A stretch of DNA of 64,000 nucleotides from Rhizobium leguminosarum bv. viciae USDA 2370 (lineage in GTDB: Bacteria > Pseudomonadota > Alphaproteobacteria > Rhizobiales > Rhizobiaceae), in NCBI RefSeq assembly GCF_002008365.1, contig NZ_MRDL01000023.1, forward strand, positions 69,599 through 133,598, read 5' to 3'. Positions 1 through 64,000 of this stretch are shown here, one piece after another. The first letter of the stretch is position 1; each line of letters opens with the position of its first letter. The notes below the pieces were generated by a model that was not told the DNA's origin, did no database searches, and saw only the letters and a program-made list of their open reading frames with translations. A program made the translations under genes and the position numbers.

Positions 1-1
1 T

Positions 2-109
2 CTGGTGGGCGGCGGCAGCATGCCGACGATCGGCACGGCCAATGTCACCTTGACGCTGGCCGCCATGTGCTTCCGAAGCGGCCGCGACATTCTGAAGTCT
101 CTGCACTGA
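2..109 (+). CDS. GMC-family oxidoreductase, C-terminal end only (partial)
   Basis: The window opens inside a plus-strand reading frame that ends at a TGA at 107-109. The 35 visible residues include GGGSMPTIGTANVTLTLAA followed by a short basic helix. This matches the usual C-terminus of FAD-dependent glucose-methanol-choline oxidoreductases, where a G-S-x-x-P-T-x-G-x-x-N-x-T-L-T stretch carries the active-site Asn region. The next two genes encode a ferritin-like protein and a broken homologue of the small subunit of membrane FAD-sorbitol dehydrogenase, whose large subunit is a GMC enzyme. A sugar or alcohol dehydrogenase complex is therefore likely. The FAD-binding N-terminus lies outside the window, so substrate cannot be judged. 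Confidence 0.7.
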   Translation: MVGGGSMPTIGTANVTLTLAAMCFRSGRDILKSLH

Positions 110-208
110 ACAAAGACCAATATCCGATACGCGGAACGAACTGCGGGACTCGACGCAAGCGACACGAAGCCGGACTGTGCACCTAACTATATTCCAGGGA
201 GCTTGAGG

Positions 209-1327
209 ATGGATCCTTATGGCATTAAGACGCTCGATGAGCTGAAAGAGTTTCTCCACCGTGCGATGCAGCTCGAACATGCGACGATTCCGCCGTATCT
301 GACTGCACTTTACTCGATTAAGCCCGGTGTAAACCGGGATGCGGCGCAAGTTCTTCGCGTGATCGTCGTGGAAGAAATGCTGGATTTGACCATTGCGGCC
401 AATATCCTCAATGCCATCGGTGGCACGCCGGATCTTACTAGGCCAGATTTCGCGGTTAACTATCCCGCCTCGCTCCCTGACGGCGAGACCGACTTTAAGG
501 TCAGCATACAGGCTTTCAGCCGTGAAGCGCTGGCGACATTCTTGAAAATCGAGCGGCCGGCCCGGCGCCCCGAACATCTCGCTGGCATGGGCCTGATACA
601 ACGCAAGAACTCCCCGCATATCACAGCGCTTGGCAGTGATCCGAGGCACGAAGATCTCCATTTTTACAGTATTGGCGAGTTCTATTCGGCAATCGCAGAC
701 GGCATCAAATACTTAGAAGCCGAAGCGCGCCGGGCGGGCACAACGATTTTTATCGGCGACAAGTTTCGGCAGATTACCTCGGAATATTATTATTCCGGCG
801 GCGGTGAGTTGTTTCCCGTGACCGATCTGAAAAGCGCCCTCGAAGCCATAGAGCTCATCATGGAACAGGGGGAAGGTGACGGTGGTGGTATCTACGACGA
901 TGACGAGCACGAACTGGCCCATTACTATCGTTTCGATGAACTGGTCAAAGGCCGCTATTACCGGAAAGGTGATCAGCCCGACCACCCCACGGGTCCGCAT
1001 TTGCAGGTCGACTGGGAAGGCGCTTATGCCATCAAACCGAACCTCAAGGTGGCGGAAATATCCAAAGGCTCGGAATTGCGTGAGGCGGCGACCGACTTCA
1101 ATACATGTTATGGCGAGTTTCTGGAGCTTTTGACGCGTGCCTATAATGGCCAGCCGAGCTTGCTGCTGGAAGCCGTTCCGATCATGTTCGAATTCCGCAA
1201 TATAATCGTTGAACTGATCCGCAATCCCCTGCCGGGCCATCCCGGTAAGTACAGCAGCCCCACCTACGAGATTCCCCACAGTGCCAAACAGGCAGCTGTC
1301 ACCGGGCAGGCGGAGGTGATCGCATGA
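209..1327 (+). CDS. Ferritin-like domain protein (VioB/iminophenylpyruvate-dimer-synthase-like)
   Basis: A 372-residue protein. The ATG at 209 is preferred over an in-frame TTG six bases upstream because AGGGAG lies eight bases before it. The N-terminal ~230 residues resemble the ferritin-like domain found in VioB and related proteins: an early LEHATIPPYLTALYS helix, a VEEMLDLTIAANILNAIGG helix with Glu residues able to bind metal, and a later helix with ALEAIELIMEQGEG. In other bacteria such proteins occur as stand-alone genes beside GMC oxidoreductases; their reaction is mostly unknown. The stop codon overlaps the next start (ATGA), indicating translational coupling with the dehydrogenase small-subunit remnant. 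I infer a redox role in this operon, not a defined reaction. Confidence 0.72.
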   Translation: MDPYGIKTLDELKEFLHRAMQLEHATIPPYLTALYSIKPGVNRDAAQVLRVIVVEEMLDLTIAANILNAIGGTPDLTRPDFAVNYPASLPDGETDFKVSIQAFSREALATFLKIERPARRPEHLAGMGLIQRKNSPHITALGSDPRHEDLHFYSIGEFYSAIADGIKYLEAEARRAGTTIFIGDKFRQITSEYYYSGGGELFPVTDLKSALEAIELIMEQGEGDGGGIYDDDEHELAHYYRFDELVKGRYYRKGDQPDHPTGPHLQVDWEGAYAIKPNLKVAEISKGSELREAATDFNTCYGEFLELLTRAYNGQPSLLLEAVPIMFEFRNIIVELIRNPLPGHPGKYSSPTYEIPHSAKQAAVTGQAEVIA

Positions 1328-1598
1328 GTAGCCGTTTCGATGCATTTCTCGACCTTTCTGTCGAATTGACGGCCGTTTCCCGCTTCGATCTTTTGGGAGG
1401 GGGCCTGGCGGAACTCTCGACACGCTCGACACGGTGGTCGGGAGCGAGGTCGCCGACACGCTGCTCACCGCCCTTCGTCACCTTGCCCCATCCGTTCAGT
1501 TCCACATCCGTGCACCAACGCCAGAAAACATAAGACATAAAATCACTGTTCCTCTTCGCATTCAGATGGGAGATCGCACGACAGCCGAGCCGTACTAA
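1324..1598 (+). pseudogene. FAD-dependent sorbitol-dehydrogenase-type small subunit, frameshifted
   Basis: Starts at an ATGA overlap with the ferritin-like gene. The first ~30 residues (FDAFLDLSVELTAVSRFDLL followed by GGGLAE) match the N-terminus of the small-subunit family PF12318 (membrane-bound FAD sugar/sorbitol dehydrogenases). After about position 1412 the similarity moves to another frame, where TLDTLDTVVGSEVADTLL continues the same family pattern and runs to a TAA at 1596-1598. One frame change therefore separates two homologous halves. The far C-terminal part looks unlike the family, so the gene is probably decayed rather than a single base-call error. It would have partnered the GMC subunit whose end opens the window. 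Confidence 0.6.
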
Positions 1599-1619
1599 AC
1601 CGCGCGGGCCGCGGGCCGT

Positions 1620-2470
1620 TCAATCCACGGGGACCGGCAATTTTAACAATGATTGCCGGTCGATCTTGCCTGTTCCGGTCTTCGGCAGTTCGGCGACATA
1701 CTGAATTATGCGTGGGTATTTGTGGGGCATCAAAGTCGATTTCACGTAGTCGCGCAGGATGCGGGTTTGCACATCGCCGTGCACTGCGCCATCGCGCAAT
1801 TTCACCGCGGCCCGCAATGTCATACGGCGATCCTCCAATTTCATGTGCGAGGATGGCGCACTCATGCACGTAGGGATGTTCGTTGAGGCAGCGTTCAACC
1901 TCCATCGGCCAGACCCATTGCCCGGAGACTTTGATCAAATCGTCGGTGCGACCCAGAAAGTAATAATAACCATCCAGTCTCCACGCATCGTCTCGCTCGT
2001 CTTGTCGGCGCGGTTCCAATAGCAAGGCGCGGAAGAATGACCGCGGATGAGCATTGCGCCCTCCTCGCCCGGTTCTACCGGCTCACCATCTGGCGTGACG
2101 AGCCTGATTTCGTAGCCCGGAACGCGCGCGCCGGCGGCACCGATACGGTGATCGTCGAGTTGATTGGAAAGATAGATGTGTAAAAGCTCGGTCGAACCCA
2201 GCCCTTCGGTCGGACCGTGCCCGGTAAGATGTTTCCAGGCATTGTAGATGTCTTCCGGGAGGATTTCGGCCGCCGACTCGATTGCCGCAGCGACGAGAGA
2301 TCCGTTGTCTTGGCTGAATTTGCGCGAACTAGAGCAGTGTAGAGGGTCGGCAACCCAAAAAGTACGGTTGGTTTGAACGTTTCGACCATGTCCAGCACGG
2401 CCTCAGGCGCGGGGAACTGGCCTTCCGCACAGTGCCAGTTTGATCCCTTGTTGCTGGTCCAGTCTCCCAC
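1620..2470 (-). pseudogene. Acyl-CoA ligase (benzoate-CoA-ligase-like), decayed C-terminal remnant
   Basis: Three overlapping minus-strand frames together spell the C-terminal half of an AMP-forming aromatic acyl-CoA ligase. The first contains EAVLDMVETFKPTVLFGLPT and LYTALVRA (to ~2330). A second begins near 2025 with GYYYFLGRTDDLIKVSGQWV and WPMEVE, the hinge region of the family. The third (to 1620) ends PHKYPRIIQYVAELPKTGTG plus KIDRQSLLK, the C-terminal catalytic-Lys motif. At least two or three frame changes are needed to join them, and the N-terminal half with the AMP-binding P-loop is absent. The gene cannot make an enzyme. It is convergent with the dehydrogenase remnant. Confidence 0.72.
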
Positions 2471-2544
2471 TTTGCATCCGAGTGGCTGTCATGCAGCACC
2501 GCCTCTCGCATTTTCCTCGGTTTTGGCGATGCCGAATGCAACTG

Positions 2545-4023
2545 TCAGAATTGCTCTTTCACTGTGTCGACCGCTGCCAGAAGGAGATGAACCCCCTTCT
2601 CGATCTGCTGTGGGGTCAGGGCTGAATACCCCATTACAAGCCCGAGCTTGTCTGCCGTCGCCTCATCTGGTTGTGGCTCATAAAGGGCTGAGATGCCATG
2701 AACTCCAATGCCGGCGCGTTGTGCGGTTTCCTGCAAAGCCGTCTCGGACGACTTCGGCAATTCGTTGAACCAGACCACAACATGCAATCCGGCATCAGCG
2801 CCTTCCACCGTGACCCGCTCGCCGAATGCGCACTGCAGTGCTTTCAACAACGTCTCACGGCGGTCTCTGTTCAGCCGCCGTACGCGGCGCACATGGCCTT
2901 CATAACCACCGCGTTCGATGAAAGCCGCCAAGGCTTCCTGCTCGGTCACCGGCGAATGTCTGTCGAACAGTTGCTTGGCGGTTGCGAACACGTCCTGCAG
3001 TTTCGGCGGCACAACGAGATATCCGATGCGCATCATCGGCGACAGCGTTTTGGAAATCGTACCGAGATAGATGACGTTGCTTCCAGCCTCCAGACTATGA
3101 ACAGGAGGCACCGGACTGATGTCATAGCGGTATTCGCTGTCGTAATCGTCCTCAATCACGTAGGCGTTGTTTTCCCGCGCCCATTCGAGAAGTTGATGAC
3201 GGCGAGAAATCGGCATCACGCCGCCAAGCGGAAACTGGTGGGAAGGGGTGACATAGGCCAGATGAACCCGTACTCCCTCCAAGAGCTCGGTCTTCAGACC
3301 CTCGCCGTCGACGGCGAGGGGGACCGGAGAGGCGCCGGTGCTGGCGAAGATCTGACGAGCCATTCGATAGCTAGGGTTTTCGATGACGAACTCGCTGCCA
3401 GGGTCGAGCAGAAGCCGTGCGCAAAGGTCTAAGCCTTGCTGGGATCCGTTCACGATGATGATTTGCTCCAGATCGCACTGCAATGTTCTGGCGCGCCAAA
3501 GATATCCTCGCAGGGCTTGCCGTAAACGCCGCGATCCTCGCGGGTCATCATAGGCAAGTCGGCTCGGTCGCTGAGCGATGACCGCATTGACAGCTTTCTT
3601 CCAGGCAAGCGCCGGAAAATCGGATGGAGCGAGGTCTCCGTAACGGAAATCAATCATAAGTGAGTTGGGCAAACAATCGAGCCATGGCGGTGTCGCCCGA
3701 AGTCTTTCGCCATAGGCCGACAGGCGCTGAGCACCCTGCTGCTTGAGCCTGGCATCGCTCGGACGCTGTCCGAATGGAAACGCTGCAACCCGCGCGCGGG
3801 CACCTTGGCGCTGCTCCACGAAGCCCTCCCCCGCAAGCTGCTCATAGGCGACTGTCACCGTCGTTCGCGACACACCAAGTTCATTCGCCAGATTTCGCGA
3901 TGATGGCAACTGACCGCCAGCTTCATAAACGTGGCTCAGGATCTGATCCTTGAGCGCCTCGTAGATCTGGCGTGCTCCCATTTTCGCGTGCTTGGCTACT
4001 GCCTGGCTTTCCAACTGGACCAT
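2545..4023 (-). CDS. MocR-type regulator (GntR HTH + aminotransferase-like domain)
   Basis: A 492-residue protein when started at the ATG at 4023 (MVQLESQAV...). A longer frame upstream lacks family similarity and would overlap the divergent gene. Residues ~18-80 form a GntR winged helix with QLPSSRNLANELGVSRTTVT. The remainder is a fold-type-I aminotransferase-like domain with YVIEDDYDSEYRYD and the PLP-binding lysine in YLGTISKTLSPMMRIGYL. MocR proteins bind PLP and usually control adjacent PLP-enzyme or vitamin B6 genes. This one is transcribed away from a methionine gamma-lyase-like gene with about 80 bases between starts, which is the classic regulator-target arrangement. I infer that it regulates that gene; the effector is unknown. 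Confidence 0.85.
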   Translation of the reverse strand: MVQLESQAVAKHAKMGARQIYEALKDQILSHVYEAGGQLPSSRNLANELGVSRTTVTVAYEQLAGEGFVEQRQGARARVAAFPFGQRPSDARLKQQGAQRLSAYGERLRATPPWLDCLPNSLMIDFRYGDLAPSDFPALAWKKAVNAVIAQRPSRLAYDDPRGSRRLRQALRGYLWRARTLQCDLEQIIIVNGSQQGLDLCARLLLDPGSEFVIENPSYRMARQIFASTGASPVPLAVDGEGLKTELLEGVRVHLAYVTPSHQFPLGGVMPISRRHQLLEWARENNAYVIEDDYDSEYRYDISPVPPVHSLEAGSNVIYLGTISKTLSPMMRIGYLVVPPKLQDVFATAKQLFDRHSPVTEQEALAAFIERGGYEGHVRRVRRLNRDRRETLLKALQCAFGERVTVEGADAGLHVVVWFNELPKSSETALQETAQRAGIGVHGISALYEPQPDEATADKLGLVMGYSALTPQQIEKGVHLLLAAVDTVKEQF

Positions 4024-4102
4024 TTTCTTTCCGCAGAACTGGATGTTTCGAGCGGACCAGTATGCTGCCACTGTGGTCGGAAGCAAAGAGGATACCGAAC
4101 CA

Positions 4103-5338
4103 ATGACGGCCAGCAGCGAACAAGACAATGTCCAGGACCACTCCGATCCGTCGCATGGCGCGCGTCTCGGATTTGATACCCGCGCAATCCATCACGCGTT
4201 CGATCCTGCTGACTTCTCAAGAGCAGTGCAGCCACCTGTCTTTCTGACATCGACCTATGGCTTTGAGAGCGTTGCGGCAAATGATGCCGCCGCAGCGCTC
4301 GGGGGCAGGCTGTATGCCCGCGAATATAACCCGACCACAGAGATCCTCGAGAAGAGGCTCGCCAACCTGGAAGGGGCCGAGGCAGGGCTTGTGGTATCGA
4401 CCGGAATGGCCGCGTTCGGCACCCTGGTCCTATCTTTGCTGTCGCAGGGAGATGAGCTTGTCGTGCACAAGACGCTCTATTCGAATACGGTTGCGATGGT
4501 CGAGCAGTGTCTGCCTCGCTTCGGGATCAGGGTAGTCCCGGTTGACCTATCGAATCCGAACAATCTCGACGCGGCGATCACAGATAAAACCCGTTTGGTC
4601 TATTTCGAGACGCCGGTAAATCCGCTAAGCGCCATCCTCGATATCTCCGCCATCGCAGCGCGCGCCCATGCGCGGAATGTAAAGGTCGCGGTCGATAGCA
4701 CTTTCGCTTCGCCGTCACTGCAGCGCCCGATCGAGCACGGCGCAGACATTGTGCTGCATTCGCTGACGAAATACATCAACGGGCACGGCGATACCCTGGG
4801 CGGAGCGCTGCTTGGAGACGCTGAAACACTCCATACGCTGCACGAAACCGGCCTGCGCTACATCACAGGGGCGACATTGTCGCCGCACTCTGCATTCCTG
4901 ATCCTGCGCGGCCTGAAGACGCTGTCTCTGCGGATGGAGCGACACAGTGCTTCGGCACTGATAGTCGCGCACATGCTTGAGGCGCATCCCGCCGTTGCCT
5001 GGGTGAGCTATCCCTTCCTGGACTCCCATCCCGATCATACGATCGCCCACAAGCAAATGACGCAGGGGGCCGGCATGCTTGCTTTCGGCCTTCATGCGGG
5101 CTTCGACGGTGCACGGACGATGCTGGACCGGCTTCAACTGCTGACGCGCGCCGTGAGCCTGGGGGACACGGACAGTCTCATCTATCATCCGGCCAGCATA
5201 ACCCGGGCGCGCCAGGCGCTCCGGAAAGATGCTCATCTGATCGAAGGAGTTGGGGAAGACCTCGTCCGTCTCTCGGTCGGGCTTGAAGATGTCAGCGACC
5301 TCGTCGCCGATCTGCGTCAGGCTCTGCAAGATTTATGA
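4103..5338 (+). CDS. Cys/Met-metabolism PLP-dependent lyase (methionine gamma-lyase / cystathionine lyase-like)
   Basis: A 411-residue cytosolic enzyme. The ATG at 4103 follows an AGAGGA sequence at good distance. Family hallmarks are TRAIHHAFDPADFSRAVQPP, the YAREYNPTTEILEKRLANLE segment, ALEGAEAG-like LEGAEAGLVVSTGMAA, and the PLP-lysine region VLHSLTKYINGHGDTLGG. The C-terminus ends VRLSVGLEDVSDLVADL, also typical. The family includes methionine gamma-lyase, cystathionine gamma-synthase and beta-lyases; length and active-site text fit a gamma-lyase but do not fix the substrate. It lies divergent from a MocR regulator and upstream of a truncated DapA-family gene, which suggests catabolism of an amino acid to a 2-oxoacid and on to aldolase-type chemistry. 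Confidence 0.85.
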   Translation: MTASSEQDNVQDHSDPSHGARLGFDTRAIHHAFDPADFSRAVQPPVFLTSTYGFESVAANDAAAALGGRLYAREYNPTTEILEKRLANLEGAEAGLVVSTGMAAFGTLVLSLLSQGDELVVHKTLYSNTVAMVEQCLPRFGIRVVPVDLSNPNNLDAAITDKTRLVYFETPVNPLSAILDISAIAARAHARNVKVAVDSTFASPSLQRPIEHGADIVLHSLTKYINGHGDTLGGALLGDAETLHTLHETGLRYITGATLSPHSAFLILRGLKTLSLRMERHSASALIVAHMLEAHPAVAWVSYPFLDSHPDHTIAHKQMTQGAGMLAFGLHAGFDGARTMLDRLQLLTRAVSLGDTDSLIYHPASITRARQALRKDAHLIEGVGEDLVRLSVGLEDVSDLVADLRQALQDL

Positions 5339-5399
5339 CGTGGCAGGGCTCAATCGATAACCAACGTCTCGGCAAATGAGACGAACCCCGGAGTATAAA

Positions 5400-5489
5400 A
5401 TGAAATTTTTGAGCGGCCTGTCCGCGTTCCCTATCACGCCCATGGATCGCGACGGCCAGATCGATGCGGAAGCGGCATCGTCAACTTAA
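5400..5489 (+). pseudogene. DapA-family lyase/aldolase, N-terminal stub cut by an IS element
   Basis: GGAG six bases before the ATG at 5400 opens a frame reading MKFLSGLSAFPITPMDRDGQ then IDAEA. This is the start of a dihydrodipicolinate-synthase-family protein (the F-P-I-T-P-M motif precedes the first barrel strand). Similarity stops at 5473, where the terminal inverted repeat of an IS6-family element begins, and the frame closes by chance at 5489. The remainder of the gene is not found on the other side of the element. It was probably co-transcribed with the upstream PLP lyase, 61 bases away. Confidence 0.7.
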
Positions 5490-6282
5490 CGGAATGTGGA
5501 ATTCGATGTGCGATGAAGGTTGATGACAGACCGTGATCCACTCTATCGTCGACATTGCTTTCCCGCTGAAGTTATTGCCCACGCCGTGTGGCTCTATTTC
5601 CGTTTCCCTCTGAGCCTGCGAATGGTCGAGGACTTGCTGGCTGCCCGTGGGATCATTGTCTCGCACCAGACCGTCCGGCTGTGGGCGGAGAAATTCGGCC
5701 ACACCTTTGCCAACGAGATCCGTCGTCGATCATCCGGTCGGCTTGGGGACAAGTGGCATCTCGATGAAGCCGTTGTTTCAATTCCGCGGCAAGAAGCATT
5801 GGCTGTGGCGCGCAGTTGATCAGGACGGTTTCGTCCTGGAGGTTCTCGTACAAAGCCGCCGAAATGCAAAGGCCGCCAAGCGCCTGATGCGCAAGCTCTT
5901 GAAGGGTCAGGGACGGTCGCCGCGTGCGATGATCACCGACAAGCTGCAGTCCTACGGCGCAGCAAAGCGAGAGATCATGCCGGGTGTAGATCATCGCTCC
6001 CACAAAGGGTTGAATAATCGGGCGGAGAATTCTCACCAACCAGTCCGGCGGCGAGAGCGGATCATGAAGCGCTTCAAGTCACAGCGACATCTACAACGCT
6101 TCGTCTCCATCCATGATCCGATCGCCAACCTATTTCAAATCCCGCGCCACGACATCTCCTCCGGCCACCATCGCGAACTGCGCACGGCGGCGATGAGCCT
6201 GTGGGCGAAAATTGCCCGAGCATGAGAGATATCTGCGGATGGCGTCTTTCGCTGGCCTTTCATCCCTTAAGTTTACGATGCC
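5474..6282 (+). mobile_element. IS6-family insertion sequence, 809 bp
   Basis: The ends are inverted repeats: GGCATCGTCAACTTAACGG at 5474-5492 and its near-complement CCCTTAAGTTTACGATGCC at 6264-6282. The element contains one transposase gene reading left to right and has the ~0.8 kb length usual for the family. The left flank (GCGGAAGC) and right flank (GGCGGGAT) are not an 8-bp direct repeat. IS6 elements normally create 8-bp duplications and move by cointegrate formation, so the missing duplication suggests recombination or a deletion on one side after insertion. The left end sits inside a DapA-family gene whose remainder is lost. Confidence 0.85.
5523..6225 (+). pseudogene. IS6-family transposase, single frameshift
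   Basis: Two overlapping frames together give a complete IS6-type DDE transposase of about 234 residues. The first frame (5523 onward) carries the N-terminal HTH region, with HCFPAEVIAHAVWLYFRFPL, and DKWHLDE with the first catalytic Asp. Near 5782 one extra C appears to shift the frame; the second frame continues GKKHWLWRAVDQDG, then ITDKLQSYGAAKRE with the second Asp, and NNRAENSHQPVRRRER with the catalytic Glu. All three catalytic residues are present, so decay is slight. IS6 transposases are normally a single frame, so this copy is predicted to be inactive unless the extra base is a sequencing error. Confidence 0.8.
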
Positions 6283-6434
6283 GGCGGGATTGGCAGATGC
6301 GCCTGCCATGATCTGCCTAACAGGTACGGACAGTTAGGGCTTGGTCTTAGCATGCAGTCACGACTTGATGTAAGGTCGCATCAACTGCTTTGCCTCTTGA
6401 AAAAATCCGCTCATTCGTCAGGCGAGCACATCAG

Positions 6435-7640
6435 CTACGAGGCAATACCAGCAATCGCTTCCAGGAATGCATCGATCTCTTCCTCGGTATTGTAATAATG
6501 TGGCGACGTTCGCACCACGGGCGGGAGTTGTCGCGTAGAGGCGTCGACGGGTGTACTGGAAGGAGGGGAAACTGAGACGTTGATTCCCTTGCCTGTCAAA
6601 TAAGCCATGACAGCTGACGAGTCCCAGTCGTTGACAGTGAATGAGATGATGGACGCAAGGGGCGTCCCGAGATCATGTACGGACACGGCACGCATCCCCC
6701 TCAGGCCTTCGCGAAGCTTTGACGAAAGGTGATTGCAGCGCTCTTCGATATTTTCGAGCCCAATGTCGAGCGCGTAGTCCACTGCTGCCCGCAGGCCGAG
6801 ACGAACCGAATAGTTCTTCTCCCACGTTTCAAAACGTCTGGCATCAGGTCTCAATTCGTATCGATCCGGTGCAGTCAAAGGCGCACCATAGAGATCGATC
6901 ATGGCTGGCTCGATCTTCTCCAGGACGGATTTGCGCATGTACATGAAACCAGTGCCCCGCGGCGCACGGAGAAACTTCCTGCCCGTAGCGGTAAGGATGT
7001 CGCAGCCAAGGGCGTTAACATCCATCGGGATTTGCCCCGCGGCTTGGCATGCGTCGAGCAGATAGAGAATGCCATTTTCGCGCGCTATTCGGCCGATCGC
7101 TGCTGCTGGATTGATAAGCCCGCCGTTGGTCGGGATCCAGGTGACCGCTATCAACCGAACGCGATCATCGATCATTTTCGCCAGTGCGTCCGGATCAAGG
7201 ACCCCAGAAGCGTCATTCGGAATGACTTCGATCGATACGCCGGTGCGCTTGGCAACCTGCAGAAAGGCGATGTAGTTGGCTGCAAATTCGGCACTTGCCG
7301 TCAGGATCCGGTCTCCAGGTCCGAAAGAGAGGGAATAGAAGGCGCGTTGCCAAGCGATCGTCGCATTTTCAGCTATCGCAATCTCGTCGCGGCCACAGTT
7401 TACGAATGTAGCCAAGCTGTCATATGTCCCCTCCAGTAGAGAGTTGGACTCAGCTGCGGCTTCGTATCCGCCGATCTCCCCTTCCCGCCTTAGGTACCCA
7501 ACCACCGCTTCAATAACAGGGCTCGGCATCAGCGCAGCGCCAGCATTGTTAAGGTGGTTTCTGTTTTTTGTGCCGGGGGTATCAGCACGCAAGCGAAGAA
7601 GGTCCAAAGTCTTGCGAGCGTTGCGGCTGATTTGCGACAT
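6435..7640 (-). CDS. Class-V-fold PLP aminotransferase / cysteine-desulfurase-like enzyme
   Basis: A 401-residue protein. The start at 7640 (MSQISRNARKT) has AAGGAAGG a few bases upstream; a longer frame to 7760 has no family support. Class-V features are RNHLNNAGAALMPSPVIEAV at the N-terminus, LLDACQAAGQIPMDVNALGC with the PLP-contacting Asp, and TATGRKFLRAPRGTGFMYMR with the PLP lysine. The family includes cysteine desulfurases, selenocysteine lyases and isopenicillin-N-epimerase-like proteins. No clear catalytic-Cys loop of true NifS/IscS is visible. Its neighbours (RidA, nitrilase, sulfite-oxidase-like enzyme) are consistent with a C-S or C-N lyase step in a catabolic pathway; that link is inferred. 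Confidence 0.82.
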   Translation of the reverse strand: MSQISRNARKTLDLLRLRADTPGTKNRNHLNNAGAALMPSPVIEAVVGYLRREGEIGGYEAAAESNSLLEGTYDSLATFVNCGRDEIAIAENATIAWQRAFYSLSFGPGDRILTASAEFAANYIAFLQVAKRTGVSIEVIPNDASGVLDPDALAKMIDDRVRLIAVTWIPTNGGLINPAAAIGRIARENGILYLLDACQAAGQIPMDVNALGCDILTATGRKFLRAPRGTGFMYMRKSVLEKIEPAMIDLYGAPLTAPDRYELRPDARRFETWEKNYSVRLGLRAAVDYALDIGLENIEERCNHLSSKLREGLRGMRAVSVHDLGTPLASIISFTVNDWDSSAVMAYLTGKGINVSVSPPSSTPVDASTRQLPPVVRTSPHYYNTEEEIDAFLEAIAGIAS

Positions 7641-7803
7641 GAGGGATTCCTTCCTTTGATCGAGCGTAAATCTTGTTGACGCAATCGGCGTTGTCACGGA
7701 AGCTGACAACTTCGCAACCCGATGTGCAGAATTGAGCGACGGGGCGTAAGCGTCCGCCAATTCAGCCGGCCAGAGCGCTCCGCACAGTCCGATTTGCGAA
7801 ACT

Positions 7804-8724
7804 TCACGAAGACCAAGGTGAGTTTCTCAGAAGGCGTTGTTCGTCACGACGTAGCAGCTCTTTCACGAATTGCTTTACGGCTCTCACTCTTGGAAGATAA
7901 GCTAGATCCTGGTGTGCTGACATCCAGATCTCGCGCTCGCCGCTCAGTTCGTCGAGCACTGGAACGAGACCCAGGTTTAGACTGAGTGCGAATTCGGGAA
8001 GGGCTACAATTCCTGCGCCCGCAGACGCCGCGAACATCTGCGACATCATGCTATTTGAGCTGAACGCTATTTTTGGGGTGGGTACGAGTTCCTCTAGCCA
8101 GAGCACGCTTTCAAGCTGAATCAGCTCCTCGATATAGCCAACAAAGCGGTGCTCGCTAAGATCCGCCGCTTGAGAGGGAACTCCATTGCGCTCAAGATAA
8201 GCCTGCGAAGCGAATAAGCCAGTCTTGAAACGTCCGATCAGCTGACTGTCCAGAGAAGTTCCATGGGGCTTGAAGAAGCTTAGGAATAAATCCGCTTCCC
8301 GGCGAGCGACCCGAACCGTTTGCGGCGATGTTACAAGCTCGAGGTCAAGATCAGGGTGCCGGCTACTGAGTTCAACGAGGCGCTCGGAGAGATAAAGCGT
8401 TGCGATGCCTTCCATGGTGGCCAATCTGACTGTGCCGCGTATTTCGTCACGATTGCTTACGTCGCTGCGAAGAGCATTCACGCCGTTCTCGATTTCCTCC
8501 GCTCGCCGCATTGTAACCAGGCCGGCCGGTGTCAGCAGAAGTCCGTCCTTGGTCCGCTCGACGAGTGCACCGCCAACCGTATATTCCAGACGAGCAAGCC
8601 GGCGAGATACGGTGGAATGGCTGACTTTTAGTTCGCGAGCGGCGCCGGTCACGCTCTTGCACCGGACGACGATGAGGAAGAGTTTGAGATCGTCCCAATC
8701 AAGATGATCGATTGCAGTCGCCAT
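7804..8724 (-). CDS. LysR-family transcriptional regulator
   Basis: A 306-residue regulator. The N-terminal winged helix spans about residues 10-68, with KSVTGAARELKVSHSTVSRR and LARLEYTVGGALVERTKDG. It is followed by a periplasmic-binding-protein-like effector domain (RGTVRLATMEGIATLYLSER and later AGAGIVALPEFALSL). It is transcribed divergently from the RidA-nitrilase-sulfite-oxidase genes, with about 180 bases between starts, and is followed 163 bases downstream by the class-V aminotransferase on the same strand. That position makes it the likely activator of the cluster. LysR proteins of this subgroup (HTH with SHSTVSRRL) usually respond to small organic ligands; the inducer is unknown. 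Confidence 0.9.
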   Translation of the reverse strand: MATAIDHLDWDDLKLFLIVVRCKSVTGAARELKVSHSTVSRRLARLEYTVGGALVERTKDGLLLTPAGLVTMRRAEEIENGVNALRSDVSNRDEIRGTVRLATMEGIATLYLSERLVELSSRHPDLDLELVTSPQTVRVARREADLFLSFFKPHGTSLDSQLIGRFKTGLFASQAYLERNGVPSQAADLSEHRFVGYIEELIQLESVLWLEELVPTPKIAFSSNSMMSQMFAASAGAGIVALPEFALSLNLGLVPVLDELSGEREIWMSAHQDLAYLPRVRAVKQFVKELLRRDEQRLLRNSPWSS

Positions 8725-8904
8725 GCTACCTCCGTCTATTTTTGCACAGGGTAGTGCATCCTATTCGGGTTGGCTCGCAAATTCGTTTTGATAGTTTCAA
8801 ACGTGCTGTGCCGCTGTATGTGTGGTGCGCAGTGAAGCAAAATATCTTGCGGAAACGCTTATCGCCAGCAGCCCGCACTACTTGAACCTACCTTGGGAGA
8901 ACGC

Positions 8905-9288
8905 ATGTCCAGACGAACTGTGAATGCTTTAACCGCTGCGGCAGTGGGACCGTATTCGCACGCGACATGGGCCGGCGATCTTCTGTTCTGCTCCGGCCAG
9001 ACACCGCTAGACCCCGGCACCGGCAAACTTGTCGACGGAAATGTAGCCGACCAGACACGCCAGTGTTTCGATAATCTGTTTCAAGTCCTTGAGGCAGCGG
9101 GCCTGGGGTCGGATGATGTCGTATCCGTCAATGTCTATCTCACCGACATGGGTGACTTTGGCCAGATGAATGAGATTTACGCGACGCGTTTTTCATCGCC
9201 CTACCCGGCCCGCACCACAATCGGCTGCGCCAGCCTGCCGCTTGGAGCACGCATTGAAATCGGTCTAACAGCAAAGCGGCAATCTTGA
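8905..9288 (+). CDS. RidA/YjgF/YER057c/UK114-family protein
   Basis: A 127-residue protein. The ATG at 8905 is preceded by GGGAGA; the upstream in-frame TTG overlaps that ribosome site and is not needed. It has the RidA pattern: AAAVGPYSHATWAGDLLFCS then GQTPLDP, DQTRQCFDNLFQVLEAAGLG, VSVNVYLTDMGDFGQMNEIY, and the Arg in YPARTTIGCASLPLGARIEI. That Arg binds the carboxylate of imine substrates in RidA proteins. They hydrolyse reactive enamine/imine intermediates released by PLP enzymes, or act as accessory deaminases in catabolic operons. The nitrilase gene follows 63 bases later on the same strand. A role in removing an imine produced by the nearby class-V PLP enzyme is a reasonable inference. 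Confidence 0.9.
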   Translation: MSRRTVNALTAAAVGPYSHATWAGDLLFCSGQTPLDPGTGKLVDGNVADQTRQCFDNLFQVLEAAGLGSDDVVSVNVYLTDMGDFGQMNEIYATRFSSPYPARTTIGCASLPLGARIEIGLTAKRQS

Positions 9289-9351
9289 GCCTGCCTTTGC
9301 CGAGCTAGTCGAGATGGCTGATGGCGAGCCTGGATCTGTAGAGGAATGTCG

Positions 9352-10374
9352 ATGGGAAACATGAAATTCTGGGCCGCGGCTGCTCATATTGCCCCCGTCT
9401 ATCTCGATCCTGGGGCGAGCGCGGAAAAAGCTTGCTCGGTGATAGCAGAGGCTGCCCGAAACGGCGCGTCGCTCGTGGTATTTTCGGAGAGCTTTCTACC
9501 CGGTTTCCCTGTCTGGGCAGCACTTTACCCGCCCATTCAATCGCACGAACATTTCAAACGCTTCTTGAAAGCTTCGGTGTACATTGACGGCCCGGAAATT
9601 GAGCGTGTGCGAAAGGCCGCCTCCGATAACGGTGTTTTCGTTTCAATCGGTTTTTCCGAGCGCAACCCGGCAAGTGTCGGAGGTTTGTGGAATAGTAATG
9701 TTCTGATTTCCGATACCGGCCAAATCCTGATCCACCATCGAAAACTGGTCGCAACCTTCTTTGAAAAACTAGTTTGGGATCCGGGCGATGGCGCAGGGTT
9801 GGTCGTCGCAAACACGAGAATCGGTCGCATTGGCGGCCTAATTTGCGGGGAAAATACAAATCCGCTCGCGCGCTACAGTCTGATGACGCAAGGCGAGCAA
9901 GTTCATATAAGTAGCTATCCGCCGATCTGGCCCACTCGCGTTCCCACAGAAAGCGACAACTACGACAACCGAGCTGCCAACCGCATCCGTGCCTCTGCGC
10001 ACTGCTTCGAGGCCAAGTGCTTCGGGATCATCGTGGCGGGGCACCTGGACGAAGTCGCACGCAAAGCCATTGCCTTGGATGATCCTGCGATCGAAGCGAT
10101 CATAGATGCCAGTCCGCGGGCCACTAGCTTTTTCCTAGGGCCGACTGGAGCGGCAACTGGTGACGAAATGACCGACGAAGGTATCGGCTATGCCCAAATC
10201 GATCTCGACGACTGTGTTGAGCCGAAACGATTTCACGACGTCGTTGCTGGTTACAACCGATTCGATATTTTCGACGTCACCGTGAACCGGATGCGTCGAA
10301 ACCCAATCAGATTTTTGGAAGGCCGCGCTGAGGACGCTCTAACGAGCCCTGAGGCCGTGGCCATGCCGGAGTAA
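9352..10374 (+). CDS. Nitrilase (carbon-nitrogen hydrolase superfamily)
   Basis: A 340-residue enzyme. GAGGA at 9341-9345 directly abuts an ATG at 9346, so the ATG at 9352, six bases away, is the better start. The catalytic triad is visible: Glu46 in VVFSESFLPGFPVWA, Lys131 in HHRKLVATFFEKLVWDPGDG, and Cys165 in RIGGLICGENTNPLARYSLM. The C-G-E-N-x-x-P-L-A-R context and the VHISSYPPIWP segment place it with true nitrilases of the aliphatic/arylacetonitrilase/cyanide-hydratase branch rather than amidases; most relatives have C-W-E-N there. It should convert an organic nitrile to a carboxylate plus ammonia. It is followed five bases later by the molybdoenzyme gene. Confidence 0.88.
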   Translation: MGNMKFWAAAAHIAPVYLDPGASAEKACSVIAEAARNGASLVVFSESFLPGFPVWAALYPPIQSHEHFKRFLKASVYIDGPEIERVRKAASDNGVFVSIGFSERNPASVGGLWNSNVLISDTGQILIHHRKLVATFFEKLVWDPGDGAGLVVANTRIGRIGGLICGENTNPLARYSLMTQGEQVHISSYPPIWPTRVPTESDNYDNRAANRIRASAHCFEAKCFGIIVAGHLDEVARKAIALDDPAIEAIIDASPRATSFFLGPTGAATGDEMTDEGIGYAQIDLDDCVEPKRFHDVVAGYNRFDIFDVTVNRMRRNPIRFLEGRAEDALTSPEAVAMPE

Positions 10375-10379
10375 AGGTG

Positions 10380-11366
10380 ATGGCGCGGACGGGTATGCAC
10401 ATGACCAAGAAGGGTTTCTCCTTCCAGGGCCCTGCCGACGGCGTTCATGCCCTTAAATCGTGGATCACCCCTGAAGATGATCTTTTTCTGGTAACGCATA
10501 TGGGGTTCCTGGAGATCGACCCCGAGCATTGGCATTTGGATGTCGATGGCCTCGTGGGTAACCCGACGAGATTGCATCTGTCTGACCTTCAAGCAATGCC
10601 ACAGCGCGAGTACATGTCGGTTCACGAATGCGCTGGAAGTCCGCTTGCTCCGACAGTGCCTAAACGCAGGATCGGAAATGTAATTTGGAAAGGTGTGCCG
10701 CTGTCGCTCGTTCTGGAACGCGCAAAGATCAGCAGCCATGCGTCCTACATCTGGACTTCCGGCCTCGAGTGGGGCGAATACGCAGATGTTGAAGAAGCTT
10801 ATCAAAAAGACCTGCCGATCGGCAAAGCACTTGCAGAAGAAGTTATCCTCGCACTTGAGATCAACGGTCGGCCACTCACTCCAGAGCGCGGAGGACCGGT
10901 TCGACTGGTCGTGCCAGGTTGGTATGGTACAAACTCCGTAAAATGGGTTGGTTCGATCACGGCTGCGGATCGGCGCGCAAGCGGCGCCTATACGACGCGC
11001 TTCTACAATGACCCTGCGGCGTCGGGGATGAAGCCGGTTTGGGGGGTCGCCCCGGAGTCCGTTATCGTATCGCCGTCCCCAAATGATCTGCTGTCAGCGG
11101 ACATGCCAACGAAAATATGGGGCTGGGCTTGGGGAGATCACCAGATCTCCAGCGTCGAGGTCAGCGTGGACGGTGGAGGCTCCTGGCGGACTGCCTCAGT
11201 AGGGCCGCGCGAAGGAAGGAGTTGGCAACGGTTCGAGTTGTCGTGGACCCCTACATCAGGCCAGAATATCTTGCTATGTCGGTGCACGGATGAATGTGGG
11301 GCGGGACAGCCGCTGACTGACGCGAGAAATGCGGTGCACACGGTTAAAGTTGAAGTTGATCCTTGA
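10380..11366 (+). CDS. Sulfite-oxidase-like molybdopterin oxidoreductase
   Basis: A 328-residue protein whose start lies just after the nitrilase stop (adjacent GTG-ATG; ATG used). Residues ~45-200 match the oxidoreductase molybdopterin-binding domain. The molybdenum-ligand cysteine is in MSVHECAGSPLAP (Cys84), with RIGNVIWKGVPLSLVLERA, ERGGPVRLVVPGWYGTNSVK and WVGSITAADRRASGAYTTRF downstream. Residues ~220-325 form the Mo-co dimerisation domain (WGDHQISSVEVSVDGGGSWR). No Tat or Sec signal is seen, so it appears cytoplasmic, unlike many SoxC/SorA enzymes. Its natural reaction could be sulfite oxidation or another oxygen-atom transfer. Tight spacing implies one operon with RidA and the nitrilase. 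Confidence 0.85.
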   Translation: MARTGMHMTKKGFSFQGPADGVHALKSWITPEDDLFLVTHMGFLEIDPEHWHLDVDGLVGNPTRLHLSDLQAMPQREYMSVHECAGSPLAPTVPKRRIGNVIWKGVPLSLVLERAKISSHASYIWTSGLEWGEYADVEEAYQKDLPIGKALAEEVILALEINGRPLTPERGGPVRLVVPGWYGTNSVKWVGSITAADRRASGAYTTRFYNDPAASGMKPVWGVAPESVIVSPSPNDLLSADMPTKIWGWAWGDHQISSVEVSVDGGGSWRTASVGPREGRSWQRFELSWTPTSGQNILLCRCTDECGAGQPLTDARNAVHTVKVEVDP

Positions 11367-12946
11367 CCCGGAGCCCACTGCGACATTGGGATGGGCGTCC
11401 ACCGACGCACGAAAAAATCGAGATTTCTCGATGAGCCAGCGGCACTACGGTCTGCCAGATCGACAGGACAAGAGCTTTCCTGCGATCGGGTGGAACAGAG
11501 GCGGTAGCCCGCCGTCACACCGGCCCACGCATGACAAAAACCGCCTATTGAACGGCCGAGGCGATGATCGCGATCATGCGCTATAGATCAGCAGTTGTCG
11601 CAGCACCTGTCCGCGCTTGTCATCCGATCATTGGCGACACCAGGGCGCTTGTTTTGGAATGCGGACTGGTATCGTCATCATGGCCACCCGTCTTTCCCCT
11701 AGTCATCACGGGGTGCATTTCGTTTGTGACTCGATTGAGAAAACCATGCGCAAGAGCCCTCACTCCTGCCAAATCTGGGAGGCTCGCTGCCACGACCTCT
11801 TCGCCGATGTCCTCGGACTACCTACAATCTGGATACCTCATTCGTACGCCGATTGTGGGCAATATGGGCCCGACGAACACGCCTCGCTTTCTGTCACTCG
11901 CAAAGAAATTATGAAAATGACTGGTATTTTTCTCGACATCGGCGAATGTGCGTCGGCTCGTGGCTGCCATGGGGGGAGTAGGACATTAATCGGATGTACC
12001 TTTGCTGAATCTGCTGCGAGACTGTTCACCTCTGTAGGTACGCAACCGCCGGCGCGATAGTCTAGCGTGGCGCGCCCAACGATTCTCGCGGCGACAATTG
12101 CGTTCGCCGAATGTGCACGAATAGTAGCTGACCCTGCTACCTCATTCGGAAGACCAGATTCTCGGGAAAACCTTTCGCCTCCCAAGGCAGCGTGGTTGTC
12201 GTCGAACTTGTTTCGACGGCAGCCACGTGTTGTGGCTATGAGACCGCCTGTGTCGCGGGGATAAAAGTATCAATGGTCCGGGAGCGAGCGCCGGTGACTG
12301 GCGCGATAAGAATGCCGTTCGTTTTTGCTTTGCGGTGTGTCGCTCGCCCAGCGAAACTAGTCGGGTCCACCGCAAGGGAGCCAGAATGTCATCGTTTCCG
12401 ACCTGACGAGAACGCCTTTTGTGCCGGCCGAATATAATGGTGGCCCGAGTAAACCGACTTCGGCGTAACCGGTGTTCTTCCCACGCGTTCTCCTGTCAGC
12501 GATCTGTGTTCGACTTTCAATACAAGAGCGAAGGAAGTGTCTTCGAGACTCCGATTCGGCCAATAAATTCAACTCACTGGCGATCGGCGCGATGGTGACG
12601 AAATACTCAATCCGACCAACTTTTCGGAGTTGTCAGATAGAGGGGAACTCTTCGTGCTGCTTGAGGGAGTCATAGCCGTACATGACCACTTCGAGCGTTG
12701 GCCATCACCAACGGAGATTGTCAGCTCGAACATTCGCGGACTCAATCAAACCTTCAGCTCGTATGAGAAAGACTATATCGTTTCGAGTTTTGTATTTGAC
12801 GATTAAAGTATAAAGTTACGCTAGTGCGATTGGCCAAATATATAAAAAAATATATTATTGCTATATATTGATCTATGGCGGAGCGCCGTCTAGACCTGCT
12901 CAACACGCGCCAGGGGGACTACCCTGGTCAGCGACGGGAGGCTTAG
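11367..12946. other. Gene-poor stretch of ~1.6 kb with decayed coding traces
   Basis: I see no convincing gene here on either strand. Open frames are short, mutually overlapping and unlike known families. One trace stands out: a plus-strand frame without a start codon, from about 12565 to a TAA at 12804-12806, reads smoothly (for example HFERWPSPTEIVSSNIRGLN and YEKDYIVSSFVFDD) and may be the tail of a lost gene. From about 12780 to 12880 the DNA becomes strongly AT-rich (tracts such as TATATAAAAAAATATATTA), which could be a promoter or curved DNA ahead of the next remnant. The block looks like decaying island DNA. Confidence 0.5.
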
Positions 12947-13654
12947 ATGAACCGACGTGACAAAATGCATCCAAACAAAGCCAGGCGTGATAGCCCGGAA
13001 ATGAGGCTCGCCTTCCTCGATTGCGTACGTGTGGTTGCTCCACGGGGTGCTATACGCTGGCCGGCCGCACGGAACGACCATCTGAATGCGCTTCGCGAAG
13101 TCGCAGATAGCGGAAGATATTATCGGATTAACCGTCCCGTGGTGACCGGCACGGAGCCGAGCCTTGAAAAATTGCCGACATTGCAACAACCATCTGCCGA
13201 ATACGAGGCAAGCATAGGCCTGGGCCTAACCAAGGCACTTCTCGCCACCAAACACGAACCGGAACGAATGGGCCAGATCACATGGTCTCTTTCAAAATCT
13301 GAACGTGTCTTTGATTGCGCTGGAGGTGATTCTGACAACGGCGAAACCATCGCTACTGATGGACACGTCGAGGCTCTCGCGAACCGCGGATACTCCAACA
13401 CCCCCGATGCCTATTATCGGCTGGTTGATAGGAATAACCGATCGGAAAAATTGCTCATTGACGATGAGGCCGACACACGTCCACCGAAGAACTATCATGA
13501 ACATGTTGATTTCGAAAACTGCCACCACATTGATGGCACTTGCAGGCCTTGGAGACACGGTTCGCTTAAAGCCGGCCGCTTACGCGAAATACGACAGGCG
13601 GTAGACATCGGACCAGCGCGCCATCCCGACGCAGCTTTGTGCCTATGGCATTGA
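12947..13654 (+). pseudogene. Fragment of a DegT/DnrJ/EryC1 aminotransferase, paralogous to the gene at 20-21.3 kb
   Basis: The frame is open for 235 codons, but only its first ~90 residues resemble anything. Residues ~20-75 (VVAPRGAIRWPAARNDHLNA, then LREVADSGRYYRINRPVVTG) align with residues ~27-80 of the DegT-type aminotransferase at 19998-21284 (VVPQGRVTPWPAAEKKHSDA, LRGVVDGGRYHRVNHPIVSG). Beyond about 13190 the similarity stops, and the PLP-lysine region and the rest of the enzyme are missing. The remaining residues are hydrophilic and unlike a known family. A decayed or recombined duplicate is the simplest reading; a chimeric small protein cannot be excluded. Confidence 0.6.
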
Positions 13655-13859
13655 AATTAGCGGCAGAATGCGATAGCTGCCAATTACGGCCGCGGCTGTA
13701 ATGCAGGTGGTTGATGCCGTATCTGGTTCGGGCGCGAAACGCGGTGCCGGTGTTGGAAGGGCCGACTAATTCGACCTTCAATTCGAAGCGACCGTCCGGT
13801 CTCAATGCAAGAAGCTCCTGTAGGGTCCTTGAAGGATATCGACAGAGGAAAACTATCAA

Positions 13860-14573
13860 ATGTGGTGTTGCAAGAACGCGCCCCAAGGTCGTGGGGGTGA
13901 CCCAAATTTTTTTACTGAACCAGAACCTGCAAAGGCCGATATTGCCTACGAGGCTATTCGACGAATTCTCCACAGTAACGGTCGTGTGCCGGGGCAACAT
14001 CTCAGGGAACAGGATCTAGCGTCTAAGCTCGATCTTGGTCGAACGCCAGTTCGCGAAGCACTTCAGCGGCTTGCAGCTGAAGGGAAGATCCAATACATCC
14101 CTCAAAGAGGCTTTTTCACGAGACCGATGTCGGAAAGAACTCTGTTAGATCTTTATGTTGTCGGACGTGAGACCCTGATCTCGGCATTAAATCGAATGCG
14201 GCCGCAGGTCCCAGAGAGCTGGACCGTGACGGATAAATTGTCCCCTGACGAACTCGCCTTAAGGGCAGAAGCGATATTCACTAAAGTCGCCCAAGAAGCA
14301 TCGAATTGCGAGGCTTGCAAAATCGTCCACCGATTCTGTTTTTGCACTCACCCTCTACGAATGGAAATAACTGCGTCGGAACTTCGGCCCGCGTTTGTCG
14401 AAAGCCTCGAGAAGCTAATTGCCGCAATGTCTGAACTAGGCACGGCAACGACCCTGGTGGAGTCCGCGTTGGTGAACCACCTTGATCTAGAACAGGGTGC
14501 CGTCTCAAGGATTGTACAAGAGGTGAACGAACGTGGATTAACAGGTTTTCCGGGGCCTGCGAGAAGTTTGTGA
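13860..14573 (+). CDS. GntR-family transcriptional regulator (FadR/FCD type, divergent)
   Basis: About 237 residues from the ATG at 13860, though the first ~20 residues look non-conserved and the true start is uncertain. A GntR winged helix covers roughly residues 25-90: IAYEAIRRILHSNGRVPGQH, LREQDLASKLDLGRTPVREA, LQRLAAEGKIQYIPQRGFFT. The C-terminal ~130 residues resemble an all-helical FCD ligand domain but lack most of its metal-binding His/Asp pattern; only VNHLDLEQGAVS recalls the final helix. Two CxxC-like Cys pairs (NCEAC, FCFC) are unusual for the family. It stands alone in a gene-poor region, so its targets are unknown. It may be a decaying regulator. Confidence 0.65.
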   Translation: MWCCKNAPQGRGGDPNFFTEPEPAKADIAYEAIRRILHSNGRVPGQHLREQDLASKLDLGRTPVREALQRLAAEGKIQYIPQRGFFTRPMSERTLLDLYVVGRETLISALNRMRPQVPESWTVTDKLSPDELALRAEAIFTKVAQEASNCEACKIVHRFCFCTHPLRMEITASELRPAFVESLEKLIAAMSELGTATTLVESALVNHLDLEQGAVSRIVQEVNERGLTGFPGPARSL

Positions 14574-14776
14574 CATCGCATACCGTCATCTCGACGAATG
14601 ATCCTAATCAACGAACCCGAAGAATCTTGTCGAGTGCCGCGCATATCTGCGGCTGCTGCGGGCAATCCAAAAGCCGACGTCGGCATTACCTACCAGCATT
14701 TTAATTATGTTGCCAAATCAAAGAGGCTGCCACCATCCCTTCAGCATTCCAGAATACAGCGCTGGCAAAGCGAAAG

Positions 14777-15535
14777 TTGCTCGTGTCCTATCGGGCAACG
14801 CCCTCCGCAGGTTTCCATTTGCCGCAGCTTGCCCAGGCCAGCTATGATGATCGAGCGACGTTTTCAGCCGAAGTCTCAAAAGACATTGTGCCAAAGATAA
14901 TAACAGCCAACGGGATCGACGCTGCGACCTTGAGGACAGAGGTTACGCCAGGCGGGTATCTCCTCAAAACCAATGCATCGCTTCAGACCGAGGGTGATCT
15001 CGATGACGCCGCGGCGGATCGACTTGCCGGCTCCCTTGGCTACGTCTTCCGCCAATATCGCGTCCTTACCTCTCGCCTCAACGACACGACAGGTAAGACA
15101 GGCTTTGTTGTCGTGCGGTTTCCGCAGGGCAGCCTTAACGCCACCGTCGCGCAGAGATTCTTCGAGGCAGCGGACGCAACGAAAAAAGGCTTGGGCGGCG
15201 GATATGCCGTGTTCGGTGACGAGCAGATCTTCCTTAATGCAACGAATTCCGAAGGAAAGCCTTATAGCGGACTCGATGACGCAAGCTTCCAAGACGGATT
15301 GAGACGCGCAGCCGTATCGTTTGGCAGCCCCAAACCAATGGTTTCTTCCCTCGGCAATGCGACCGCGCGCTCTATTGGGAATGATTGGCAGAGGTCAACA
15401 AGAGGCGAGGGCTATCAAACTTTGCTCGGTGGATCGGACGGCGAGTTGGTGAGAAAGCTCGACGAGATCAGCAGGTGTTATGCATTCCTCCTCGCGAAGA
15501 CAGCCGACAGCAAGGGCTGGGCCAAAGATGAATAA
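14777..15535 (+). CDS. Unknown protein, possibly exported or 5'-truncated
   Basis: A 252-residue frame without a family I recognise. The composition looks genuinely coding: regular alternation of hydrophobic and polar residues, for example ASYDDRATFSAEVSKDIVPK, DDAAADRLAGSLGYVFRQYR, KTGFVVVRFPQGSLNATVAQ and RFFEAADATKKGLGGGYAVF. No signal peptide is visible at the ATG at 14777 and no ribosome site precedes it. The frame remains open a little upstream, so the real start may be upstream or may have been lost. There are no membrane segments. It is the only substantial frame in a decayed stretch, and I cannot assign a function. Confidence 0.5.
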   Translation: MLVSYRATPSAGFHLPQLAQASYDDRATFSAEVSKDIVPKIITANGIDAATLRTEVTPGGYLLKTNASLQTEGDLDDAAADRLAGSLGYVFRQYRVLTSRLNDTTGKTGFVVVRFPQGSLNATVAQRFFEAADATKKGLGGGYAVFGDEQIFLNATNSEGKPYSGLDDASFQDGLRRAAVSFGSPKPMVSSLGNATARSIGNDWQRSTRGEGYQTLLGGSDGELVRKLDEISRCYAFLLAKTADSKGWAKDE

Positions 15536-15877
15536 GGGCCGGACGAGGACCTACGCTCAAGTCGCTTAGCGAGTTCAAATGGCGTTTCGCAAAACGGATC
15601 TCGCAGTCGATACGATTTTGAGTGATCGTACGCCGGCCACCTGGGGCCGCGCCGGAGAAAATCTCACTGCTGCAATGCTCGAGAAATTCAAGACGGCTTA
15701 ATCCTGCTTTGGTTCTAGAATATCTTAGCGCGGCGACGTCACAGCTTGAGTGGTCACCATCTTTGCTCGATCTGGCTCAGACATTTGCTGCGCAAGCGGC
15801 CGGGATTGCGGCATCGAGGTAGCTGAATCTGATGCCGTCTAATCGCCGTCGGAACAAATGAGAGTCGTCCAACATCG
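15536..15877. other. Intergenic, no feature seen
   Basis: About 340 bases between the end of the unknown plus-strand gene and the end of the exported minus-strand protein. Short frames exist but lack ribosome sites or family similarity. No clear hairpin-plus-T-run terminator is visible for either converging gene. Confidence 0.5.
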
Positions 15878-16963
15878 CTAGTCATAGCGTTCGATATTGG
15901 TGCGGATCCCATCACCAGCCACCGATTTTACATTCGACGGGGGATTACCAGGGCGAGCCGTGCCGCAGGGAGTCCTTATCTCGCCGGAAAGGTACTGGCC
16001 GCTGTTGCAGGGCAGCATGTTGACGTCGAGAAAGTCGCTCCTCTTCAGGGAGTTCTGATACGCTACAACTTCTTTTATCGACATCGGGGTCGAGAAGATC
16101 GTCGCTCCCTCAAATCCCGGCAACGCCTCTATTGGCTCAATCATGGGCGACGCCTGACCGGGCGCGGCTGCAGCGCCAATAACCCATGGTCCAACCGATC
16201 CGAAAATCACAGATTTCGGACGATCGGCTGGCGTACCAGAGCTGAAAGGAGAATGCGGAAACCCACTGTCGAGCACTGCCTCATCCCATTGGTAAGCTGT
16301 AAAAGCTAGAAAATAGGTATACGGCGCAAAACGGTCGATGCGCACTTTGCCGTCTGGAGTAAAGGTATAGTAAATCCACTCTGTGCCGGAGAATGCCCCT
16401 GTTGGCCCCACGACGTTCATATCCCAGGGCTTCTGCCACCATGCAATAGACGCCATGTCGCTTTGAAGCAGGCTTTTCGCAAAAGACCACTTTTGACCAT
16501 TCGGATTGGGCGTGGCTCCCAACGCGAATGATAGGTAAGCATCGTTCGAATTAGAACTTAGAAGCGATAAGGCGCTACCGCCATTAGGAGCGGTATTTTC
16601 ACGGGTCTTTTCGACCAAAAGGACAGTGAACCCCGTGTCCGGTCGGATCGACGCGCTTTGACTAGTCACGATTGACGCGTGCGGTGGAAAGTTGAAGGAA
16701 GTCTTGTTGGTATAGAAGTCAAATGCCTGCCTCGTATCTTCGGGCACCGGATAATCCGCTTCTGTCGCCGAGTCGTGGATGTACAGCTTTGGAAATTCCC
16801 AGAAAATTGGCACTACCTTCGGTGTGAGCGTCTGAGATACTTTGTCCGACGCGCTTCTAAGACAATTGGCTTCATTGGTGCATGATGCCCCTTGCCCTTC
16901 GCCAGCGACAAGACAGCCCAGCGTGGAAAACAACAGGAAGAATTTCATTCCATTATTCATCAA
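15878..16963 (-). CDS. Exported protein of unknown function
   Basis: A 361-residue protein beginning MMNNGMKFFLLFSTLGCLVA, a Sec-type signal peptide with a basic start and a hydrophobic core; cleavage near GEGQGA-S is plausible. The mature part is rich in aromatic residues and Pro/Ser, with NDAYLSFALGATPNPNGQKW, IAWWQKPWDMNVVGPTGAFS and TEWIYYTFTPDGKVRIDRFA. Four cysteines (two early, two near NMLPCNSGQYLSGEIRTPCG) could form disulfides. I do not recognise a family. It starts 33 bases after the stop of the exported phosphodiesterase gene on the same strand, so the two are likely co-transcribed and may act together outside the cytoplasm. Confidence 0.72.
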   Translation of the reverse strand: MMNNGMKFFLLFSTLGCLVAGEGQGASCTNEANCLRSASDKVSQTLTPKVVPIFWEFPKLYIHDSATEADYPVPEDTRQAFDFYTNKTSFNFPPHASIVTSQSASIRPDTGFTVLLVEKTRENTAPNGGSALSLLSSNSNDAYLSFALGATPNPNGQKWSFAKSLLQSDMASIAWWQKPWDMNVVGPTGAFSGTEWIYYTFTPDGKVRIDRFAPYTYFLAFTAYQWDEAVLDSGFPHSPFSSGTPADRPKSVIFGSVGPWVIGAAAAPGQASPMIEPIEALPGFEGATIFSTPMSIKEVVAYQNSLKRSDFLDVNMLPCNSGQYLSGEIRTPCGTARPGNPPSNVKSVAGDGIRTNIERYD

Positions 16964-16996
16964 AACAATCCCGTTTTTGGAAGCGGAGGTCTTGCT

Positions 16997-18205
16997 CTAG
17001 CGCGTGAGCTCGGTGGTGTTGCGGCGCCCTATCTGGCGCAACATATCGCCGACTACGTCGGGCCAATCAGTGGTGATAAGATTGGTACGATTGACGATCG
17101 CCATCTCCGGATCTCCTCGGTAATCTGGTACGATCCCTCGTTGAGCGGTCGATTTCGGATCCGTGTTGTGGTCGAAGCAGCATTTTCCGGCGCTGTTGGC
17201 GACGCCCTCTGGAAAGTAGTTACTTTCATGATAGGTGGCGAAGCCCTGCTTCTGGTCGATATAGTCGAAATATGCCTGCAGACCGTCACCTTTATAGAAT
17301 TGGTTCATTTCAAACTGAATGGAGAACGGCGCCACATTCCATTGATCGTAGATTGAGTCCTCGTGGGGATCGTAGCTGGAATCCTTCACATTCTCGTCAT
17401 CCGGGTTTTCGACGACAATTAGCCCGCCAATGAGGTTGGGGTCGTAGGTCGTCCGATTTAAAATCGTGCCGACATCCACCGCATCCTTTGCTTTGAGCTT
17501 GAATACAACGGCTTTGCTGAGTTTCGCATTTCCCTTGGTCGCGAGAATGTCAAGGCAGCGTTGCATGAGCTCGATGGGATCAGTAGGGTCCTGATCATCG
17601 ACTGCCGCCTTGATATCGACGATCATCACGTAGCCATGACCATCATCGGAGACATATTGGGCGAGTAGATCAAGCGCGGCAGAGAACGTTAGGAACTTCG
17701 CCTTTCGCCCTTGTGAATCCGTAAAAACGCGGCCATGTCGGTCCCGTAGATCGGCCTGTCGTAGCTGCGAAAAGTTCTGATTATATAATAGGCCGCTTCC
17801 AGTTGACTCGCGCTCAATCCTGTAGTCGTGAGATAGAACGACTTCATTGTCAGCGGTGAAGCGGGCATCGACTTCCACGCTCTCGATCTGCGAATTCCAG
17901 GCGTCTTGCAAGGCATAGGCTGAATTCTCGGGATAGATCTCCCAAGATCCGCGGTGCGCAGATAGCAGGACCAAGTCATCGTCGGGTTTCGGCAGCTTAA
18001 ACATGTTTCTTGTAATCGCACTTACAAGATATGGTGAAGGCTTTACCGGAAGCAGCGCCTCTGCTTCGGCATAGGATGGAATAGCGAAAGCAAAAAAAGA
18101 AGTCAAAATGAGCGATGCCCGCAGATCCCGTCGGCCGCCGAGGTAACCAAAACGCGAGGCGTAAGAATTTAGGATCGCTGATGCTACGTTGTTGCTGGTG
18201 TGCAT
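16997..18205 (-). CDS. Exported glycerophosphodiester phosphodiesterase-family protein
   Basis: A 402-residue protein. An N-terminal extension carries a basic stretch and a hydrophobic core (LRASLILTSFFAFAIPSYAE), consistent with a signal peptide and export. The GDPD catalytic pattern is clear: His84-Arg85 in LLSAHRGSWEIYPENSAYAL, Glu111-x-Asp113 in VEVDARFTADNEV, and His126 in VLSHDYRIE. These residues bind metal and cleave glycerophosphodiesters into glycerol-3-phosphate and an alcohol. The C-terminal half has long inserts compared with compact GDPD enzymes (~250 residues), so the substrate may differ. It is upstream of, and likely in one operon with, the unknown exported protein. Confidence 0.83.
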   Translation of the reverse strand: MHTSNNVASAILNSYASRFGYLGGRRDLRASLILTSFFAFAIPSYAEAEALLPVKPSPYLVSAITRNMFKLPKPDDDLVLLSAHRGSWEIYPENSAYALQDAWNSQIESVEVDARFTADNEVVLSHDYRIERESTGSGLLYNQNFSQLRQADLRDRHGRVFTDSQGRKAKFLTFSAALDLLAQYVSDDGHGYVMIVDIKAAVDDQDPTDPIELMQRCLDILATKGNAKLSKAVVFKLKAKDAVDVGTILNRTTYDPNLIGGLIVVENPDDENVKDSSYDPHEDSIYDQWNVAPFSIQFEMNQFYKGDGLQAYFDYIDQKQGFATYHESNYFPEGVANSAGKCCFDHNTDPKSTAQRGIVPDYRGDPEMAIVNRTNLITTDWPDVVGDMLRQIGRRNTTELTR

Positions 18206-18509
18206 AAGGTTTCAGAACCTTTCGATGGGAATTTGGGTAGCTCGCTACGTTGTACGGCCTGTTCCTGGGGCTTTTTGCAACAGCACGAACCGCCTCAGCA
18301 GTGGCTAAGGCCTGGGCTGGGAACGAAAGAGGGGAGATGGCCTCGCTACGCGATGGGATTTGTTAGCCGACCGCCTGGTTCCCCCCTTGCTCTATGGCTG
18401 TAATAACAGGCTGTTCGACATCAAGATGATCCATAAAAGCGGAGCCTAACAAAGGCGTTGCGTTAAGAGAGTTTCGGTGAAAGCAGCTTGGAGCTCGACA
18501 CGATTATTT
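18206..18509. other. Intergenic, probable promoter region of the exported pair
   Basis: About 300 bases between the start of the exported phosphodiesterase and the end of the acetyltransferase gene, both on the minus strand. It must hold the promoter for the exported pair, but no clear -35/-10 pair or operator stands out, and no tRNA or other RNA gene was seen. Confidence 0.4.
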
Positions 18510-19031
18510 TCATCCTGGTGCAGCGGTTCTCAGGTGAGGAGGCGTTGGCAGGGTTTTCTCCATCAAAGCTGCTGCGCCATAGGGTGTTTGGACGCAATCA
18601 ATTGCCTGCCAGCCGCTCTTTTCGTAAAGAACTCGCGCGTCCTCCGTTATCAAGAAAAGGCTTTTGTAACCGAGGCGCGATGCTTCGTGCTCCAGCCGCT
18701 CGATCAACAACGTGGCTATCCCTTTCTTGCGGTGAAATGGATGGACAAAGAGCGACTTAAGCCACGGGGATAGATGAGATTTTCCATCGAAATCACGATC
18801 AGCCAACGTGACCATCCCAACCGGCAATGCGTTTTCAATGGCAATCAATGTTAGCGGTATCAAATTTTTTGTTGCTGCTTCAAACTCGCCCCGCGTTTGT
18901 TCGTACGAGCCATTTGATTGAGAACCCCATTGTCCGAAAGTCCAACTTGCGCAAATGGAAATGAATTTCGGAAGTCTTTCTAGGTACTCGATCGTTACCG
19001 GAGTTGCAGCTACCATTGGTTTCGCGGTCAT
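18510..19031 (-). CDS. GNAT-family N-acetyltransferase
   Basis: A 173-residue protein from the ATG at 19031, chosen because GGAGA precedes it; the longer frame to 19157 has no similarity. The acetyl-CoA-binding core is seen in LSPWLKSLFVHPFHRKKGIA followed by TLLIERLEHEA: motif A with the R/Q-x-x-G-x-A signature as R-K-K-G-I-A. Upstream strands include LIAIENALPVGMVTLADRDF, and motif B is GYKSLFLITEDARVLYEKSG. It should transfer acetyl from acetyl-CoA to an amine. It lies downstream of HAD phosphatase and DegT-type aminotransferase genes on the same strand, so an aminated sugar or cyclitol acceptor is plausible but unproven. Confidence 0.83.
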   Translation of the reverse strand: MTAKPMVAATPVTIEYLERLPKFISICASWTFGQWGSQSNGSYEQTRGEFEAATKNLIPLTLIAIENALPVGMVTLADRDFDGKSHLSPWLKSLFVHPFHRKKGIATLLIERLEHEASRLGYKSLFLITEDARVLYEKSGWQAIDCVQTPYGAAALMEKTLPTPPHLRTAAPG

Positions 19032-19185
19032 AGTATCTCCATTCTTCTGGCGGGCCGAGCAATCGAGCGAGGATCGGTCAATTTGAGGTGAAGCCCGTGC
19101 ACCAACCGATGCTATCGGATCCCACGATATATCCTGGACGGTGACGCTGCGATTCAAGACGCTTCGCCTGAGCGCAACTGCGTGA

Positions 19186-19857
19186 TCACAAAGCTGCTAA
19201 GATTTGTGGCAACGCCGTCATGCGGCTAAACAGCTTTGTGGCACCTGCCTCCATCAGTTTGTCTCCATGCCCAGCAAGGCAATGAGAGCCACCCACGAAG
19301 CCAATCACCATCATCCCGGCTGCCACTGCCGCCTGAGTTCCAGCAACGCTGTCTTCAATAACGAGACAACTGCCAGCCGGTGTGTTCATATTCTGTGCTG
19401 CAAACAGAAAGAGATCCGGCGCTGGCTTACCACGCGCAACTTGCGAAGCGCTGAAGACATGGGGCCAAAAGAAATCATGCAGGTCTGTGACTTTAAGAGC
19501 CAAGCAGAGCTTCGCAGCATCACTGTTCGACGCCACGCACTTCCTTAAATTGATAGCTTCCAAGGTTTGCCGAACGCCGCTGGTTGCACGCAGATCACGA
19601 GCATATCGATTTGCAACTTCGGCCATCACACGTTCATGATGATCCTCCGGTAGGCGCAAGCCGCCCTCGGATTCTATGACTGAATAACTTTGCTGGTCAG
19701 TCATTCCTATGAAGCGATCGTTATACTCTTCAGCGGATATGATATAACCACATTTCGCCAAAGCTTCGATGTGCACCCTGGTTGCGATAAGCTCGCTATC
19801 GACGAGAACCCCGTCGCAGTCGAAGATCAGTAATTCCGGACTTTTCGAAAAAGACAT
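19186..19857 (-). CDS. HAD-superfamily hydrolase (beta-phosphoglucomutase / sugar-phosphatase-like)
   Basis: A 223-residue cytosolic protein. Motif I is LIFDCDGVLVDSELIA (nucleophile Asp13, acid/base Asp15). The cap helices follow, with NDRFIGMTDQQSYSVIESEG. Motif II is CVASNSDAAK, motif III includes VARGKPAPDLFLFAAQNMNT, and motif IV is CLVIEDSVAGTQAAVAAGMM. This layout fits the subfamily containing beta-phosphoglucomutase and small sugar-phosphate phosphatases. The gene lies between a DegT-type aminotransferase (141 bases upstream) and a GNAT acetyltransferase (155 bases downstream), all on the minus strand. This suggests a short pathway that aminates, dephosphorylates and acetylates a sugar or cyclitol. 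Substrate is not readable from sequence. Confidence 0.87.
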   Translation of the reverse strand: MSFSKSPELLIFDCDGVLVDSELIATRVHIEALAKCGYIISAEEYNDRFIGMTDQQSYSVIESEGGLRLPEDHHERVMAEVANRYARDLRATSGVRQTLEAINLRKCVASNSDAAKLCLALKVTDLHDFFWPHVFSASQVARGKPAPDLFLFAAQNMNTPAGSCLVIEDSVAGTQAAVAAGMMVIGFVGGSHCLAGHGDKLMEAGATKLFSRMTALPQILAAL

Positions 19858-19997
19858 ACAAGGAGTCCTCGTTGTAGAATCACTCTGAGTTTTGTCCCAG
19901 CGCAGCTTTCAATCTTCCGGGCATTGAGCAAAGTATGATTGAAAAGGATCGGATGTTGACCATTGCGGCACTGGGAAATTGGTGCGACGCGCGGGGC

Positions 19998-21284
19998 TCA
20001 GCCAGAAATTGCTCCTGCGGCGACCTTCGGACCTTGCCTATGAAGAGCATTCCAAACCTTGTGAAACGCCTCTGCATAAAGCTTCATCAATTCGCCATCG
20101 TTGGGTGGCGCAATCTCGGAAACGTAAAACATCGTATCCAAGAGTTTCACTGTATTTGGAAAATCGGCAGCCTTCCAGTTGTCGCGAATGTCTGGAAGAT
20201 ATTCGAATACGGGCTTCGTGAGCCAAACACAGATAGGCACGCCTTCGGCCTGCAGCGATTTCACCACGAAATCCCTTGCAGCCGGGCCTGGCGCGAAGCC
20301 AAGTGCCGCAGGTTCGATCCGGAGGGGAAAGTTGAGCATCGAATGGTCGCAGTCAGATGGGTTGAAAAGAGGAAATATACCCACAAGCTCGCTGATCATC
20401 TCCCATAAAAGCTTGCTATTGTCTCTTCGGATTTGCAGTTGCGTATCCATCTCAGTGACCCGCAAGTTCGCTATAGATGAAGAGAATACGTTGGGCCTGT
20501 AGTTGTACCCTTGGGAATAGGGCGAGAATATTCGCGCTCCGCTCCGAGACGAGGTGGACAGCGATACGCGATCAACATGTGCAATCAAGGTGGCGTCTTC
20601 CGTGATGACAAATCCTAGCTCCCCAGCCCCAAGGTGCTTGGCGCCGTTTCCGGATAGAGCGAGTGCGTCTGCATCAAGATGCGCACCGTCGACGATTGGT
20701 TTCGCGGCGCCGATCGATTGGCAGATGTCGTCGATCACAGCAATGCCTTGAGCTCGCGCTGCAGACCTCGCGTCGGGGACGAGAACATTGTTTCCGAAAA
20801 GGTGAGTGACTAAAACTGCAGCCACGTTGGGGCCGAACTCTTCAGCGGCGGCGCGCTGATCAATCCCGGCCAAGTTCATGTCGACATCAACGAAGACGGG
20901 TTGAAGACCGCTGATCGTGATTGGCCCTACCGCTCCCGGCCAATTCAATGCTGCGGTAACAACTTGCTCGCCTCGCTCTTTCACGTAGTCGAGCTCGATG
21001 TGAATGGCTGCCGTTCCGCTGCCGACAGCGCGCACTTGCCACTTCCCGGTCCACCTTGCAAGGCTTTCCTCCAAACCGCTCACAATTGGATGATTAACGC
21101 GGTGATATCTTCCACCATCCACAACTCCACGCAGGGCATCCGAGTGCTTCTTCTCCGCGGCGGGCCAAGGTGTAACACGTCCCTGGGGGACCACAGGCTT
21201 CCCACCGAAAACGGCGAGCTTCTCGACTGAGAAAGCACCAGTTGCGTTGCGAGTTATGAGCCGTAGTGCACCGAATCTGTTCAT
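19998..21284 (-). CDS. DegT/DnrJ/EryC1/StrS-family PLP aminotransferase
   Basis: A 428-residue enzyme. The ATG at 21284 follows GGAG; an in-frame TTG twelve bases upstream covers that ribosome site. The N-terminus VEKLAVFGGKPVVPQGRVTP resembles the LA-x-x-GG-x-PV opening of cyclitol and AHBA-type aminotransferases (scyllo-inosose aminotransferase group). Family features include AVGSGTAAIHIELDYVKERG, GVAV-type IAVIDDICQSIGAAKP with the PLP-contacting Asp, and the PLP lysine in LSGNGAKHLGAGELGFVITE. Such enzymes aminate keto-sugars or keto-cyclitols. A broken paralogue lies at 12947. The divergent ROK regulator begins ~460 bases away, and the intervening DNA is AT-rich. Confidence 0.85.
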   Translation of the reverse strand: MNRFGALRLITRNATGAFSVEKLAVFGGKPVVPQGRVTPWPAAEKKHSDALRGVVDGGRYHRVNHPIVSGLEESLARWTGKWQVRAVGSGTAAIHIELDYVKERGEQVVTAALNWPGAVGPITISGLQPVFVDVDMNLAGIDQRAAAEEFGPNVAAVLVTHLFGNNVLVPDARSAARAQGIAVIDDICQSIGAAKPIVDGAHLDADALALSGNGAKHLGAGELGFVITEDATLIAHVDRVSLSTSSRSGARIFSPYSQGYNYRPNVFSSSIANLRVTEMDTQLQIRRDNSKLLWEMISELVGIFPLFNPSDCDHSMLNFPLRIEPAALGFAPGPAARDFVVKSLQAEGVPICVWLTKPVFEYLPDIRDNWKAADFPNTVKLLDTMFYVSEIAPPNDGELMKLYAEAFHKVWNALHRQGPKVAAGAISG

Positions 21285-21742
21285 CTCGATCTCCAATCAT
21301 GCTCATTAGAATGCTGATCAGCCCACACAAACGCTAGCACTGCTTTCCCCGGCATGATAGCTCAAACTAAGTATATAAAAAAGTATATGCTAAATTATAT
21401 TCAAGCTACGCGAGATAAAATAAGTATAATATTCGATTCTGTCGTGTATGGTCAGGCAGCTGCTTGGGCGTCACCTTGGTCAGCTTCTGCACGGAGCGCT
21501 TGGGATATTTCAATAGTTTTTAACGATTGGGCGGACACTAAGATCACTGAATGAAGGCTTGGGACGGGAACCGGCCAAAGTTTCCCGTAAACGCCAGGTG
21601 CCGATCATAAGATGCGTTGGAAGAACAGCACATGGCCCCCAGATCATAACCCGAGCCTCACCAGATTGCGAAGAAGCGGTTAGCCCCCTGATAGTGCTGG
21701 CCGTTGGCGGCGCAATTGGTTCGGCCAACAGGATTGGATGCT
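21285..21742. promoter_or_regulatory. Divergent promoter region, AT-rich
   Basis: 458 bases separate the DegT-type aminotransferase (minus) from the first ROK regulator (plus). Bases 21360-21440 are very AT-rich for this replicon, with repeated TATA-like words (AAGTATATAAAAAAGTATAT). Promoters in both directions are expected here, but I cannot fix start sites. ROK regulators commonly bind their own divergent promoter regions; no clean inverted repeat was found here. Confidence 0.4.
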
Positions 21743-23017
21743 ATGGACTCTTTGATAAGAAGACTCGAAGCTCACCGACTGGGAGAAAGTGAGGGCAGTT
21801 CTGACGATCGCCATAAAGATGAGAGCGCTAAGGGTATAGTACCGGCCCAAAAACTGATTCCAACGCGAACCTTGGGCCCTGCGAATCGGGGCCGATTGCT
21901 GCAAGCCTTGTACGACATAGGGCCATCCAGCAGGGCGGACCTGGCCCGCCTTGCGGGTGTGACTCGAGGGACTATCGGAGGGATTGTGCAGCCCCTGATC
22001 GATCAGGGTGTTCTTGCGGAAGGAGAGGTGATACCTCCCAACGAAGCAGGCGGCAAGCCGGCTACCAAGTTGTGGTTTTCCAAGGATGCAAGGCCAATAT
22101 GCGCGGTGCTCCTGATGCACGACCGCGTGAGTGCTTGTTTGGTCTCTTTGGAGGGCAAGGTCTATGCTCAACACGCCGCCGATTTTCCGAAGAACCTTAC
22201 ACACCCCACCGACGCATTCCGAATTATAAGCACCTGTGTCGAAGAAACCATCGCATCTGGCAAACCGATCTTAGGGATAGGTGTAGCAGTTGCAGGAATG
22301 ATCAATACGGAGACGGGCACAATTGTGACCGCCAGTCTCGGGCCATTCCTGGACGGCTTACCGCTCGAAGCCGAGTTGCACAAAAGGTTCGGCGTTACCG
22401 TGTGTGTCGATCAGGATACCAGAGCCTTGCTGGTTGGGGACCGATGGTTTGGACAAGGCCGCGGCCGGAGAAACTTCGCCTCCGTCCATATCGGCGAGAC
22501 TTTGGGTGGAGCGCTTTACCTTGATGGGCATCTCTATCGGGGACCCGCAGGTGCAGGCGGCGAAATCGGTCATACGACCGTAGACATCAAAGGTCGGATA
22601 TGCCAGTGCGGCCGACGTGGATGCTGGGAAACAATCGCCGGCTCGAAGTGGTTAACGGACGAGGCCAAGGTTAGGCGGTTGCCACAACCGCACTCACTGG
22701 ATGTGAGCCGATTATTGACTCTGGCCAACGACGACGTCCCAGGCGCACGAGAATTACTTCGCGACTACGCGTTCAACATTTCGGTCGGCCTGGCGAACCT
22801 CCAGCAGTTCATGGCGCCCAATTTTATCGTTATTCACGGCGACATCGTACGAGGGGGAAACCCCATGCTTCATTTAATCCAGGAAAGCTTCCGGGAATTG
22901 GTATTCCATCGCCCGGGCGATGAAATTGCCCTTGCTTTCGGAGATAGCGAATGCCTGGCGGCTTTACGCGGTGCCGCCAGTCTGCTTCTTTCTGAATTGC
23001 TGAATTTCGTCATCTAA
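21743..23017 (+). CDS. ROK-family transcriptional regulator (NagC/XylR type), first of three
   Basis: About 424 residues from the ATG at 21743, with AGGA ten bases upstream. The N-terminal winged helix is PANRGRLLQALYDIGPSSRA followed by DLARLAGVTRGTIGGIV. The ROK domain shows GIGVAVAGMINTETGTIVTA, GDRWFGQGRGRRNFASVHIG, the GAGGEIGHTTVD motif, and the zinc signature RICQCGRRGCWE. ROK regulators repress sugar genes and release DNA when a sugar or sugar phosphate binds. Wing and sugar-site residues closely resemble the regulator at 31011, so the two are paralogues. It reads away from the DegT-HAD-GNAT genes and toward a chemoreceptor remnant, so the former are its likely targets. Confidence 0.87.
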   Translation: MDSLIRRLEAHRLGESEGSSDDRHKDESAKGIVPAQKLIPTRTLGPANRGRLLQALYDIGPSSRADLARLAGVTRGTIGGIVQPLIDQGVLAEGEVIPPNEAGGKPATKLWFSKDARPICAVLLMHDRVSACLVSLEGKVYAQHAADFPKNLTHPTDAFRIISTCVEETIASGKPILGIGVAVAGMINTETGTIVTASLGPFLDGLPLEAELHKRFGVTVCVDQDTRALLVGDRWFGQGRGRRNFASVHIGETLGGALYLDGHLYRGPAGAGGEIGHTTVDIKGRICQCGRRGCWETIAGSKWLTDEAKVRRLPQPHSLDVSRLLTLANDDVPGARELLRDYAFNISVGLANLQQFMAPNFIVIHGDIVRGGNPMLHLIQESFRELVFHRPGDEIALAFGDSECLAALRGAASLLLSELLNFVI

Positions 23018-23053
23018 GGACATCCGCAATTCGTTCCTGCGGGAGGTCCGCGG

Positions 23054-24953
23054 TCATTGCCGGGATCTATCTGCAACTCGACCGTCACTCACTTTGCCGA
23101 GTTCGTTCGCGACCTTTGCCAGCATCCGGCGTGCTGGCAAAGATATTGACGCTGTTTCACGGTTGCTTTGACTGGTCTGCTGCTCAGACAGTGCATTCTC
23201 AATCTGAAACTCCGCCACAATCCCGCGCAACTGTTTTGCCTCAAGGGCAAGTGCCGTGCTTGCAGCCGTGGATTCCTCGGCCATGGCTGCATTTGCTGCG
23301 TAACCTGATCCATTCGATTGACTGTCCGGTTGACCTCAAAAAGGGTTGCGGACTGCTCGTTGGAAGCGGCCGTGACGGCATCAAGCTGAGTGTTAATCAG
23401 CACTATCTGGTCCACGATGATCTTGAGCGCCTCGCCGGTATCGCGGACCAGCTTGACGCCACTGCTGACCTCATCAACCGAATTGAGGATAAGATCCTTG
23501 ATCTCTTTTGCTGCATGCGCAGAGCGTTGAGCAAGCTCCCGCACCTCCTGGGCAACCACTGCGAAACCTTTTCCTGCCTCGCCGGATCGTGCCGCCTCGA
23601 CGCCTGCGTTGAGCGCCAGAAGATTGGTCTGAAACGCGATTTCGTCGATGACCCCGACAATACTGGAGATCTGCGAGGATGACCGTTCGATGTGTTGCAT
23701 TGCCGCGACAGCGCTGGAGACCACTCCCCCGGAGTGGCGCGCCGACTTGTTTGCCTCGATCGCAACATGTCGCGCCTCCGCTGTGCGCTTTGAGGAACTG
23801 GCGACGTTCTGGGTAATTTGATCCAGCGCGGCGGCGGTTTGCTCCAGTGAAGCAGCCTGGTGCTCTGTGCGGCGTGACAGGTCCTGCGCGCTCAAACTGA
23901 TTTCCTGCGCGCCATCATCTATCGATTCGGTTGCGTTCGACACAGCTCTCAAGCTCTCGGCGAGCTGGGCAACAGCAGCATTGAAGTTCGCCCGCAACGG
24001 TTCGAAGTCCTCGGCGAACTTGTCGTCGAGGCTGAACACGAGGTTCCCGTCGGCGAGATGCCTTAGGCCCTCTGCAAGCCCGGTCGTTGCCTCCGCCATA
24101 TCCCGCGCCCGCTGACGATCGGTCTCGGCGAGACGCGCACGTTCAATCTCGTTTGCGCCACGACTTGTCTCTGCATCCTTTCCGAGATCGCGCGCCCTCG
24201 GGCCATCGATCCGATCTCGTCGCGGCGAATCGTTCCCTCAACAGTCGAAGTAAGATCGCCGTCGGCTATGACCTTCATCGTCGTAACCATCTGTTTGATC
24301 GGTTTGACCAACCAGGCGCGAATTGCGAGAAAGCCGAAACACGAGACAGCGAAGAGTGCCACAATAGCTGTTCCCAAACTCAGCACGGACGTGTCACGGA
24401 CAACGTTTGAAACGCCAGCACGCTTTTGATCTGCGTCGGAAGCGAGTTTTTCCGTGACGGATGTGAATCTTGGTGAGATGGCAGCAAAGGCGGGTTGGCA
24501 AAGAGTGAGATAGAGTTGCTGCACCATGGCAAGCTCGGCTTCACTAGTTGCGCCGCGACCAACAGCGATGGCTGCACCACACGTATCGGTCAGGACGGAG
24601 AATCCATCCGCCTTCAACTTCGGCAGTTCGCTCTGCTCAGGAACTGCGGCAATCGCCATATCCATGAACCTGACGAAGTTTCCTCGTGCGTCATTCAAGC
24701 CAAATTCTGCGCGCGCCCTCGCCTCTTTCGACCGCGTCATCACCATGTCGCTGATGTTGGCACGCGCTATTTCCAGACTTCGGTTCGACTGGGTCAAGCG
24801 AAGTGCTGCAGATGCATCTTTGTCGAGAAGCTCCTGATAGCTGTCGTTAACTTTCAACATTTGCCGGCTCTGATAGAACGTCAGACCGAGTGCCATGACG
24901 CCAAAGACGGCCATGATGATAAAGAACTTACCGACAATGGAAATGTGTTTCAC
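23054..24953 (-). pseudogene. Methyl-accepting chemotaxis protein, two frameshifts
   Basis: The GTG at 24953 follows GAGGAG and opens VKHISIVGKFFIIMAVFGVM, a first membrane helix. A ligand domain follows, then a second helix (VLSLGTAIVALFAVSCFGFL) and a HAMP segment. Near 24200 the frame shifts within a run of G/C; the next frame reads ERARLAETDRQRARDMAEAT and carries the signalling hairpin IDEIAFQTNLLALNAGVEAA. Near 23285 a second shift is needed to reach AAMAEESTAASTALALEAKQ and the C-terminal tail ending at 23054. Joined, it is a normal ~630-residue chemoreceptor. Each shift is a single base, so sequencing errors are possible; as written the gene is disrupted. Confidence 0.78.
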
Positions 24954-25029
24954 GGGCCACTCCTCTAAGCTCGGTGTCACTTACGGCGGATGGATGTTCA
25001 GATTCTGATGGTTTGATGTCTCGAGTTTT

Positions 25030-25080
25030 AAAAAAATGGCTGCCGCCGACCTCGTAATCGACGACAGCCAAGTTGCCTGG
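25030..25080 (-). terminator. Rho-independent terminator of the first ABC operon
   Basis: On the minus strand, the stem arms TGGCTGTCGTCGA and TCGGCGGCAGCCA (one mismatch) enclose a short loop and are followed directly by seven Ts. It lies 56 bases beyond the stop of the ATPase gene, the last gene of the operon. Confidence 0.88.
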
Positions 25081-25135
25081 GAGGGCAGGAGAAAAGAGTT
25101 GAAACCCCAGCTGGCGATATTTCGTGCACGTTCTG

Positions 25136-26302
25136 TCAGTCGCGGATCGCAGCCCCCGTTACTGGGTCGAACCAGTGCAATTTCTCCAGGTCGACTGTCA
25201 ATGGCAGCACCTGATTGGGTCGAGGTGTCAGCGCCGGTGGTATACGCGCCACAAGCCGGTTCTTACCCTTATTGGGAAAGTCTTCGGTATCTTCAGCATC
25301 GTTGATATTGACCGGCGGTGAGGCGATGTCGAAAAACACGAAAGTGTCGGCTCCAAGCGCTTCGGCAACCGGGATCTGCTCATTGAACAACGCCTCGGCC
25401 TCGGGACAAACCTTGAACATCTCCGGGCGAATTCCAACAACGACTTGTCGCCCGGCAAAGACCGACAATGCTGGCTGGGCGGGGATGGAGAAGGATATAT
25501 TCGTTCCGGTAATCGCAGCTTTCAGCGTCCCGGCTTCCGCTGTCAGCTCGATGCGTACGAAATTCATGGCGGGCGAACCGATGAACCCCGCGACGAACAG
25601 ATTGGACGGCTTGTCGTAAAGCTTCTGCGGCGTGTCGATCTGCTGAAGATTACTCTCCTGTCCGTTAAACACCGGCTTCAGCACAGCCACGCGATCGCCC
25701 ATGGTCATAGCCTCGACCTGATCGTGGGTCACATAAAGGGTTGTGACGCCGAGCCGCTGATTAAGCAGCTTCAGTTCACCGCGCATCTGCACGCGGAGCT
25801 TGGCATCCAGGTTGGAAAGAGGTTCGTCCATCAAGAAGGCCACGGGATGGCGAACGATCGCTCGACCCATCGCCACGCGTTGGCGTTGACCACCAGACAA
25901 TGCCCCCGGTTTGCGCTCGAGATAGCGCGCGAGATCAAGCATTTCGGCTGCATCGCGCACCAGCTTGTCAATCTTGTCCTTGGGCATTTTGCGCTGCTGC
26001 AAGCCAAAAGCCATGTTGTCGTAAACAGTCATATGAGGGTAAAGCGCGTAGTTCTGGAAAACCATCGCAATATCCCGGTCCTGGGGTTCTGTCTCCGTCA
26101 CATCAGCGTCATCCATGAGCAGCCGGCCGCTGTTGAGCGCTTCAAGACCCGCTGCCATCCGCAATAATGTCGACTTGCCACAACCCGAGGGGCCGACCAA
26201 CACGACGAATTCTCCGTCCGCGACCGAAAAACTTACATTCGCAACGGCAACGGTTCCGTCCGGAAAGGTCTTGCCGATCCCGTCGAAGGTCATGGACGCC
26301 AT
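25136..26302 (-). CDS. ABC transporter ATPase, sugar type (UgpC/MalK/MsmK-like)
   Basis: A 388-residue cytoplasmic ATPase. The nucleotide-binding domain shows Walker A GPSGCGKSTLLRM, the Q-loop in MVFQNYALYPHMTVYDNMAF, the signature ALSGGQRQRVAMGRAIVRHP, Walker B FLMDEPLSNLDAKLRVQMRG, and the H-loop in LYVTHDQVEAMTMGDRVAVL. The C-terminal ~140 residues form the TOBE/OB regulatory region seen in carbohydrate importers. It is the last gene of a five-gene minus-strand operon (binding protein, two permeases, dehydrogenase, ATPase). ATPases of this group energise uptake of oligosaccharides, polyols or glycerol-3-phosphate. A strong terminator follows. Confidence 0.92.
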   Translation of the reverse strand: MASMTFDGIGKTFPDGTVAVANVSFSVADGEFVVLVGPSGCGKSTLLRMAAGLEALNSGRLLMDDADVTETEPQDRDIAMVFQNYALYPHMTVYDNMAFGLQQRKMPKDKIDKLVRDAAEMLDLARYLERKPGALSGGQRQRVAMGRAIVRHPVAFLMDEPLSNLDAKLRVQMRGELKLLNQRLGVTTLYVTHDQVEAMTMGDRVAVLKPVFNGQESNLQQIDTPQKLYDKPSNLFVAGFIGSPAMNFVRIELTAEAGTLKAAITGTNISFSIPAQPALSVFAGRQVVVGIRPEMFKVCPEAEALFNEQIPVAEALGADTFVFFDIASPPVNINDAEDTEDFPNKGKNRLVARIPPALTPRPNQVLPLTVDLEKLHWFDPVTGAAIRD

Positions 26303-26380
26303 TTTTATGTACTCCCCGTATTTTCAAGCGAGGCAAGCCGCACCGTTATGCGGACATGCCCCGCGCCTTTGGTTCCGGCT

Positions 26381-27406
26381 TTAGCCGATGTTCACAGCCT
26401 TGCCGGTCGCAACGGATTCCTCGATGGCGGCCAGGATCTTGGTGTTTGCCAGGCCGTCCTGCGCATCTGCCAGCAGCGGAGCGTCACGCAGGACGCTATC
26501 GACAAAGCGAGCAATGGACTCCAGGACAAAGCCGCCGATACGCGTCGCGCCGGTGGGCGTTATGCCGATATAGTCATTGTATTTCAGTCCGCCGTCGACG
26601 ATACGGCGCAGGCCGCCGCTATGGGTCGGGTCTGCCTGGATCTGGCCCTTTTCACCAACGAACTCGACCTTGAAATCGACGAGCGAAGGATTGTCGCGCG
26701 ACAGGATCCAGCTGTTCTCCATGGTCACGACCGTGCCCTTGGAAAATTCAAGGATCGACGCATGGAAGTCTTTCGTATCCACGCCGCCGGCAGACAGTGT
26801 CCCAGAGCGGGCGACGGAATAAACACGCACGACCTCGTCTGCGAGAATGAAACGCAGGACATCGACGAGGTGGCTTCCCAGGAACCAGAGTGCCGAAGAC
26901 TTTGCAGCCCAGCTCAGCATTTCGAATGGAACGAATGTCGTATTCGAAAGACGCGCGGTCCCGTGCTTTGCCAAGCCGATCTGACCGTCCTGAATCATGT
27001 CGCGAACCTGGGCGAGGATCGGATTCACACGGTTGTGGAAATCAATCATCAGCTTGCCCTTGGATTTTGCGGCAGCCGCGGCAATTTCCTCGGCTTCACT
27101 CACCGTCGTCGCAAGCGGCTTTTCGCTCAACACGTGTTTGTCAGCTTTCAGAGCGGCGAGGATTATCGGCGTGTGGGTAAAGTCGGGTGTCGCAACCGAG
27201 ATCGCATCGATCTGATCGCTGGAGATCAGCTTCTGATAATCGGTGAAGGCCCGCGTTGCGCCGTAGGTTTCCTTCATCTTCAGCGCCCTGCCCTCATCGA
27301 GGTCGCAGACGCCGACCAGCTCGGTCTCCGGCAAGACATTAAAGGTGTGGGCGTGATTGCCGCCCCAAAGACCGGCGCCAATGACGCCCATTCGCAGTCT
27401 GCTCAT
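26381..27406 (-). CDS. Gfo/Idh/MocA-family oxidoreductase
   Basis: A 341-residue NAD(P)-dependent dehydrogenase. The Rossmann fold opens LRMGVIGAGLWGGNHAHTFN, and the family hallmark is HVLSEKPLATTVSEAEEIAA, where the Lys of E-K-P is catalytic. The conserved His region is LWFLGSHLVDVLRFILADEV. Enzymes of this family oxidise or epimerise sugars and cyclitols (inositol, glucose, deoxy-sugars). It is encoded inside the ABC operon, 28 bases after the second permease and 78 bases before the ATPase, so its substrate is probably the imported compound. It is the only catabolic enzyme of this operon. Confidence 0.9.
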   Translation of the reverse strand: MSRLRMGVIGAGLWGGNHAHTFNVLPETELVGVCDLDEGRALKMKETYGATRAFTDYQKLISSDQIDAISVATPDFTHTPIILAALKADKHVLSEKPLATTVSEAEEIAAAAAKSKGKLMIDFHNRVNPILAQVRDMIQDGQIGLAKHGTARLSNTTFVPFEMLSWAAKSSALWFLGSHLVDVLRFILADEVVRVYSVARSGTLSAGGVDTKDFHASILEFSKGTVVTMENSWILSRDNPSLVDFKVEFVGEKGQIQADPTHSGGLRRIVDGGLKYNDYIGITPTGATRIGGFVLESIARFVDSVLRDAPLLADAQDGLANTKILAAIEESVATGKAVNIG

Positions 27407-27434
27407 TTCATTACTCCATTCATAAAGGGAAAGC

Positions 27435-28268
27435 TCAGCCCTTCACCGAACCAAAGGTGAGGCCTCGTACGACGTATCGATCGAAAACAAGGAAGATGAT
27501 CATCGGAGGTATCATCGCGAGCACTGCGGCGGCGGCGATGTAGTTCCAGGTCACTCCGCTCGTTGCGAAATATCCAAGTGTTCCGATCGGAAGAGTGGCG
27601 GTCGAGCGTGAGCTCAGCACCAGCGGAAAAGCGGCATTGTTCCATGCGAACACGAAGGCGAACATCGACGTGACAATGACGCCGGGACGAACGATCGGCA
27701 GCGTGATCCGCAACATGATCGTGTACCAGCGGGCGCCGTCGACCCGGGCAGCCTCCTCCAGTTCCACCGGCACTTCATCGATGAAACTCTTCATCAACCA
27801 GACGGAAAACGGGATCGTCAGCGTCTGCAGGACCAGGATCATGGAGAAATAGGAACCCTGCAGACCGATGCGCGTGATGAGGATGAAATAGGGGATCAGG
27901 AACGCGACCGGCGGGGCCATCAGCAACCCGAGATACCACAACATGATGTTCTTCTTGCCGCGTAGCTTGAAACGGGACAACGCGTAGGCAGCAGGAACCG
28001 AAAAGGGCAGATTGAGTAGCACAGCACCGATTGCGACGATGAGGCTGTTGACCAGTTGCGGCGCGTTGGTACCCGGATCGACGAGGATGTGCCGGAAAGC
28101 ATCGAGATTGGGTTCGAAGGTAAGTTGCGGCGGCATGGTGAATGCCGTCTCGGCCGGCCGGATCGCAAGAGCGATGAACCACAGAATCGGACCGACAAAG
28201 ATTGCCAGGAAGAGGAGGCCGGCGGCGTAGGTGAGTGCCGTGTTGAAGCTCGTGTGGCGGCGGGACAT
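27435..28268 (-). CDS. ABC transporter permease, carbohydrate type (MalG-like)
   Basis: A 277-residue inner-membrane protein with six predicted hydrophobic segments. The start at 28268 lies one base after the stop of the first permease, with GAGGAG within that gene's end. The EAA loop that contacts the ATPase is EEAARVDGARWYTIMLRITL followed by PIVRPG. The N-terminus carries ALTYAAGLLFLAIFVGPILW. It forms a heterodimeric channel with the upstream permease. Coupled spacing and similar family place it in the CUT1 group of sugar importers. Confidence 0.92.
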   Translation of the reverse strand: MSRRHTSFNTALTYAAGLLFLAIFVGPILWFIALAIRPAETAFTMPPQLTFEPNLDAFRHILVDPGTNAPQLVNSLIVAIGAVLLNLPFSVPAAYALSRFKLRGKKNIMLWYLGLLMAPPVAFLIPYFILITRIGLQGSYFSMILVLQTLTIPFSVWLMKSFIDEVPVELEEAARVDGARWYTIMLRITLPIVRPGVIVTSMFAFVFAWNNAAFPLVLSSRSTATLPIGTLGYFATSGVTWNYIAAAAVLAMIPPMIIFLVFDRYVVRGLTFGSVKG

Positions 28269-28269
28269 T

Positions 28270-29199
28270 TTACCACTCCTCGTTTCGGAACGCGAAGAAG
28301 ACGTAGAGGGCAACGATGACGTTGACGATCAGCACGGTGATCCAGGTCATGGCGCTGACCAGGCCGATGTTGAAGTTGACAAGGCCCTGTTCGTAGAGAG
28401 AGTATCCAAGGGTGCGCGTCGACGTGCCCGGTCCGCCGCGGGTGAGCACAAGCACTGTGTCGAAGGTGTTGAAGATCTGCATGAAGCGCAGCATGACGAT
28501 AATGATTGCGGTGCGCTTGATCAGCGGCAGCTTGATCCGCATCAGGATCGTCCATGCAGACGCGCGATCCAGGCGTGCGGCCTCCAAAATCTCGTCGGGC
28601 ACGGCCAAAAGGCTCGCATAGAGAACGATTGCAAAGAACGGCGTCCACTGCCAGATGTCGACGAAGAGGATGGCCGCGAGTGCTGTCGATGGCGAGCCAA
28701 GAATTCCCTCTGCGGGAACGGGGAGCCAGAGCGACTGCAACAGCCAGCTCAACAGTCCACCGCCGGGATCATAGAGGTAGCGGAACAAAAAGCCGACGAC
28801 GATGGGCGCGATCGTGGTGGGCAAGATCAGCAGGGCCCGCACGATGTTCATGCCAGGCAGTGCCTTGAGCAGAATGAGTGCAATCGCCAGGCCGAATATG
28901 AATTCAAGTGCCGTGCCAAGGATCGACAGGATCAGGGTATTGGTGAGCGCGGCGCGAAAGTCGAATGCGTTGAAGGCCTGCACATAATTTTCGAAGCCAA
29001 CGAACTGGAGCGGCTCCGGGCCGATTTGCAGGTTCCAGAAGTAGAAGCTCGATCTTAGGGCAAACAGCAAGGGGTAGGCGATCAGAGCGAGCAGCATCAC
29101 CACCGAAGGCGCAATCAGCAAGTATGGCAGGTTTCGTCGGATAAAGCTCTTCCGGGCAGGCCCGAAGGCTCGCGGAGAGCGAACAGTTGTCGTGTGCAT
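28270..29199 (-). CDS. ABC transporter permease, carbohydrate type (MalF/UgpA-like)
   Basis: A 309-residue membrane protein. After a short basic N-terminus it has the first helix LLIAPSVVMLLALIAYPLLF, and later a periplasmic loop and five more segments. The cytoplasmic EAA loop is LEAARLDRASAWTILMRIKL PLIK, in the expected place. It is the first permease after the binding-protein gene (70 bases downstream) and overlaps translationally with the second permease. Its length is normal for UgpA/LacF-like CUT1 permeases. Confidence 0.92.
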   Translation of the reverse strand: MHTTTVRSPRAFGPARKSFIRRNLPYLLIAPSVVMLLALIAYPLLFALRSSFYFWNLQIGPEPLQFVGFENYVQAFNAFDFRAALTNTLILSILGTALEFIFGLAIALILLKALPGMNIVRALLILPTTIAPIVVGFLFRYLYDPGGGLLSWLLQSLWLPVPAEGILGSPSTALAAILFVDIWQWTPFFAIVLYASLLAVPDEILEAARLDRASAWTILMRIKLPLIKRTAIIIVMLRFMQIFNTFDTVLVLTRGGPGTSTRTLGYSLYEQGLVNFNIGLVSAMTWITVLIVNVIVALYVFFAFRNEEW

Positions 29200-29269
29200 T
29201 GCCAGATCCAGTTCTTCTTCAAGTGGATGCCGGCGCGATCGCTGTCGCGCCGGCCCGAGGAGAACTCTG

Positions 29270-30724
29270 TTACTTCTTGGCGATCAGGGCTTTGGCCCCG
29301 TCAAGAGAATCCGAGTAGCTGTCCCTTTGATAAGGGATCATGAGATTGCCCTTCAGGATGCTCTCGAACAGGCTGTTGGCGCGCTCGAGGCCGGTCTTCG
29401 GCTCCTCGCTGCCGGTCAGAAGCTGGTTCAATGTGAGACCCAACACGCTTTCGACAGCCGTGTAACCAGGGACCGGCGGGCGTGCGACCTTGCCGTTGCC
29501 CTGCTTCATCATCGCATACTGCACATCGAGGTAAGGATAGATCGCCTTGACTTCCTCGTCTTGATAGAGCGAAACGCGCGCAAAGTCGGAGAACTGGTAG
29601 TTGAGGTCCGGCCAAAGAGCCATTTTCTTCTGCGTGGCCTTCGAGGTCGCCCATTTGATGAAGGCGTAGCCTGCCTCTTGCCTTTCGGAACTGGATGGGA
29701 TGCCAAGGCTCCAGCCACCGAGGCTGACCGTCTGAGGCACGCCCTCAGCTTTCGGCAAGGCTGCGGTTGCATACTTCTCCATGACGTCCGATTTCTTACC
29801 GGTCATGTAACCGGAATTCTTGATCAGATAGAAGTACGGGGTCCACCAATAGAACATGCCGATGTCGCCCTTGGCGAAACGGGTGCCGGCGTCGAACCAG
29901 ACATAATTGATGGCTTCAGGCGGAGACAGCTTGTAGAGCTGCCTGTAGACTTCGACAGACTTGATCCAGGCCGGGCTTGTCAACTGCGGGGAGAAATCCC
30001 ACGGGGCGGTCGGGAACGATTTGAACCAGTTCGCCCCGTGGCTTGCTGAGACCTGCGTAAACATGTGGACGATCGGCGACGGCTGGGAACCGCAAACGAC
30101 GGTTGGGAAGAGCGGCTTGCCGCCAAATGATTTGCCTTCCATCGACTTCAGGGTGTCGACGTATTTCGTCCAGGTCCAGTCTTCCGACGTCTCGGTCGGC
30201 GGTGCTGCAATGCCGAGTTCGTCAAAGACGTCCTTGCGGTACATAACCCCCTGGGCATAGGCGGCGACCGGCAATGTGCCGACCTGGCCGCGCCACATAT
30301 TCGAGGAGTAAAGGACCTCCGGGATGAAGTCTGAGAGATCGAATTCGTTGTCCTTGGCAATAAAATCATTCAGTGAGATGATCCAGCCATTGTCGAGGTA
30401 CTGCCCGAGCCACATCTGGTCGACAACGATGACATCGGCGTCGGAGGTCTTGGCGACAAAGGCAGAGACGAGGCGCGACTGAAGGGCGTCATACGAGAGG
30501 CTTTCCAGTTCCACCTTGATGCCGGTTTCCTTCTCGTATTCTGGCACCAGCGCCTTCATTGAGAAAAAGAATGGGTCTTCAACGGACAGGACGCGCACCG
30601 TGTTCGCATCCTGTGCCGCCCCTCGCCGTGGCACGGCCAATGATCCCGCGCCAACCACAAGAGCTGCGACGGAAGCGCTTTTCAGCAGGTCACGTCGCGA
30701 CATATTTCCGATATCGATTGTCAT
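29270..30724 (-). CDS. Tat-exported extracellular solute-binding protein (family 1)
   Basis: A 484-residue periplasmic protein. The N-terminus MTIDIGNMSRRDLLKSASVA has the twin-arginine motif S-R-R-D-L-L-K followed by a hydrophobic segment and an alanine cleavage region (GAAQDA), so folded export by Tat is expected. The mature protein is a family-1 sugar-binding protein: VRVLSVEDPFFFSMKALVPE, YEKETGIKVELESLSYDALQ, and later YAFIKWATSKATQKK. It opens the operon and should determine specificity. The adjoining 286-base region holds a ROK-type operator candidate and the divergent regulator. Substrate is not readable; a sugar, polyol or cyclitol is likely. Confidence 0.9.
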   Translation of the reverse strand: MTIDIGNMSRRDLLKSASVAALVVGAGSLAVPRRGAAQDANTVRVLSVEDPFFFSMKALVPEYEKETGIKVELESLSYDALQSRLVSAFVAKTSDADVIVVDQMWLGQYLDNGWIISLNDFIAKDNEFDLSDFIPEVLYSSNMWRGQVGTLPVAAYAQGVMYRKDVFDELGIAAPPTETSEDWTWTKYVDTLKSMEGKSFGGKPLFPTVVCGSQPSPIVHMFTQVSASHGANWFKSFPTAPWDFSPQLTSPAWIKSVEVYRQLYKLSPPEAINYVWFDAGTRFAKGDIGMFYWWTPYFYLIKNSGYMTGKKSDVMEKYATAALPKAEGVPQTVSLGGWSLGIPSSSERQEAGYAFIKWATSKATQKKMALWPDLNYQFSDFARVSLYQDEEVKAIYPYLDVQYAMMKQGNGKVARPPVPGYTAVESVLGLTLNQLLTGSEEPKTGLERANSLFESILKGNLMIPYQRDSYSDSLDGAKALIAKK

Positions 30725-30836
30725 AAACAGCCTCCTCAGTTGCTTCGTATCCCAACCCCGGCCCTTCAGCGCAGCCCTGGGCTTCCGCTTGTCGATACTG
30801 AGATTGTTACCCCTAATGTGCTTTTTGTAAGCAGTT

Positions 30837-30857
30837 AGTTTGTACCTCGCACAAACT
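30837..30857. promoter_or_regulatory. Candidate ROK operator, inverted repeat
   Basis: AGTTTGT (30837-30843) and ACAAACT (30851-30857) form a perfect 7-bp inverted repeat around a 7-bp spacer, between the divergent binding-protein and ROK-regulator genes. Position and symmetry fit a repressor site controlling both directions. A TTTTTGTAA-rich stretch lies just upstream. The assignment to the adjacent ROK protein is inferred. Confidence 0.55.
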
Positions 30858-31010
30858 TATGTTAGTGTCAAGAAGTTGTCGCGGCGAAAATTTCTGCGCT
30901 GTACCGCGGTTGTCATCGACGTCCTGCTTGCATCACCGGAAAGGGCCTTATGTTGTATGGCCGTTCGATAATGTACGGGCTAAAAGGATCCGGTAGATTG
31001 GAGAAGAGAA

Positions 31011-32270
31011 TTGAAGTTTGAGAGCCAGCCGTCCTATTCGTTGGGCCAGCGCACCCCTGCAAGCAGAGAAGTCGCCGCCGGCGAGAACGGCGGTAACGTG
31101 ACACTTGTCTCCCAATCGGCACTTGGCGCGATAAACCGCGGTCGCGTCCTTCAGGCCTTATATGATAACGGACCCAAAAGCCGGGCAGATCTCGCTCGAC
31201 TTGCAGGTGTCAACCGGACCACGATAACCGGTATTGTGCAGCCGATGATCGAAGACCAGCTTCTTGTTGAGGGAGATGCGTCACCTTCCGACGTCAAAGG
31301 CGGCAAGCCGGCTCGTCCGCTTTATTTTAACCCCGATGCTCCGATGCTTGGCGCAGTCCTCCTTCTGCCCGGCACGATACAAACATGCCTCGTGGCGCTA
31401 ACCGGTGAGATCAAGGCCGTTGCGAAAGCTGAGTTTGATACGCATGGCGACACAGAAGCATTCATCGCGGTCATGACGGAGACGCTTACTGCCACACTGT
31501 CTCAGGCCCAACAGGCGCCTTTCGGCATTGGCGTGGCCTCTGCTGGAATGATCGACAGTGACAATGGAACCATTCTTACCGTCAACCTTGCTCCCGTTCT
31601 AACGGGACTTCCCCTCGTAGCAATACTACAAGAACGCTTCTCTCTTCCGGTTGTCATCGATCACCACCCCCGTGCCTTGCTTGTTGGGGACAGATGGTTC
31701 GGACCCGGTCGCGGCCAACAAAATTTCGCAGCAGTCTATACTGGCGAGGTTCTCGGCGGCGCCTTCTTCATCGACGGCAAGGTCTATCGTGGACTCGCCG
31801 GATCCGGCGGCGAACTCGGTCACAGCGTGGTGCAGATCGATGGTGCCCTTTGCAATTGCGGAAAGCACGGCTGCTGGGAGACCGTCGCTGCCCTTCCTTG
31901 GTTACGAAAAGAAGCCGCCCGATTGAGCTTTCCGCATCCCAAGAGCGTCACCTGTGCCAGGCTTGTCAAGGAAGCAGACGAAGGCTCGAAGGCGGCAGAG
32001 GAGCTTCTCGACCGTTATACGCGGAACGTAGCCTTCGGCATCGTCAATCTGCAGCAAACACTCTCTCTCAACTCCTATGTCCTTCATGGAGACGTCGCCG
32101 GAGGCGGATTGAAGGCAGCAGAGCTGATCAGGCAGCATGTCGAGCAACTGGTGGTGAAGAGACCTGGTCAGGAGATATCGATCACGGTGAATGGTATCGG
32201 CGAAGGCCATACGGCTCTGCGCGGCGCCGCGGGTCTGGTTTTATCCAGCCACCTCAAGCTGGTCATTTGA
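31011..32270 (+). CDS. ROK-family transcriptional regulator, second of three
   Basis: A 419-residue protein starting at a TTG with a very good ribosome site (GGAGAAGAG) just before it. The winged helix is AINRGRVLQALYDNGPKSRA and DLARLAGVNRTTITGIVQPM. The ROK domain includes GIGVASAGMIDSDNGTILTV, GDRWFGPGRGQQNFAAVYTG, GSGGELGHSVVQ and the zinc motif ALCNCGKHGCWETVAA. It is clearly paralogous to the regulator at 21743. It is divergent from the ABC operon, with a 7-7-7 inverted repeat between them, and is therefore its probable repressor, released by the transported sugar or a derivative. Confidence 0.9.
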   Translation: MKFESQPSYSLGQRTPASREVAAGENGGNVTLVSQSALGAINRGRVLQALYDNGPKSRADLARLAGVNRTTITGIVQPMIEDQLLVEGDASPSDVKGGKPARPLYFNPDAPMLGAVLLLPGTIQTCLVALTGEIKAVAKAEFDTHGDTEAFIAVMTETLTATLSQAQQAPFGIGVASAGMIDSDNGTILTVNLAPVLTGLPLVAILQERFSLPVVIDHHPRALLVGDRWFGPGRGQQNFAAVYTGEVLGGAFFIDGKVYRGLAGSGGELGHSVVQIDGALCNCGKHGCWETVAALPWLRKEAARLSFPHPKSVTCARLVKEADEGSKAAEELLDRYTRNVAFGIVNLQQTLSLNSYVLHGDVAGGGLKAAELIRQHVEQLVVKRPGQEISITVNGIGEGHTALRGAAGLVLSSHLKLVI

Positions 32271-32386
32271 GGCTTTGTAGCGGCACCGATCTGCAAGGAA
32301 GGGCTTGCGGACCTGCAAGGTGCGGTTCGCGCCTGGGCCTGCCCCGGTTGACTTCTTAAAGAGACTCAGGCGCGCAATCAAATTTT

Positions 32387-33544
32387 CTAAGGTCGGGATT
32401 TGGGCTTGCGACCGTTAAGGTAAGGACTGCCATCGTCTGCGACGGCGGCGGAAAAGAGAGAGGCAAAGAACGGAATGCAGGCCGCCCCGATCGCGCCGGC
32501 GCGAGGGCCAAGTCGAGAGGCCTCGACTGCGGCAGCCTCCAAACCGCGCGACGGGCCAAGGATTGGCTGACTGGAAATTGCGCGTACCAGCCTGTCTGTC
32601 ACGAGTTCTGGCAGCCGTCCCCCAAGGACAATCAGCGCGGGGTCGAACATCGCCGTTGCTACACGTACCGTCTCGCTGAGCTGCTTTCCGGCGCGTTCAA
32701 CCCAGATTTCTAACGCCGCTTCGGCGCTATCTGGCAACCGATCGAGGTCGATGAAGTCGTGGATGGCGAAGCCGGCACCGTTGAGGGTGGCAAAAAGGTC
32801 TTGGCCGGATGGGCGCGGCTGGTCGTACGGGTAGAGAACTCCGGGCAGGCAGGCGTTTCCATTGACACCGCGGTACGGCCGTCCGTCGATAACCGCCCCT
32901 CCCCCGACACCGTGTCCAATGTGAATGAAGAACATCGGATCAGGCTGCGGGATGCGTCCGCCGAACACATACTCTCCGAGCGCTGCAGCTGTTCCATCAT
33001 TCTCGATGTAATAGGGCGCTTCGAAAGTCGCTTTAAAAGCTTGGTCCACCTCACCATCATCGAAAGCCGGGAAGAAGCTGTGGGCCTTGAGGATGTTCGA
33101 CATCGTGCCGAAATTGCCGGGCACAGAGCAGCCGACCCCGAGAAGGCGATCCTTAGGCGTACCCAGGTCGGTCAGCATCGCCGCGATAGCAGCCTGCGCG
33201 GCGCCTGCCACAGACAAAGCCGTGCTGGTCTCGATGTCGACTGATCGGGAGGTAAGAATCTTACCTGCTAGATCAACAATTGCTACCTCCATTCGGGAGA
33301 CCGAGAATGTTATCCCCGCGGAAAGATACCGGTCAGCCCGCAAGCTCAGCAAGCGCCGAGGCTGGCCTTGGGCGCCGGTCCGCTCGACCACCTCGATGAG
33401 AAGTCCGATCTCAAGTAAGCGACCTATCAGCCGAGTGACAGAAGCGCCTGTCATGCCGGACCGTTCGGCCAGGTCGACGCGCGCAATCTTCTTGCCCACG
33501 AAAATCAGTTCGACCAGTCGTCGTTCGTTCCGTGAAAGGTCCAT
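32387..33544 (-). CDS. ROK-family regulator lacking the zinc and ExGH motifs, third of three
   Basis: About 385 residues from the ATG at 33544. The N-terminal helix-turn-helix is RVDLAERSGMTGASVTRLIG and the ROK fold follows with LLGVGCSVPGNFGTMSNILK and FFIHIGHGVGGGAVIDGRPY. Unlike the other two ROK proteins here, the region after GVNG reads NACLPGVLYPYDQPRPSG: the E-x-G-H and C-x-C-G-x-x-G-C motifs are both gone. It therefore lacks the structural zinc and the usual sugar-contact His, and probably senses a different ligand. It is divergent from the second ABC operon, with an AT-rich inverted repeat between them, and is the likely regulator of that operon. Confidence 0.85.
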   Translation of the reverse strand: MDLSRNERRLVELIFVGKKIARVDLAERSGMTGASVTRLIGRLLEIGLLIEVVERTGAQGQPRRLLSLRADRYLSAGITFSVSRMEVAIVDLAGKILTSRSVDIETSTALSVAGAAQAAIAAMLTDLGTPKDRLLGVGCSVPGNFGTMSNILKAHSFFPAFDDGEVDQAFKATFEAPYYIENDGTAAALGEYVFGGRIPQPDPMFFIHIGHGVGGGAVIDGRPYRGVNGNACLPGVLYPYDQPRPSGQDLFATLNGAGFAIHDFIDLDRLPDSAEAALEIWVERAGKQLSETVRVATAMFDPALIVLGGRLPELVTDRLVRAISSQPILGPSRGLEAAAVEASRLGPRAGAIGAACIPFFASLFSAAVADDGSPYLNGRKPKSRP

Positions 33545-33598
33545 TGGTTCCAAGAGTGCCTCAAATCGTTAGTAGCCAAAGAGCTATTGCAATATATA

Positions 33599-33621
33599 TT
33601 AAATTACGCAATGTAATTAAA
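33599..33621. promoter_or_regulatory. Candidate operator of the second ABC operon
   Basis: TTAAATTAC and GTAATTAAA form a 9-bp inverted repeat with one mismatch around GCAAT, 71 bases before the binding-protein gene and 55 bases before the divergent ROK gene. The surrounding DNA is AT-rich (ATATATATT), as expected of a promoter-operator. Binding by the ROK protein is inferred from position. Confidence 0.55.
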
Positions 33622-33691
33622 CTGTCATGTAGCTCCGGTAATAAGGCGCCAAGCCGGGGATGACCGGCCAAACTGAAACGAGAGGAACACC

Positions 33692-34696
33692 ATGCATCAG
33701 ATCAAACGTTTATTGACCCTCGCAGCCGTACTGATCGCGGTCACCTCTCCGGCCTTGGCCAATAGTCTTGTCGTCTATTCACCTCAGGGAGAAGAGAACG
33801 TTCAGTGGATAATCGACCAGGCTAAAGCCGCCGGTCACGATGTGCAGTTTCTGCGCGCACCCGGAGGAGAACTTTTTGATCGGCTGGTCGCCGAGAAGAA
33901 CAACCCCCAGGCCGATGTCGTACTCGGCATGGTCGACACGTCTATGGGTCTGCTCAAAAAGAACGGCCTGTTCCAACCATACACACCAGCCTGGGCAGCG
34001 GACCTCCCTGCGCAATACAAGGACAAAGAAGGCATTGTCTACAAATTCTGGAGCACACCGGTTGTCATCGCCTATGATTCCGACAAGCTTGCCGCTGAGC
34101 GGGCGCCGAAAAGCTGGCTGGACCTGACAAGGGGCGAATACAAAGCCAAATACGTCATCGGCAACACCGCCTGGCAGACGACAAGGGTCTATCTTGCCGG
34201 CATCTTGGCCCGGTTCCTCGACGACAAGGGCGAAGTCACTCAGGCTGGATGGGATTTTCTTGGCGCATTCTATGCGAACGCCATCGTTGTCGATGACGCC
34301 GATGCGCGCAAAGAAGCCTTCAAATCGGGCGGTGCGATCATCAATCTGAACTGGTTCGGCGGCGTCATCAAAGACGCCAAGGAGCTCGGCATGCAAGTCA
34401 AGGTCATTGACCCGGAAGGTGGCACGCCCGTCATCTCCGAAGGCGTGGCGATCATGGCGGGAACCGATCAGCTGGAGCAGGCAAAGGCATTCGTCGACTG
34501 GTTCGGCTCTGCCGATGTCATGGCCGGCTACGCCAAAAAGTTCGGTCAGGTTCCGGTGCTACCGGCGGCGCTGGCGAAATCACCGCCAGAGGTGCAGGCG
34601 AATGCGGAACTAGTCAAGGCGCAGCCTATCGACTGGGATGCCGTCGCGCCCAAACTGGACGGCTGGTTGCAGAAGATCGAGCTTGAAATCCGGTGA
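33692..34696 (+). CDS. Periplasmic binding protein of the iron/sugar-phosphate/thiamine-like ABC class
   Basis: A 334-residue protein with a Sec signal peptide (MHQIKRLLTLAAVLIAVTSP ALA). The mature N-terminus LVVYSPQGEENVQWIIDQAK matches the family that includes ferric-ion proteins and AfuA-type hexose-phosphate and phosphonate binders. Other features are ADVVLGMVDTSMGLLKKNGL and YKFWSTPVVIAYDSDKLAAE. The Tyr-Tyr iron ligands of true FbpA proteins are not evident. It opens a four-gene operon with an ATPase, a fused permease and a TIM-barrel isomerase under a ROK regulator. A carbohydrate or sugar-phosphate ligand is therefore more likely than iron. Confidence 0.85.
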   Translation: MHQIKRLLTLAAVLIAVTSPALANSLVVYSPQGEENVQWIIDQAKAAGHDVQFLRAPGGELFDRLVAEKNNPQADVVLGMVDTSMGLLKKNGLFQPYTPAWAADLPAQYKDKEGIVYKFWSTPVVIAYDSDKLAAERAPKSWLDLTRGEYKAKYVIGNTAWQTTRVYLAGILARFLDDKGEVTQAGWDFLGAFYANAIVVDDADARKEAFKSGGAIINLNWFGGVIKDAKELGMQVKVIDPEGGTPVISEGVAIMAGTDQLEQAKAFVDWFGSADVMAGYAKKFGQVPVLPAALAKSPPEVQANAELVKAQPIDWDAVAPKLDGWLQKIELEIR

Positions 34697-34746
34697 GGAT
34701 GCAGGACCGGGCGACACAGATCGCCAGGCTTCACAGGAGTATGATC

Positions 34747-35751
34747 ATGCCGACCCCGATCCTCATCATCGATAAACTGCATATTGGCTATGGCGATAAG
34801 GTAGTCATCCGCGACCTCTCGCTTGAGGTTCACGAAGGCGAGTTCGTTGCTCTGCTCGGGGCCTCCGGCAGCGGCAAATCCAGCGTTCTAAGGACCCTCG
34901 CCGGCTTTCATCCGGTCATGAGCGGGCGGATTATTCTTGAAGGAAAAGATATCACCAACGAGCCGCCGGAGCGCCGTAATGTCGGTATGGTATTCCAGAA
35001 CTATGCGCTGTTTCCAACGATGACGGCGTTCGAAAACATCGCCTTTGCTTTGCGTGTGGCGAAGATGCCGCAGAGCGAGATCGGCAAGCGCGTCGCCCAG
35101 ATCGCCGAAACATCCGGGATTACGGAGCAGCTGCACAAGAAGCCAGCGACCATGTCAGGCGGGCAACAACAGCGGGTCGCGATTGCGCGCGCGCTTGTCG
35201 CGGGCTCCAAGGTGCTTTTGTTCGACGAACCATTGTCCAATCTCGACGCCAAGGTGCGAGTGACGATGCGCCGCGAGATCAAGAGGCTCCAGCAGGAATT
35301 TGGCTTCACGGCAGTCTTTGTCACGCATGATCAGGAAGATGCACTCACGATGTCCGACACGATCGTCGTGCTGGCGAACGGTGGCGTTGAACAGATCGGT
35401 GACGGACGTACTCTTTATCGAGAGCCGGCGACGCCGTTTATCTGCGAGTTCATCGGCACCGCCAACGAACTGCCCACGCCGCTTGCCGGGCAAATCCTGG
35501 GCAGCGACGTTCGGGGGCGCATTTTTGTTCGCCACGAAGATGTACTCGTTGGGAAAGTGATACCAGCCGGGTTGCCGGCGACCGTCCGTCATGTGGAATT
35601 CCTTGGCGCCCACAGCCGTATCGACCTGGATACCGGCGGATACTTCATTTCGGCCGCCAGGATGGGGCACGAGTTACCCGAAATCGGTGAGACCGTGTCC
35701 TGGACGATCCGGCCGGGCTCGGTGCATATCTTCGAGGAAGCGGACAGATGA
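34747..35751 (+). CDS. ABC transporter ATPase (Fbp/Afu/Pot-like)
   Basis: A 334-residue ATPase. AGGAG at 34735-34739 stands seven bases before the ATG at 34747; an ATG six bases earlier is too close to it. Motifs are Walker A LLGASGSGKSSVLRTLAGFH, MVFQNYALFPTMTAFENIAF, signature TMSGGQQQRVAIARALVAGS, Walker B VLLFDEPLSNLDAKVRVTMR, and VTHDQEDALTMSDTIVVLAN. A C-terminal TOBE region of about 90 residues follows. The stop codon overlaps the start of the permease gene (ATGA). It powers the importer formed with the neighbouring binding protein and fused permease. Confidence 0.92.
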   Translation: MPTPILIIDKLHIGYGDKVVIRDLSLEVHEGEFVALLGASGSGKSSVLRTLAGFHPVMSGRIILEGKDITNEPPERRNVGMVFQNYALFPTMTAFENIAFALRVAKMPQSEIGKRVAQIAETSGITEQLHKKPATMSGGQQQRVAIARALVAGSKVLLFDEPLSNLDAKVRVTMRREIKRLQQEFGFTAVFVTHDQEDALTMSDTIVVLANGGVEQIGDGRTLYREPATPFICEFIGTANELPTPLAGQILGSDVRGRIFVRHEDVLVGKVIPAGLPATVRHVEFLGAHSRIDLDTGGYFISAARMGHELPEIGETVSWTIRPGSVHIFEEADR

Positions 35752-37457
35752 ACCGCGCGGCTGCCGCCGAGCGCGTAGTCTATTGGATCGGGTTGGCGGC
35801 CCTGATCTGGATCGTCGTCACCTTCCTGATACTGCCGCTCGTCGCGTCACTTCAAACGGCATTTTTCAGGGACGGCAGCCTGGTGGTCGGTCAGACCCTA
35901 AGCGAACTTTCAAGATCACGAAGAGTGCGCGCTGCCCTTTGGAACACGGTTTGGATGACGTCAGCGACCATGGTCACGGTGACCATTGTCGGGATTTTCC
36001 AGGTGGTCGTCCTTGAATATTTTCACGTACGCGGTCGCGCACTCTTGAAAATCGCCTATGCAACGCCGCTGGTCTTCGGCGGTGTCGTTGCGGCGGCGGG
36101 CTATAACTTCACCTATGGTCCCGGCGGTGCGGTGACACATCTGGTGAAGGCGATCGTTTCCAGCCTCCCGCAAGACTGGTTCATCGGCTGGTTTGGCGTG
36201 CTCTTCACGCATACCTTTCTGATGACCAACTTTTACTATCTTTTTCTGCGTGCTGCGATGCGCCGCGTCGACTACGCAACCATCGAAGCCGCGCGCAGTA
36301 TGGGTGCCTGGGAATATACGATCCTGTGGCGTGTGGTACTGCCCGCAATCATGCCGACGCTCCTCGCTGTCACCCTTCTCACCCTTTACACCGCGATCAG
36401 CTCTTTCGCCGCCCCTCAGGTGCTGGGCGGTCGCGATTTCCACATGCTGAGCCAGATGGTGCTGACTCTGAACAGCCTGCGCCGTCCCGACATGGCCGCC
36501 TTACTGGCGCTTATGATGGGACTGTGTCTCATGGCGCTTATCCTGCTGTCTCAATATTACGAAGCGCGCGGTTCCTATGTCGGCGGCGCGAAAGCGACTG
36601 CGCCCATCCAGCTACGCAAAATTTGCAGCCCGATCGGCAATACAGTGCTACATTTTTTTGCCTATCTTCTTGTGGCTATTTATGCGGTGCCGATCGCTCT
36701 TGTCGTACTCTTCTCCTTCGCCCCGGCCGCGAGCATCGGCATCGAAGTGATCCCATCCAGCCTGACCCTGAAGAACTATGCCCGCGTCTTTACCGAAGGC
36801 ACCGCCTTTCTTCCGTTCTTCAACTCCATAGTGATGAGCCTTGCCGCGGTATCGGCGGCGCTGGTCGTTACGCTGTTTGCTGTCCCGGTTATTCTTGGCC
36901 GGCGCAGTTGGCTGACGCGCCTTCTAGACATCACTTTCTTCCTGCCATGGGTAGTTCCTAGTATTCTGCTCGCTGTCGGGCTGATCGTCACCTTCGACAC
37001 GCCAAACCCGCTCGTTGGAAACGCAGTCCTCCTCGGCGGCTACTGGCTCCTGCCGATTGGCTACGCCATCGTCGCCTTGCCGCTTATGGTGAGGTTCCTG
37101 CGGGCAGCCTTCGTAGGAATCGATCCGGCCTATAACGAGGCGGCCCGCTCGATGGGCGCCACTGGTCTTTATCGCTATCGCCGCATCATTCTGCCGATAG
37201 TGGCGCCGACTGTAATCCTCGTCGCCGGGATGGCGTTCAACGATCTCCTGTCGGAATACCCCCTGTCGGCGTTTCTATACAACGTCAACAACAAACCGCT
37301 GCCGATTGCAATCGTAGACAGCTCGCTGTCTGTCGATCCTGAGCAGGCCGCGCTCAACCTTGTCTATGTCACTCTGATCATGGCGTTTTCACTGGCGATC
37401 ATTCTGTTGGCCGAGCGCATCGGCCTTGGCAAAGGTCCAGAAACCACAACATTGTAG
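35748..37457 (+). CDS. ABC transporter permease, two fused channel domains
   Basis: A 569-residue membrane protein with about twelve hydrophobic segments arranged as two copies of the permease domain. The first EAA loop is IEAARSMGAWEYTILWRVVL P (about residues 183-203), and the second is NEAARSMGATGLYRYRRIIL P (about 463-483). Fused permeases of this size are typical of the FbpB/AfuB iron and sugar-phosphate class, agreeing with the binding-protein family. The start overlaps the ATPase stop by four bases. The protein should form the whole channel alone, with two ATPase copies. Confidence 0.92.
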   Translation: MNRAAAAERVVYWIGLAALIWIVVTFLILPLVASLQTAFFRDGSLVVGQTLSELSRSRRVRAALWNTVWMTSATMVTVTIVGIFQVVVLEYFHVRGRALLKIAYATPLVFGGVVAAAGYNFTYGPGGAVTHLVKAIVSSLPQDWFIGWFGVLFTHTFLMTNFYYLFLRAAMRRVDYATIEAARSMGAWEYTILWRVVLPAIMPTLLAVTLLTLYTAISSFAAPQVLGGRDFHMLSQMVLTLNSLRRPDMAALLALMMGLCLMALILLSQYYEARGSYVGGAKATAPIQLRKICSPIGNTVLHFFAYLLVAIYAVPIALVVLFSFAPAASIGIEVIPSSLTLKNYARVFTEGTAFLPFFNSIVMSLAAVSAALVVTLFAVPVILGRRSWLTRLLDITFFLPWVVPSILLAVGLIVTFDTPNPLVGNAVLLGGYWLLPIGYAIVALPLMVRFLRAAFVGIDPAYNEAARSMGATGLYRYRRIILPIVAPTVILVAGMAFNDLLSEYPLSAFLYNVNNKPLPIAIVDSSLSVDPEQAALNLVYVTLIMAFSLAIILLAERIGLGKGPETTTL

Positions 37458-37474
37458 AACTGGAGACTGATCCA

Positions 37475-38398
37475 TTGGATACCTGCATCACCGTCTGGCA
37501 TTGGCCGCACCAGGAGCGTTGGTACGACGAAGGCATTCGCAACTCGCTCACCCTCATCAAGGAAGCTGGCTTCACACACATCAACTGGAATCCCGACTCC
37601 GGCAGTTCGTACTGGCTGGCCGACGCCGAGATCGAGTTTACAAGCAGGATCGTGGCCGATGCTGGGCTGAAAGTACACTCGGTTCATGGCAGCAATGGCC
37701 GCAATCCTATCACCGAGATCGGCCACAAAAACCCTGGCCCTTTCGCGATGGAGACGCGCAAGGACTTCCTGTCGCCGCATGAATGGCAGCGCCGCAGCGG
37801 AGTCGAGCTGTTGCGTAACCGTGTCGACCTGGCGGCCGCGTTCCAGTCCCCCAATATTGTTCTGCACATCGATATCAACGACAACGTCTTCGGCAGCGAA
37901 GCCGCCGAACGAGCGTTCTTCGACCCCCTTTTCCAGTCTCTCGACGAGATCAGGCCTTACTGCGTCGAAAAGGGCATCCAGATTGCCGCGGAAACTCTTC
38001 TTTGCGCCAACGCTCAGAATTTCCTCAACCTCTATGATCGGCTGTTCGCTCGATACGGCAAGGAGTTCATCGGCGTCTGCTTCGATTGTGGCCACTGGGA
38101 ACTGATCGAGCCAGGCAAGCTCAGCGTGCTTGAGCGTTTCGCCGATCGCCTCATCGCTACTCACATTCACGACAATTTCGGAGCAATGGATAACCATCTC
38201 TTGCCATTCGACGGACGATTAGATTGGCACACGATCACCTCGGCGATCGCCGCAACTCCTTATCAGACTCCGCTCAACTTCGAGACGCCAATGGACCGGT
38301 ATGGGATTCCAGAATCCGCCTACTATCGCCGCGCTCACAGTGTTGCTGTTAGGCTCGAGGAGATGGTCGCCGAGGCGCGCGAGAGGAAAAGCGCATGA
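37475..38398 (+). CDS. TIM-barrel sugar isomerase/epimerase (xylose-isomerase-like)
   Basis: A 307-residue cytosolic protein. A TTG start at 37475 is supported by GGAG ten bases upstream. The AP-endonuclease-2/xylose-isomerase-like barrel is indicated by LTLIKEAGFTHINWNPDSGS, PNIVLHIDIND, IQIAAETLLCANAQNF with the metal-binding Glu, VCFDCGHWELIEPGKLSVLE with Asp and His, and IATHIHDNFGAMDNHLLPFD with HxHD. These supply the usual divalent-metal site. Such enzymes interconvert keto- and aldo-sugars or epimerise them. As the last intact gene of the ABC operon, it probably processes the imported compound. Its end overlaps a short frame that looks truncated. Confidence 0.88.
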   Translation: MDTCITVWHWPHQERWYDEGIRNSLTLIKEAGFTHINWNPDSGSSYWLADAEIEFTSRIVADAGLKVHSVHGSNGRNPITEIGHKNPGPFAMETRKDFLSPHEWQRRSGVELLRNRVDLAAAFQSPNIVLHIDINDNVFGSEAAERAFFDPLFQSLDEIRPYCVEKGIQIAAETLLCANAQNFLNLYDRLFARYGKEFIGVCFDCGHWELIEPGKLSVLERFADRLIATHIHDNFGAMDNHLLPFDGRLDWHTITSAIAATPYQTPLNFETPMDRYGIPESAYYRRAHSVAVRLEEMVAEARERKSA

Positions 38399-38660
38399 TG
38401 GCGAATGCGCTTACCCTCGACAATCCTCCACTACGTCGTGACAAAGGTAGCAGCGTTGACCCCTGAACAGTTCCGCGGTCCAGATGGATGGACAGTCGAG
38501 ACCAAAGAATCTGTCGGCTACGTCGGTGCCGTCAATCAATAGGCGGAGATCCTCCAACAGGCAGAGATCCTCGCCGGCGACTGCTGGCCAACGACGTTTC
38601 AGACCACCTTGTAGTTGGCAAGGTGGTAGCGCGACAGTCATCTAACGGCTGATCGATCTG
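38395..38660 (+). other. Truncated operon tail and unassigned DNA
   Basis: An ATGA overlap with the isomerase stop opens a 23-codon frame (MMANALTLDNPPLRRDKGSS then VDP and stop at 38464-38466). This looks like the beginning of a further operon gene that has been lost. From there to about 38660 neither strand gives a recognisable gene; one minus-strand frame (38411-38641) has no ribosome site or similarity. Confidence 0.4.
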
Positions 38661-38864
38661 GTGAACGGTACTGCAAATTTCACCAGCAGGATACCCATTC
38701 GGCCAATTTCGATCGCCTACGGCGGTTACGCCGTTCATGCCACCTTCGACCTGAAACGCCTGGGCCGTCCGGCCTCGCATGGCTGCGTTCGGCTGCATCC
38801 CGATAATGCGGCGCAGTTCTTCTCGCTGGCGCCACAGGCTGGCCTCGCCAATACCGCGTCGTGA
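38661..38864 (+). pseudogene. L,D-transpeptidase (YkuD) C-terminal fragment
   Basis: The frame contains AYGGYAVHATFDLKRLGRPA followed by SHGCVRLHPDNAAQFF. This is the active-site block of ErfK/YbiS/YkuD L,D-transpeptidases, with the catalytic His and Cys in S-H-G-C-V-R-L. Family members need about 100 more residues before this motif and a signal peptide; neither is present. The first ~15 residues of the frame (MNGTANFTSRIPIRPIS) are not family-like. It is therefore a stranded fragment left by rearrangement. Confidence 0.75.
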
Positions 38865-38901
38865 TCACGCTCTGATCCCGAATTCGGCAGCTGATCCCGT
38901 T

Positions 38902-39624
38902 CTATGCGCTGATCATCCGCTCCAGCTCATCCATGTCGGGGACGATGATATGTCGAGAGTTCTCGATGCGAATGACACCGCTCTTGCGCAGCCTGGTCAA
39001 CTGGCGGCTGACGGTTTCAATGGTCAGACCGAGAAAATCGGCGATCTCGGCGCGGGACAGCGGCAGGTCGAAAGAGGTGGTCGTGGCGGTCTGCGGTTCG
39101 GCGTGGGTGGCGATGAGGTGGAGCAGGCTTGCGACCTTCTCCTCGGCGGTGCGCCGGCCGAGCGTCAGCATCCATTCGCGCGCGGCGTCCAGCTCCTTCA
39201 GCGCCTGATCGTGCAGGCTGCGCTGCAGCTTCGGCGCCTCCGATATCATGCGGTCGAGCAGGTCGCGGGGGAAGACGCAGATTTCGGCGTCGGTCGCAGC
39301 CTGAGCCGACAGCATGCTTTCGGGCACGAAGGGCCTGCCGACGAAATCGGGGGCGAATTGCAGGCCGACGATCTGCTGGCGCCCGTCCGGCATCACCTTG
39401 CAGAGCTTTACTACCCCGCGCATGATGTTCGAATAGAAAGAGCTTTCCGACCCTTGAGCGATGATCTCGCTGCCGGCATCGACCGTGCGGCGCAGCGACT
39501 GGTGGCCGAGCTCTCGGAGTTGGCCGCTCCACAGCGCGCCGCAGACGACGCCGTACCGCGCTTGGCAGGAAGCGCAAGCGACGGGAGTGCCGGCGTCGGA
39601 AACCTTACTGCGTGCAACGTCCAT
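38902..39624 (-). CDS. fnrN: FNR-type oxygen-responsive Crp-family regulator
   Basis: A 240-residue regulator. The N-terminal cluster VACASCQARYGVVCGAL gives Cys17, Cys20 and Cys28, and a fourth cysteine is in DAEICVFPRDLLDR. This is the pattern that binds the oxygen-labile [4Fe-4S] cluster in FNR/FnrN/Anr, and it distinguishes the protein from FixK, which lacks it. The cyclic-nucleotide-like sensor fold precedes the C-terminal helix-turn-helix LSRAEIADFLGLTIETVSRQ LTRL. E-x-x-S-R in the recognition helix is the FNR-box-reading motif. In rhizobia FnrN activates micro-oxic genes such as fixNOQP and its own gene. An FNR-box-like sequence lies upstream at 39772. Confidence 0.88.
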   Translation of the reverse strand: MDVARSKVSDAGTPVACASCQARYGVVCGALWSGQLRELGHQSLRRTVDAGSEIIAQGSESSFYSNIMRGVVKLCKVMPDGRQQIVGLQFAPDFVGRPFVPESMLSAQAATDAEICVFPRDLLDRMISEAPKLQRSLHDQALKELDAAREWMLTLGRRTAEEKVASLLHLIATHAEPQTATTTSFDLPLSRAEIADFLGLTIETVSRQLTRLRKSGVIRIENSRHIIVPDMDELERMISA

Positions 39625-39714
39625 TTCCTGATCCCTTCAAAATCCGCGTGTGCCATGATGTGGCTGCGCATGCTGGGCATACCCCAGACGATTACGCCGT
39701 GATTGCGGGTTCGG

Positions 39715-39982
39715 CTATCCCGATTTCTTCCGGCGCGGCTTGATGATTACCAATTTCGCCGGGACCGCGAGTTGATCCAGATCAGAGTATCGGTGCCATG
39801 GCTGTTTTTGGATAGCGCCTGCCTCGACACGAGGCCGTCCCGCACAATCCTTCAAACTTGAACGACGGAGCAAAGATCTTCCAATCCTGGGCGACGAAGC
39901 CGCCGACGTCTTTTCGCACGAGCATTTCCCAAATTGCATGCCGGTTACTCGCGACGGGGAAAGGATTCAGGTCGAAAGGCAT
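39715..39982 (-). pseudogene. Small conserved protein remnant, frameshifted
   Basis: From the ATG at 39982 the frame reads MPFDLNPFPVASNRHAIWEM followed by LVRKDVGGFVAQDWK, resembling the opening of a short rhizobial protein family found near sugar-catabolic genes. After about 39830 the frame changes and the continuation (PWHRYSDLDQLAVPAKLVII) is in another frame, ending at 39715. The family name and role are unknown to me. The gene was probably part of the amino-sugar or ABC cluster and is now broken. Confidence 0.4.
39772..39785. promoter_or_regulatory. FNR/FixK-box-like site
   Basis: TTGATCCAGATCAG differs from the consensus TTGAT-N4-ATCAA at one base. It lies 148 bases upstream of the fnrN start codon. 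Rhizobial fnrN genes are commonly autoregulated through such sites. It overlaps the remnant of a small gene, so chance occurrence is possible. Confidence 0.45.
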
Positions 39983-40032
39983 TACGGGTTCCTTCAGCTG
40001 GGTCGCCCATACTCTCTCTAGCCGGTTTCCAG

Positions 40033-40070
40033 TTGACAATCCGGTATGTTTGTGCGACGTACGTACTAAC
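40033..40070 (+). promoter_or_regulatory. Possible promoter/operator of the amino-sugar kinase operon
   Basis: TTGACA at 40033-40038 could be a -35 element, and the palindrome GTACGTAC at 40059-40066 follows about 20 bases later. They lie 75-110 bases before the kinase start and could be bound by the GntR protein encoded downstream. No convincing -10 was fixed. Confidence 0.3.
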
Positions 40071-40142
40071 ACGGTGCGCGCAGCTGGTGCGGCCCGAACG
40101 CGAACGACGCTGTGTCAGATGACCTCCTGAAGGAACGCGCGG

Positions 40143-41024
40143 ATGACTGTCTACCTAATCGGAATCGACGGCGGTGGCACCAGCTGCCGTGCTGCAGTCG
40201 CCGGTGCGAACGGGAGTATCCTTGCGCGGGCTCAAGCCGGGCCCGCCAACATTCTCTCCGATCCGGATACGGCCCTCGACAGCATTGCCAGTGCGACCCA
40301 CGCGGCTTTTTACGCAGCTGGCATCAATGCGCGTAGCATCGCCTCGGCGCGTGCAGTACTTGGGGTCGCGGGCAATAATGTCGGTGAGGCCGTTCACTAC
40401 GTGAAAAACAGGCTACCCTTCGCCCAGGCGGACATCGAGTCAGACGGGCTGATCGCGCTACAAGGCGCGCTTGGTGATAAAGACGGAGCCGTCGCCATTT
40501 TAGGAACAGGCACGATCTACATTTCCCGCCACTGGGAAACGGTGACCTACGTCGGCGGATGGGGCTTTACTGTGGGCGACCTCGGCAGCGGCGCTCGTAT
40601 TGGACATGCGCTTTTGCAAGAAACGCTGCTCGCATATGACGGCATTCACGACATGTCCGCGATGACCGCCTCCGTCCTTGCGGAATTCAAAAATGACCCA
40701 CGCAATATCGTCGAGTTTGCGCGGCAGGCAAAGCCCGGCGCCTTCGGCCGCTATGCGCCGCGCGTATTCGAGCACATGAAACAGGGCGATGCCGTCGCCG
40801 CGCGCCTGTTGCAAGAAGCCGCTGTTTCAGTTGACGAAGCACTTGATCGTCTAGTCGCGCGAGGAACGCAGAAGATTTGTCTGCTCGGGGGATTGGGGCC
40901 GCTGTATTCGTCCTGGATCGCTGCACGGCATCAAAGTTTATTGGTAACGCCCGAAGGCGATGCAGTGAGCGGGGCCGTGGCCCTGGCTGTGTCGCGCTTC
41001 GGGCATCTGAAAGCGATCGAATGA
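40143..41024 (+). CDS. N-acetylglucosamine-kinase-like protein (BadF/BadG/BcrA/BcrD ATPase family)
   Basis: A 293-residue ASKHA-fold kinase. Phosphate-binding loops are YLIGIDGGGTSCRAAVAGAN (phosphate 1) and AVAILGTGTIYISRHWETVT (phosphate 2). GGWGFTVGDLGSGARIGHAL is the characteristic block of GlcNAc/glucosamine kinases, and adenosine contacts lie in ICLLGGLGPLYSSWIAARHQ. It should phosphorylate an amino sugar using ATP. AAGGAA stands upstream of the ATG. Its stop overlaps the start of the GntR gene (ATGA), and a degenerate SIS sugar-isomerase gene follows, so this is an amino-sugar catabolic set of which only part survives. Confidence 0.87.
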   Translation: MTVYLIGIDGGGTSCRAAVAGANGSILARAQAGPANILSDPDTALDSIASATHAAFYAAGINARSIASARAVLGVAGNNVGEAVHYVKNRLPFAQADIESDGLIALQGALGDKDGAVAILGTGTIYISRHWETVTYVGGWGFTVGDLGSGARIGHALLQETLLAYDGIHDMSAMTASVLAEFKNDPRNIVEFARQAKPGAFGRYAPRVFEHMKQGDAVAARLLQEAAVSVDEALDRLVARGTQKICLLGGLGPLYSSWIAARHQSLLVTPEGDAVSGAVALAVSRFGHLKAIE

Positions 41025-41785
41025 GTGACAGGCTTGCGGCCATGCTTCCAGGATGGGGCATAGACATCAAGGGCGCCGGCCCGCTCTACCATAGACTTCG
41101 CCTGGCGCTTGAAAAGGCGATCCTGTCGGGTAAACTCAAAGAGGGCGACGTTCTTTATCCCGAACGAGACCTCGCTGAACATGTCCGCGTTAGCCGTGTA
41201 ACGGTCCGCAAAGCAATCGACCATCTCGTCCAAGAGGGCTTTCTGGTCCGCCGGCGCGGCTCAGGAACCTTCGTTGCCGGATCGGCGGTGCGCGCAGATC
41301 GGCCTCCGTTATGCGCGAACTCTTTGACGGGTGACATTTCCTGGCGTGGATCGGACACGAAAGTCGAGTGCATCGGGCGCAGCACGTCTCATCCCGCACC
41401 AGAGGAGATGATGACACTCGGCTTGTCAGGCGACAGTCACGTCGTGCGCATCACCCACTTGCGGAGCTCGGCGGGCCAGCCGCTTGCGATCGAACGCACA
41501 TGCATTTCCTCGGAGTTCCTGCCCCACGCTCGTGCCGTTACCTCTTCTATCTGCAACACACTCGCGGACGCAAACTTCAGACCCGTTCGTGCGATCCAGC
41601 GCACTTTCGCATCCAACATCGAAGGTCCGGACGCCACCTTGCTTGGCGTCGCGATTGGAACGGCTGGTCTTTTGACAAAGCGCGTCGCCTATCTTGCTTC
41701 GGGCCGTGCGATCGAATTCACCCGCTCACTTTTTCGAGGCGATGCCGAAGGTTTTGTCAGCGAGCTCACCTTTCTCGAAAACTGA
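41021..41785 (+). CDS. GntR-family regulator with UTRA ligand domain (NagR/AgaR-like)
   Basis: A 254-residue regulator starting at the ATGA overlap with the kinase. The winged helix covers about residues 20-85: YHRLRLALEKAILSGKLKEG, LYPERDLAEHVRVSRVTVRK, AIDHLVQEGFLVRRRGSGTF. The UTRA domain follows from about 100, with VVRITHLRSSAGQPLAIERT and the closing RAIEFTRSLFRGDAEGFVSE. HutC/NagR-type UTRA regulators bind small ligands such as GlcN-6-P and repress their own operon. Translational coupling with the kinase argues for autoregulation of the amino-sugar genes. Confidence 0.9.
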   Translation: MSDRLAAMLPGWGIDIKGAGPLYHRLRLALEKAILSGKLKEGDVLYPERDLAEHVRVSRVTVRKAIDHLVQEGFLVRRRGSGTFVAGSAVRADRPPLCANSLTGDISWRGSDTKVECIGRSTSHPAPEEMMTLGLSGDSHVVRITHLRSSAGQPLAIERTCISSEFLPHARAVTSSICNTLADANFRPVRAIQRTFASNIEGPDATLLGVAIGTAGLLTKRVAYLASGRAIEFTRSLFRGDAEGFVSELTFLEN

Positions 41786-41813
41786 CCGCTCTCTTACAAG
41801 ACAGGATCCTATC

Positions 41814-42233
41814 ATGCAGGCCACCGTGCAAACGAACATGCGCCGTGAGATCGACGAAATTCCAGAAGCTGCGGCCAGATTGCTCGATCGCTTAGCGAAA
41901 GACTTCGCTGCCACCGGTGCGGCTTTGCGCGCCGAGGACTCCGAATTCGTCGTCACAGTCGCGTGCGGCTTGTCCGACTATGTCCCTGAAATAGTCCATC
42001 GAGCTGAGGGCGAAATTGCCCGCCGCTTCGATTCGAGGGTCACTCCCCTCAATCTACGATATCGAGCTCAGCTTTGGTCGCGGCGCTGCCTTGCCGAGGC
42101 AGCCACGCGCGTCATCGCAGCCTCGATCGCTCTGACGAATAAGCCTCCGCTTGCGGAACCCGCAAAGGCTATGAGCATGCTGAGCACAAAGGTCGGCTTG
42201 TACCTGAAGACGACGCACATCTCGTGGTGTTGA
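41814..42233 (+). pseudogene. SIS-domain sugar isomerase/deaminase (GlmS/AgaS-like), degenerate
   Basis: The start MQATVQTNMRREIDEIPEAA then ARLLDRLAKDF, and the later FVVTVACGLSDY, match the opening of SIS-domain isomerases related to the second half of glucosamine-6-phosphate synthase. The usual motif there is V-A-R-G-S-S-D, so the sugar-binding loop has changed. After residue ~60 the sequence no longer follows the family, apart from a late IAASIALTNKPPLAEPAKAM that recalls the T-I-A-L-T-N segment. At 139 residues it is less than half of a normal protein (~340). Internal deletions and frame changes are likely. It follows the kinase and regulator by 28 bases. Confidence 0.6.
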
Positions 42234-42365
42234 CTCCCGAGTTTGAGTTGAAGTTGAGGCAAGCGGTCATGGCGATTTCGGATCAAATTTGCACAGGTTC
42301 TCCAATGGTAAGGTCGATGTTTTCCGCAAACCTGCTGGGCTTTAGCTGAGTGGAACCAGCGCCCC

Positions 42366-42566
42366 ATGAAGATAGCAATGCTCTCGCCGTTTGAACGAAC
42401 CTGTCTCCATTGGATATCGAGAGGCTGGACTGTGGCTGATATCGCGTTGATCGAGGGAAAGGATACCGCTGAAATTCAGGCGTGCGTGGAGCGTGCGGTT
42501 AAATCGCTCAACGCCGAATCAGTGGAACAGGCGCTTGAGAAAGTGAAGCTCACGCGATCAGGCTGA
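42366..42566 (+). CDS. Very small LuxR/GerE-type helix-turn-helix protein
   Basis: A 66-residue protein consisting of little more than one DNA-binding domain: LSPFERTCLHWISRGWTVAD followed by IALIEGKDTAEIQACVERAV. This parallels the L-[ST]-x-R-E-x-x-x-L-x-W-x-x-x-G-x-[ST]-x-x-x-I-A pattern of LuxR-type domains. No receiver or autoinducer domain is present. It could be a stand-alone regulator, a remnant of a larger LuxR protein, or an antagonist that pairs with full-length LuxR proteins such as TraR. It lies at the boundary between the catabolic and plasmid-transfer halves of the window. Confidence 0.6.
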   Translation: MKIAMLSPFERTCLHWISRGWTVADIALIEGKDTAEIQACVERAVKSLNAESVEQALEKVKLTRSG

Positions 42567-42911
42567 TCGCAGTGTGGTTGCGGGCGCCGGACGCTTTCAC
42601 CTTGCCTTGCATGCTGCCTGCAAATGCATCGTTCTGGCAACGTCAGGCCCGCAGCAAGATCGCGCCATCGGTTTGAAAACACGGAGAGAATGGCTCCTGC
42701 GTTCGGCGGAACGCAGCCGAACCGAGGTGACCACGAAAGCAAGCCAATCCGCGCGTTTGTGATGGGTCCTTGCCGAGTTCCGGATTCCACGAACAACACG
42801 CTGAAAGGTCCGCTCGCAAGCTGCGGCCGCTCCGCGGCGCGGTGATCGCGCCCGTCCCGAGCCTTTGAGGAGCCATCGAGCGGGAATTGGCCCGCTCCCA
42901 CTGGAGCCCTT
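42567..42911. other. Intergenic, hairpin near the right end
   Basis: No gene is supported in these 345 bases. GAGCGGG (42878-42884) and CCCGCTC (42891-42897) form a 7-bp stem with a 6-base loop just beyond the stop of the small minus-strand gene at 42912, and may end its transcription; no T-run follows. Confidence 0.45.
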
Positions 42912-43061
42912 CTAAACTCGCTCGATCATTTCCTCGCACAGTCCCGCGCCTTCCAGCTCCCATGACCTGATGGTCCGGTCACCGTCCTTGAAGTCGAGGG
43001 TGAATACAGCGTCTTTCCCTCTGACGAGATCGATGCCGACGACGACCTTGAGATCGCTCAT
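42912..43061 (-). CDS. Small unknown protein, 49 residues
   Basis: The ATG at 43061 has GGGGAAAA ahead of it and opens MSDLKVVVGIDLVRGKDAVF, then TLDFKDGDRTIRSWELEGAG and LCEEMIERV. The sequence has regular beta-strand-like alternation and looks genuinely coding. I cannot name a family. It is the only minus-strand gene in the left part of the plasmid block and is divergent from the Toprim gene. Longer in-frame upstream extension to 43625 runs antisense through the Toprim gene and is rejected. Confidence 0.55.
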   Translation of the reverse strand: MSDLKVVVGIDLVRGKDAVFTLDFKDGDRTIRSWELEGAGLCEEMIERV

Positions 43062-43280
43062 GAATTTTTCCCCTGGCCGGCGCATCGAGCCGGCCTTTGG
43101 CGTGCCGCTTGCGAGCAGCAGGCCGCAAGGGAGGCTTCGCCGCGGCCGTGCATTGCATGATCCGACAATTGCCAGCCGCGCCCTTGCAGTCTTTGCTCTT
43201 CGCGGTGGGCCGAACGGTGCCCACGAAGCGACGGGCAAGGAAAGGCAATGGAGGCCGATCGCAGTGCGATCGGGAGCAAA

Positions 43281-44309
43281 ATGAAAAGAAGAGAGATAGA
43301 GGCGCTGCGTGAGCAGGTGAGCTGCGCGGCCGTTCTTGAACAGGCGAGGTTCGCCATCGACATCAAGGAAAGCACCCGGCGGGCAGTCAAGTTTCGCCGT
43401 GGTGGTGAAATCGTCATCGTCGCGCATGAGGGGCGCGGATGGTTTGATCCGCTCAGCGATGCGAAAGGCGATGTCTTCGGGCTTGTCGAGCATCTCGATC
43501 ATGTCGGTTTTCTCGAAGGCGCCGATAGGGTCGCGGATCTCGTTGGTTTCGAGATCACGGAACCGGAGTGGCAGCCTGCGAGCCGCGATAGAGGATGCAA
43601 CCTCTCTCTTGTCGAGCGCTGGCAAGCGCGCCGCAGCCCATGGCCCGGTTCATCGACGTGGCGCTACCTCAACGGCGAGCGCCGGCTGCCACCACCTATA
43701 CTCTGTGAGGCGATCAAAGCGGGGCTTCTTCGGGAAGGCCCGCGTGGCAGCATATGGGCAGCGCATACGGATAATGCCGGCGTGGTGACCGGATGGGAGG
43801 CGCGCGGACCGCAATACCGTGGCTTCGCCTCTGGAGGAGCGAAGGTTCTCTTCCGTCTAGGGTTGGATACTGCGTTGCGCCTGGCCGTCACGGAAGCTGC
43901 GATCGATGCCATGAGCCTTGCGGCAATCGAAGGGTTGCATGACGGCACGCTTTATCTCAGCACCGGCGGCGGGTGGTCGCCGGCCACGCAAGCCGCACTG
44001 CGGGAATTGGCCTCCCGACCGGACGCCCGGCTGGTCGCTGCGACGGACGCCAATGCACAAGGGGATCTGTTTGCCACGCGATTGCGGTCGCTTGCCGAGG
44101 ATGCCGGTTGCGAGTGGACCCGGTTGCGCCCGGCCGAGGAGGACTGGAACGAAACCCTGAAGGTCAGGGAGAAAGAAAAGGGGGAAAGAAAGGCAGGAAG
44201 CGTGCCGCATTCGCACCGCCCGCGTCAAGGGAGGCTTCGCCCGGCTGAGCCGGCCCTTGACCCAGCCAGTCGCGATGCCGGCGCCAGGCAAGGGGTCATG
44301 AAGGACTGA
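43281..44309 (+). CDS. Toprim-domain, primase-like plasmid protein (DUF3991/DUF7146-like)
   Basis: A 342-residue protein from the ATG at 43281, with GGGAGC just upstream. The N-terminal part (to ~150) resembles the DUF3991-type region: EQARFAIDIKESTRRAVKFR, GRGWFDPLSDAKGDVFGLVE, and WRYLNGERRLPPPILCEAIK. A Toprim-like core follows, with RLAVTEAAIDAMSLAAIEGL supplying the first Glu, and LVAATDANAQGDLFATRL the D-x-x/D-x-G-x type metal-binding residues. The C-terminal ~50 residues are basic and low-complexity. Toprim proteins of plasmids and phages act in priming or DNA processing. No helicase gene sits beside it. It starts the rightward-transcribed block. Confidence 0.78.
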   Translation: MKRREIEALREQVSCAAVLEQARFAIDIKESTRRAVKFRRGGEIVIVAHEGRGWFDPLSDAKGDVFGLVEHLDHVGFLEGADRVADLVGFEITEPEWQPASRDRGCNLSLVERWQARRSPWPGSSTWRYLNGERRLPPPILCEAIKAGLLREGPRGSIWAAHTDNAGVVTGWEARGPQYRGFASGGAKVLFRLGLDTALRLAVTEAAIDAMSLAAIEGLHDGTLYLSTGGGWSPATQAALRELASRPDARLVAATDANAQGDLFATRLRSLAEDAGCEWTRLRPAEEDWNETLKVREKEKGERKAGSVPHSHRPRQGRLRPAEPALDPASRDAGARQGVMKD

Positions 44310-44373
44310 AGGGGATGGCGAGGTCGATAGGACGGCGCCGCACTTCGGTCCGAAAACGCGCAAGGAGCCGCAG

Positions 44374-44979
44374 ATGATCCCCTCTCCCGCAACCACCAGG
44401 GTTTTCCAGGGCGTCGCAAGCCGCCAACAGATGTTCCGCATGTTTGACCGCCACGCGGAGCGCCCAAAGCGTTGGGATGGTGATGCCGCGCCGTTCTACT
44501 CGGGCGAATGGTTCGAGATCGGCGAGACCGAACATGACTACATGTTCGAGGTCCTTCCACCATTGTGGATCCGAGGATCCACGTTTGCGATGCGCGAGTT
44601 CATGACTGGCTCGGTGACATCAGTATTCTTCGCGCTCAGGATCGAGGCGTCCATCCGATATTTCCATGGCTACTGCGATCTTTCCGGTAAGGCATCCGTC
44701 GAAACGATGCGCGTCGCCATCATCGAGCGCGAAAGCCGAGCGGTCCGGGCGATGACGCGGCAAGAGCGGCTCGAGCATATCTGGAGCATCACTGCCGGCG
44801 ATTACCGCGGCTATGCCGGAGACGAGTGGCCGCAGTCCGCTCGCGGCAAGCGCACCGTCATACTCTATGGCGGCAACGAAGGCACCTTGCTGAAGCTGCT
44901 CGACGAACTCACGGACGGGGAGACTGCTGCGAAGCTGCCGGTGCATCTTCGCCACCTTCCCTCCCAGATCGCCGCGTGA
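44374..44979 (+). CDS. DUF1419-family plasmid protein
   Basis: A 201-residue protein of a family found on rhizobial plasmids (DUF1419). The family-like opening is SRQQMFRMFDRHAERPKRWD then YSGEWFEIGETEHDYMFEVL, followed by PPLWIRGSTFAMREFMTGSV. No catalytic motif, signal peptide or membrane segment is visible, and the role of the family is not established. It is separated from the Toprim gene by 64 bases and from the next gene by 10, so the three genes are probably transcribed together. Confidence 0.75.
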   Translation: MIPSPATTRVFQGVASRQQMFRMFDRHAERPKRWDGDAAPFYSGEWFEIGETEHDYMFEVLPPLWIRGSTFAMREFMTGSVTSVFFALRIEASIRYFHGYCDLSGKASVETMRVAIIERESRAVRAMTRQERLEHIWSITAGDYRGYAGDEWPQSARGKRTVILYGGNEGTLLKLLDELTDGETAAKLPVHLRHLPSQIAA

Positions 44980-44989
44980 GGGGGAGGCC

Positions 44990-45375
44990 ATGTTCACTTT
45001 CAGCGTGGTCGAGGTCAGTGCGGTGATCGTGCACGGACGTACCGACGCGGAAGCCAATGGCGGCTTCCGCAACCCCCACTATGGTCTACTCCCGGGTAAG
45101 GACGAACGGCCAGGTCTGTGGATCGTCGGCGACGAAGGCGTCTATCTGCTGTCCAATGGCAAACCGGCAGAAGGTCAAAGGGCGCTGAGTGCGATCCGCA
45201 GACCGATCCGGACTGCTGGCATTACAAGCGTCGGTATTTCGAGGGAGACGACGGGATCGTCTTCATCGCCGGCGCGAGCCTTGAAGCCATGCTTTCCACA
45301 ACCCCGGAACCCACGCATCTGCGGGCGCAGTTTACGTCGGAAACCATGCAGTTCTCCGTAGTCACGCGCTCGTAG
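44990..45375 (+). pseudogene. DUF3085-like plasmid protein, one frameshift
   Basis: GGGGGAGG precedes the ATG at 44990. The first frame reads NGGFRNPHYGLLPGKDERPG then LWIVGDEGVYLLSNGKPAEG, like DUF3085 proteins. At about 45180-45195 similarity moves to another frame, which continues ECDPQTDPDCWHYKRRYFEG, DDGIVFIAGASLEAMLSTTP and ends at 45375. Joined, the product would be about 128 residues, normal for the family. The join needs one single-base change, so a sequencing error or a recent mutation are equally possible. Function of the family is unknown. Confidence 0.62.
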
Positions 45376-45491
45376 CTCGCGATCGCTGCAGCCGGACGAA
45401 CCAGATCCAAATTCCTCACCTCATTCATCCGCCATCGCCCGCGGGACCTGTCCTGCGGGCGATGGCGCATATCCTCGAAAAGGAGTCTTCA

Positions 45492-48400
45492 ATGTCCAAC
45501 GATCCCTTCACCCTCGATATGTTTGTAAGCAGCGCGTTGTCGTCCGGCCTTGGCTTGGGCGTCACCGCGTTTGGCGGTTTCGCCGCCAACGACGACGATC
45601 CCGATCCGCCGCCGCCCTCCCCTGCGCCGGCATTGCCTCCACCAGTTGCGAAGCAGCCGGCGCCGCGGACACACGGCCTGCGGGGTAACTTCTATCTCGA
45701 CAATGGCGATCGTGGACTTGCGATCGACTGGAAGCAAAGGGCGAAGGCGAATCTTGTGGCCATCCTGACCGCCAACGAAATCGAAAAGCAGGATCGACCC
45801 GCCACCAGTGACGAACAGGCGAAACTGATCCGCTTTACCGGTTTTGGCGCATCGGAACTCGCAAACGGCATGTTCCGGCGTCCAGGCGACGTCGATTTCC
45901 AGGAAGGCTGGGGTGACCTCGGCAGTTCGCTGGAAAGCGCCGTCACCGACGCCGATTATGCTTCGCTCGCGCGCGGCATCCAATATGCTCACTTCACTCC
46001 CGAGTTCATCGTCCGCTCGATCTGGGCGGGCTTGCGGCGGCTCGGATGGCGCGGGGGCCGCGTGCTGGAGCCGGGAATCGGCACGGGCCTTTTTCCGGCG
46101 CTGATGCCAACGGCGCTCCGTGACATAAGCTATGTCACCGGGATCGAACTCGATCCGGTAACAGCGCGCATTGTCCGGCTTCTTCAGCCGAAGGCACGCA
46201 TCATCAACGCCGACTTCGCGCGCACCGATCTCAACGCGATCTATGATCTCGCGATCGGCAATCCGCCCTTCTCCGATCGAACAGTTCGGTCGGACCGGCA
46301 GTACCGTCCGCTCGGTCTGCGGCTGCACGACTACTTCATTGCCCGGTCGATCGATCTCTTGAAGCCCGGTGCACTCGCCGCGTTCGTGACAAGCAGCGGC
46401 ACGATGGACAAGGTGGACAGCACAGCGCGAGAGCATATCACCAGGTCTGCCGATCTGATCGCAGCGGCCCGCCTCCCCGAGGGCAGCTTCCGCCGCGACG
46501 CTGGCACGGATGTGGTCGTGGACATCCTGTTTTTTCGCAAGCGCAAGGCCGGCGAGCCGGAGGGTGATCTGTCATGGCTCGAACTCGAAGAGGTTCGTCC
46601 TGCGACATCCGACGAGGGGGCGATCCGCGTAAACCGCTGGTTCGCGCGGCACCCGGATTTCGTGCTCGGCGAGCACGCCTCAACGTCTGGCCCGTTCGGC
46701 GAGACCTATACATGCCGGCCACGCGCCGGTGAAGACCTGCAAACGGCACTGAAGGCCGTGATCGCTCTTCTCCCTGAGGATCGGTATGACGGCGAGCCGA
46801 CGTCGGTCGACATTGATCTGGAAGAGGAGTTGGGCGAGATCGTCGACCTCCGCCCCGCCAACGACAAGGTCCGCGAGGGCAGCTTCGTCCTCAATAACCG
46901 CCACGGTCTCATGCAAATGATCGACGGAGCCCCGCTCGCGGTTTCGGTGCGAAAAGGCAGGTCAGGCGAAGGCCTGTCCGAAAAACATGTCCGGATCATC
47001 AAGAAGCTGATTCCGATCCGCGACGCCGTCCGCGAGGTGCTGAAAGCGCAGGAACGCGACCAGCCGTGGCGCGATCTGCAGGTTCGGCTGCGTATCGCCT
47101 GGTCGAGTTTCATCCGCGACTTCGGGCCGATCAACCACACAACGGTCTCGATCTCTGAGGACGAGGAAAGCGGCGAGGTCCGCGAAACCCATCGTCGGCC
47201 GAATCTCCAGCCGTTCCTGGATGATCCCGATTGCTGGCTGGTGGCCTCGATCGAGGACTACGACCTCGAAACCGATACGGCGAAGCCTGGTCCGATCTTC
47301 ACCGAGCGGGTGATTTCTCCTCCCGCGCCGCCGGTCATAACTTCGGCTGCCGACGCGCTCGCCGTCGTTCTCAACGAGCGTGGCTGCGTCGATCCCGAGC
47401 ATATTGCCGAGCTGCTGCACCGTGATCCGGATGCTGTGATCGACGAACTCGGTGACGCCATCTTCCGCGATCCCGCGGATGGCTCCTGGCAGACCTCCGA
47501 CGCCTATCTCTCCGGCCCGGTCCGCACGAAGCTCACGGTCGCCGAAGCGGCGGCTGCGCTCGATCCGGCGTTTGAGCGCAATGTCCGAGCGCTGCAGGAC
47601 GTCCAGCCTGCCGACCTCCGACCGTCGGATATCACCGCCCGTCTCGGCGCACCCTGGATTCCGGCTGCCGATGTCGTCGCCTTCGTCAAGCAAACGATGG
47701 ATGTGGACATCAGGATTCACCATATGCCGGAACTCGGGTCATGGACCGTCGAGGCACGCCAGTTTGCCTATAGCGCCGGCGGCACCTCCGAATGGGGCAC
47801 AAGCCGCCGTCACGCGGGCGAACTGCTGGCCGACGCGCTGAACAGCCGGATTTCGCAGATCTTCGACGTGTTCAAGGATGTTGGCGGTGAACGCCGCGTT
47901 CTGAATGTCGTCGACACGGAAGCAGTGCGCGACAAGCTGCAAAAGATCAAGGAGGCTTTTCAGAACTGGGTCTGGACTGACCCAGACCGCACCGACGGGC
48001 TTGCGCGGGTCTATAATGACCGCTTCAACAACCTCGCGCCTCGAAAATTCGACGGCTCCCATCTAAAGCTTCCCGGCGCCTCCGGCGCCTTTGTTTTGTA
48101 TGGGCACCAGAAGCGTGGAATCTGGAGGATCATCTCCTCCGGCTCGACCTATCTCGCCCATGCTGTCGGCGCCGGCAAGACGATGACGATGGCAGCCGCG
48201 ATCATGGACCAGCGCCGGCTCGGCCTAATCGCCAAGGCGATGCTGGTCGTGCCAAGCCATTGCCTCGCACAGGCGGCGCGCGAGTTCCTGGCGCTGTATC
48301 CGAACGCTCGTATCCTCGTCGCCGACGAAACCAACTTCACCAAAGACAAGCGGGCACGTTTCCTGTCGCGAGCCGCCACGGCCAACTGGGATGCTGTTAT

Positions 48401-50591
48401 CATCACCCATTCGGCCTTCAGGTTCATCGCCGTGCCGTCGGCGTTCGAAAGCCACATGATCCAAGAAGAGTTGGAGCTCTACGAGGAGCTTTTGACCAAG
48501 GTGGACAGCGAGGATCGGGTGTCGCGCAAGCGGCTCGAGCGCCTGAAGGAAGGCTTGCAAGAGCGGTTGGAAGCGCTCTCAACCCGCAAGGACGACTTTC
48601 TCACGATCTCGGAAATTGGCGTCGATCAGATCATTGTCGACGAGGCGCAGGAATTCCGCAAACTCTCTTTTGCGACCAATATGTCGACACTGAAAGGCAT
48701 CGACCCGAACGGATCGCAGCGGGCCTGGGACCTTTATATCAAGTCCCGCTATATCGAGACCAAGAATCCCGGCCGCGCGCTCGTGCTGGCCTCCGGCACG
48801 CCAATCACCAACACTCTCGGTGAGATGTTCTCGATCCAGCGCCTGCTCGGCCACGAGGCGCTGCGCGAACGCGGGCTTCACGAATTCGACGCCTGGGCCT
48901 CGACCTTCGGCGACACGACGACCGAACTCGAAATCCAGCCGTCGGGCAAATACAAGCCGGTGAGCCGGTTCGCGAGCTTCGTCAACGTGCCGGAGCTGAT
49001 CGCGATGTTCCGCTCGTTCGCCGACGTCGTGATGCCGGAGGACCTGAAGCAATATGTCAAGGTTCCGGACGTCTCGACCGGACGGCGGCAGATCCTGACG
49101 GCGCAACCGACGCCGGCCTTCAAACTCTATCAGCAGATCCTCGACAGCCGCATCAAGGCGATTGAGATGCGAGAGGGGCCAGCGCAGCCCGGCGACGATA
49201 TCCTGCTGTCCGTCATCACCGACGGCCGACACGCGGCGATCGACCTGCGCCTGGTCATTCCGGCAAACGACGACGAGCCGGACAACAAGCTCAATCTCCT
49301 CATCGAGAACGCCTTTCGCATCTGGACGGAAACGAGCGAAAACACCTATCTTCGTCCGGACGGCAAGCCCTATGAACTTCCAGGCGCGGCGCAGATGATC
49401 TTCTCCGATCTCGGCACCATCAATGTCGAGAAGACGCGCGGCTTCTCCGCTTACCGCTGGATTCGTGACGAACTGATCCGCCTAGGCGTGCCCGCGTCGG
49501 AAATCGCCTTTATGCAGGACTTCAAGAAGACCGAGGCCAAGCAGCGACTGTTCGGTGACGTCCGTTCGGGCAAGGTTCGCTTCCTGATCGGCTCGTCTGA
49601 GACCATGGGCACTGGCGTCAACGCCCAGCTCAGGTTGAAGGCGCTGCATCACCTCGACGTGCCGTGGCTCCCATCGCAGATCGAGCAGCGCGAGGGCAGG
49701 ATCGTACGCCAGGGCAATCAGCACGATGTCGTCGACGTCTTCGCCTACGCCACGCGAGGGTCACTTGATGCTGCGATGTGGCAGAACAACGAGCGCAAGG
49801 CTCGCTTCATCGCCGCCGCCCTTTCCGGCGACACCTCGATCCGCAGGTTGGACGACCTTGGGGAGGGCCAGGCCAACCAGTTTGCCATGGCCAAGGCGAT
49901 TGCCTCGGGCGACGAGCGCCTGATGCAGAAGGCCGGGCTCGAAGCCGATATCGCTCGGCTCGAACGGCTGCGCGCCGCCCATGATGACGACCTGTTCGCG
50001 GTGCGCCGCCAGGTCCGGGACGCCGAACGCGACATCGAGGTATCGCTCCGGCGGATCGGCGAGATCGGCAAGGACATCGCGCGGCTGGTTCCGACTGCGG
50101 GAGATGCCTTTACGATGACCGTCACAGGCGTTTCATACGACGAGCGAAAGGAAGCCGGCCGCGCGCTGATGAAGGAAATCCTCACCCTCGTCCAGCTTCA
50201 ACAGGAGAGCGAGATCGTCGTCGCCTCCATTGGTGGCTTCGATCTCGTCTACGATGGCGAGCGCTTCGGCAAGTCTGACGGTTATCGCTACACCACCATG
50301 CTTCAGCGCACGGGCGCGGACTACGAGATCGATCTCGCCGTCACGGTGACGCCGATCGGCGCCGTCTTCCGCCTCGAGCATGCGCTGGATGATTTCGACG
50401 GGGAGCGGGAACGCTATCGCCAGCGGCTGGAGGAAGCGCGCCGGCGTCTTGCTTCCTACCAGTCCCGTCAGGGTGGCGATTTTACCTTCGCGAGTGAGCT
50501 GGCCGAAAAGCGTCGCCAGCTCCGGGAGGTTGAGGCGGAACTCGCGGCCGAGGCGCGCGAGGCAGGGGCCTCTGCCAGGGAGTCAGCCTGA
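45492..50591 (+). CDS. Giant DNA methylase-helicase fusion protein (N6-MTase + SNF2-like helicase)
   Basis: A 1,699-residue protein. AAGGAG lies seven bases before the ATG at 45492. After a Pro-rich linker (~34-60), an N6-adenine-methyltransferase-like domain carries RVLEPGIGTGLFPALMP (SAM-binding, ~190) and LAIGNPPFSDRTV (~257, catalytic N-P-P-F). From ~880 an SF2/SNF2 motor follows: Walker A in HAVGAGKTMTMAAAIMDQRR (~892), DEAQ box in IIVDEAQEFRK (~1049), LASGTPITNTLGEMFSIQRL, and motif VI QIEQREGRIVRQGNQHDVVD (~1396). The last ~230 residues are rich in predicted coiled coil. Relatives occur on rhizobial plasmids. A role in modifying or protecting transferred plasmid DNA is inferred; no restriction nuclease motif is seen. 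Confidence 0.85.
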   Translation: MSNDPFTLDMFVSSALSSGLGLGVTAFGGFAANDDDPDPPPPSPAPALPPPVAKQPAPRTHGLRGNFYLDNGDRGLAIDWKQRAKANLVAILTANEIEKQDRPATSDEQAKLIRFTGFGASELANGMFRRPGDVDFQEGWGDLGSSLESAVTDADYASLARGIQYAHFTPEFIVRSIWAGLRRLGWRGGRVLEPGIGTGLFPALMPTALRDISYVTGIELDPVTARIVRLLQPKARIINADFARTDLNAIYDLAIGNPPFSDRTVRSDRQYRPLGLRLHDYFIARSIDLLKPGALAAFVTSSGTMDKVDSTAREHITRSADLIAAARLPEGSFRRDAGTDVVVDILFFRKRKAGEPEGDLSWLELEEVRPATSDEGAIRVNRWFARHPDFVLGEHASTSGPFGETYTCRPRAGEDLQTALKAVIALLPEDRYDGEPTSVDIDLEEELGEIVDLRPANDKVREGSFVLNNRHGLMQMIDGAPLAVSVRKGRSGEGLSEKHVRIIKKLIPIRDAVREVLKAQERDQPWRDLQVRLRIAWSSFIRDFGPINHTTVSISEDEESGEVRETHRRPNLQPFLDDPDCWLVASIEDYDLETDTAKPGPIFTERVISPPAPPVITSAADALAVVLNERGCVDPEHIAELLHRDPDAVIDELGDAIFRDPADGSWQTSDAYLSGPVRTKLTVAEAAAALDPAFERNVRALQDVQPADLRPSDITARLGAPWIPAADVVAFVKQTMDVDIRIHHMPELGSWTVEARQFAYSAGGTSEWGTSRRHAGELLADALNSRISQIFDVFKDVGGERRVLNVVDTEAVRDKLQKIKEAFQNWVWTDPDRTDGLARVYNDRFNNLAPRKFDGSHLKLPGASGAFVLYGHQKRGIWRIISSGSTYLAHAVGAGKTMTMAAAIMDQRRLGLIAKAMLVVPSHCLAQAAREFLALYPNARILVADETNFTKDKRARFLSRAATANWDAVIITHSAFRFIAVPSAFESHMIQEELELYEELLTKVDSEDRVSRKRLERLKEGLQERLEALSTRKDDFLTISEIGVDQIIVDEAQEFRKLSFATNMSTLKGIDPNGSQRAWDLYIKSRYIETKNPGRALVLASGTPITNTLGEMFSIQRLLGHEALRERGLHEFDAWASTFGDTTTELEIQPSGKYKPVSRFASFVNVPELIAMFRSFADVVMPEDLKQYVKVPDVSTGRRQILTAQPTPAFKLYQQILDSRIKAIEMREGPAQPGDDILLSVITDGRHAAIDLRLVIPANDDEPDNKLNLLIENAFRIWTETSENTYLRPDGKPYELPGAAQMIFSDLGTINVEKTRGFSAYRWIRDELIRLGVPASEIAFMQDFKKTEAKQRLFGDVRSGKVRFLIGSSETMGTGVNAQLRLKALHHLDVPWLPSQIEQREGRIVRQGNQHDVVDVFAYATRGSLDAAMWQNNERKARFIAAALSGDTSIRRLDDLGEGQANQFAMAKAIASGDERLMQKAGLEADIARLERLRAAHDDDLFAVRRQVRDAERDIEVSLRRIGEIGKDIARLVPTAGDAFTMTVTGVSYDERKEAGRALMKEILTLVQLQQESEIVVASIGGFDLVYDGERFGKSDGYRYTTMLQRTGADYEIDLAVTVTPIGAVFRLEHALDDFDGERERYRQRLEEARRRLASYQSRQGGDFTFASELAEKRRQLREVEAELAAEAREAGASARESA

Positions 50592-50754
50592 TTTTGGAAG
50601 CAGTGCAGCATGTGCATAGGTGCATTGCACAATAAATGTTTTCCATCTGATCAAAATATCATCATAGTGCACACAGCTGATGCACATGGCGGTCTCCTCC
50701 CAGTGCCGCCGCAACGGCTGTTCCCCTCTGGAGGTTAAATAACCTTCACACTTC
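50592..50754. promoter_or_regulatory. TGCA-rich cluster, possible operator
   Basis: Between 50600 and 50690 the word TGCA occurs six times in about 85 bases, mostly as GTGCA(T/C) or its complement, in an otherwise AT-rich island (AATAAATGTTTTCCATCTGA). The clustering suggests a multi-site operator or a partition-like site between the helicase gene and the ParB-like gene. The protein that might bind it is unknown. Confidence 0.35.
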
Positions 50755-50788
50755 ATGGGCCTCGGTTCTTCCGACGGCCCATTTTTTT
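50755..50788 (+). terminator. Rho-independent terminator after the methylase-helicase gene
   Basis: ATGGGCC-TCGG and CCGA-C-GGCCCAT pair around a TTCTT loop (11 pairs, one bulge), followed by seven Ts. It lies 164 bases after the stop codon and cleanly separates the methylase-helicase gene from the ParB-like gene. Confidence 0.88.
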
Positions 50789-51097
50789 GTTCCCGCTCAA
50801 CCCGAATTCTGACCTTCGCATGGGATCGCCCGTCTGAAAAAACAGGAAAGAGGGTGAAAGAAAAACCGGTCGCAGATCGGTCCTCCCGTCGCCGCTGGCG
50901 CTCAACCGCGGCCTACGCAGCCCGGCCACTCGTACTTCGCAAGGCTGTTAGCCCCGCTTGTCCTTCGCGGCAGGGCAGCTCGCCCGCAGTTGCGCCGGTC
51001 AGGCCACTTTGCGCTCCGGGAGATGTCTTCAGGAAAAAATGAAGACAGGAAGGACCGGCAGAAGGCCGCGTCCGCATCCCCGGAAAGGAACACTCCC
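50789..51097. other. Long GC-rich leader before the ParB-like gene
   Basis: About 310 bases without a supported gene. It contains CTTCGCAAGGCTGTTAGCCC followed by CGCTTGTCC around 50935-50963. A near copy (CTTCGCAGGGCTTTACCCCG then CTTGTCC) occurs at about 53492-53518, in the leader of the gene at 53654. The shared segment suggests a common leader or promoter element. Confidence 0.45.
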
Positions 51098-52921
51098 ATG
51101 CAACTCATGAAGGTCGATCCGCGTGCGCTGAAGGACAATCCCGACAATACGCGCCAGTCGCAGTCGACGCCCCAGGCCGACGCGCTGCTGCTTGCGACCA
51201 TCAAGGCCGTCGGCGTCATCCAGCCGCCCGTCATTTTCGCCGAAGCCGGCGGCAACGGCTATGTCATCGAAGCCGGTCACCGGCGCACCCGCATGGCCAT
51301 CGCCGCCGGCATCGAGGAAATCGATGTTATCGTCGTCGAGGCGGCCAACGATAATGGCGCGATGCGTTCGATGATCGAAAACGTCGCGCGCGAACCGCTC
51401 AACCCCGTCGATCAATGGCGCGGCATCGAGCGCCTCGTTGCTCTCGGCTGGACCGAGGAAGCTATTGCGATTGCGCTGGCCCTGCCGGTCAGACAGATCC
51501 GCAAGCTTCGTCTGCTCGCCAATGTGCTGCCTGCGATGCTCGATCACATGGCCAAGGGCGACATGCCGAGCGAGCAGCAGCTTCGCCCGATTTCCGCAGC
51601 GTCACTCGACGAGCAGAAGGAAGTCTGGAAGGCACACAAGCCGAAGAAGAGTGAGACAGCATCCTGGTGGGCGATCGCCAACGGCCTCACCAAGACCCGC
51701 ATGTTCGCGCGCGATGCGAGTTTCGGCGATGATCTCCGCCGGGCCTACGGCATCGAGTGGGCAGAAGACCTGTTCGGACCGGCCGACGAGGATAACCGCT
51801 ACACCACCAACGTCGAAGCATTCCTCGGTGCGCAGCAGGAATGGATGAGTAGCAATCTTCCCAAGGAGGGTTCCATCGTCGAGCTCAACAATTGGGGCCA
51901 ACCCCAATTGCCGCCGAAGGCGGAGCGTATCTACGGCAAGCCCGGCAAAGGCGATTGCACCGCCATGTATCTCGATCGTGAGGGCAAGGTGCAGTCCGCC
52001 CATTTCCGGTTGCCGGAGATCAAGAAGGCGAAGCGAAAGGTCGATCCGACCGCGCCCGGCGGCGAGGACACGAACGAGGCCATCGACGTTGCAGGGAAGA
52101 CCCGTCCCGACGTGACCCGAAACGGCCTCGACATGATCGGCGATTTCCGCACAGACGCTCTGCACGAGGCACTGGCACGAGCGCCGATCGAAGACGATAC
52201 CCTCTTGGCGCTGCTCGTCCTCGCATTCGCCGGGCAGAACGTCTCGGTCGATTCCGGCTCCGAAACCTCCAACCATCTCTACGGCTCCAAGCGTTTCGCC
52301 CGGCACGCCGTCCGACTGATCGGTGAAAGCGGCAAGCTGCAGTTCGATACAGATACGCTTCGTGTCGTGGCCAGGTCGACCCTGATCGACGCACTGTCGG
52401 CGCGGACCAACCGCACGGACAGCGGCATTGTCGCCCGGATCGCCGGCGATGCCATAGGCGCCGACACCTATCTTCCGAACATGGGCACGGAGCAATTCCT
52501 CGCGTGCCTATCGCGTCCGGCACTGGAAGCGTCCTGCGGCGGTAGGAGTGTCGCTCCCCGCCCGCGCGTCAGGGACACCCGGGCTGCCCTTGTCGAGCAC
52601 TTCAAGGAAGAGCGTTTCGTGCATCCGTCTGGCCTCTTCGCACCCGATGACGTGAAGATGAGCGAATGGTTGGCCAAGAACACCGAGCATGGGGGCGATG
52701 ACGACGATGCACCCGCCGACGGGCCGATGGGCGGCATCGAGGACGGTGCCGACGGTGAGTCTGATCCCTCGATCGAAGCCGAATTGGTCGACAAACCCCA
52801 TGATCCGGAAGGCGAGGTCGGAGGCAACGCAGCCGACACCGAGCTCGAAGAGCTGGATGAAGCCGACGCTGACACCGGCACTGAGGATCCCGATACCGCT
52901 TACGGAATTGCGGCCGAGTAA
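51098..52921 (+). CDS. ParB/Spo0J-like DNA-binding protein, orphan
   Basis: A 607-residue protein. GGAAAGGAA precedes the ATG at 51098. The N-terminal ParB/sulfiredoxin-like domain has IQPPVIFAEAGGNGYVIEAG and the G-H-R-R-T-R-M signature (residues 60-66). A helix-turn-helix region follows (VDQWRGIERLVALGWTEEAI then AIALALPVRQIRKLRLL). The ~400 residues after that are unlike classical ParB (~300 residues in all), and the last ~70 are very acidic (GGDDDDAPADGP, TELEELDEADADTGTEDPD). No ParA/RepA gene is adjacent. On rhizobial plasmids such proteins sit near the transfer genes. It may act as a nuclease, CTPase switch or DNA-loading factor rather than in partition. Confidence 0.82.
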   Translation: MQLMKVDPRALKDNPDNTRQSQSTPQADALLLATIKAVGVIQPPVIFAEAGGNGYVIEAGHRRTRMAIAAGIEEIDVIVVEAANDNGAMRSMIENVAREPLNPVDQWRGIERLVALGWTEEAIAIALALPVRQIRKLRLLANVLPAMLDHMAKGDMPSEQQLRPISAASLDEQKEVWKAHKPKKSETASWWAIANGLTKTRMFARDASFGDDLRRAYGIEWAEDLFGPADEDNRYTTNVEAFLGAQQEWMSSNLPKEGSIVELNNWGQPQLPPKAERIYGKPGKGDCTAMYLDREGKVQSAHFRLPEIKKAKRKVDPTAPGGEDTNEAIDVAGKTRPDVTRNGLDMIGDFRTDALHEALARAPIEDDTLLALLVLAFAGQNVSVDSGSETSNHLYGSKRFARHAVRLIGESGKLQFDTDTLRVVARSTLIDALSARTNRTDSGIVARIAGDAIGADTYLPNMGTEQFLACLSRPALEASCGGRSVAPRPRVRDTRAALVEHFKEERFVHPSGLFAPDDVKMSEWLAKNTEHGGDDDDAPADGPMGGIEDGADGESDPSIEAELVDKPHDPEGEVGGNAADTELEELDEADADTGTEDPDTAYGIAAE

Positions 52922-53011
52922 CCCTGCCCCACAACTCCGTACTGATCGATACCGCCGCCGGCCATCACCGGCGGCGGCTTTGTTTCCTCACCTCAAAACA
53001 GGAGAATACGC

Positions 53012-53431
53012 ATGTCCGCGTCTTTGATTTACGACCTCGCCCCAATCGGCTCTATCAGCGCCTGGCGCGTGTCACGGCCGCTTTCCGAGCTTAAGCGCGA
53101 CGACTTCTACTCGCATCATGGCGCCGTTGCGGATGAGACGGAATTTCAAGGACGGATGTTCGAACAGGCCGAGCACAGCCGCGAGCTCCGGGCACTTCAC
53201 CGGCAGACTGTTCGGATGAACTGCTCGACGCCATGGGGACCGTCGCAGGGCGTGCGGCGGCGTGAGTCCGACCGTATGGGGGCTTTCGTGGCGGCTGGTC
53301 CGAGCTGGAGGAAGGGATGCGGGCTGTCGCTCGCAAGAGGTTCTCTCCTCCGGGGGTTCGGAGCCATAGCCCGCCCCCGCCGGTCTGCCCTTCGTTTTCG
53401 CTGCGGTCTGAACCGGCGGCCGGTCGTTTAA
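53012..53431 (+). CDS. Small unknown plasmid protein, C-terminus doubtful
   Basis: GGAG seven bases before the ATG at 53012 gives a solid start, MSASLIYDLAPIGSISAWRV. The frame stays open to 53431, but the second half runs into the GC-rich leader and looks non-coding (Arg-rich, low complexity). Another frame at 53200-53265 reads DELLDAMGTVAGRAAA and stops at 53263-53265, which looks like a natural C-terminus. A one-base frameshift near 53200 would give a protein of about 84 residues. I cannot name the family. It is 90 bases downstream of the ParB-like gene. Confidence 0.45.
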   Translation: MSASLIYDLAPIGSISAWRVSRPLSELKRDDFYSHHGAVADETEFQGRMFEQAEHSRELRALHRQTVRMNCSTPWGPSQGVRRRESDRMGAFVAAGPSWRKGCGLSLARGSLLRGFGAIARPRRSALRFRCGLNRRPVV

Positions 53432-53653
53432 AGGCCGCTGGCGCGCCGCGAAGCGGCCGGTGCAGCCTCCCTCGCAAAACGGGTTCGCGTCCTTCGCAGG
53501 GCTTTACCCCGCTTGTCCGCAAACCCGTTTCGCTCGCCCGGCCGTCCCGGACCTGTGAAAGCGCCCGTCCTTAGCCGGTTCCTGTCGACCGCATCGAAGG
53601 GCAGACCGGCAGGGGCCGGTGCCGCTTCGGTGAAACCACGAAAGGAAGATCCC
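53432..53653. other. GC-rich leader with a long-range inverted repeat
   Basis: AAACGGGTT (53477-53485) and AACCCGTTT (53522-53530) are perfect 9-bp arms around a 36-base loop that itself contains the segment shared with the leader at 50935. It precedes the gene at 53654 and may be a regulatory RNA structure or a fold that forms in single-stranded DNA. Confidence 0.5.
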
Positions 53654-54238
53654 ATGGCCAAGCCCGCAACCAATCGACCTGCCGCCCGCGTCGTGCCGCT
53701 CCGCAAGGGTACCACCCTCGAAATGGTCAGGCTCACATGCCCGGACACTGCGCAGGCAATGCTGATCGCTGAGAGTTTCGGAACCGCTGTAGTCGACAGC
53801 GATGGCATCCGTGAACTCCACGAGCGCCTGATCATTGAGACCGCCGACAGCCTCTCGGACGGTCTGGGTGAGAAGGCGATGCAGATCCATCTCCAGCGTA
53901 TCGTCGGTGCGTATGTCGGCTCGGCGCACGGCGCCGGCCTGTTCTACAGTCGAGCAGTCTCCGAAGCCCGAGACGCGACCGCCAAATCGGCAAACGATCC
54001 CCGCGACGAGGATCTCAATGGCCCGGTGGGTTACGACAGCGCCGCCCAGCGCAAACGCGAATTCGCTGCCGACATGGGCATACAGTCCCACGCGCTGCGG
54101 ATGGCCGCCGAGGGCGCAGTCGCAGCCTATCGCCACGTCATCGGCGAAGCCTGGAAGCCTTTCGACCGCCCGGTCGACAATCCAGGCCAGTCGCTCGACC
54201 GCAAGGCGGCCGAGGCACAGATGGCGGCTCTCGGTTGA
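53654..54238 (+). CDS. Conserved plasmid protein of unknown function, 194 residues
   Basis: GAAAGGAAG precedes the ATG at 53654. The protein starts MAKPATNRPAARVVPLRKGT and continues with LIIETADSLSDGLGEKAMQI, VGAYVGSAHGAGLFYSRAVS and GIQSHALRMAAEGAVAAYRH. It is predicted mostly alpha-helical and soluble, with no catalytic motif I can identify. Codon use matches its neighbours. I cannot assign a family name. It lies between the ParB-like gene and ardC, preceded by a structured leader and followed by two strong hairpins, so it is probably its own transcription unit. Confidence 0.7.
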   Translation: MAKPATNRPAARVVPLRKGTTLEMVRLTCPDTAQAMLIAESFGTAVVDSDGIRELHERLIIETADSLSDGLGEKAMQIHLQRIVGAYVGSAHGAGLFYSRAVSEARDATAKSANDPRDEDLNGPVGYDSAAQRKREFAADMGIQSHALRMAAEGAVAAYRHVIGEAWKPFDRPVDNPGQSLDRKAAEAQMAALG

Positions 54239-54247
54239 GGCGCTTCC

Positions 54248-54316
54248 GGCGGAGCTTCGGCTCCGCCATCTCCCTCTCACTGATCCTTGGGCCGGTTCCT
54301 TTGGGACCGGCCTTTT
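54248..54316 (+). terminator. Tandem hairpins, the second a Rho-independent terminator
   Basis: GGCGGAGC-TTCG-GCTCCGCC (54248-54267) is a perfect 8-bp stem with a stable TTCG loop. At 54290-54312, GGCCGGTTCC and GGGACCGGCC pair around a TTT loop and are followed by TTTT. They begin about ten bases after the stop of the 194-residue protein gene. Confidence 0.85.
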
Positions 54317-54529
54317 CCATGTCAACGGAAGGAAAAACAAGAGCCCTGCCCGCCACGCGGCCTCGTCCTTGTCGGCGGTCCTGCAGGAGCCGCCGGTCTG
54401 CCACAACGGCTTTGCCGTCCTTCACTCCGTTCCGGCCGTTCCGGTGCGGCCGACCACCTGATCGCTCCTGCCTTCGGACCTCCGCGACGGGGCCGCGATC
54501 GGGGCGGCCTCCAAACGGAGGATCACGAC

Positions 54530-55456
54530 ATGAGCAGGAAAGCCGAAGGCGAACGCGCCGACATCTATGCGCGGATCACGGATAGAATTGTTGCCGATCT
54601 CGAAAAGGGCGTAAAACCCTGGATGAAACCCTGGCACGCGGCCAACACGGATGGCCGGATTACCCGGCCGCTGCGCCACAACGGTCAGCCCTATTCGGGC
54701 ATGAACATTCTTCTGTTATGGTCGGAGGGAATGGCGCGCGGCTTCACGTCACCCACGTGGATGACGTTCAAGCAGGCGCTCGAACTGGGAGCGGCGGTGC
54801 GCAAGGGCGAGACCGGTTCGACGGTCGTCTTCGCCGGCCGCTTCACCAAGTCCGAGGCGGACGGCGATGGTGAAGAAGTCGACCGGGAGATCCCGTTTCT
54901 GAAGGCTTACACGGTCTTCAACATCGAACAGATCGACAGGCTGCCCGAACACTACCATCACCGACCGACACAGGTGCTCGATCCTGTCGAGCGCGTCGAG
55001 CACGCAGATCACTTTTTCAGGAACACGGCCGCCGTCATTCGGCATGGCGGCTCGCAGGCTTATTACTCTCCGGTCACGGATCACATCCAGATGCCGCCGT
55101 TCGAGACATTCCGAGACGCGGCGTCCTACGTGGCCACGCTCAGTCACGAAAGTTGCCATTGGACTGCGCGCCCCGATCGCGTCGATCGCGATCTTAGCCG
55201 CTATGCGAAGGACAAGACCGAGCGGGCTCGCGAAGAGCTGATTGCGGAGCTCGGGAGTTGCTTCCTATGCGCCGATCTCGGGATCGCACCGGAGCTGGAG
55301 CCACGGCCGGACCATGCGTCTTACCTGGACTCGTGGCTGAAGGTTCTATCTGACGACAAGCGGGCTATCTTCCAAGCTGCGGCGCATGCCCAGCGTGCTG
55401 TCAGCTTCCTGCACGGTCTCCAGCCCGTTCAGGCCGACGAGAGAGCGGCCGCGTAG
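54530..55456 (+). CDS. ardC: ArdC-type antirestriction protein
   Basis: A 308-residue protein. GGAGGA stands eight bases before the ATG at 54530. The N-terminal ssDNA-binding-like domain (DUF1738) is ADIYARITDRIVADLEKGVK then PWMKPWHAANTDGRITRPLR and NGQPYSGMNILLLW. A C-terminal metallopeptidase-like domain carries HESCH at residues 206-210 (H-E-x-x-H zinc motif) and a downstream REELIAELGS Glu. ArdC proteins of conjugative plasmids protect incoming single-stranded DNA from restriction and are typically carried in the region that enters the recipient first. It lies about 7 kb from oriT on the side predicted to lead. Expression from a structured leader is inferred. Confidence 0.88.
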   Translation: MSRKAEGERADIYARITDRIVADLEKGVKPWMKPWHAANTDGRITRPLRHNGQPYSGMNILLLWSEGMARGFTSPTWMTFKQALELGAAVRKGETGSTVVFAGRFTKSEADGDGEEVDREIPFLKAYTVFNIEQIDRLPEHYHHRPTQVLDPVERVEHADHFFRNTAAVIRHGGSQAYYSPVTDHIQMPPFETFRDAASYVATLSHESCHWTARPDRVDRDLSRYAKDKTERAREELIAELGSCFLCADLGIAPELEPRPDHASYLDSWLKVLSDDKRAIFQAAAHAQRAVSFLHGLQPVQADERAAA

Positions 55457-55462
55457 GAGACG

Positions 55463-55639
55463 TCAAGGTCGGTCGTTGTCACCCGCAACGGCCGACAGCT
55501 CTTTCGGCGCTCTCTCCGCGAGCGCGTGCTCATCGGACGTGAGGTCCAGCCTCCCCCAGATCGATGGTTTCCGATCGTTGGCTTTCAGCTTTCGGGACTG
55601 CTTGATTTCGACGGTAAACGGCTTTGTCTGCTGACGCAT
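55463..55639 (-). CDS. Small unknown basic protein, 58 residues
   Basis: On the minus strand a strong GGAGGATCT ribosome site precedes the ATG at 55639. The product starts MRQQTKPFTVEIKQSRKLKA and continues NDRKPSIWGRLDLTSDEHAL, ending at 55463. The FTVEIKQSRKLK and KPSIWGRLDL phrases look like a conserved short plasmid protein, but I cannot name it. It is convergent with ardC (stop codons six bases apart) and is the only minus-strand gene between 43.1 and 57.3 kb. Its in-frame extension further upstream is not needed. Confidence 0.6.
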   Translation of the reverse strand: MRQQTKPFTVEIKQSRKLKANDRKPSIWGRLDLTSDEHALAERAPKELSAVAGDNDRP

Positions 55640-56091
55640 AGATCCTCCAGGCGACGAATCGCGGCCCGACAATATTGCGTTGATGAGAGGAGACAACTGC
55701 CCGGACGGCCGAGTTTGTCGCATCCGAAGCCGACGCTATGCTTTAGAGACCTGGGGAACGGCTTCGCGGCCGGGCTGTTCTGCCGGGGCAACGCACGGCG
55801 AGGGCCATGACCAAGTTCCTTCCACCGCTGTCATAGGCCACGCCCTCCGCGGGCTCGATGAGGCATGTCTGATCGGAGACCGGCTTCGCCTCGATCGTTC
55901 TCCCGCAACGGCCGTCCGCAACTTTCTTCCCCAGCGAACTGCGTTCGCATTCCTCGCGCGACAACAAAGTTTCTCCCGACCGCCCTCCATTTCATTACGG
56001 CCTTCCAGGTGCGGTCCGATCGTCCCCGATCCTTGCGACAGCCATCGAGGCCGCGAAGGGCGCGGCCCGAAACAACCGAAAGGAACAGACA
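55640..56091. other. Long GC-rich leader before the DUF736 gene
   Basis: About 450 bases without a supported gene. The promoter of the small minus-strand gene must lie at the left end. TTCCAGGTGCGG at 56004-56015 is shared, with small changes, with the leaders of ardC and the gene at 57157, each about 70-90 bases before the start codon. Confidence 0.4.
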
Positions 56092-56403
56092 ATGGCTACC
56101 ATCGGCACTTTCACCGCAAACGAAAACGGCTTCACCGGCTCGATCCGCACCCTCGCACTCAACGTCAAGGCCCGCATCGCCCGCGTCGACAGCCCCTCCG
56201 ACAAGGGCCCGCACTTCCGCATCTACGCCGGCAATGTCGAGCTGGGTGCGGCTTGGCAGAAGCGCTCCGGCGAGAGCGACCGCGACTATCTCTCGGTCAA
56301 GCTGGACGACCCGAGCTTCCCCGCCCCGATCTACGCAACGCTCTCCGAGGTCGAAGGCGAGGACGGCTACCAGTTGATCTGGTCCCGCCCCAATCGGGAT
56401 TGA
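56092..56403 (+). CDS. DUF736-family protein
   Basis: A 103-residue protein of the DUF736 family, common beside transfer genes on alphaproteobacterial plasmids. AAAGGAA precedes the ATG at 56092. Family text is [40 protein letters not shown] and [20 protein letters not shown], with the closing YQLIWSRP. The predicted fold is a compact beta-rich domain. Its biochemical role is not established. It is separated from ardC by a long leader and followed by a 300-base gap. Confidence 0.9.
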
Positions 56404-56702
56404 GATCCCAACAAGGCCCCGCCACCGAGGCGGGGCCAACTGGCCGCTTTAAGAAAGCCGGCAACGGGCGTCGAGCCCGCGGCCGACTTTTAGGGTGCCA
56501 TACGGAGAGGTGGGGGTCTGCTCATATCGGGCCTATCGTGCCGTGGAGCCGGGACAGCCTCAAGGACGAGCGGTTCCCCCAAAATGCCGGCGCATTTCGG
56601 CTCCCCCACTCACCGCCGCTGGCGGTCGCATGCGCGATCCTTGACCCTGACCCACCGCCACGCCGGCGGGCGTCATCTTTCTCAAACATCAAGGAGATGA
56701 CG

Positions 56703-56864
56703 ATGATCGAACAACAAATCGAAGAACTGCGCGCCGAGCTGAACGCTTGCATCGAGCCCGCCGAGCGTCGCGAGATCGAAGCCGAGCTCGAAATCGCCCA
56801 GGCCGAGCTGATCATGATGCTTGGCGAACAGGATGGTTCCATCGACGCCGAGCCGCCCTTCTGA
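56703..56864 (+). CDS. Small coiled-coil acidic protein, 53 residues
   Basis: AAGGAG six bases before the ATG at 56703 opens MIEQQIEELRAELNACIEPA, then ERREIEAELEIAQAELIMML and a short acidic tail. Heptad spacing of Leu, Ile and Ala predicts one helical hairpin or coiled coil. An ATG at 56697 abuts the ribosome site and is less likely. I cannot name a family. Similar tiny genes often accompany DUF736 genes on such plasmids. Confidence 0.6.
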   Translation: MIEQQIEELRAELNACIEPAERREIEAELEIAQAELIMMLGEQDGSIDAEPPF

Positions 56865-56993
56865 GGGCGGCATACCACCAGCATTGGGGGACCGCCGGCA
56901 TCCAGGATCCCGAGAGGGGCGATCCGCTGCGACTCTCCTTTCGATCTACCGTCATCGACATCGGGGATGTTGCATCCCGTCCGTCGCCCGCAA

Positions 56994-57061
56994 CCTGCCG
57001 GCGCCAGAATTTTCCCCGCCGTATTGCGGCTCCTCGCGTGCCAAATTCTGGCGCCGGCAGG
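56994..57061. repeat. Perfect 19-bp inverted repeat around a 30-base loop
   Basis: Left arm CCTGCCGGCGCCAGAATTT (56994-57012) and right arm AAATTCTGGCGCCGGCAGG (57043-57061) are exact reverse complements. There is no T-run after it, so it is not a simple terminator. It lies 96-163 bases before the GTG start of a 57-residue protein, inside the predicted leading region. Candidates are a single-strand promoter or origin, a protein-binding site, or a leader RNA structure. Confidence 0.9.
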
Positions 57062-57156
57062 TCCTTCACTCTCGTTTCGTCCTTTCAGGTGCGTCCCTCC
57101 TTGTCCGCCATGCGGCCTATCCCCGCGATATCCGCATTTCGAAAGGAGAAAATACC

Positions 57157-57330
57157 GTGCAACAGCTCGCTCAGTTCCTCACCGCCACCGGCCGTCGGCT
57201 CCGCACCCTCGGCAAGGTGATCTGTCACTACTTCCGCAAGGGGAAACTCGGCCTGAAACTGGCCATCAAGATTCCGTTCTTCGTCGAGATCGAGGCGTCG
57301 TTCGAGACCGACTGGAACCGGCGCGAATAA
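57157..57330 (+). CDS. Small unknown protein, 57 residues
   Basis: AAGGAG eight bases before a GTG at 57157 supports this start. The product reads MQQLAQFLTATGRRLRTLGK, then VICHYFRKGKLGLKLAIKIP and FFVEIEASFETDWNRRE. The centre is basic and amphipathic or weakly membrane-active (GKLGLKLAIKIPFFVEIEA). It could bind membrane or nucleic acid; I do not recognise it. A long inverted repeat precedes it. Confidence 0.55.
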   Translation: MQQLAQFLTATGRRLRTLGKVICHYFRKGKLGLKLAIKIPFFVEIEASFETDWNRRE

Positions 57331-57392
57331 CACGCCGCGGGCCGCTTCAGCGGCCCCTCCTCTACCAGCTGGAACGCGGAACACAATCATCG

Positions 57393-57701
57393 TCAGCTCG
57401 GCGAATATCGGCAGGTTGTTTTTGGCCGATAGCCGCGACCACGTTTTTGCTTCAACAGCTCAAGGAACAAGCGAACCGCTTCCTCCTCCCGTTCGAACAC
57501 ATGCTGCTTTTCCTGTCCACGCTTGCCGATCCGTCCCCATCGCCGGGTCAGGCAGGCCTCTCCGAACATCGTCTGCTCGATCTCCATGGCATAATACCGC
57601 GCCATGTTCTTGGCTGGATCCGTTCGTTCGACATAGAGCTGGTATGGTTGCGAAATCATGCCGGCATGATCGTCACACGGCGCCGCTACGTCCAACGACA
57701 T
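57393..57701 (-). CDS. WGR-domain protein
   Basis: 102 residues from the ATG at 57701, or 88 from the ATG at 57659. The WGR domain is complete: YQLYVERTDPAKNMARYYAM, EIEQTMFGEACLTRRWGRIG, KRGQEKQHVFEREEEAVRLF LELLKQKRGRGY. WGR domains bind nucleic acid ends in PARPs and also occur alone on bacterial plasmids, where their role is unknown. AGGATT overlaps the region just before 57701. A 13-base sequence immediately upstream is repeated upstream of traC, hinting at shared expression with the transfer genes. Confidence 0.82.
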   Translation of the reverse strand: MSLDVAAPCDDHAGMISQPYQLYVERTDPAKNMARYYAMEIEQTMFGEACLTRRWGRIGKRGQEKQHVFEREEEAVRLFLELLKQKRGRGYRPKTTCRYSPS

Positions 57702-58144
57702 ATGTGAATCCTACAGATGCGACCGATTCATTTTCGTGAAGAATGGGGCTTGGGCGAGGCGCCGATGGCGCACGGCTGTGGTCGCACCGCGACCGGAGCC
57801 CGCACGCGGTCTCCGCCCCGCCGGGTTACGATCCTCTCGCAGCAAGAAGCATGCCTCTGCGAAATCTCATTGTCCGGAGACAGCCGGAGCCTCCCGTCGC
57901 CATCGGAGATGGCAAGCGGTCGCGTCCCTTCAGGACGCGGTTCTATCTCTCTCTAACGTCCCATTTTGCACCCGCCGTTCCGGCGTCAAGGACATCGCGG
58001 CCCCTCCAATTTTCCCAACGCCGCAAGCGGCACAGAGAAAATCGGTTCCTCCGCTCGCCGCAGGGCGGCCGCGTTCCGCGGTCCCTGACCCCTCACGGAC
58101 TACGGTGCCGACACCTTTCGTCAGAAAACGAAAAGGAGACTCTG
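57702..58144. other. GC-rich leader before the gene at 58145
   Basis: About 440 bases without a supported gene. It holds the promoter of the WGR gene at its left end and, further right, a GCGTCC-CTTCA-GGACGC hairpin around 57924-57940. The plus-strand frames open here continue into the gene at 58145 but lack ribosome sites. Confidence 0.4.
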
Positions 58145-58459
58145 ATGACAAAGCATCAATTCGCTCGTGTGGTGGAAGAAGATCAGAAGCGGCCGGATCA
58201 ACAGCCGGATTGGCTTGAACGACTGCGCCGAAATTTTGATGCGGAAGTGCATCTTCCCGCCGATATCTCGCGGGAGTTTCTGTCTGCAGCGCTGCTTTGG
58301 GCAGTCGACAACAAGGTCGATTTCGGTTTGTTCCACGAGGCCAGCGAGATCATCATTGCGCACTTCGGCGGTGATGAGATCTACCTCCCGTCGCGGTGGT
58401 CCGACAAACGATGGCACATCGGCCTTGAGGACAAAGAGCCTTTCGATCCGAGCGACTGA
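58145..58459 (+). CDS. Unknown plasmid protein, 104 residues
   Basis: AAAAGGAG lies before the ATG at 58145. The product starts MTKHQFARVVEEDQKRPDQQ and continues PDWLERLRRNFDAEVHLPAD, ISREFLSAALLWAVDNKVDF and IYLPSRWSDKRWHIGLEDKE. It is acidic, soluble and predicted helical at its centre. I recognise no family. It is the last rightward gene before the leftward transfer operon, and its stop is followed by GC-rich hairpins. Confidence 0.65.
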   Translation: MTKHQFARVVEEDQKRPDQQPDWLERLRRNFDAEVHLPADISREFLSAALLWAVDNKVDFGLFHEASEIIIAHFGGDEIYLPSRWSDKRWHIGLEDKEPFDPSD

Positions 58460-58595
58460 GGTCGAGACCAGAGGCGGCTTGTCGCCTCTGGTCTTTGCCT
58501 ATTCACATGAGCCCCTCCAGCCGGATCGACCGAGCGGAGCGGCTATGAAAGGGGGGCTCTGCCGCCCCTCTCGATCTCACCCCATGAAGGAAGGG

Positions 58596-58660
58596 CAATG
58601 CCCCTCCTTCAAACTTCCTCCCAGGGAGAAAGGGAGACGGTTCCCTCCTCCCTTTCCCCA
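58596..58660 (-). terminator. Inverted repeats downstream of the nuclease gene
   Basis: AAGGAAGGGCA and TGCCCCTCCTT (about 58588-58610) pair with one mismatch, and a second G/C-rich dyad (GAGAAAGGGAGACGG with CCCTCCTCCCTTTCCCC) lies at about 58625-58660. Both stand between the convergent ends of the 104-residue protein gene and the nuclease gene, so they may end transcription from either side. No long T-run is present. Confidence 0.4.
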
Positions 58661-58702
58661 AACCCCTATCCCTCTCCCGTGCAGGGAAGGTGATGATGGC
58701 TG

Positions 58703-59290
58703 TCACCCGCCCTGGCACCAGCCGTGTCGGGCACCATCCCATGATCGGGCAAGCCCTTCCTTGATCAAGGCATCGCCCAGCGAATTGCCTGCACGAAATA
58801 CGGTTCGCAGTTTGCGTCCATATTTGTCTTCGTCACGGAACCCGGCCGCTAGCGAGAATTTTTCAGCGTTGAGCAGCGTCAGCAGGCGGGATTTTGCCGC
58901 CTCACCCTTTATCCGTTCCGCCTCGCACCGGGGCGGGCTGAGTTCAGGCGTATCGATGTCGGCGATGCGGATTTTCTCGCCGTTGAACCAGAATGTGTCG
59001 CCGTCGACGACGCAGTTCGCTCGATGGCTTCCGTCGCAGATCGAAAATGCGGTCGACAATGAATCCGTCGTCGGTTTCTTGGTCAAAGTGGCGAGATCGG
59101 GAAGAACGTCGGCGCCGCCATAGGCAAGCCAACCCCCAACAGCAATGATCACGGTGCATAGAACTGCCGTCGAGCGTTTACGCCATCTGTTCCGGCCAGA
59201 TCTCAGCAGTCCTCCACCCGCGCGCTGCCGGTCGCGACCGCCTCCGGCCTTCGGCGGCTTTCTAAACGGAATCACATTTGATTTCGCCAC
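58703..59290 (-). CDS. Membrane-anchored thermonuclease (SNase family)
   Basis: A 195-residue protein. A basic N-terminus is followed by one hydrophobic segment (STAVLCTVIIAVGGWLAYGG, ~40-60) that should anchor it or direct export. The SNase domain has ANCVVDGDTFWFNGEKIRIA and DIDTPELSPPRCEAERIKGE, with the Asp/Arg/Glu surroundings of staphylococcal nuclease, and a later DEDKYGRKLRTVFRAGNSLG. SNases cleave DNA and RNA with calcium. Homologues occur next to traG on rhizobial plasmids. It could trim cell-surface or periplasmic DNA during transfer, or be stored as an exclusion factor; this is speculation. It lies 299 bases from the traG stop. Confidence 0.87.
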   Translation of the reverse strand: MAKSNVIPFRKPPKAGGGRDRQRAGGGLLRSGRNRWRKRSTAVLCTVIIAVGGWLAYGGADVLPDLATLTKKPTTDSLSTAFSICDGSHRANCVVDGDTFWFNGEKIRIADIDTPELSPPRCEAERIKGEAAKSRLLTLLNAEKFSLAAGFRDEDKYGRKLRTVFRAGNSLGDALIKEGLARSWDGARHGWCQGG

Positions 59291-59589
59291 TTTCCGATCC
59301 CCTCGTTTCGTCTCAACCTATGTCGGACCCGGTTTCATCTGCGTTTACGGAGGAGCTTGGCTCCGGGCTGCGGTGTGGCCGGCAAAATGGTGCGCGACGG
59401 GCGGGGGCAGTCGATCCCGCCTCCCCTTCGGGCCACTATGTTGAGGCTCCTGCGGCTGCCCTGTTTTCCTCCCGTCACGCAACGAGAATTCCCGAAATCC
59501 CGCCCGCCGGGCGTCGCTATGCTGATTTCTCCGATACTCTTCATTTTTCTGGATCAGCCTTGCTCGGTTGCACCGCGCGCCGGCTTGGA

Positions 59590-61521
59590 TCATGCAGGCT
59601 TTGGCGTATCCCCGACCATGTGAAACCTGTTTGTGCCGACGCATGCTTTCATGTCGTCGCGCCGGAACCAGATGGCTCGTCCGCATCGGAGTGGGGCGTT
59701 TCCTGCGGTGAAGACGATCTGTTCGTCGGCGCGCATGCGCAAAACTTCATGCGGCTGGATGAGCGGTCTGGCGGCAAGCTGTTTCGAGCGCGTGCGCGAT
59801 GATCCCTTTGCCTGGAAACTCCGGCTCACCTGGTCGATCTCGACCGTGGTCATGCCGCAGCGCCGGGAGATGTAATCGGCGGTTTCGGGATCGTTGATCG
59901 CGGCAAACGAAATCCAGCTGGCACTCTCGAACCACTTACTTGCCGCGTCGCGGCCGCCATAGGTTTCGCGCATCTGGCCGATCGACTGATAGATCATCGT
60001 CAGCGTGATGCCGTATTTGCGACCGGCGTCGCGAGCGGTCTCTATGATCCGCATGTAGCCGAGGCGCGCGACCTCGTCGAGGAGAAACAGGGCGCGCCCC
60101 TTGATCTGTCCGTCGCGATTGTAGATCGCATTCAGAAACGAGCCGATGATGACGCGCGCAAGACCGGAATGGGTCTCCAATGTCTTGAGGTCTATGTTGA
60201 TGAAGACGTCCGTATTGCCGGACGCGATCTCGTTGGTCGCGAACTTCTTTCCAGACACGAGTGCTGCGTAGTTCGGATAGGAAAGCCAGTGTGTTTCCTT
60301 GACCGCGTTGGCGTAGACGCCGGAGAAAGTTTCCGGCGTCATGTTGACGAAGGCTGCGACGTTTTCCTTCACAAAATCCGAGCCCGAATTGTCGTAGATG
60401 TCTTGCAGCCGTTTGCGCAATGTCGGCTCCGGCTCCGAGAGGTTCATGCGCACCTGCCGAAGCGTCTGGTCGTGCTCGTCCGTGCGGCCGGACAGGCAGA
60501 CATCGGCGATCAGCGCCGTCAGCAGTTGCAGCGCCGATGCGCGAAAGAAGTCGTCACGGACACCACGCACGCCTCCGCCGTCGCTCATGATCCATGAGGC
60601 GACCGAGGCAATATCCTCTTCCTTCGTCCCGCCGAAACGACCGACCCAGTCCAGCACGTTAAAACCGATGTCAGGCTTCCTTGGATCGAGGACGAATACA
60701 TCCCTTCCGGCTCCGCCGCGATGCACGGAGACCATCGGTGCGACCTCGTTCGAAGGATCGAGCACGATCAGCGTGCCGCCCCATTTCAGTGCCGTCGGGA
60801 TCGTCACCGACGTCGTCTTGAAGCCACCGGAACCGGCAAAGACGATCCCGTGCGACGAGCCGAACGAGCCATCGAAGCACAGCAACGGCGACTTGCCGCC
60901 GGCGCCCCACGTCTCAGCGCTGTCGGCGCGAAACGCTTGGCTCCCGACACTGTCCTTGTCGACCCGATAGCGCTCGCCGATGACGATACCACCGGCATCG
61001 GGAAACAGCTTTGCTGCCTCCGTCAGTTTCATCCAATCCGCTTCGCCATGGAGCGCCCGCTTGCCCTGAATGCGTTTTGGCTCGGCCCTTGCGAATGCCG
61101 CATTGCCGATGAGCGCGACGCGAAGCGCGAAGCAGGCACATAAGAGCGCCGCACTCGCGCCGATCGACGTCGCTGGATCGAGAAAGGCCCAGACCGTCTT
61201 GTCGGCGGGTACTGTCATGAAAGCGGAAAGGCGCATTGTTTCGCGAATGGCTGCGATCAAGATCGTCCCACTGCATCCCGCGACGACGCCCCAACCTGCC
61301 TGCTTGATATTGATCGAACCGGCGCTCGAAAACAGCAACAGAATTCCGATCGCCGCACTGGCCACATAGGGCAATGCGATGCCCGCCCGCCCCCATGCCA
61401 GTCGCGCGGCCTCGGTCTTGCCAAAACCGGAAAGCCACTGCTCTACCCCTGTCATCCCGATGACGACCAGGATCATCAACGTCCCTGGCATGACGACGAG
61501 CGCAATCCTATTGATCGTCAT
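59590..61521 (-). CDS. traG: TraG conjugal coupling protein (VirD4-like T4CP)
   Basis: A 643-residue inner-membrane ATPase. The ATG at 61521 overlaps the end of traD, implying translational coupling. N-terminal membrane helices include [20 protein letters not shown] and [15 protein letters not shown]. Walker A is [14 protein letters not shown] (residues ~228-241) and Walker B is [13 protein letters not shown] (~476-488). Length and the [13 protein letters not shown]-like region ([20 protein letters not shown]) match Ti-plasmid TraG. The protein links the relaxosome to a type IV secretion channel. No mating-pair-formation genes (trb or virB) are in the window, so the plasmid is either mobilised by another or carries them elsewhere. 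Confidence 0.95.
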
Positions 61522-61723
61522 TGCCGAAGGCCTCCACGCCGATTGCCGTGAGCCTGGACCGCTCGGTATCGTCACTCTTGATGCGGCGCGCTGCATCGAC
61601 CAGCGCGCCCAGCAACAGCGCTCGCTTCTCGTAGCGCAGACCGGCCTTGACGATCAGTCCGCCGAGCTCGATCTTTTCTCGCGTGTCCTTCTTGCGGGCG
61701 TCGGATGTCATCGTCCTCGCCAT
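61508..61723 (-). CDS. traD: TraD conjugal transfer protein
   Basis: A 71-residue protein with the Ti-plasmid TraD text [20 protein letters not shown] followed by [18 protein letters not shown]. It starts four bases after the traC stop and overlaps the traG start by 14 bases. TraD is a small accessory component of the transfer operon in pTi-type plasmids. An internal ATG at 61711 is possible but the upstream one is kept. Confidence 0.92.
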
Positions 61724-61727
61724 GCGT

Positions 61728-62021
61728 TCAAGCCTCGCCAGCGCTGCCCGCGCCCGCGCCAGACGTGACCGGCGCGGTTTGCTGCGAGACGACGGCTGCC
61801 CCTCCCCTTTCTTTTCCGGCCGTAGCGCCCTGCCCTCCGCGAAATCGCTTGGTCAGTTGCTCAAACGCTGCCTGAAGCTCCGCCTCGTCGATCTCGATCT
61901 CGCCAAGGCCCGCCTTGAGCGCGATCCGTCCGATGCGTTCCGCTTCCCGGGTCTCGGCGATCTTGAGCTGTTCCTGCAGCTTGGCGATTTCGTCGCGAAG
62001 TTTCGCGGATGGCTTCTTCAT
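61728..62021 (-). CDS. traC: TraC conjugal transfer protein
   Basis: A 97-residue protein; GGGAGACAG precedes the ATG at 62021. It opens [20 protein letters not shown] with a coiled coil and continues [40 protein letters not shown], as in Ti-plasmid TraC. The C-terminal ~35 residues are Gly/Ala-rich. It is the first gene of traC-traD-traG, divergent from traA, with oriT between them. TraC is an accessory relaxosome protein thought to help TraA at oriT. Confidence 0.92.
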
Positions 62022-62096
62022 GTCCGTCTGTCTCCCTGGGTGCGAAAGCTTGTCTTTCGAACCCAGTTTTTCGGACCGGAGTGCGGAACGCACTAC

Positions 62097-62109
62097 TGTG
62101 AATCCTACA
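62097..62109. promoter_or_regulatory. 13-bp element shared by the traC and WGR upstream regions
   Basis: TGTGAATCCTACA at 62097-62109 is identical to 57703-57715. Read on the minus strand it is TGTAGGATTCACA, containing TAGGAT, which could be a -10 element for both leftward genes. It lies 76 bases before traC and directly before the WGR gene. Confidence 0.45.
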
Positions 62110-62160
62110 ATCGCCAAGGGCGATGCTTTCGGGAATGATCCCGGCCGTTCCGAAGGAGCG

Positions 62161-62205
62161 GCTTCCAAGGGCGCAATTATACGTCGCTGGCGCGACGTGT
62201 TGCTG
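62161..62205. other. oriT, RSF1010/Ti-plasmid type
   Basis: CCAAGGGCGCAATTA lies at 62165-62179, next to the inverted repeat ACGTCGC-TGGC-GCGACGT at 62181-62198. On the minus strand this reads inverted repeat, then TAATTGCG|CCCTTGG. This is the arrangement of the RSF1010 nic region (inverted repeat followed by TAA-x-TGCG|CCCT) and of Ti-plasmid oriT, which also sits between traA and traC. The nick is predicted on the minus strand between the complements of 62172 and 62171. The 5' end then points to lower coordinates. Confidence 0.93.
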
Positions 62206-62276
62206 AGAGAGCCTCGTGGGGCGGCCGCTCCCGACGAGCCTTTTGATTTCGTTCGCAACCGGGAGAGAACTCCGCC

Positions 62277-64000
62277 GTGGCCGTCCCTCACTTCTCCGTC
62301 AGCGTCGTCGCGCGTGGCTCCGGCCGCAGCGCGGTGCTGTCGGCGGCCTACCGGCACTGCGCCAAGATGGAGTTCGAGCGGGAAGCCCGGACGATCGACT
62401 ACACGCGAAAGCAGGGGCTCCTGCATGAGGAGTTCGTGATCCCTGCCGACGCGCCGGAATGGGTGTGCAGCATGACTGCCGATCGCTCGGTCGCCGGCGC
62501 ATCCGAGTCCTTCTGGAACAAGGTGGAGGGCTTCGAGAAGCGATCCGACGCGCAGCTCGCCAAGGACGTTACCATAGCCCTGCCGCTCGAGCTGTCTGCC
62601 GAGCAGAACATCGCGCTCATGCGCGACTTTGTGGCGGGCCACATCACCGCGAAGGGCATGGTCGCGGACTGGGTCTATCACGACGCCCCGGGCAATCCTC
62701 ACGTCCACCTCATGACCACATTGCGCCCGCTGACCGAAGACGGTTTCGGTTCGAAGAAGGTCGCCGTGCTCGGCCCGGACGGCAAGCCAATCCGAAATGA
62801 CGCAGGCAAAATCGTCTATGAGCTGTGGGCCGGTAGCACTGAGGATTTCAATGCGTTTCGCGACGGCTGGTTTGCCTGCCAGAACAAACATCTGGCGCTT
62901 GCCGGCCTCGATATCCGCATCGATGGCCGTTCCTTCGAAAAGCAGGGTATCGACCTCGAGCCAACCATTCACCTCGGCGTCGGCGCCAAAGCCATCGAGC
63001 GCAAGGCCGAGCAATCCGACCACAAGTCGGAGACCTCGACTCCCAAACTCGAACGCATCGAGCTTCAGGAGGAGCGCCGCAGTGAGAATGCTCGACGCAT
63101 CCGGCGTCGTCCCGAGATCGTGCTTGAGCTGATCACGCGGGAGAAGAGCGTCTTTGACGAGCGCGATGTAGCGAAGGTCCTGTACCGGTACATCGACGAT
63201 GCCCGGCTTTTCCAAAGCCTGATGGTGAGGATACTGCAGAGCCCGGAAGCGCTCCGGCTCGAACGCGAGCGGATTAATCTTGCGACCGGGGTCCGGGAGG
63301 CGGCGAAATACACCACGCGCGAGATGATCCGGCTCGAAGCCGAGATGGCCAACCGTGCGATCTGGCTCTCCGGTCGCGCCTCCCGTGGGGTCCGTGAGAC
63401 GGTGCTGCAAGCGACATTTGCGCGCCATTCCCGTCTGTCGGATGAGCAGCGAACGGCGATCGAACATGTCGCCGGGGCCGCGCGGATCGCCGCTGTCATC
63501 GGTCGCGCCGGCGCCGGCAAGACGACGATGATGAAGGCTGCGCGCGAGGCATGGGAAGCGGCCGGCTATCGTGTCGTCGGCGGCGCCTTGGCGGGCAAAG
63601 CCGCCGAGGGATTGGAGAAGGAAGCAGGCATCCAATCGCGCACGTTGTCATCGTGGGAGCTTCGCTGGAACCAGGGACGCAACCAGCTCGACAACAAGAC
63701 GGTGTTCGTGCTCGACGAAGCCGGCATGGTGTCGTCACGGCAGATGGCGCTGTTGGTCGAAACCATAACCAAGGCTGGCGCCAAGCTCGTCCTTGTCGGT
63801 GATCCGGAACAGCTGCAGCCGATCGAAGCAGGCGCCGCCTTTCGTGCGATCGCCGATCGCATCGGCTATGCCGAACTCGAGACAATCTATCGTCAGCGCC
63901 AGCAATGGATGCGCGATGCCTCGCTCGATCTGGCGCGTGGCAATATCCGCAAGGCTGTCGACGCCTACGCCGCTTATGGTCGAATGATTGGTTTGAGACT
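62277..64000 (+). CDS. traA: TraA conjugal relaxase/helicase, 5' part (partial)
   Basis: A GTG at 62277 after GGGAGAG opens the frame, which stays open to the window end (574 codons). The MobA/MobL-type relaxase domain starts VAVPHFSVSVVARGSGRSAV and contains the metal-binding histidines in GNPHVHLMTT (residues ~139-148); the early Tyr in SAAYRHC (Tyr25) is the likely nucleophile. From ~385 a RecD/TraI-like helicase begins: RLSDEQRTAIEHV, Walker A IGRAGAGKTTMMKAA (~409) and KTVFVLDEAGMVSSRQMALL, then LVGDPEQLQPIEAG. This matches TraA of Ti and symbiotic plasmids (~1,100 residues, MOBQ class). It nicks oriT and unwinds the strand. Confidence 0.95.
   Translation, partial: MAVPHFSVSVVARGSGRSAVLSAAYRHCAKMEFEREARTIDYTRKQGLLHEEFVIPADAPEWVCSMTADRSVAGASESFWNKVEGFEKRSDAQLAKDVTIALPLELSAEQNIALMRDFVAGHITAKGMVADWVYHDAPGNPHVHLMTTLRPLTEDGFGSKKVAVLGPDGKPIRNDAGKIVYELWAGSTEDFNAFRDGWFACQNKHLALAGLDIRIDGRSFEKQGIDLEPTIHLGVGAKAIERKAEQSDHKSETSTPKLERIELQEERRSENARRIRRRPEIVLELITREKSVFDERDVAKVLYRYIDDARLFQSLMVRILQSPEALRLERERINLATGVREAAKYTTREMIRLEAEMANRAIWLSGRASRGVRETVLQATFARHSRLSDEQRTAIEHVAGAARIAAVIGRAGAGKTTMMKAAREAWEAAGYRVVGGALAGKAAEGLEKEAGIQSRTLSSWELRWNQGRNQLDNKTVFVLDEAGMVSSRQMALLVETITKAGAKLVLVGDPEQLQPIEAGAAFRAIADRIGYAELETIYRQRQQWMRDASLDLARGNIRKAVDAYAAYGRMIGLR

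Follow-up and report, generated by a model that had tools for sequence, protein, structure and literature searches.

During conjugation of the F plasmid, Frpo1 and Frpo2 offer a precedent for early expression from incoming single-stranded DNA (PMC9849209). These ssi sites lie in the leading region, where the transferred strand (T-strand) forms a long interrupted hairpin just 5' of establishment genes. Leading-region anti-defence genes on the T-strand have already been published, MOB type Q included, by Samuel et al. 2024 (PMC11541004). The main text of that study contains no occurrence of Rhizob-, Agrobacterium or ArdC, and its promoter search used similarity to five known Frpo/ssi sequences together with candidate searches in a few islands (PMC11541004), a method by which the elements described here were probably missed. 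Finally, ArdC of R388 is required in the recipient (PMC7213743).

Here we analysed a 64,000-nt stretch of Rhizobium leguminosarum bv. viciae USDA 2370 (the window), which like the islands of Samuel et al. 2024 carries anti-restriction genes near oriT that are readable from the T-strand. New here are ~250-nt structured intergenic elements located 5' of leading genes.

A Ti-type oriT predicts the polarity of transfer

The nic 15-mer, TAATTGCGCCCTTGG, is found on the minus strand at 62165-62179 and is preceded by the stem CGTCGC-GCCA-GCGACG, while traC, traD and traG (minus) lie on one side and traA, of the MobA/MobL type (plus), on the other. Ti-type MOBQ oriT/Dtr regions have this layout, in which divergent traC and traA flank a nic that carries a stem on the 5' side. 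pTi C58 has exactly the same 15-mer, whereas R. etli p42a shows one mismatch, a Bradyrhizobium plasmid two and a Roseibium plasmid three, the stem letters of the last differing with the pairing kept; at up to 4 mismatches the oriT of pAt and that of the R. acidisoli pSym gave no match. Of 297 genomes in the window's family, 53 contain a 22-mer of the nic site at up to 3 mismatches, at 61 places vs 4 for the reversed pattern. Analogy with RSF1010 and Ti predicts a nick near 62171, with cleavage of the minus strand and a T-strand 5' end at that position. Since the minus strand carries this nic, identical to that of pTi C58, the leading region descends from ~62.2 kb. Homology thus supports both the nicked strand and the order of the leading region that an earlier reading of the sequence alone had claimed.

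Gene content and orientation of the leading region

On the plus strand, the interval from 43.2 to 58.5 kb holds eleven genes (DUF3991-Toprim_2, DUF1419, DUF3085, the methylase-helicase, the ParB-like gene, orf194, ArdC, DUF736, orf55, orf58 and orf104; Table 1), so that the T-strand is their template. The sequence-only reading had almost every gene of this region on the plus strand; this holds for these 11 named or small genes but not for WGR and SNase, which it did not mention and which sit on the opposite strand, so that the module is not whole on one strand.

Table 1. Features of the window, by descending position.
Feature	Position	Strand	Evidence
traA relaxase, N-terminal part, continues beyond window end	62277-63998	+	PF03389 MobA_MobL, E 1.1e-77
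oriT core: stem CGTCGC/GCGACG, then nic TAATTGCG^CCCTTGG (^, predicted nick)	62165-62197	-	sequence
traC	61728-62021	-	PF07820
traD	61508-61723	-	PF06412
traG coupling protein	59590-61596	-	PF02534, E 3e-163
SNase-like protein, not T-strand-templated	58703-59290	-	PF00565
orf104, no known family	58145-58459	+	called gene
Intergenic 5' of orf104	57702-58144		kin to DUF736-orf55 intergenics of relatives
WGR-domain protein, not T-strand-templated	57393-57701	-	PF05406
orf58, small protein	57157-57330	+	gene call
Element copy 5' of orf58	56987-57085 (within 56865-57156)	- (folded, T-strand)	R1, 49.6 bits
orf55, small protein	56697-56864	+	gene call
Structured intergenic element 5' of orf55	56404-56696	-	window copy by homology
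DUF736	56092-56403	+	PF05284, E 1.3e-33
Element A, type copy, ~250-nt imperfect hairpin directly 5' of DUF736	55837-56088	- (folded, T-strand)	R1, 108.4 bits, inner part
ArdC (ArdcN + zincin)	54530-55456	+	PF08401, PF18818, phrog_7245
Partial element A match 5' of ArdC	54400-54440 (intergenic 54239-54529)	-	R1, 29.4 bits
orf194	53654-54238	+	gene call
Type B structured element 5' of orf194	53370-53653	-	250-bp imperfect palindrome, 53370-53619
ParB-like protein	51098-52921	+	NF010406 PRK13832, 937 bits; ParB_N
Type B structured element 5' of ParB-like gene	50787-51097	-	window copy by homology
ar15 (AbcR-type) sRNA gene, T-strand-templated	50675-50786	+	RF02345, 108.8 bits
DarB-like methylase-helicase, 1699 aa	45492-50591	+	phrog_10089, 1627 bits
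DUF3085 gene, in two frames (44990-45361 / 45118-45375)	44990-45375	+	PF11284 in both frames
DUF1419	44374-44979	+	PF07215, E 9e-55
DUF3991 + Toprim_2 protein	43248-44309	+	PF13154, PF13155

The anti-restriction content proposed earlier is borne out at the level of gene families, as ArdC and the DarB-like methylase-helicase are both assigned by homology to recognised anti-restriction families. Like ArdC of R388, the predicted protein of the window has both the ssDNA-binding ArdcN domain and the zincin domain. The methylase-helicase combines an adenine methylase with an SF2/SNF2 helicase and is a near full-length match to phrog_10089 ('DarB-like antirestriction'), as expected of P1 DarB/polyvalent methylase-helicases; against Pfam, SNF2-rel_dom and ResIII score above the cut-off while Helicase_C and, for the methylase, Eco57I fall below it. 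Unlike P1 DarB, this predicted enzyme is encoded in a leading region and is not known to be carried in a particle. The putative anti-defence role of the unnamed genes draws no family evidence: neither orf104 nor orf194 has a match in Pfam, PHROGs, NCBIfam or PADLOC. DUF736 is predicted to be all-beta (pLDDT 87.9), and a fold search with the predicted structure returned no significant match.

Orientation was compared across 54 oriT loci of relatives. The T-strand is the template of DUF736 in 48/48 relatives, ArdC in 33/33, orf194 in 29/29, the ParB-like gene in 24/24, Toprim in 23/23, orf55 in 18/18, DarB-like and DUF1419 in 17/17 each and orf58 in 8/8, and the earlier claim that it templates the backbone genes therefore stands in every relative called, a constancy that is due to inheritance. 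WGR (0/38) and SNase (2/15) keep the minus orientation, and HU genes likewise retain the opposite one. Among non-backbone genes 2.7-25 kb from nic, 248 of 502 are T-strand-templated in the 54 relatives; strand bias is thus a property of the conserved backbone, with other genes about evenly split.

Structured elements precede several leading genes

Covariation shows that the ~250-nt non-coding elements retain a single long hairpin with interruptions. In an alignment of 38 element A copies from upstream of DUF736 (A1), 45 or 62 pairs were obtained depending on which of two methods was used; two-sided changes occur in 34 of the 62, and 93.8% of cells are paired. Covariation reaches 0.255 vs 0.129 +/- 0.005 after shuffling (0/500 shuffles reach it) and at most 0.090 in slid alignments. 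Structure scores also exceed their nulls in the sets upstream of orf58 (8 relatives, 12.45 vs at most 2.44), orf55 (17 relatives, 6.83 vs at most 0.18, with 14 covarying pairs) and the ParB-like gene (22 relatives, 5.4 vs at most 1.0), and ArdC-upstream folding gave a median z of -4.4 in 12 of the 29 tested. Sequences folded singly do not stand out in energy (z -2.3, with values down to -3.6 in random coding windows). Within the window, an inverted repeat (I1, 56993-57062) lies inside the orf58-upstream element, the orf194-upstream palindrome matches its own complement at E 7e-8, and by blastn the intergenic region 5' of orf104 matches the DUF736-orf55 intergenic of 6 plasmids.

The elements are also restricted in location. 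In 0.94 Mb of leading DNA (0-20 kb), nhmmer matched element A 61 times, in 59 cases before a T-strand-templated gene; it found none in 0.55 Mb of leading DNA at 20-40 kb or in 0.69 Mb of trailing DNA. Model R1 gave 81 matches in the same 0.94 Mb, in 45 of 54 leading loci and all 81 on the T-strand, vs a single match in the trailing and more distant DNA, 1.24 Mb in all; on the complete 158.7-kb contig its 3 matches at E <=1 are all in the leading region. R1 matches thus sit where Frpo/ssi sites do, in the leading region and 5' of T-strand-templated genes, with several element copies per plasmid. The distance to the start codon is 80-100 bp for DUF736 and 18-120 bp for the other genes called, and the folded strand is the template for 35 of the 37 genes called downstream; in the remaining 2 the element is inside an apparently over-extended call of a gene so transcribed. 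Of the best 79 among 552 DUF736 loci, all 79 from named genomes, 77 have a match just 5' of DUF736, in each case on the template strand. The hosts belong to the Rhizobiales and to some other alphaproteobacteria, and elements also occur 5' of YAcAr/SLOG genes, in chromosomal ICE-like loci (3/3 tested by Pfam) and in the R. acidisoli pSym. One ICE-like copy adjoins a DUF7146-Toprim_3 gene.

Base-pair counts support folding of the transferred strand

Structures were picked by a strand-symmetric score, and G.T vs A.C pairs were then counted on the T-strand. A1 has 100 G.T vs 33 A.C, while its background pairs give 977 vs 917. Over 7 element sets the ratios are 2.4-3.4, with background ratios of 0.93-1.39 and pooled counts of 355 vs 127; paired columns with G.T in excess number 130 vs 51, or 88 vs 42 after sequences more than 75% identical are dropped (p 7e-5, this and the p values below being optimistic because the sequences share ancestry). 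Counts were 27 and 8 upstream of orf58 (8 relatives), 39 and 14 upstream of orf55 (17), 48 and 14 upstream of orf194 (16) and 43 and 15 upstream of the ParB-like gene (22). As a positive control, the Frpo family of the F plasmid (12 sequences) gave 42 vs 9 (background 275 vs 281). These counts support pairing rules that are those of the transferred strand, and by covariation and polarity the T-strand forms, in silico, the long stem-loop characteristic of Frpo/ssi.

The signal is not uniform. No T-strand polarity was seen in the ArdC- and Toprim-upstream sets (3:8 and 11:12; 27:22 and 13:4 under stricter filtering), where ratios that change with filtering make polarity alignment-dependent. It is weak over the whole DUF736-orf55 intergenic (33:22) and upstream of the ParB-like gene at 85% filtering (31:30), and inconsistent at oriT itself (23:6, then 25:11 and 5:21). 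For A1 alone, the sign test weakens as filtering tightens (30:10, 27:13, 17:11, 10:5). In a replication with 33 named sequences unlike A1 the structure recurs and the excess keeps its direction, 54:26 against a background of 388:400, but the sign test is not significant (18 vs 11, p 0.26); all 50 named sequences give 97:37 (26 vs 12, p 0.03). Where element bounds were poorly set, structure was weak and polarity absent (47:38, 21:36, 30:33).

Discussion

On balance we favour, by a modest degree, a reading in which this Ti-type MOBQ conjugative plasmid is expressed early from its leading region by means of Frpo-like T-strand hairpins. TraA would nick the minus strand at ~62171, and this strand would enter the recipient 5' end first, so that traCDG, followed by the establishment block at 59-43 kb, would arrive early. 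Before a second strand exists, the hairpins may provide a double-stranded foothold for host RNA polymerase (or primase), by which DUF736, orf58, orf55, orf194, the ParB-like protein and probably ArdC would be made early. This expression would end once synthesis of the second strand had undone the hairpin, as proposed for F Frpo. Meanwhile the DarB-like enzyme and ArdC would shield the incoming DNA from restriction, and expression of WGR and SNase would wait for the second strand. Conserved hairpins of T-strand polarity 5' of several genes could be a concrete way to early transcription.

Our best reading of the elements, in ICE-like loci as in Rhizobiales plasmids, is that they are ssDNA promoter and/or priming sites similar to Frpo. 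A role as ssi/primase sites that only prime the complementary strand is rather unlikely. T-strand polarity and restriction to the leading region fit it equally well, the Toprim protein could be a plasmid primase (the module holds DUF3991-Toprim_2, and DUF7146-Toprim_3 lies beside the ICE-like copy), and the title of the Frpo paper names transcription as well as primer synthesis; yet the elements lie 18-120 bp 5' of start codons read from the folded strand, in more copies per plasmid than priming alone needs. As for promoter boxes, a search for sigma-70-like promoters in 50500-58700 found 0 (1.2 expected by chance) with the E. coli consensus, and none of the hairpin arms shows -35/-10 boxes by eye. 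Alphaproteobacterial promoters are looser than this consensus.

If the elements instead encoded structured antisense RNAs, read off the minus strand across the gene leaders, the G.T excess would be the same, since ssDNA and RNA of equal polarity behave alike, and ar15 indeed has 24 vs 10 on its RNA strand. We nevertheless consider them quite unlikely: on both strands of 53200-58700 every Rfam family stays below its gathering score (three weak matches, E 0.04-0.1), the folded strand of element A has no T-run at its 3' end, and each transcript would need to begin roughly at the start codon of its gene. It is more improbable again that orientation and elements are mere shared descent of one block, the palindromes serving a plasmid regulator as operators or cruciform sites in dsDNA. 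Strand constancy extends to minus-strand families such as WGR, and the elements share ancestry with one another, as such descent would have it; a double-strand function, however, predicts G.T equal to A.C, contrary to the pooled counts and their backgrounds, and operators do not resemble stems that covary at long range over 250 nt.

To return to the ssDNA promoter reading, the elements resemble Frpo1/Frpo2 in position, hairpin form, multiple copies per plasmid and G.T excess on the T-strand, but they have no clear sequence relation to them and no -35/-10 recognisable by the E. coli consensus, and they occur in Rhizobiales and some other alphaproteobacteria, both in chromosomal ICE-like loci and in MOBQ/Ti-type systems. 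Across 20 kb of F, the best R1 match (E 0.05) is outside the presumed Frpo regions; default filters leave only two F matches (E ~1), both on the T-strand of these regions. We give an even chance to a hairpin family peculiar to Rhizobiales conjugative plasmids and ICE-like elements, unrelated to Frpo by sequence, that serves as ssDNA promoters (or promoter plus priming sites) and drives a zygotically induced establishment regulon (including ArdC, DUF736, ParB-like and SLOG), as convergent evolution of such promoters in alphaproteobacteria. If so, a second unrelated T-strand hairpin family, in Ti-type and symbiotic plasmids, would make early expression from ssDNA, shown for the F plasmid, a more general strategy, and R1 would give a sequence handle for locating establishment genes and leading regions that Frpo searches cannot see. 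Besides, counting G.T vs A.C in conserved pairs is a simple comparative test for which strand of a plasmid element folds.

Relation to other plasmids

The gene order traA-oriT-traCDG-leading block is common to the window, pTi C58 and p42a, while the Bradyrhizobium plasmid has the nic but, over the first 40 kb as annotated, no part of the module. In the window we saw none of the inserts of pTi C58 (zeta toxin, HEPN, mobile mystery A/B), and, unlike in pTi C58 and p42a, the DUF3085 gene of the window is split.

Origin of transfer and direction of entry

The window (G000:C70:69599-133598, where G000 is the genome of the strain itself) lies on a contig 158,720 bases long, in a genome of 7.8 Mb. 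Of the 730 plasmid records that match its stretch at 42-62 kb, 528 are typed as conjugative; the biggest groups come from Agrobacterium (232), Rhizobium (230), Bradyrhizobium (77) and Sinorhizobium (62), and the nearest records are R. leguminosarum plasmids. The nic 15-mer of pTi C58 is an exact match to that of the window, and the oriT stem and nic were found again, with pairing preserved, in p42a of R. etli, a Bradyrhizobium plasmid and a Roseibium plasmid. In 53 of 297 genomes of the family a nic 22-mer was found, at 61 places in total; the reversed control gave 4. We take the nick to fall between G and C, with the strand 3' of it leading, as known for RSF1010 and Ti. From this polarity and the traA/oriT/traC layout, the minus strand would lead (the T-strand hereafter), and the block below 59.3 kb would enter after traCDG. 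The strand polarity of transfer proposed in the sequence-only reading is right in outline. In the Ti plasmid, oriT is likewise flanked by divergent traA and traC, according to a Mesorhizobium element comparison (PMC8627217).

Features of the window and its relatives, with wobble counts in paired columns on the T-strand (up, set upstream of the named gene)
Feature	Position	Strand	Detail
oriT core	between traC (-) and traA (+)	minus	CGTCGC-GCCA-GCGACG-TA-TAATTGCG|CCCTTGG
Broken DUF3085 gene	44990-45375		across two reading frames
Self-complementary, DarB-like-up	45427-45470		21-bp inverted repeat, 90% complementary, 2 nt between arms; ends 21 bases before DarB-like start 45492
ar15, AbcR-type sRNA gene	50675-50786	+	108.8 bits; between DarB-like and ParB-like genes
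Self-complementary, orf194-up	53370-53619		
Self-complementary, DUF736-up	55815-56086		
Self-complementary, orf58-up	56993-57062		
Loop inserts in element A	A1 columns ~89-128		L015, L032, L036, L037, L049, L050, L053, L072
Loop inserts in element A	A1 columns 200-233		L049, L052
Loop insert in element A	A1 columns 238-265		L034
Leading-block inserts, pTi C58 (L017)	16279-17333, 32705-35940	opposite to backbone	
Leading-block inserts, Roseibium (L019)	23770-24623, 29686-33141	opposite to backbone	except a ParDE pair
Weak element matches in G000	C47:12-52, C64:12-52, C68:9868-9978		two at contig ends
DUF736-up		T-strand	G.T 100 vs A.C 33
ParB-up		T-strand	G.T 43 vs A.C 15
orf194-up		T-strand	G.T 48 vs A.C 14
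orf55-up		T-strand	G.T 39 vs A.C 14
orf58-up		T-strand	G.T 27 vs A.C 8
ICE-like DUF736-up		T-strand	G.T 36 vs A.C 15
ICE-like other-gene-up		T-strand	G.T 66 vs A.C 28

Gene orientation in the leading region

The leading layout of the window recurs, plus inserts, in p42a, pTi and the Roseibium plasmid, while pAt and the R. acidisoli pSym retain DUF736 and WGR with neighbours that differ in part; the Bradyrhizobium plasmid has the nic but different genes. The large protein of the module is DarB-like along almost its entire length (phrog_10089, 1627 bits). For the orientation count, leading DNA was taken from 54 of 60 further oriT places, six being excluded beforehand for having less than 8 kb of leading contig on the known side; L028, L029, L048, L061, L063 and L071 were included though they also fall below 8 kb, as were L033 and L043 despite doubtful nic matches. 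Where the contig permitted, trailing DNA was added for 35 loci and leading DNA at 20-40 kb for 28. Genes were called with a small codon-usage caller, which recovered 42 of 47 annotated genes of two annotated plasmids, with 2 extra. The share of genes readable from the T-strand (T-templated) is 0.66-0.67 per bin at 3.2-25 kb leading, 0.52-0.61 past 25 kb and 0.26-0.51 in trailing DNA at 5-20 kb.

The orientation bias belongs to the conserved module, because at 2.7-25 kb 340 of 408 genes of backbone families (minus-strand families included) are T-templated, compared with 248 of 502 among all others. The module proposed in the sequence-only reading is right in outline, but WGR and SNase contradict its placing of almost every gene on the plus strand, since both are conserved yet encoded on the T-strand and so cannot be read from it (T-templated in relatives: WGR 0/38, SNase 2/15, HU 2/13). 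Orientation by itself was discarded as evidence, the minus-strand families being equally constant and non-backbone genes 49% T-templated.

The inserts of pTi C58 and the Roseibium plasmid carry toxin-antitoxin, HEPN, DUF4160, mobile-mystery and methyltransferase genes. An intact copy of DUF3085, broken in the window, is annotated in both. GC is ~0.58-0.61 just below ~43 kb, versus 0.62-0.65 across most of the leading module. No function could be derived from the predicted fold of DUF736, which is all-beta (best VIA-align Z 5.6; Foldseek without a match below 1e-3).

A hairpin family concentrated in leading regions

Four window intergenics contain self-complementary stretches, and the intergenics upstream of DUF736, ArdC and orf58 are mutually homologous. 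In a comparison with 1033 intergenic regions, of which 795 are leading and 238 trailing, 7 of 8 window intergenics have relatives, which lie in leading regions only and nearly always in one and the same polarity; the DarB-upstream intergenic has none there. A profile built from 17 seeds of the DUF736-upstream element (element A, window 55837-56088) gave 61 matches in leading 0-20 kb DNA, all of the same polarity, and none across the remaining 1.24 Mb. The gene next to the match is DUF736 in 42 cases, ArdC in 11, orf58 in 2 and another in six, and 59 of 61 are T-templated.

The model R1, comprising the inner 104 positions of the element, has 81 matches across 45 of 54 leading loci, every one on the T-strand. 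Within the family 74 of 151 genomes carry it, within the class 19 of 240 (own genome included in both), and it is present at 77 of 79 DUF736 loci from named genomes (best 79 of 552). An explanation by mobile palindromic repeats, RIME-like in kind, is disfavoured by the three R1 matches in the window's own contig, all leading, and by a single match in the 1,236,446 bases that make up the trailing and 20-40 kb sets. Three weak matches occur on other contigs of the same genome, and other conjugative replicons of the strain may carry the element.

Structure of element A

In A1, an alignment of 38 non-redundant copies, RNAalifold found 45 pairs with compensatory change in 25. Because RNAalifold permits G.U, a strand-symmetric score was chosen in which G.T and A.C count alike; it yielded 62 pairs and scored 11.3, while none of 12 column shuffles exceeded 1.16. 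In this structure 93.8% of cells are paired and 34 pairs show two-sided change; the covariation is 0.255, whereas 500 shuffles gave 0.129 +/- 0.005 and sliding gave no more than 0.090. The element is a single interrupted hairpin of ~250 nt, in which conserved purine-rich strands (CGCGAGGAATG, AGGGGAAGAAAG) flank a variable apical stem, and a small hairpin follows on the ribosome-binding-site side. Folding energies of single sequences were weak evidence. The unrestricted covariation ranking was also set aside: its top pair is a helix pair, yet the top 60 include non-structural ones. In several plasmids the loops contain small inserted palindromes of the GGGGTCCCC...GGGGTGG type, at more than one position.

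Wobble polarity points to folding of the transferred strand

A pair selected on one strand tolerates G.T there, which the opposite strand reads as A.C. G.T exceeds A.C on the T-strand in all seven sets (Table), while the ratios for background column pairs within these alignments are 0.93-1.39; the orf55, orf58, orf194 and ParB-like sets come from the 54 loci, with the window copy excluded. The excess persists after filtering sequences >85% identical (280 vs 133, sign test 1e-5) or >75% identical (179 vs 87, 7e-5). Among the controls, comparable signs were obtained with the F Frpo family of ssDNA promoters (12 sequences, 42 vs 9) and with ar15 on its own RNA strand (24 vs 10). Upstream of WGR (10 vs 9), SNase (0 vs 2), HU (2 vs 5), Toprim (11 vs 12) and ArdC (3 vs 8) no such excess was seen. 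The DUF736-orf55 intergenic taken whole gives 33 vs 22, which counts against the polarity. RNAalifold run on both strands agrees with T-strand folding (-45.0 vs -22.6 kcal; with DNA energies, 42 vs 9 pairs). The 21 mostly Watson-Crick pairs of the unrestricted top 60 have G.T 27 vs A.C 18; with G.T forbidden, A1 forms almost no pairs.

Strong structure with the opposite sign was found in the trailing intergenic fam15|fam13 (seven sequences, 13 vs 29), probably traH-traM by position, as expected for RNA from the other strand. oriT was dropped as a positive control, being inconsistent by grouping (23 vs 6, 25 vs 11, 5 vs 21). In a replication set of 33 named sequences the structure returned (score 5.5, null at most 0.7) with direction 54 vs 26, although the polarity sign test was not significant in this set; a first, poorly bounded version failed.

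ICE-like regions

Several R1 matches are pairs on the same strand of chromosome-size contigs. As 20 regions (L140-L159) were picked for having R1 matches, the match rate there is no test, and only downstream-gene polarity was used (gene available for 37 of 38 matches). There the distance from the end of the R1 match is 80-100 bp for the DUF736 start and 18-120 bp for a second gene, ~310-330 aa long, which proved to be YAcAr/SLOG in all 3 cases tested. traF-like genes occur in 9 of the 20, and L143, the one region tested by Pfam, has a strawberry-notch helicase, Toprim and an RPA initiator near the element. We infer that these regions are ICEs.

Relation to published work and the ar15 gene

The concept of T-strand leading-region establishment is already known. 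Leading regions are anti-defence hotspots with T-strand orientation of anti-defence families, in an analysis that kept MOB type Q and detected Frpo by similarity (PMC11541004); early in vivo expression requires F Frpo1/2 (PMC9849209), DarB-type methylase-helicases and ArdC are early effectors (PMC5512222), and ArdC works in the recipient (PMC7213743). A BLAST search of PLSDB for Frpo has been published, in the accessible text of which Rhizob-, Agrobacterium and Alphaproteobacteria are not mentioned (PMC12826799). Among the matches listed, titles and abstract openings of open-licence literature contained no report of ssDNA promoters or structured leading-region elements in Rhizobiales. The novel, testable part is the T-strand-polarised hairpin family, whose members may be promoters, priming sites or RNAs.

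The same genome has a chromosomal-looking ar15 tandem pair on contig C66. Leading-region copies were found in the window, in p42a and at 4 of 54 loci (L035, L036, L050, L072), all T-templated, and in the R. acidisoli pSym (L020) in the opposite orientation; too rare and with this counter-example, ar15 was left outside the core claim as a conserved leading-region feature. The accessible text of PMC3927594 adds nothing further on plasmid copies, while a supplementary figure of PMC3712013 lists plasmid-borne ones.
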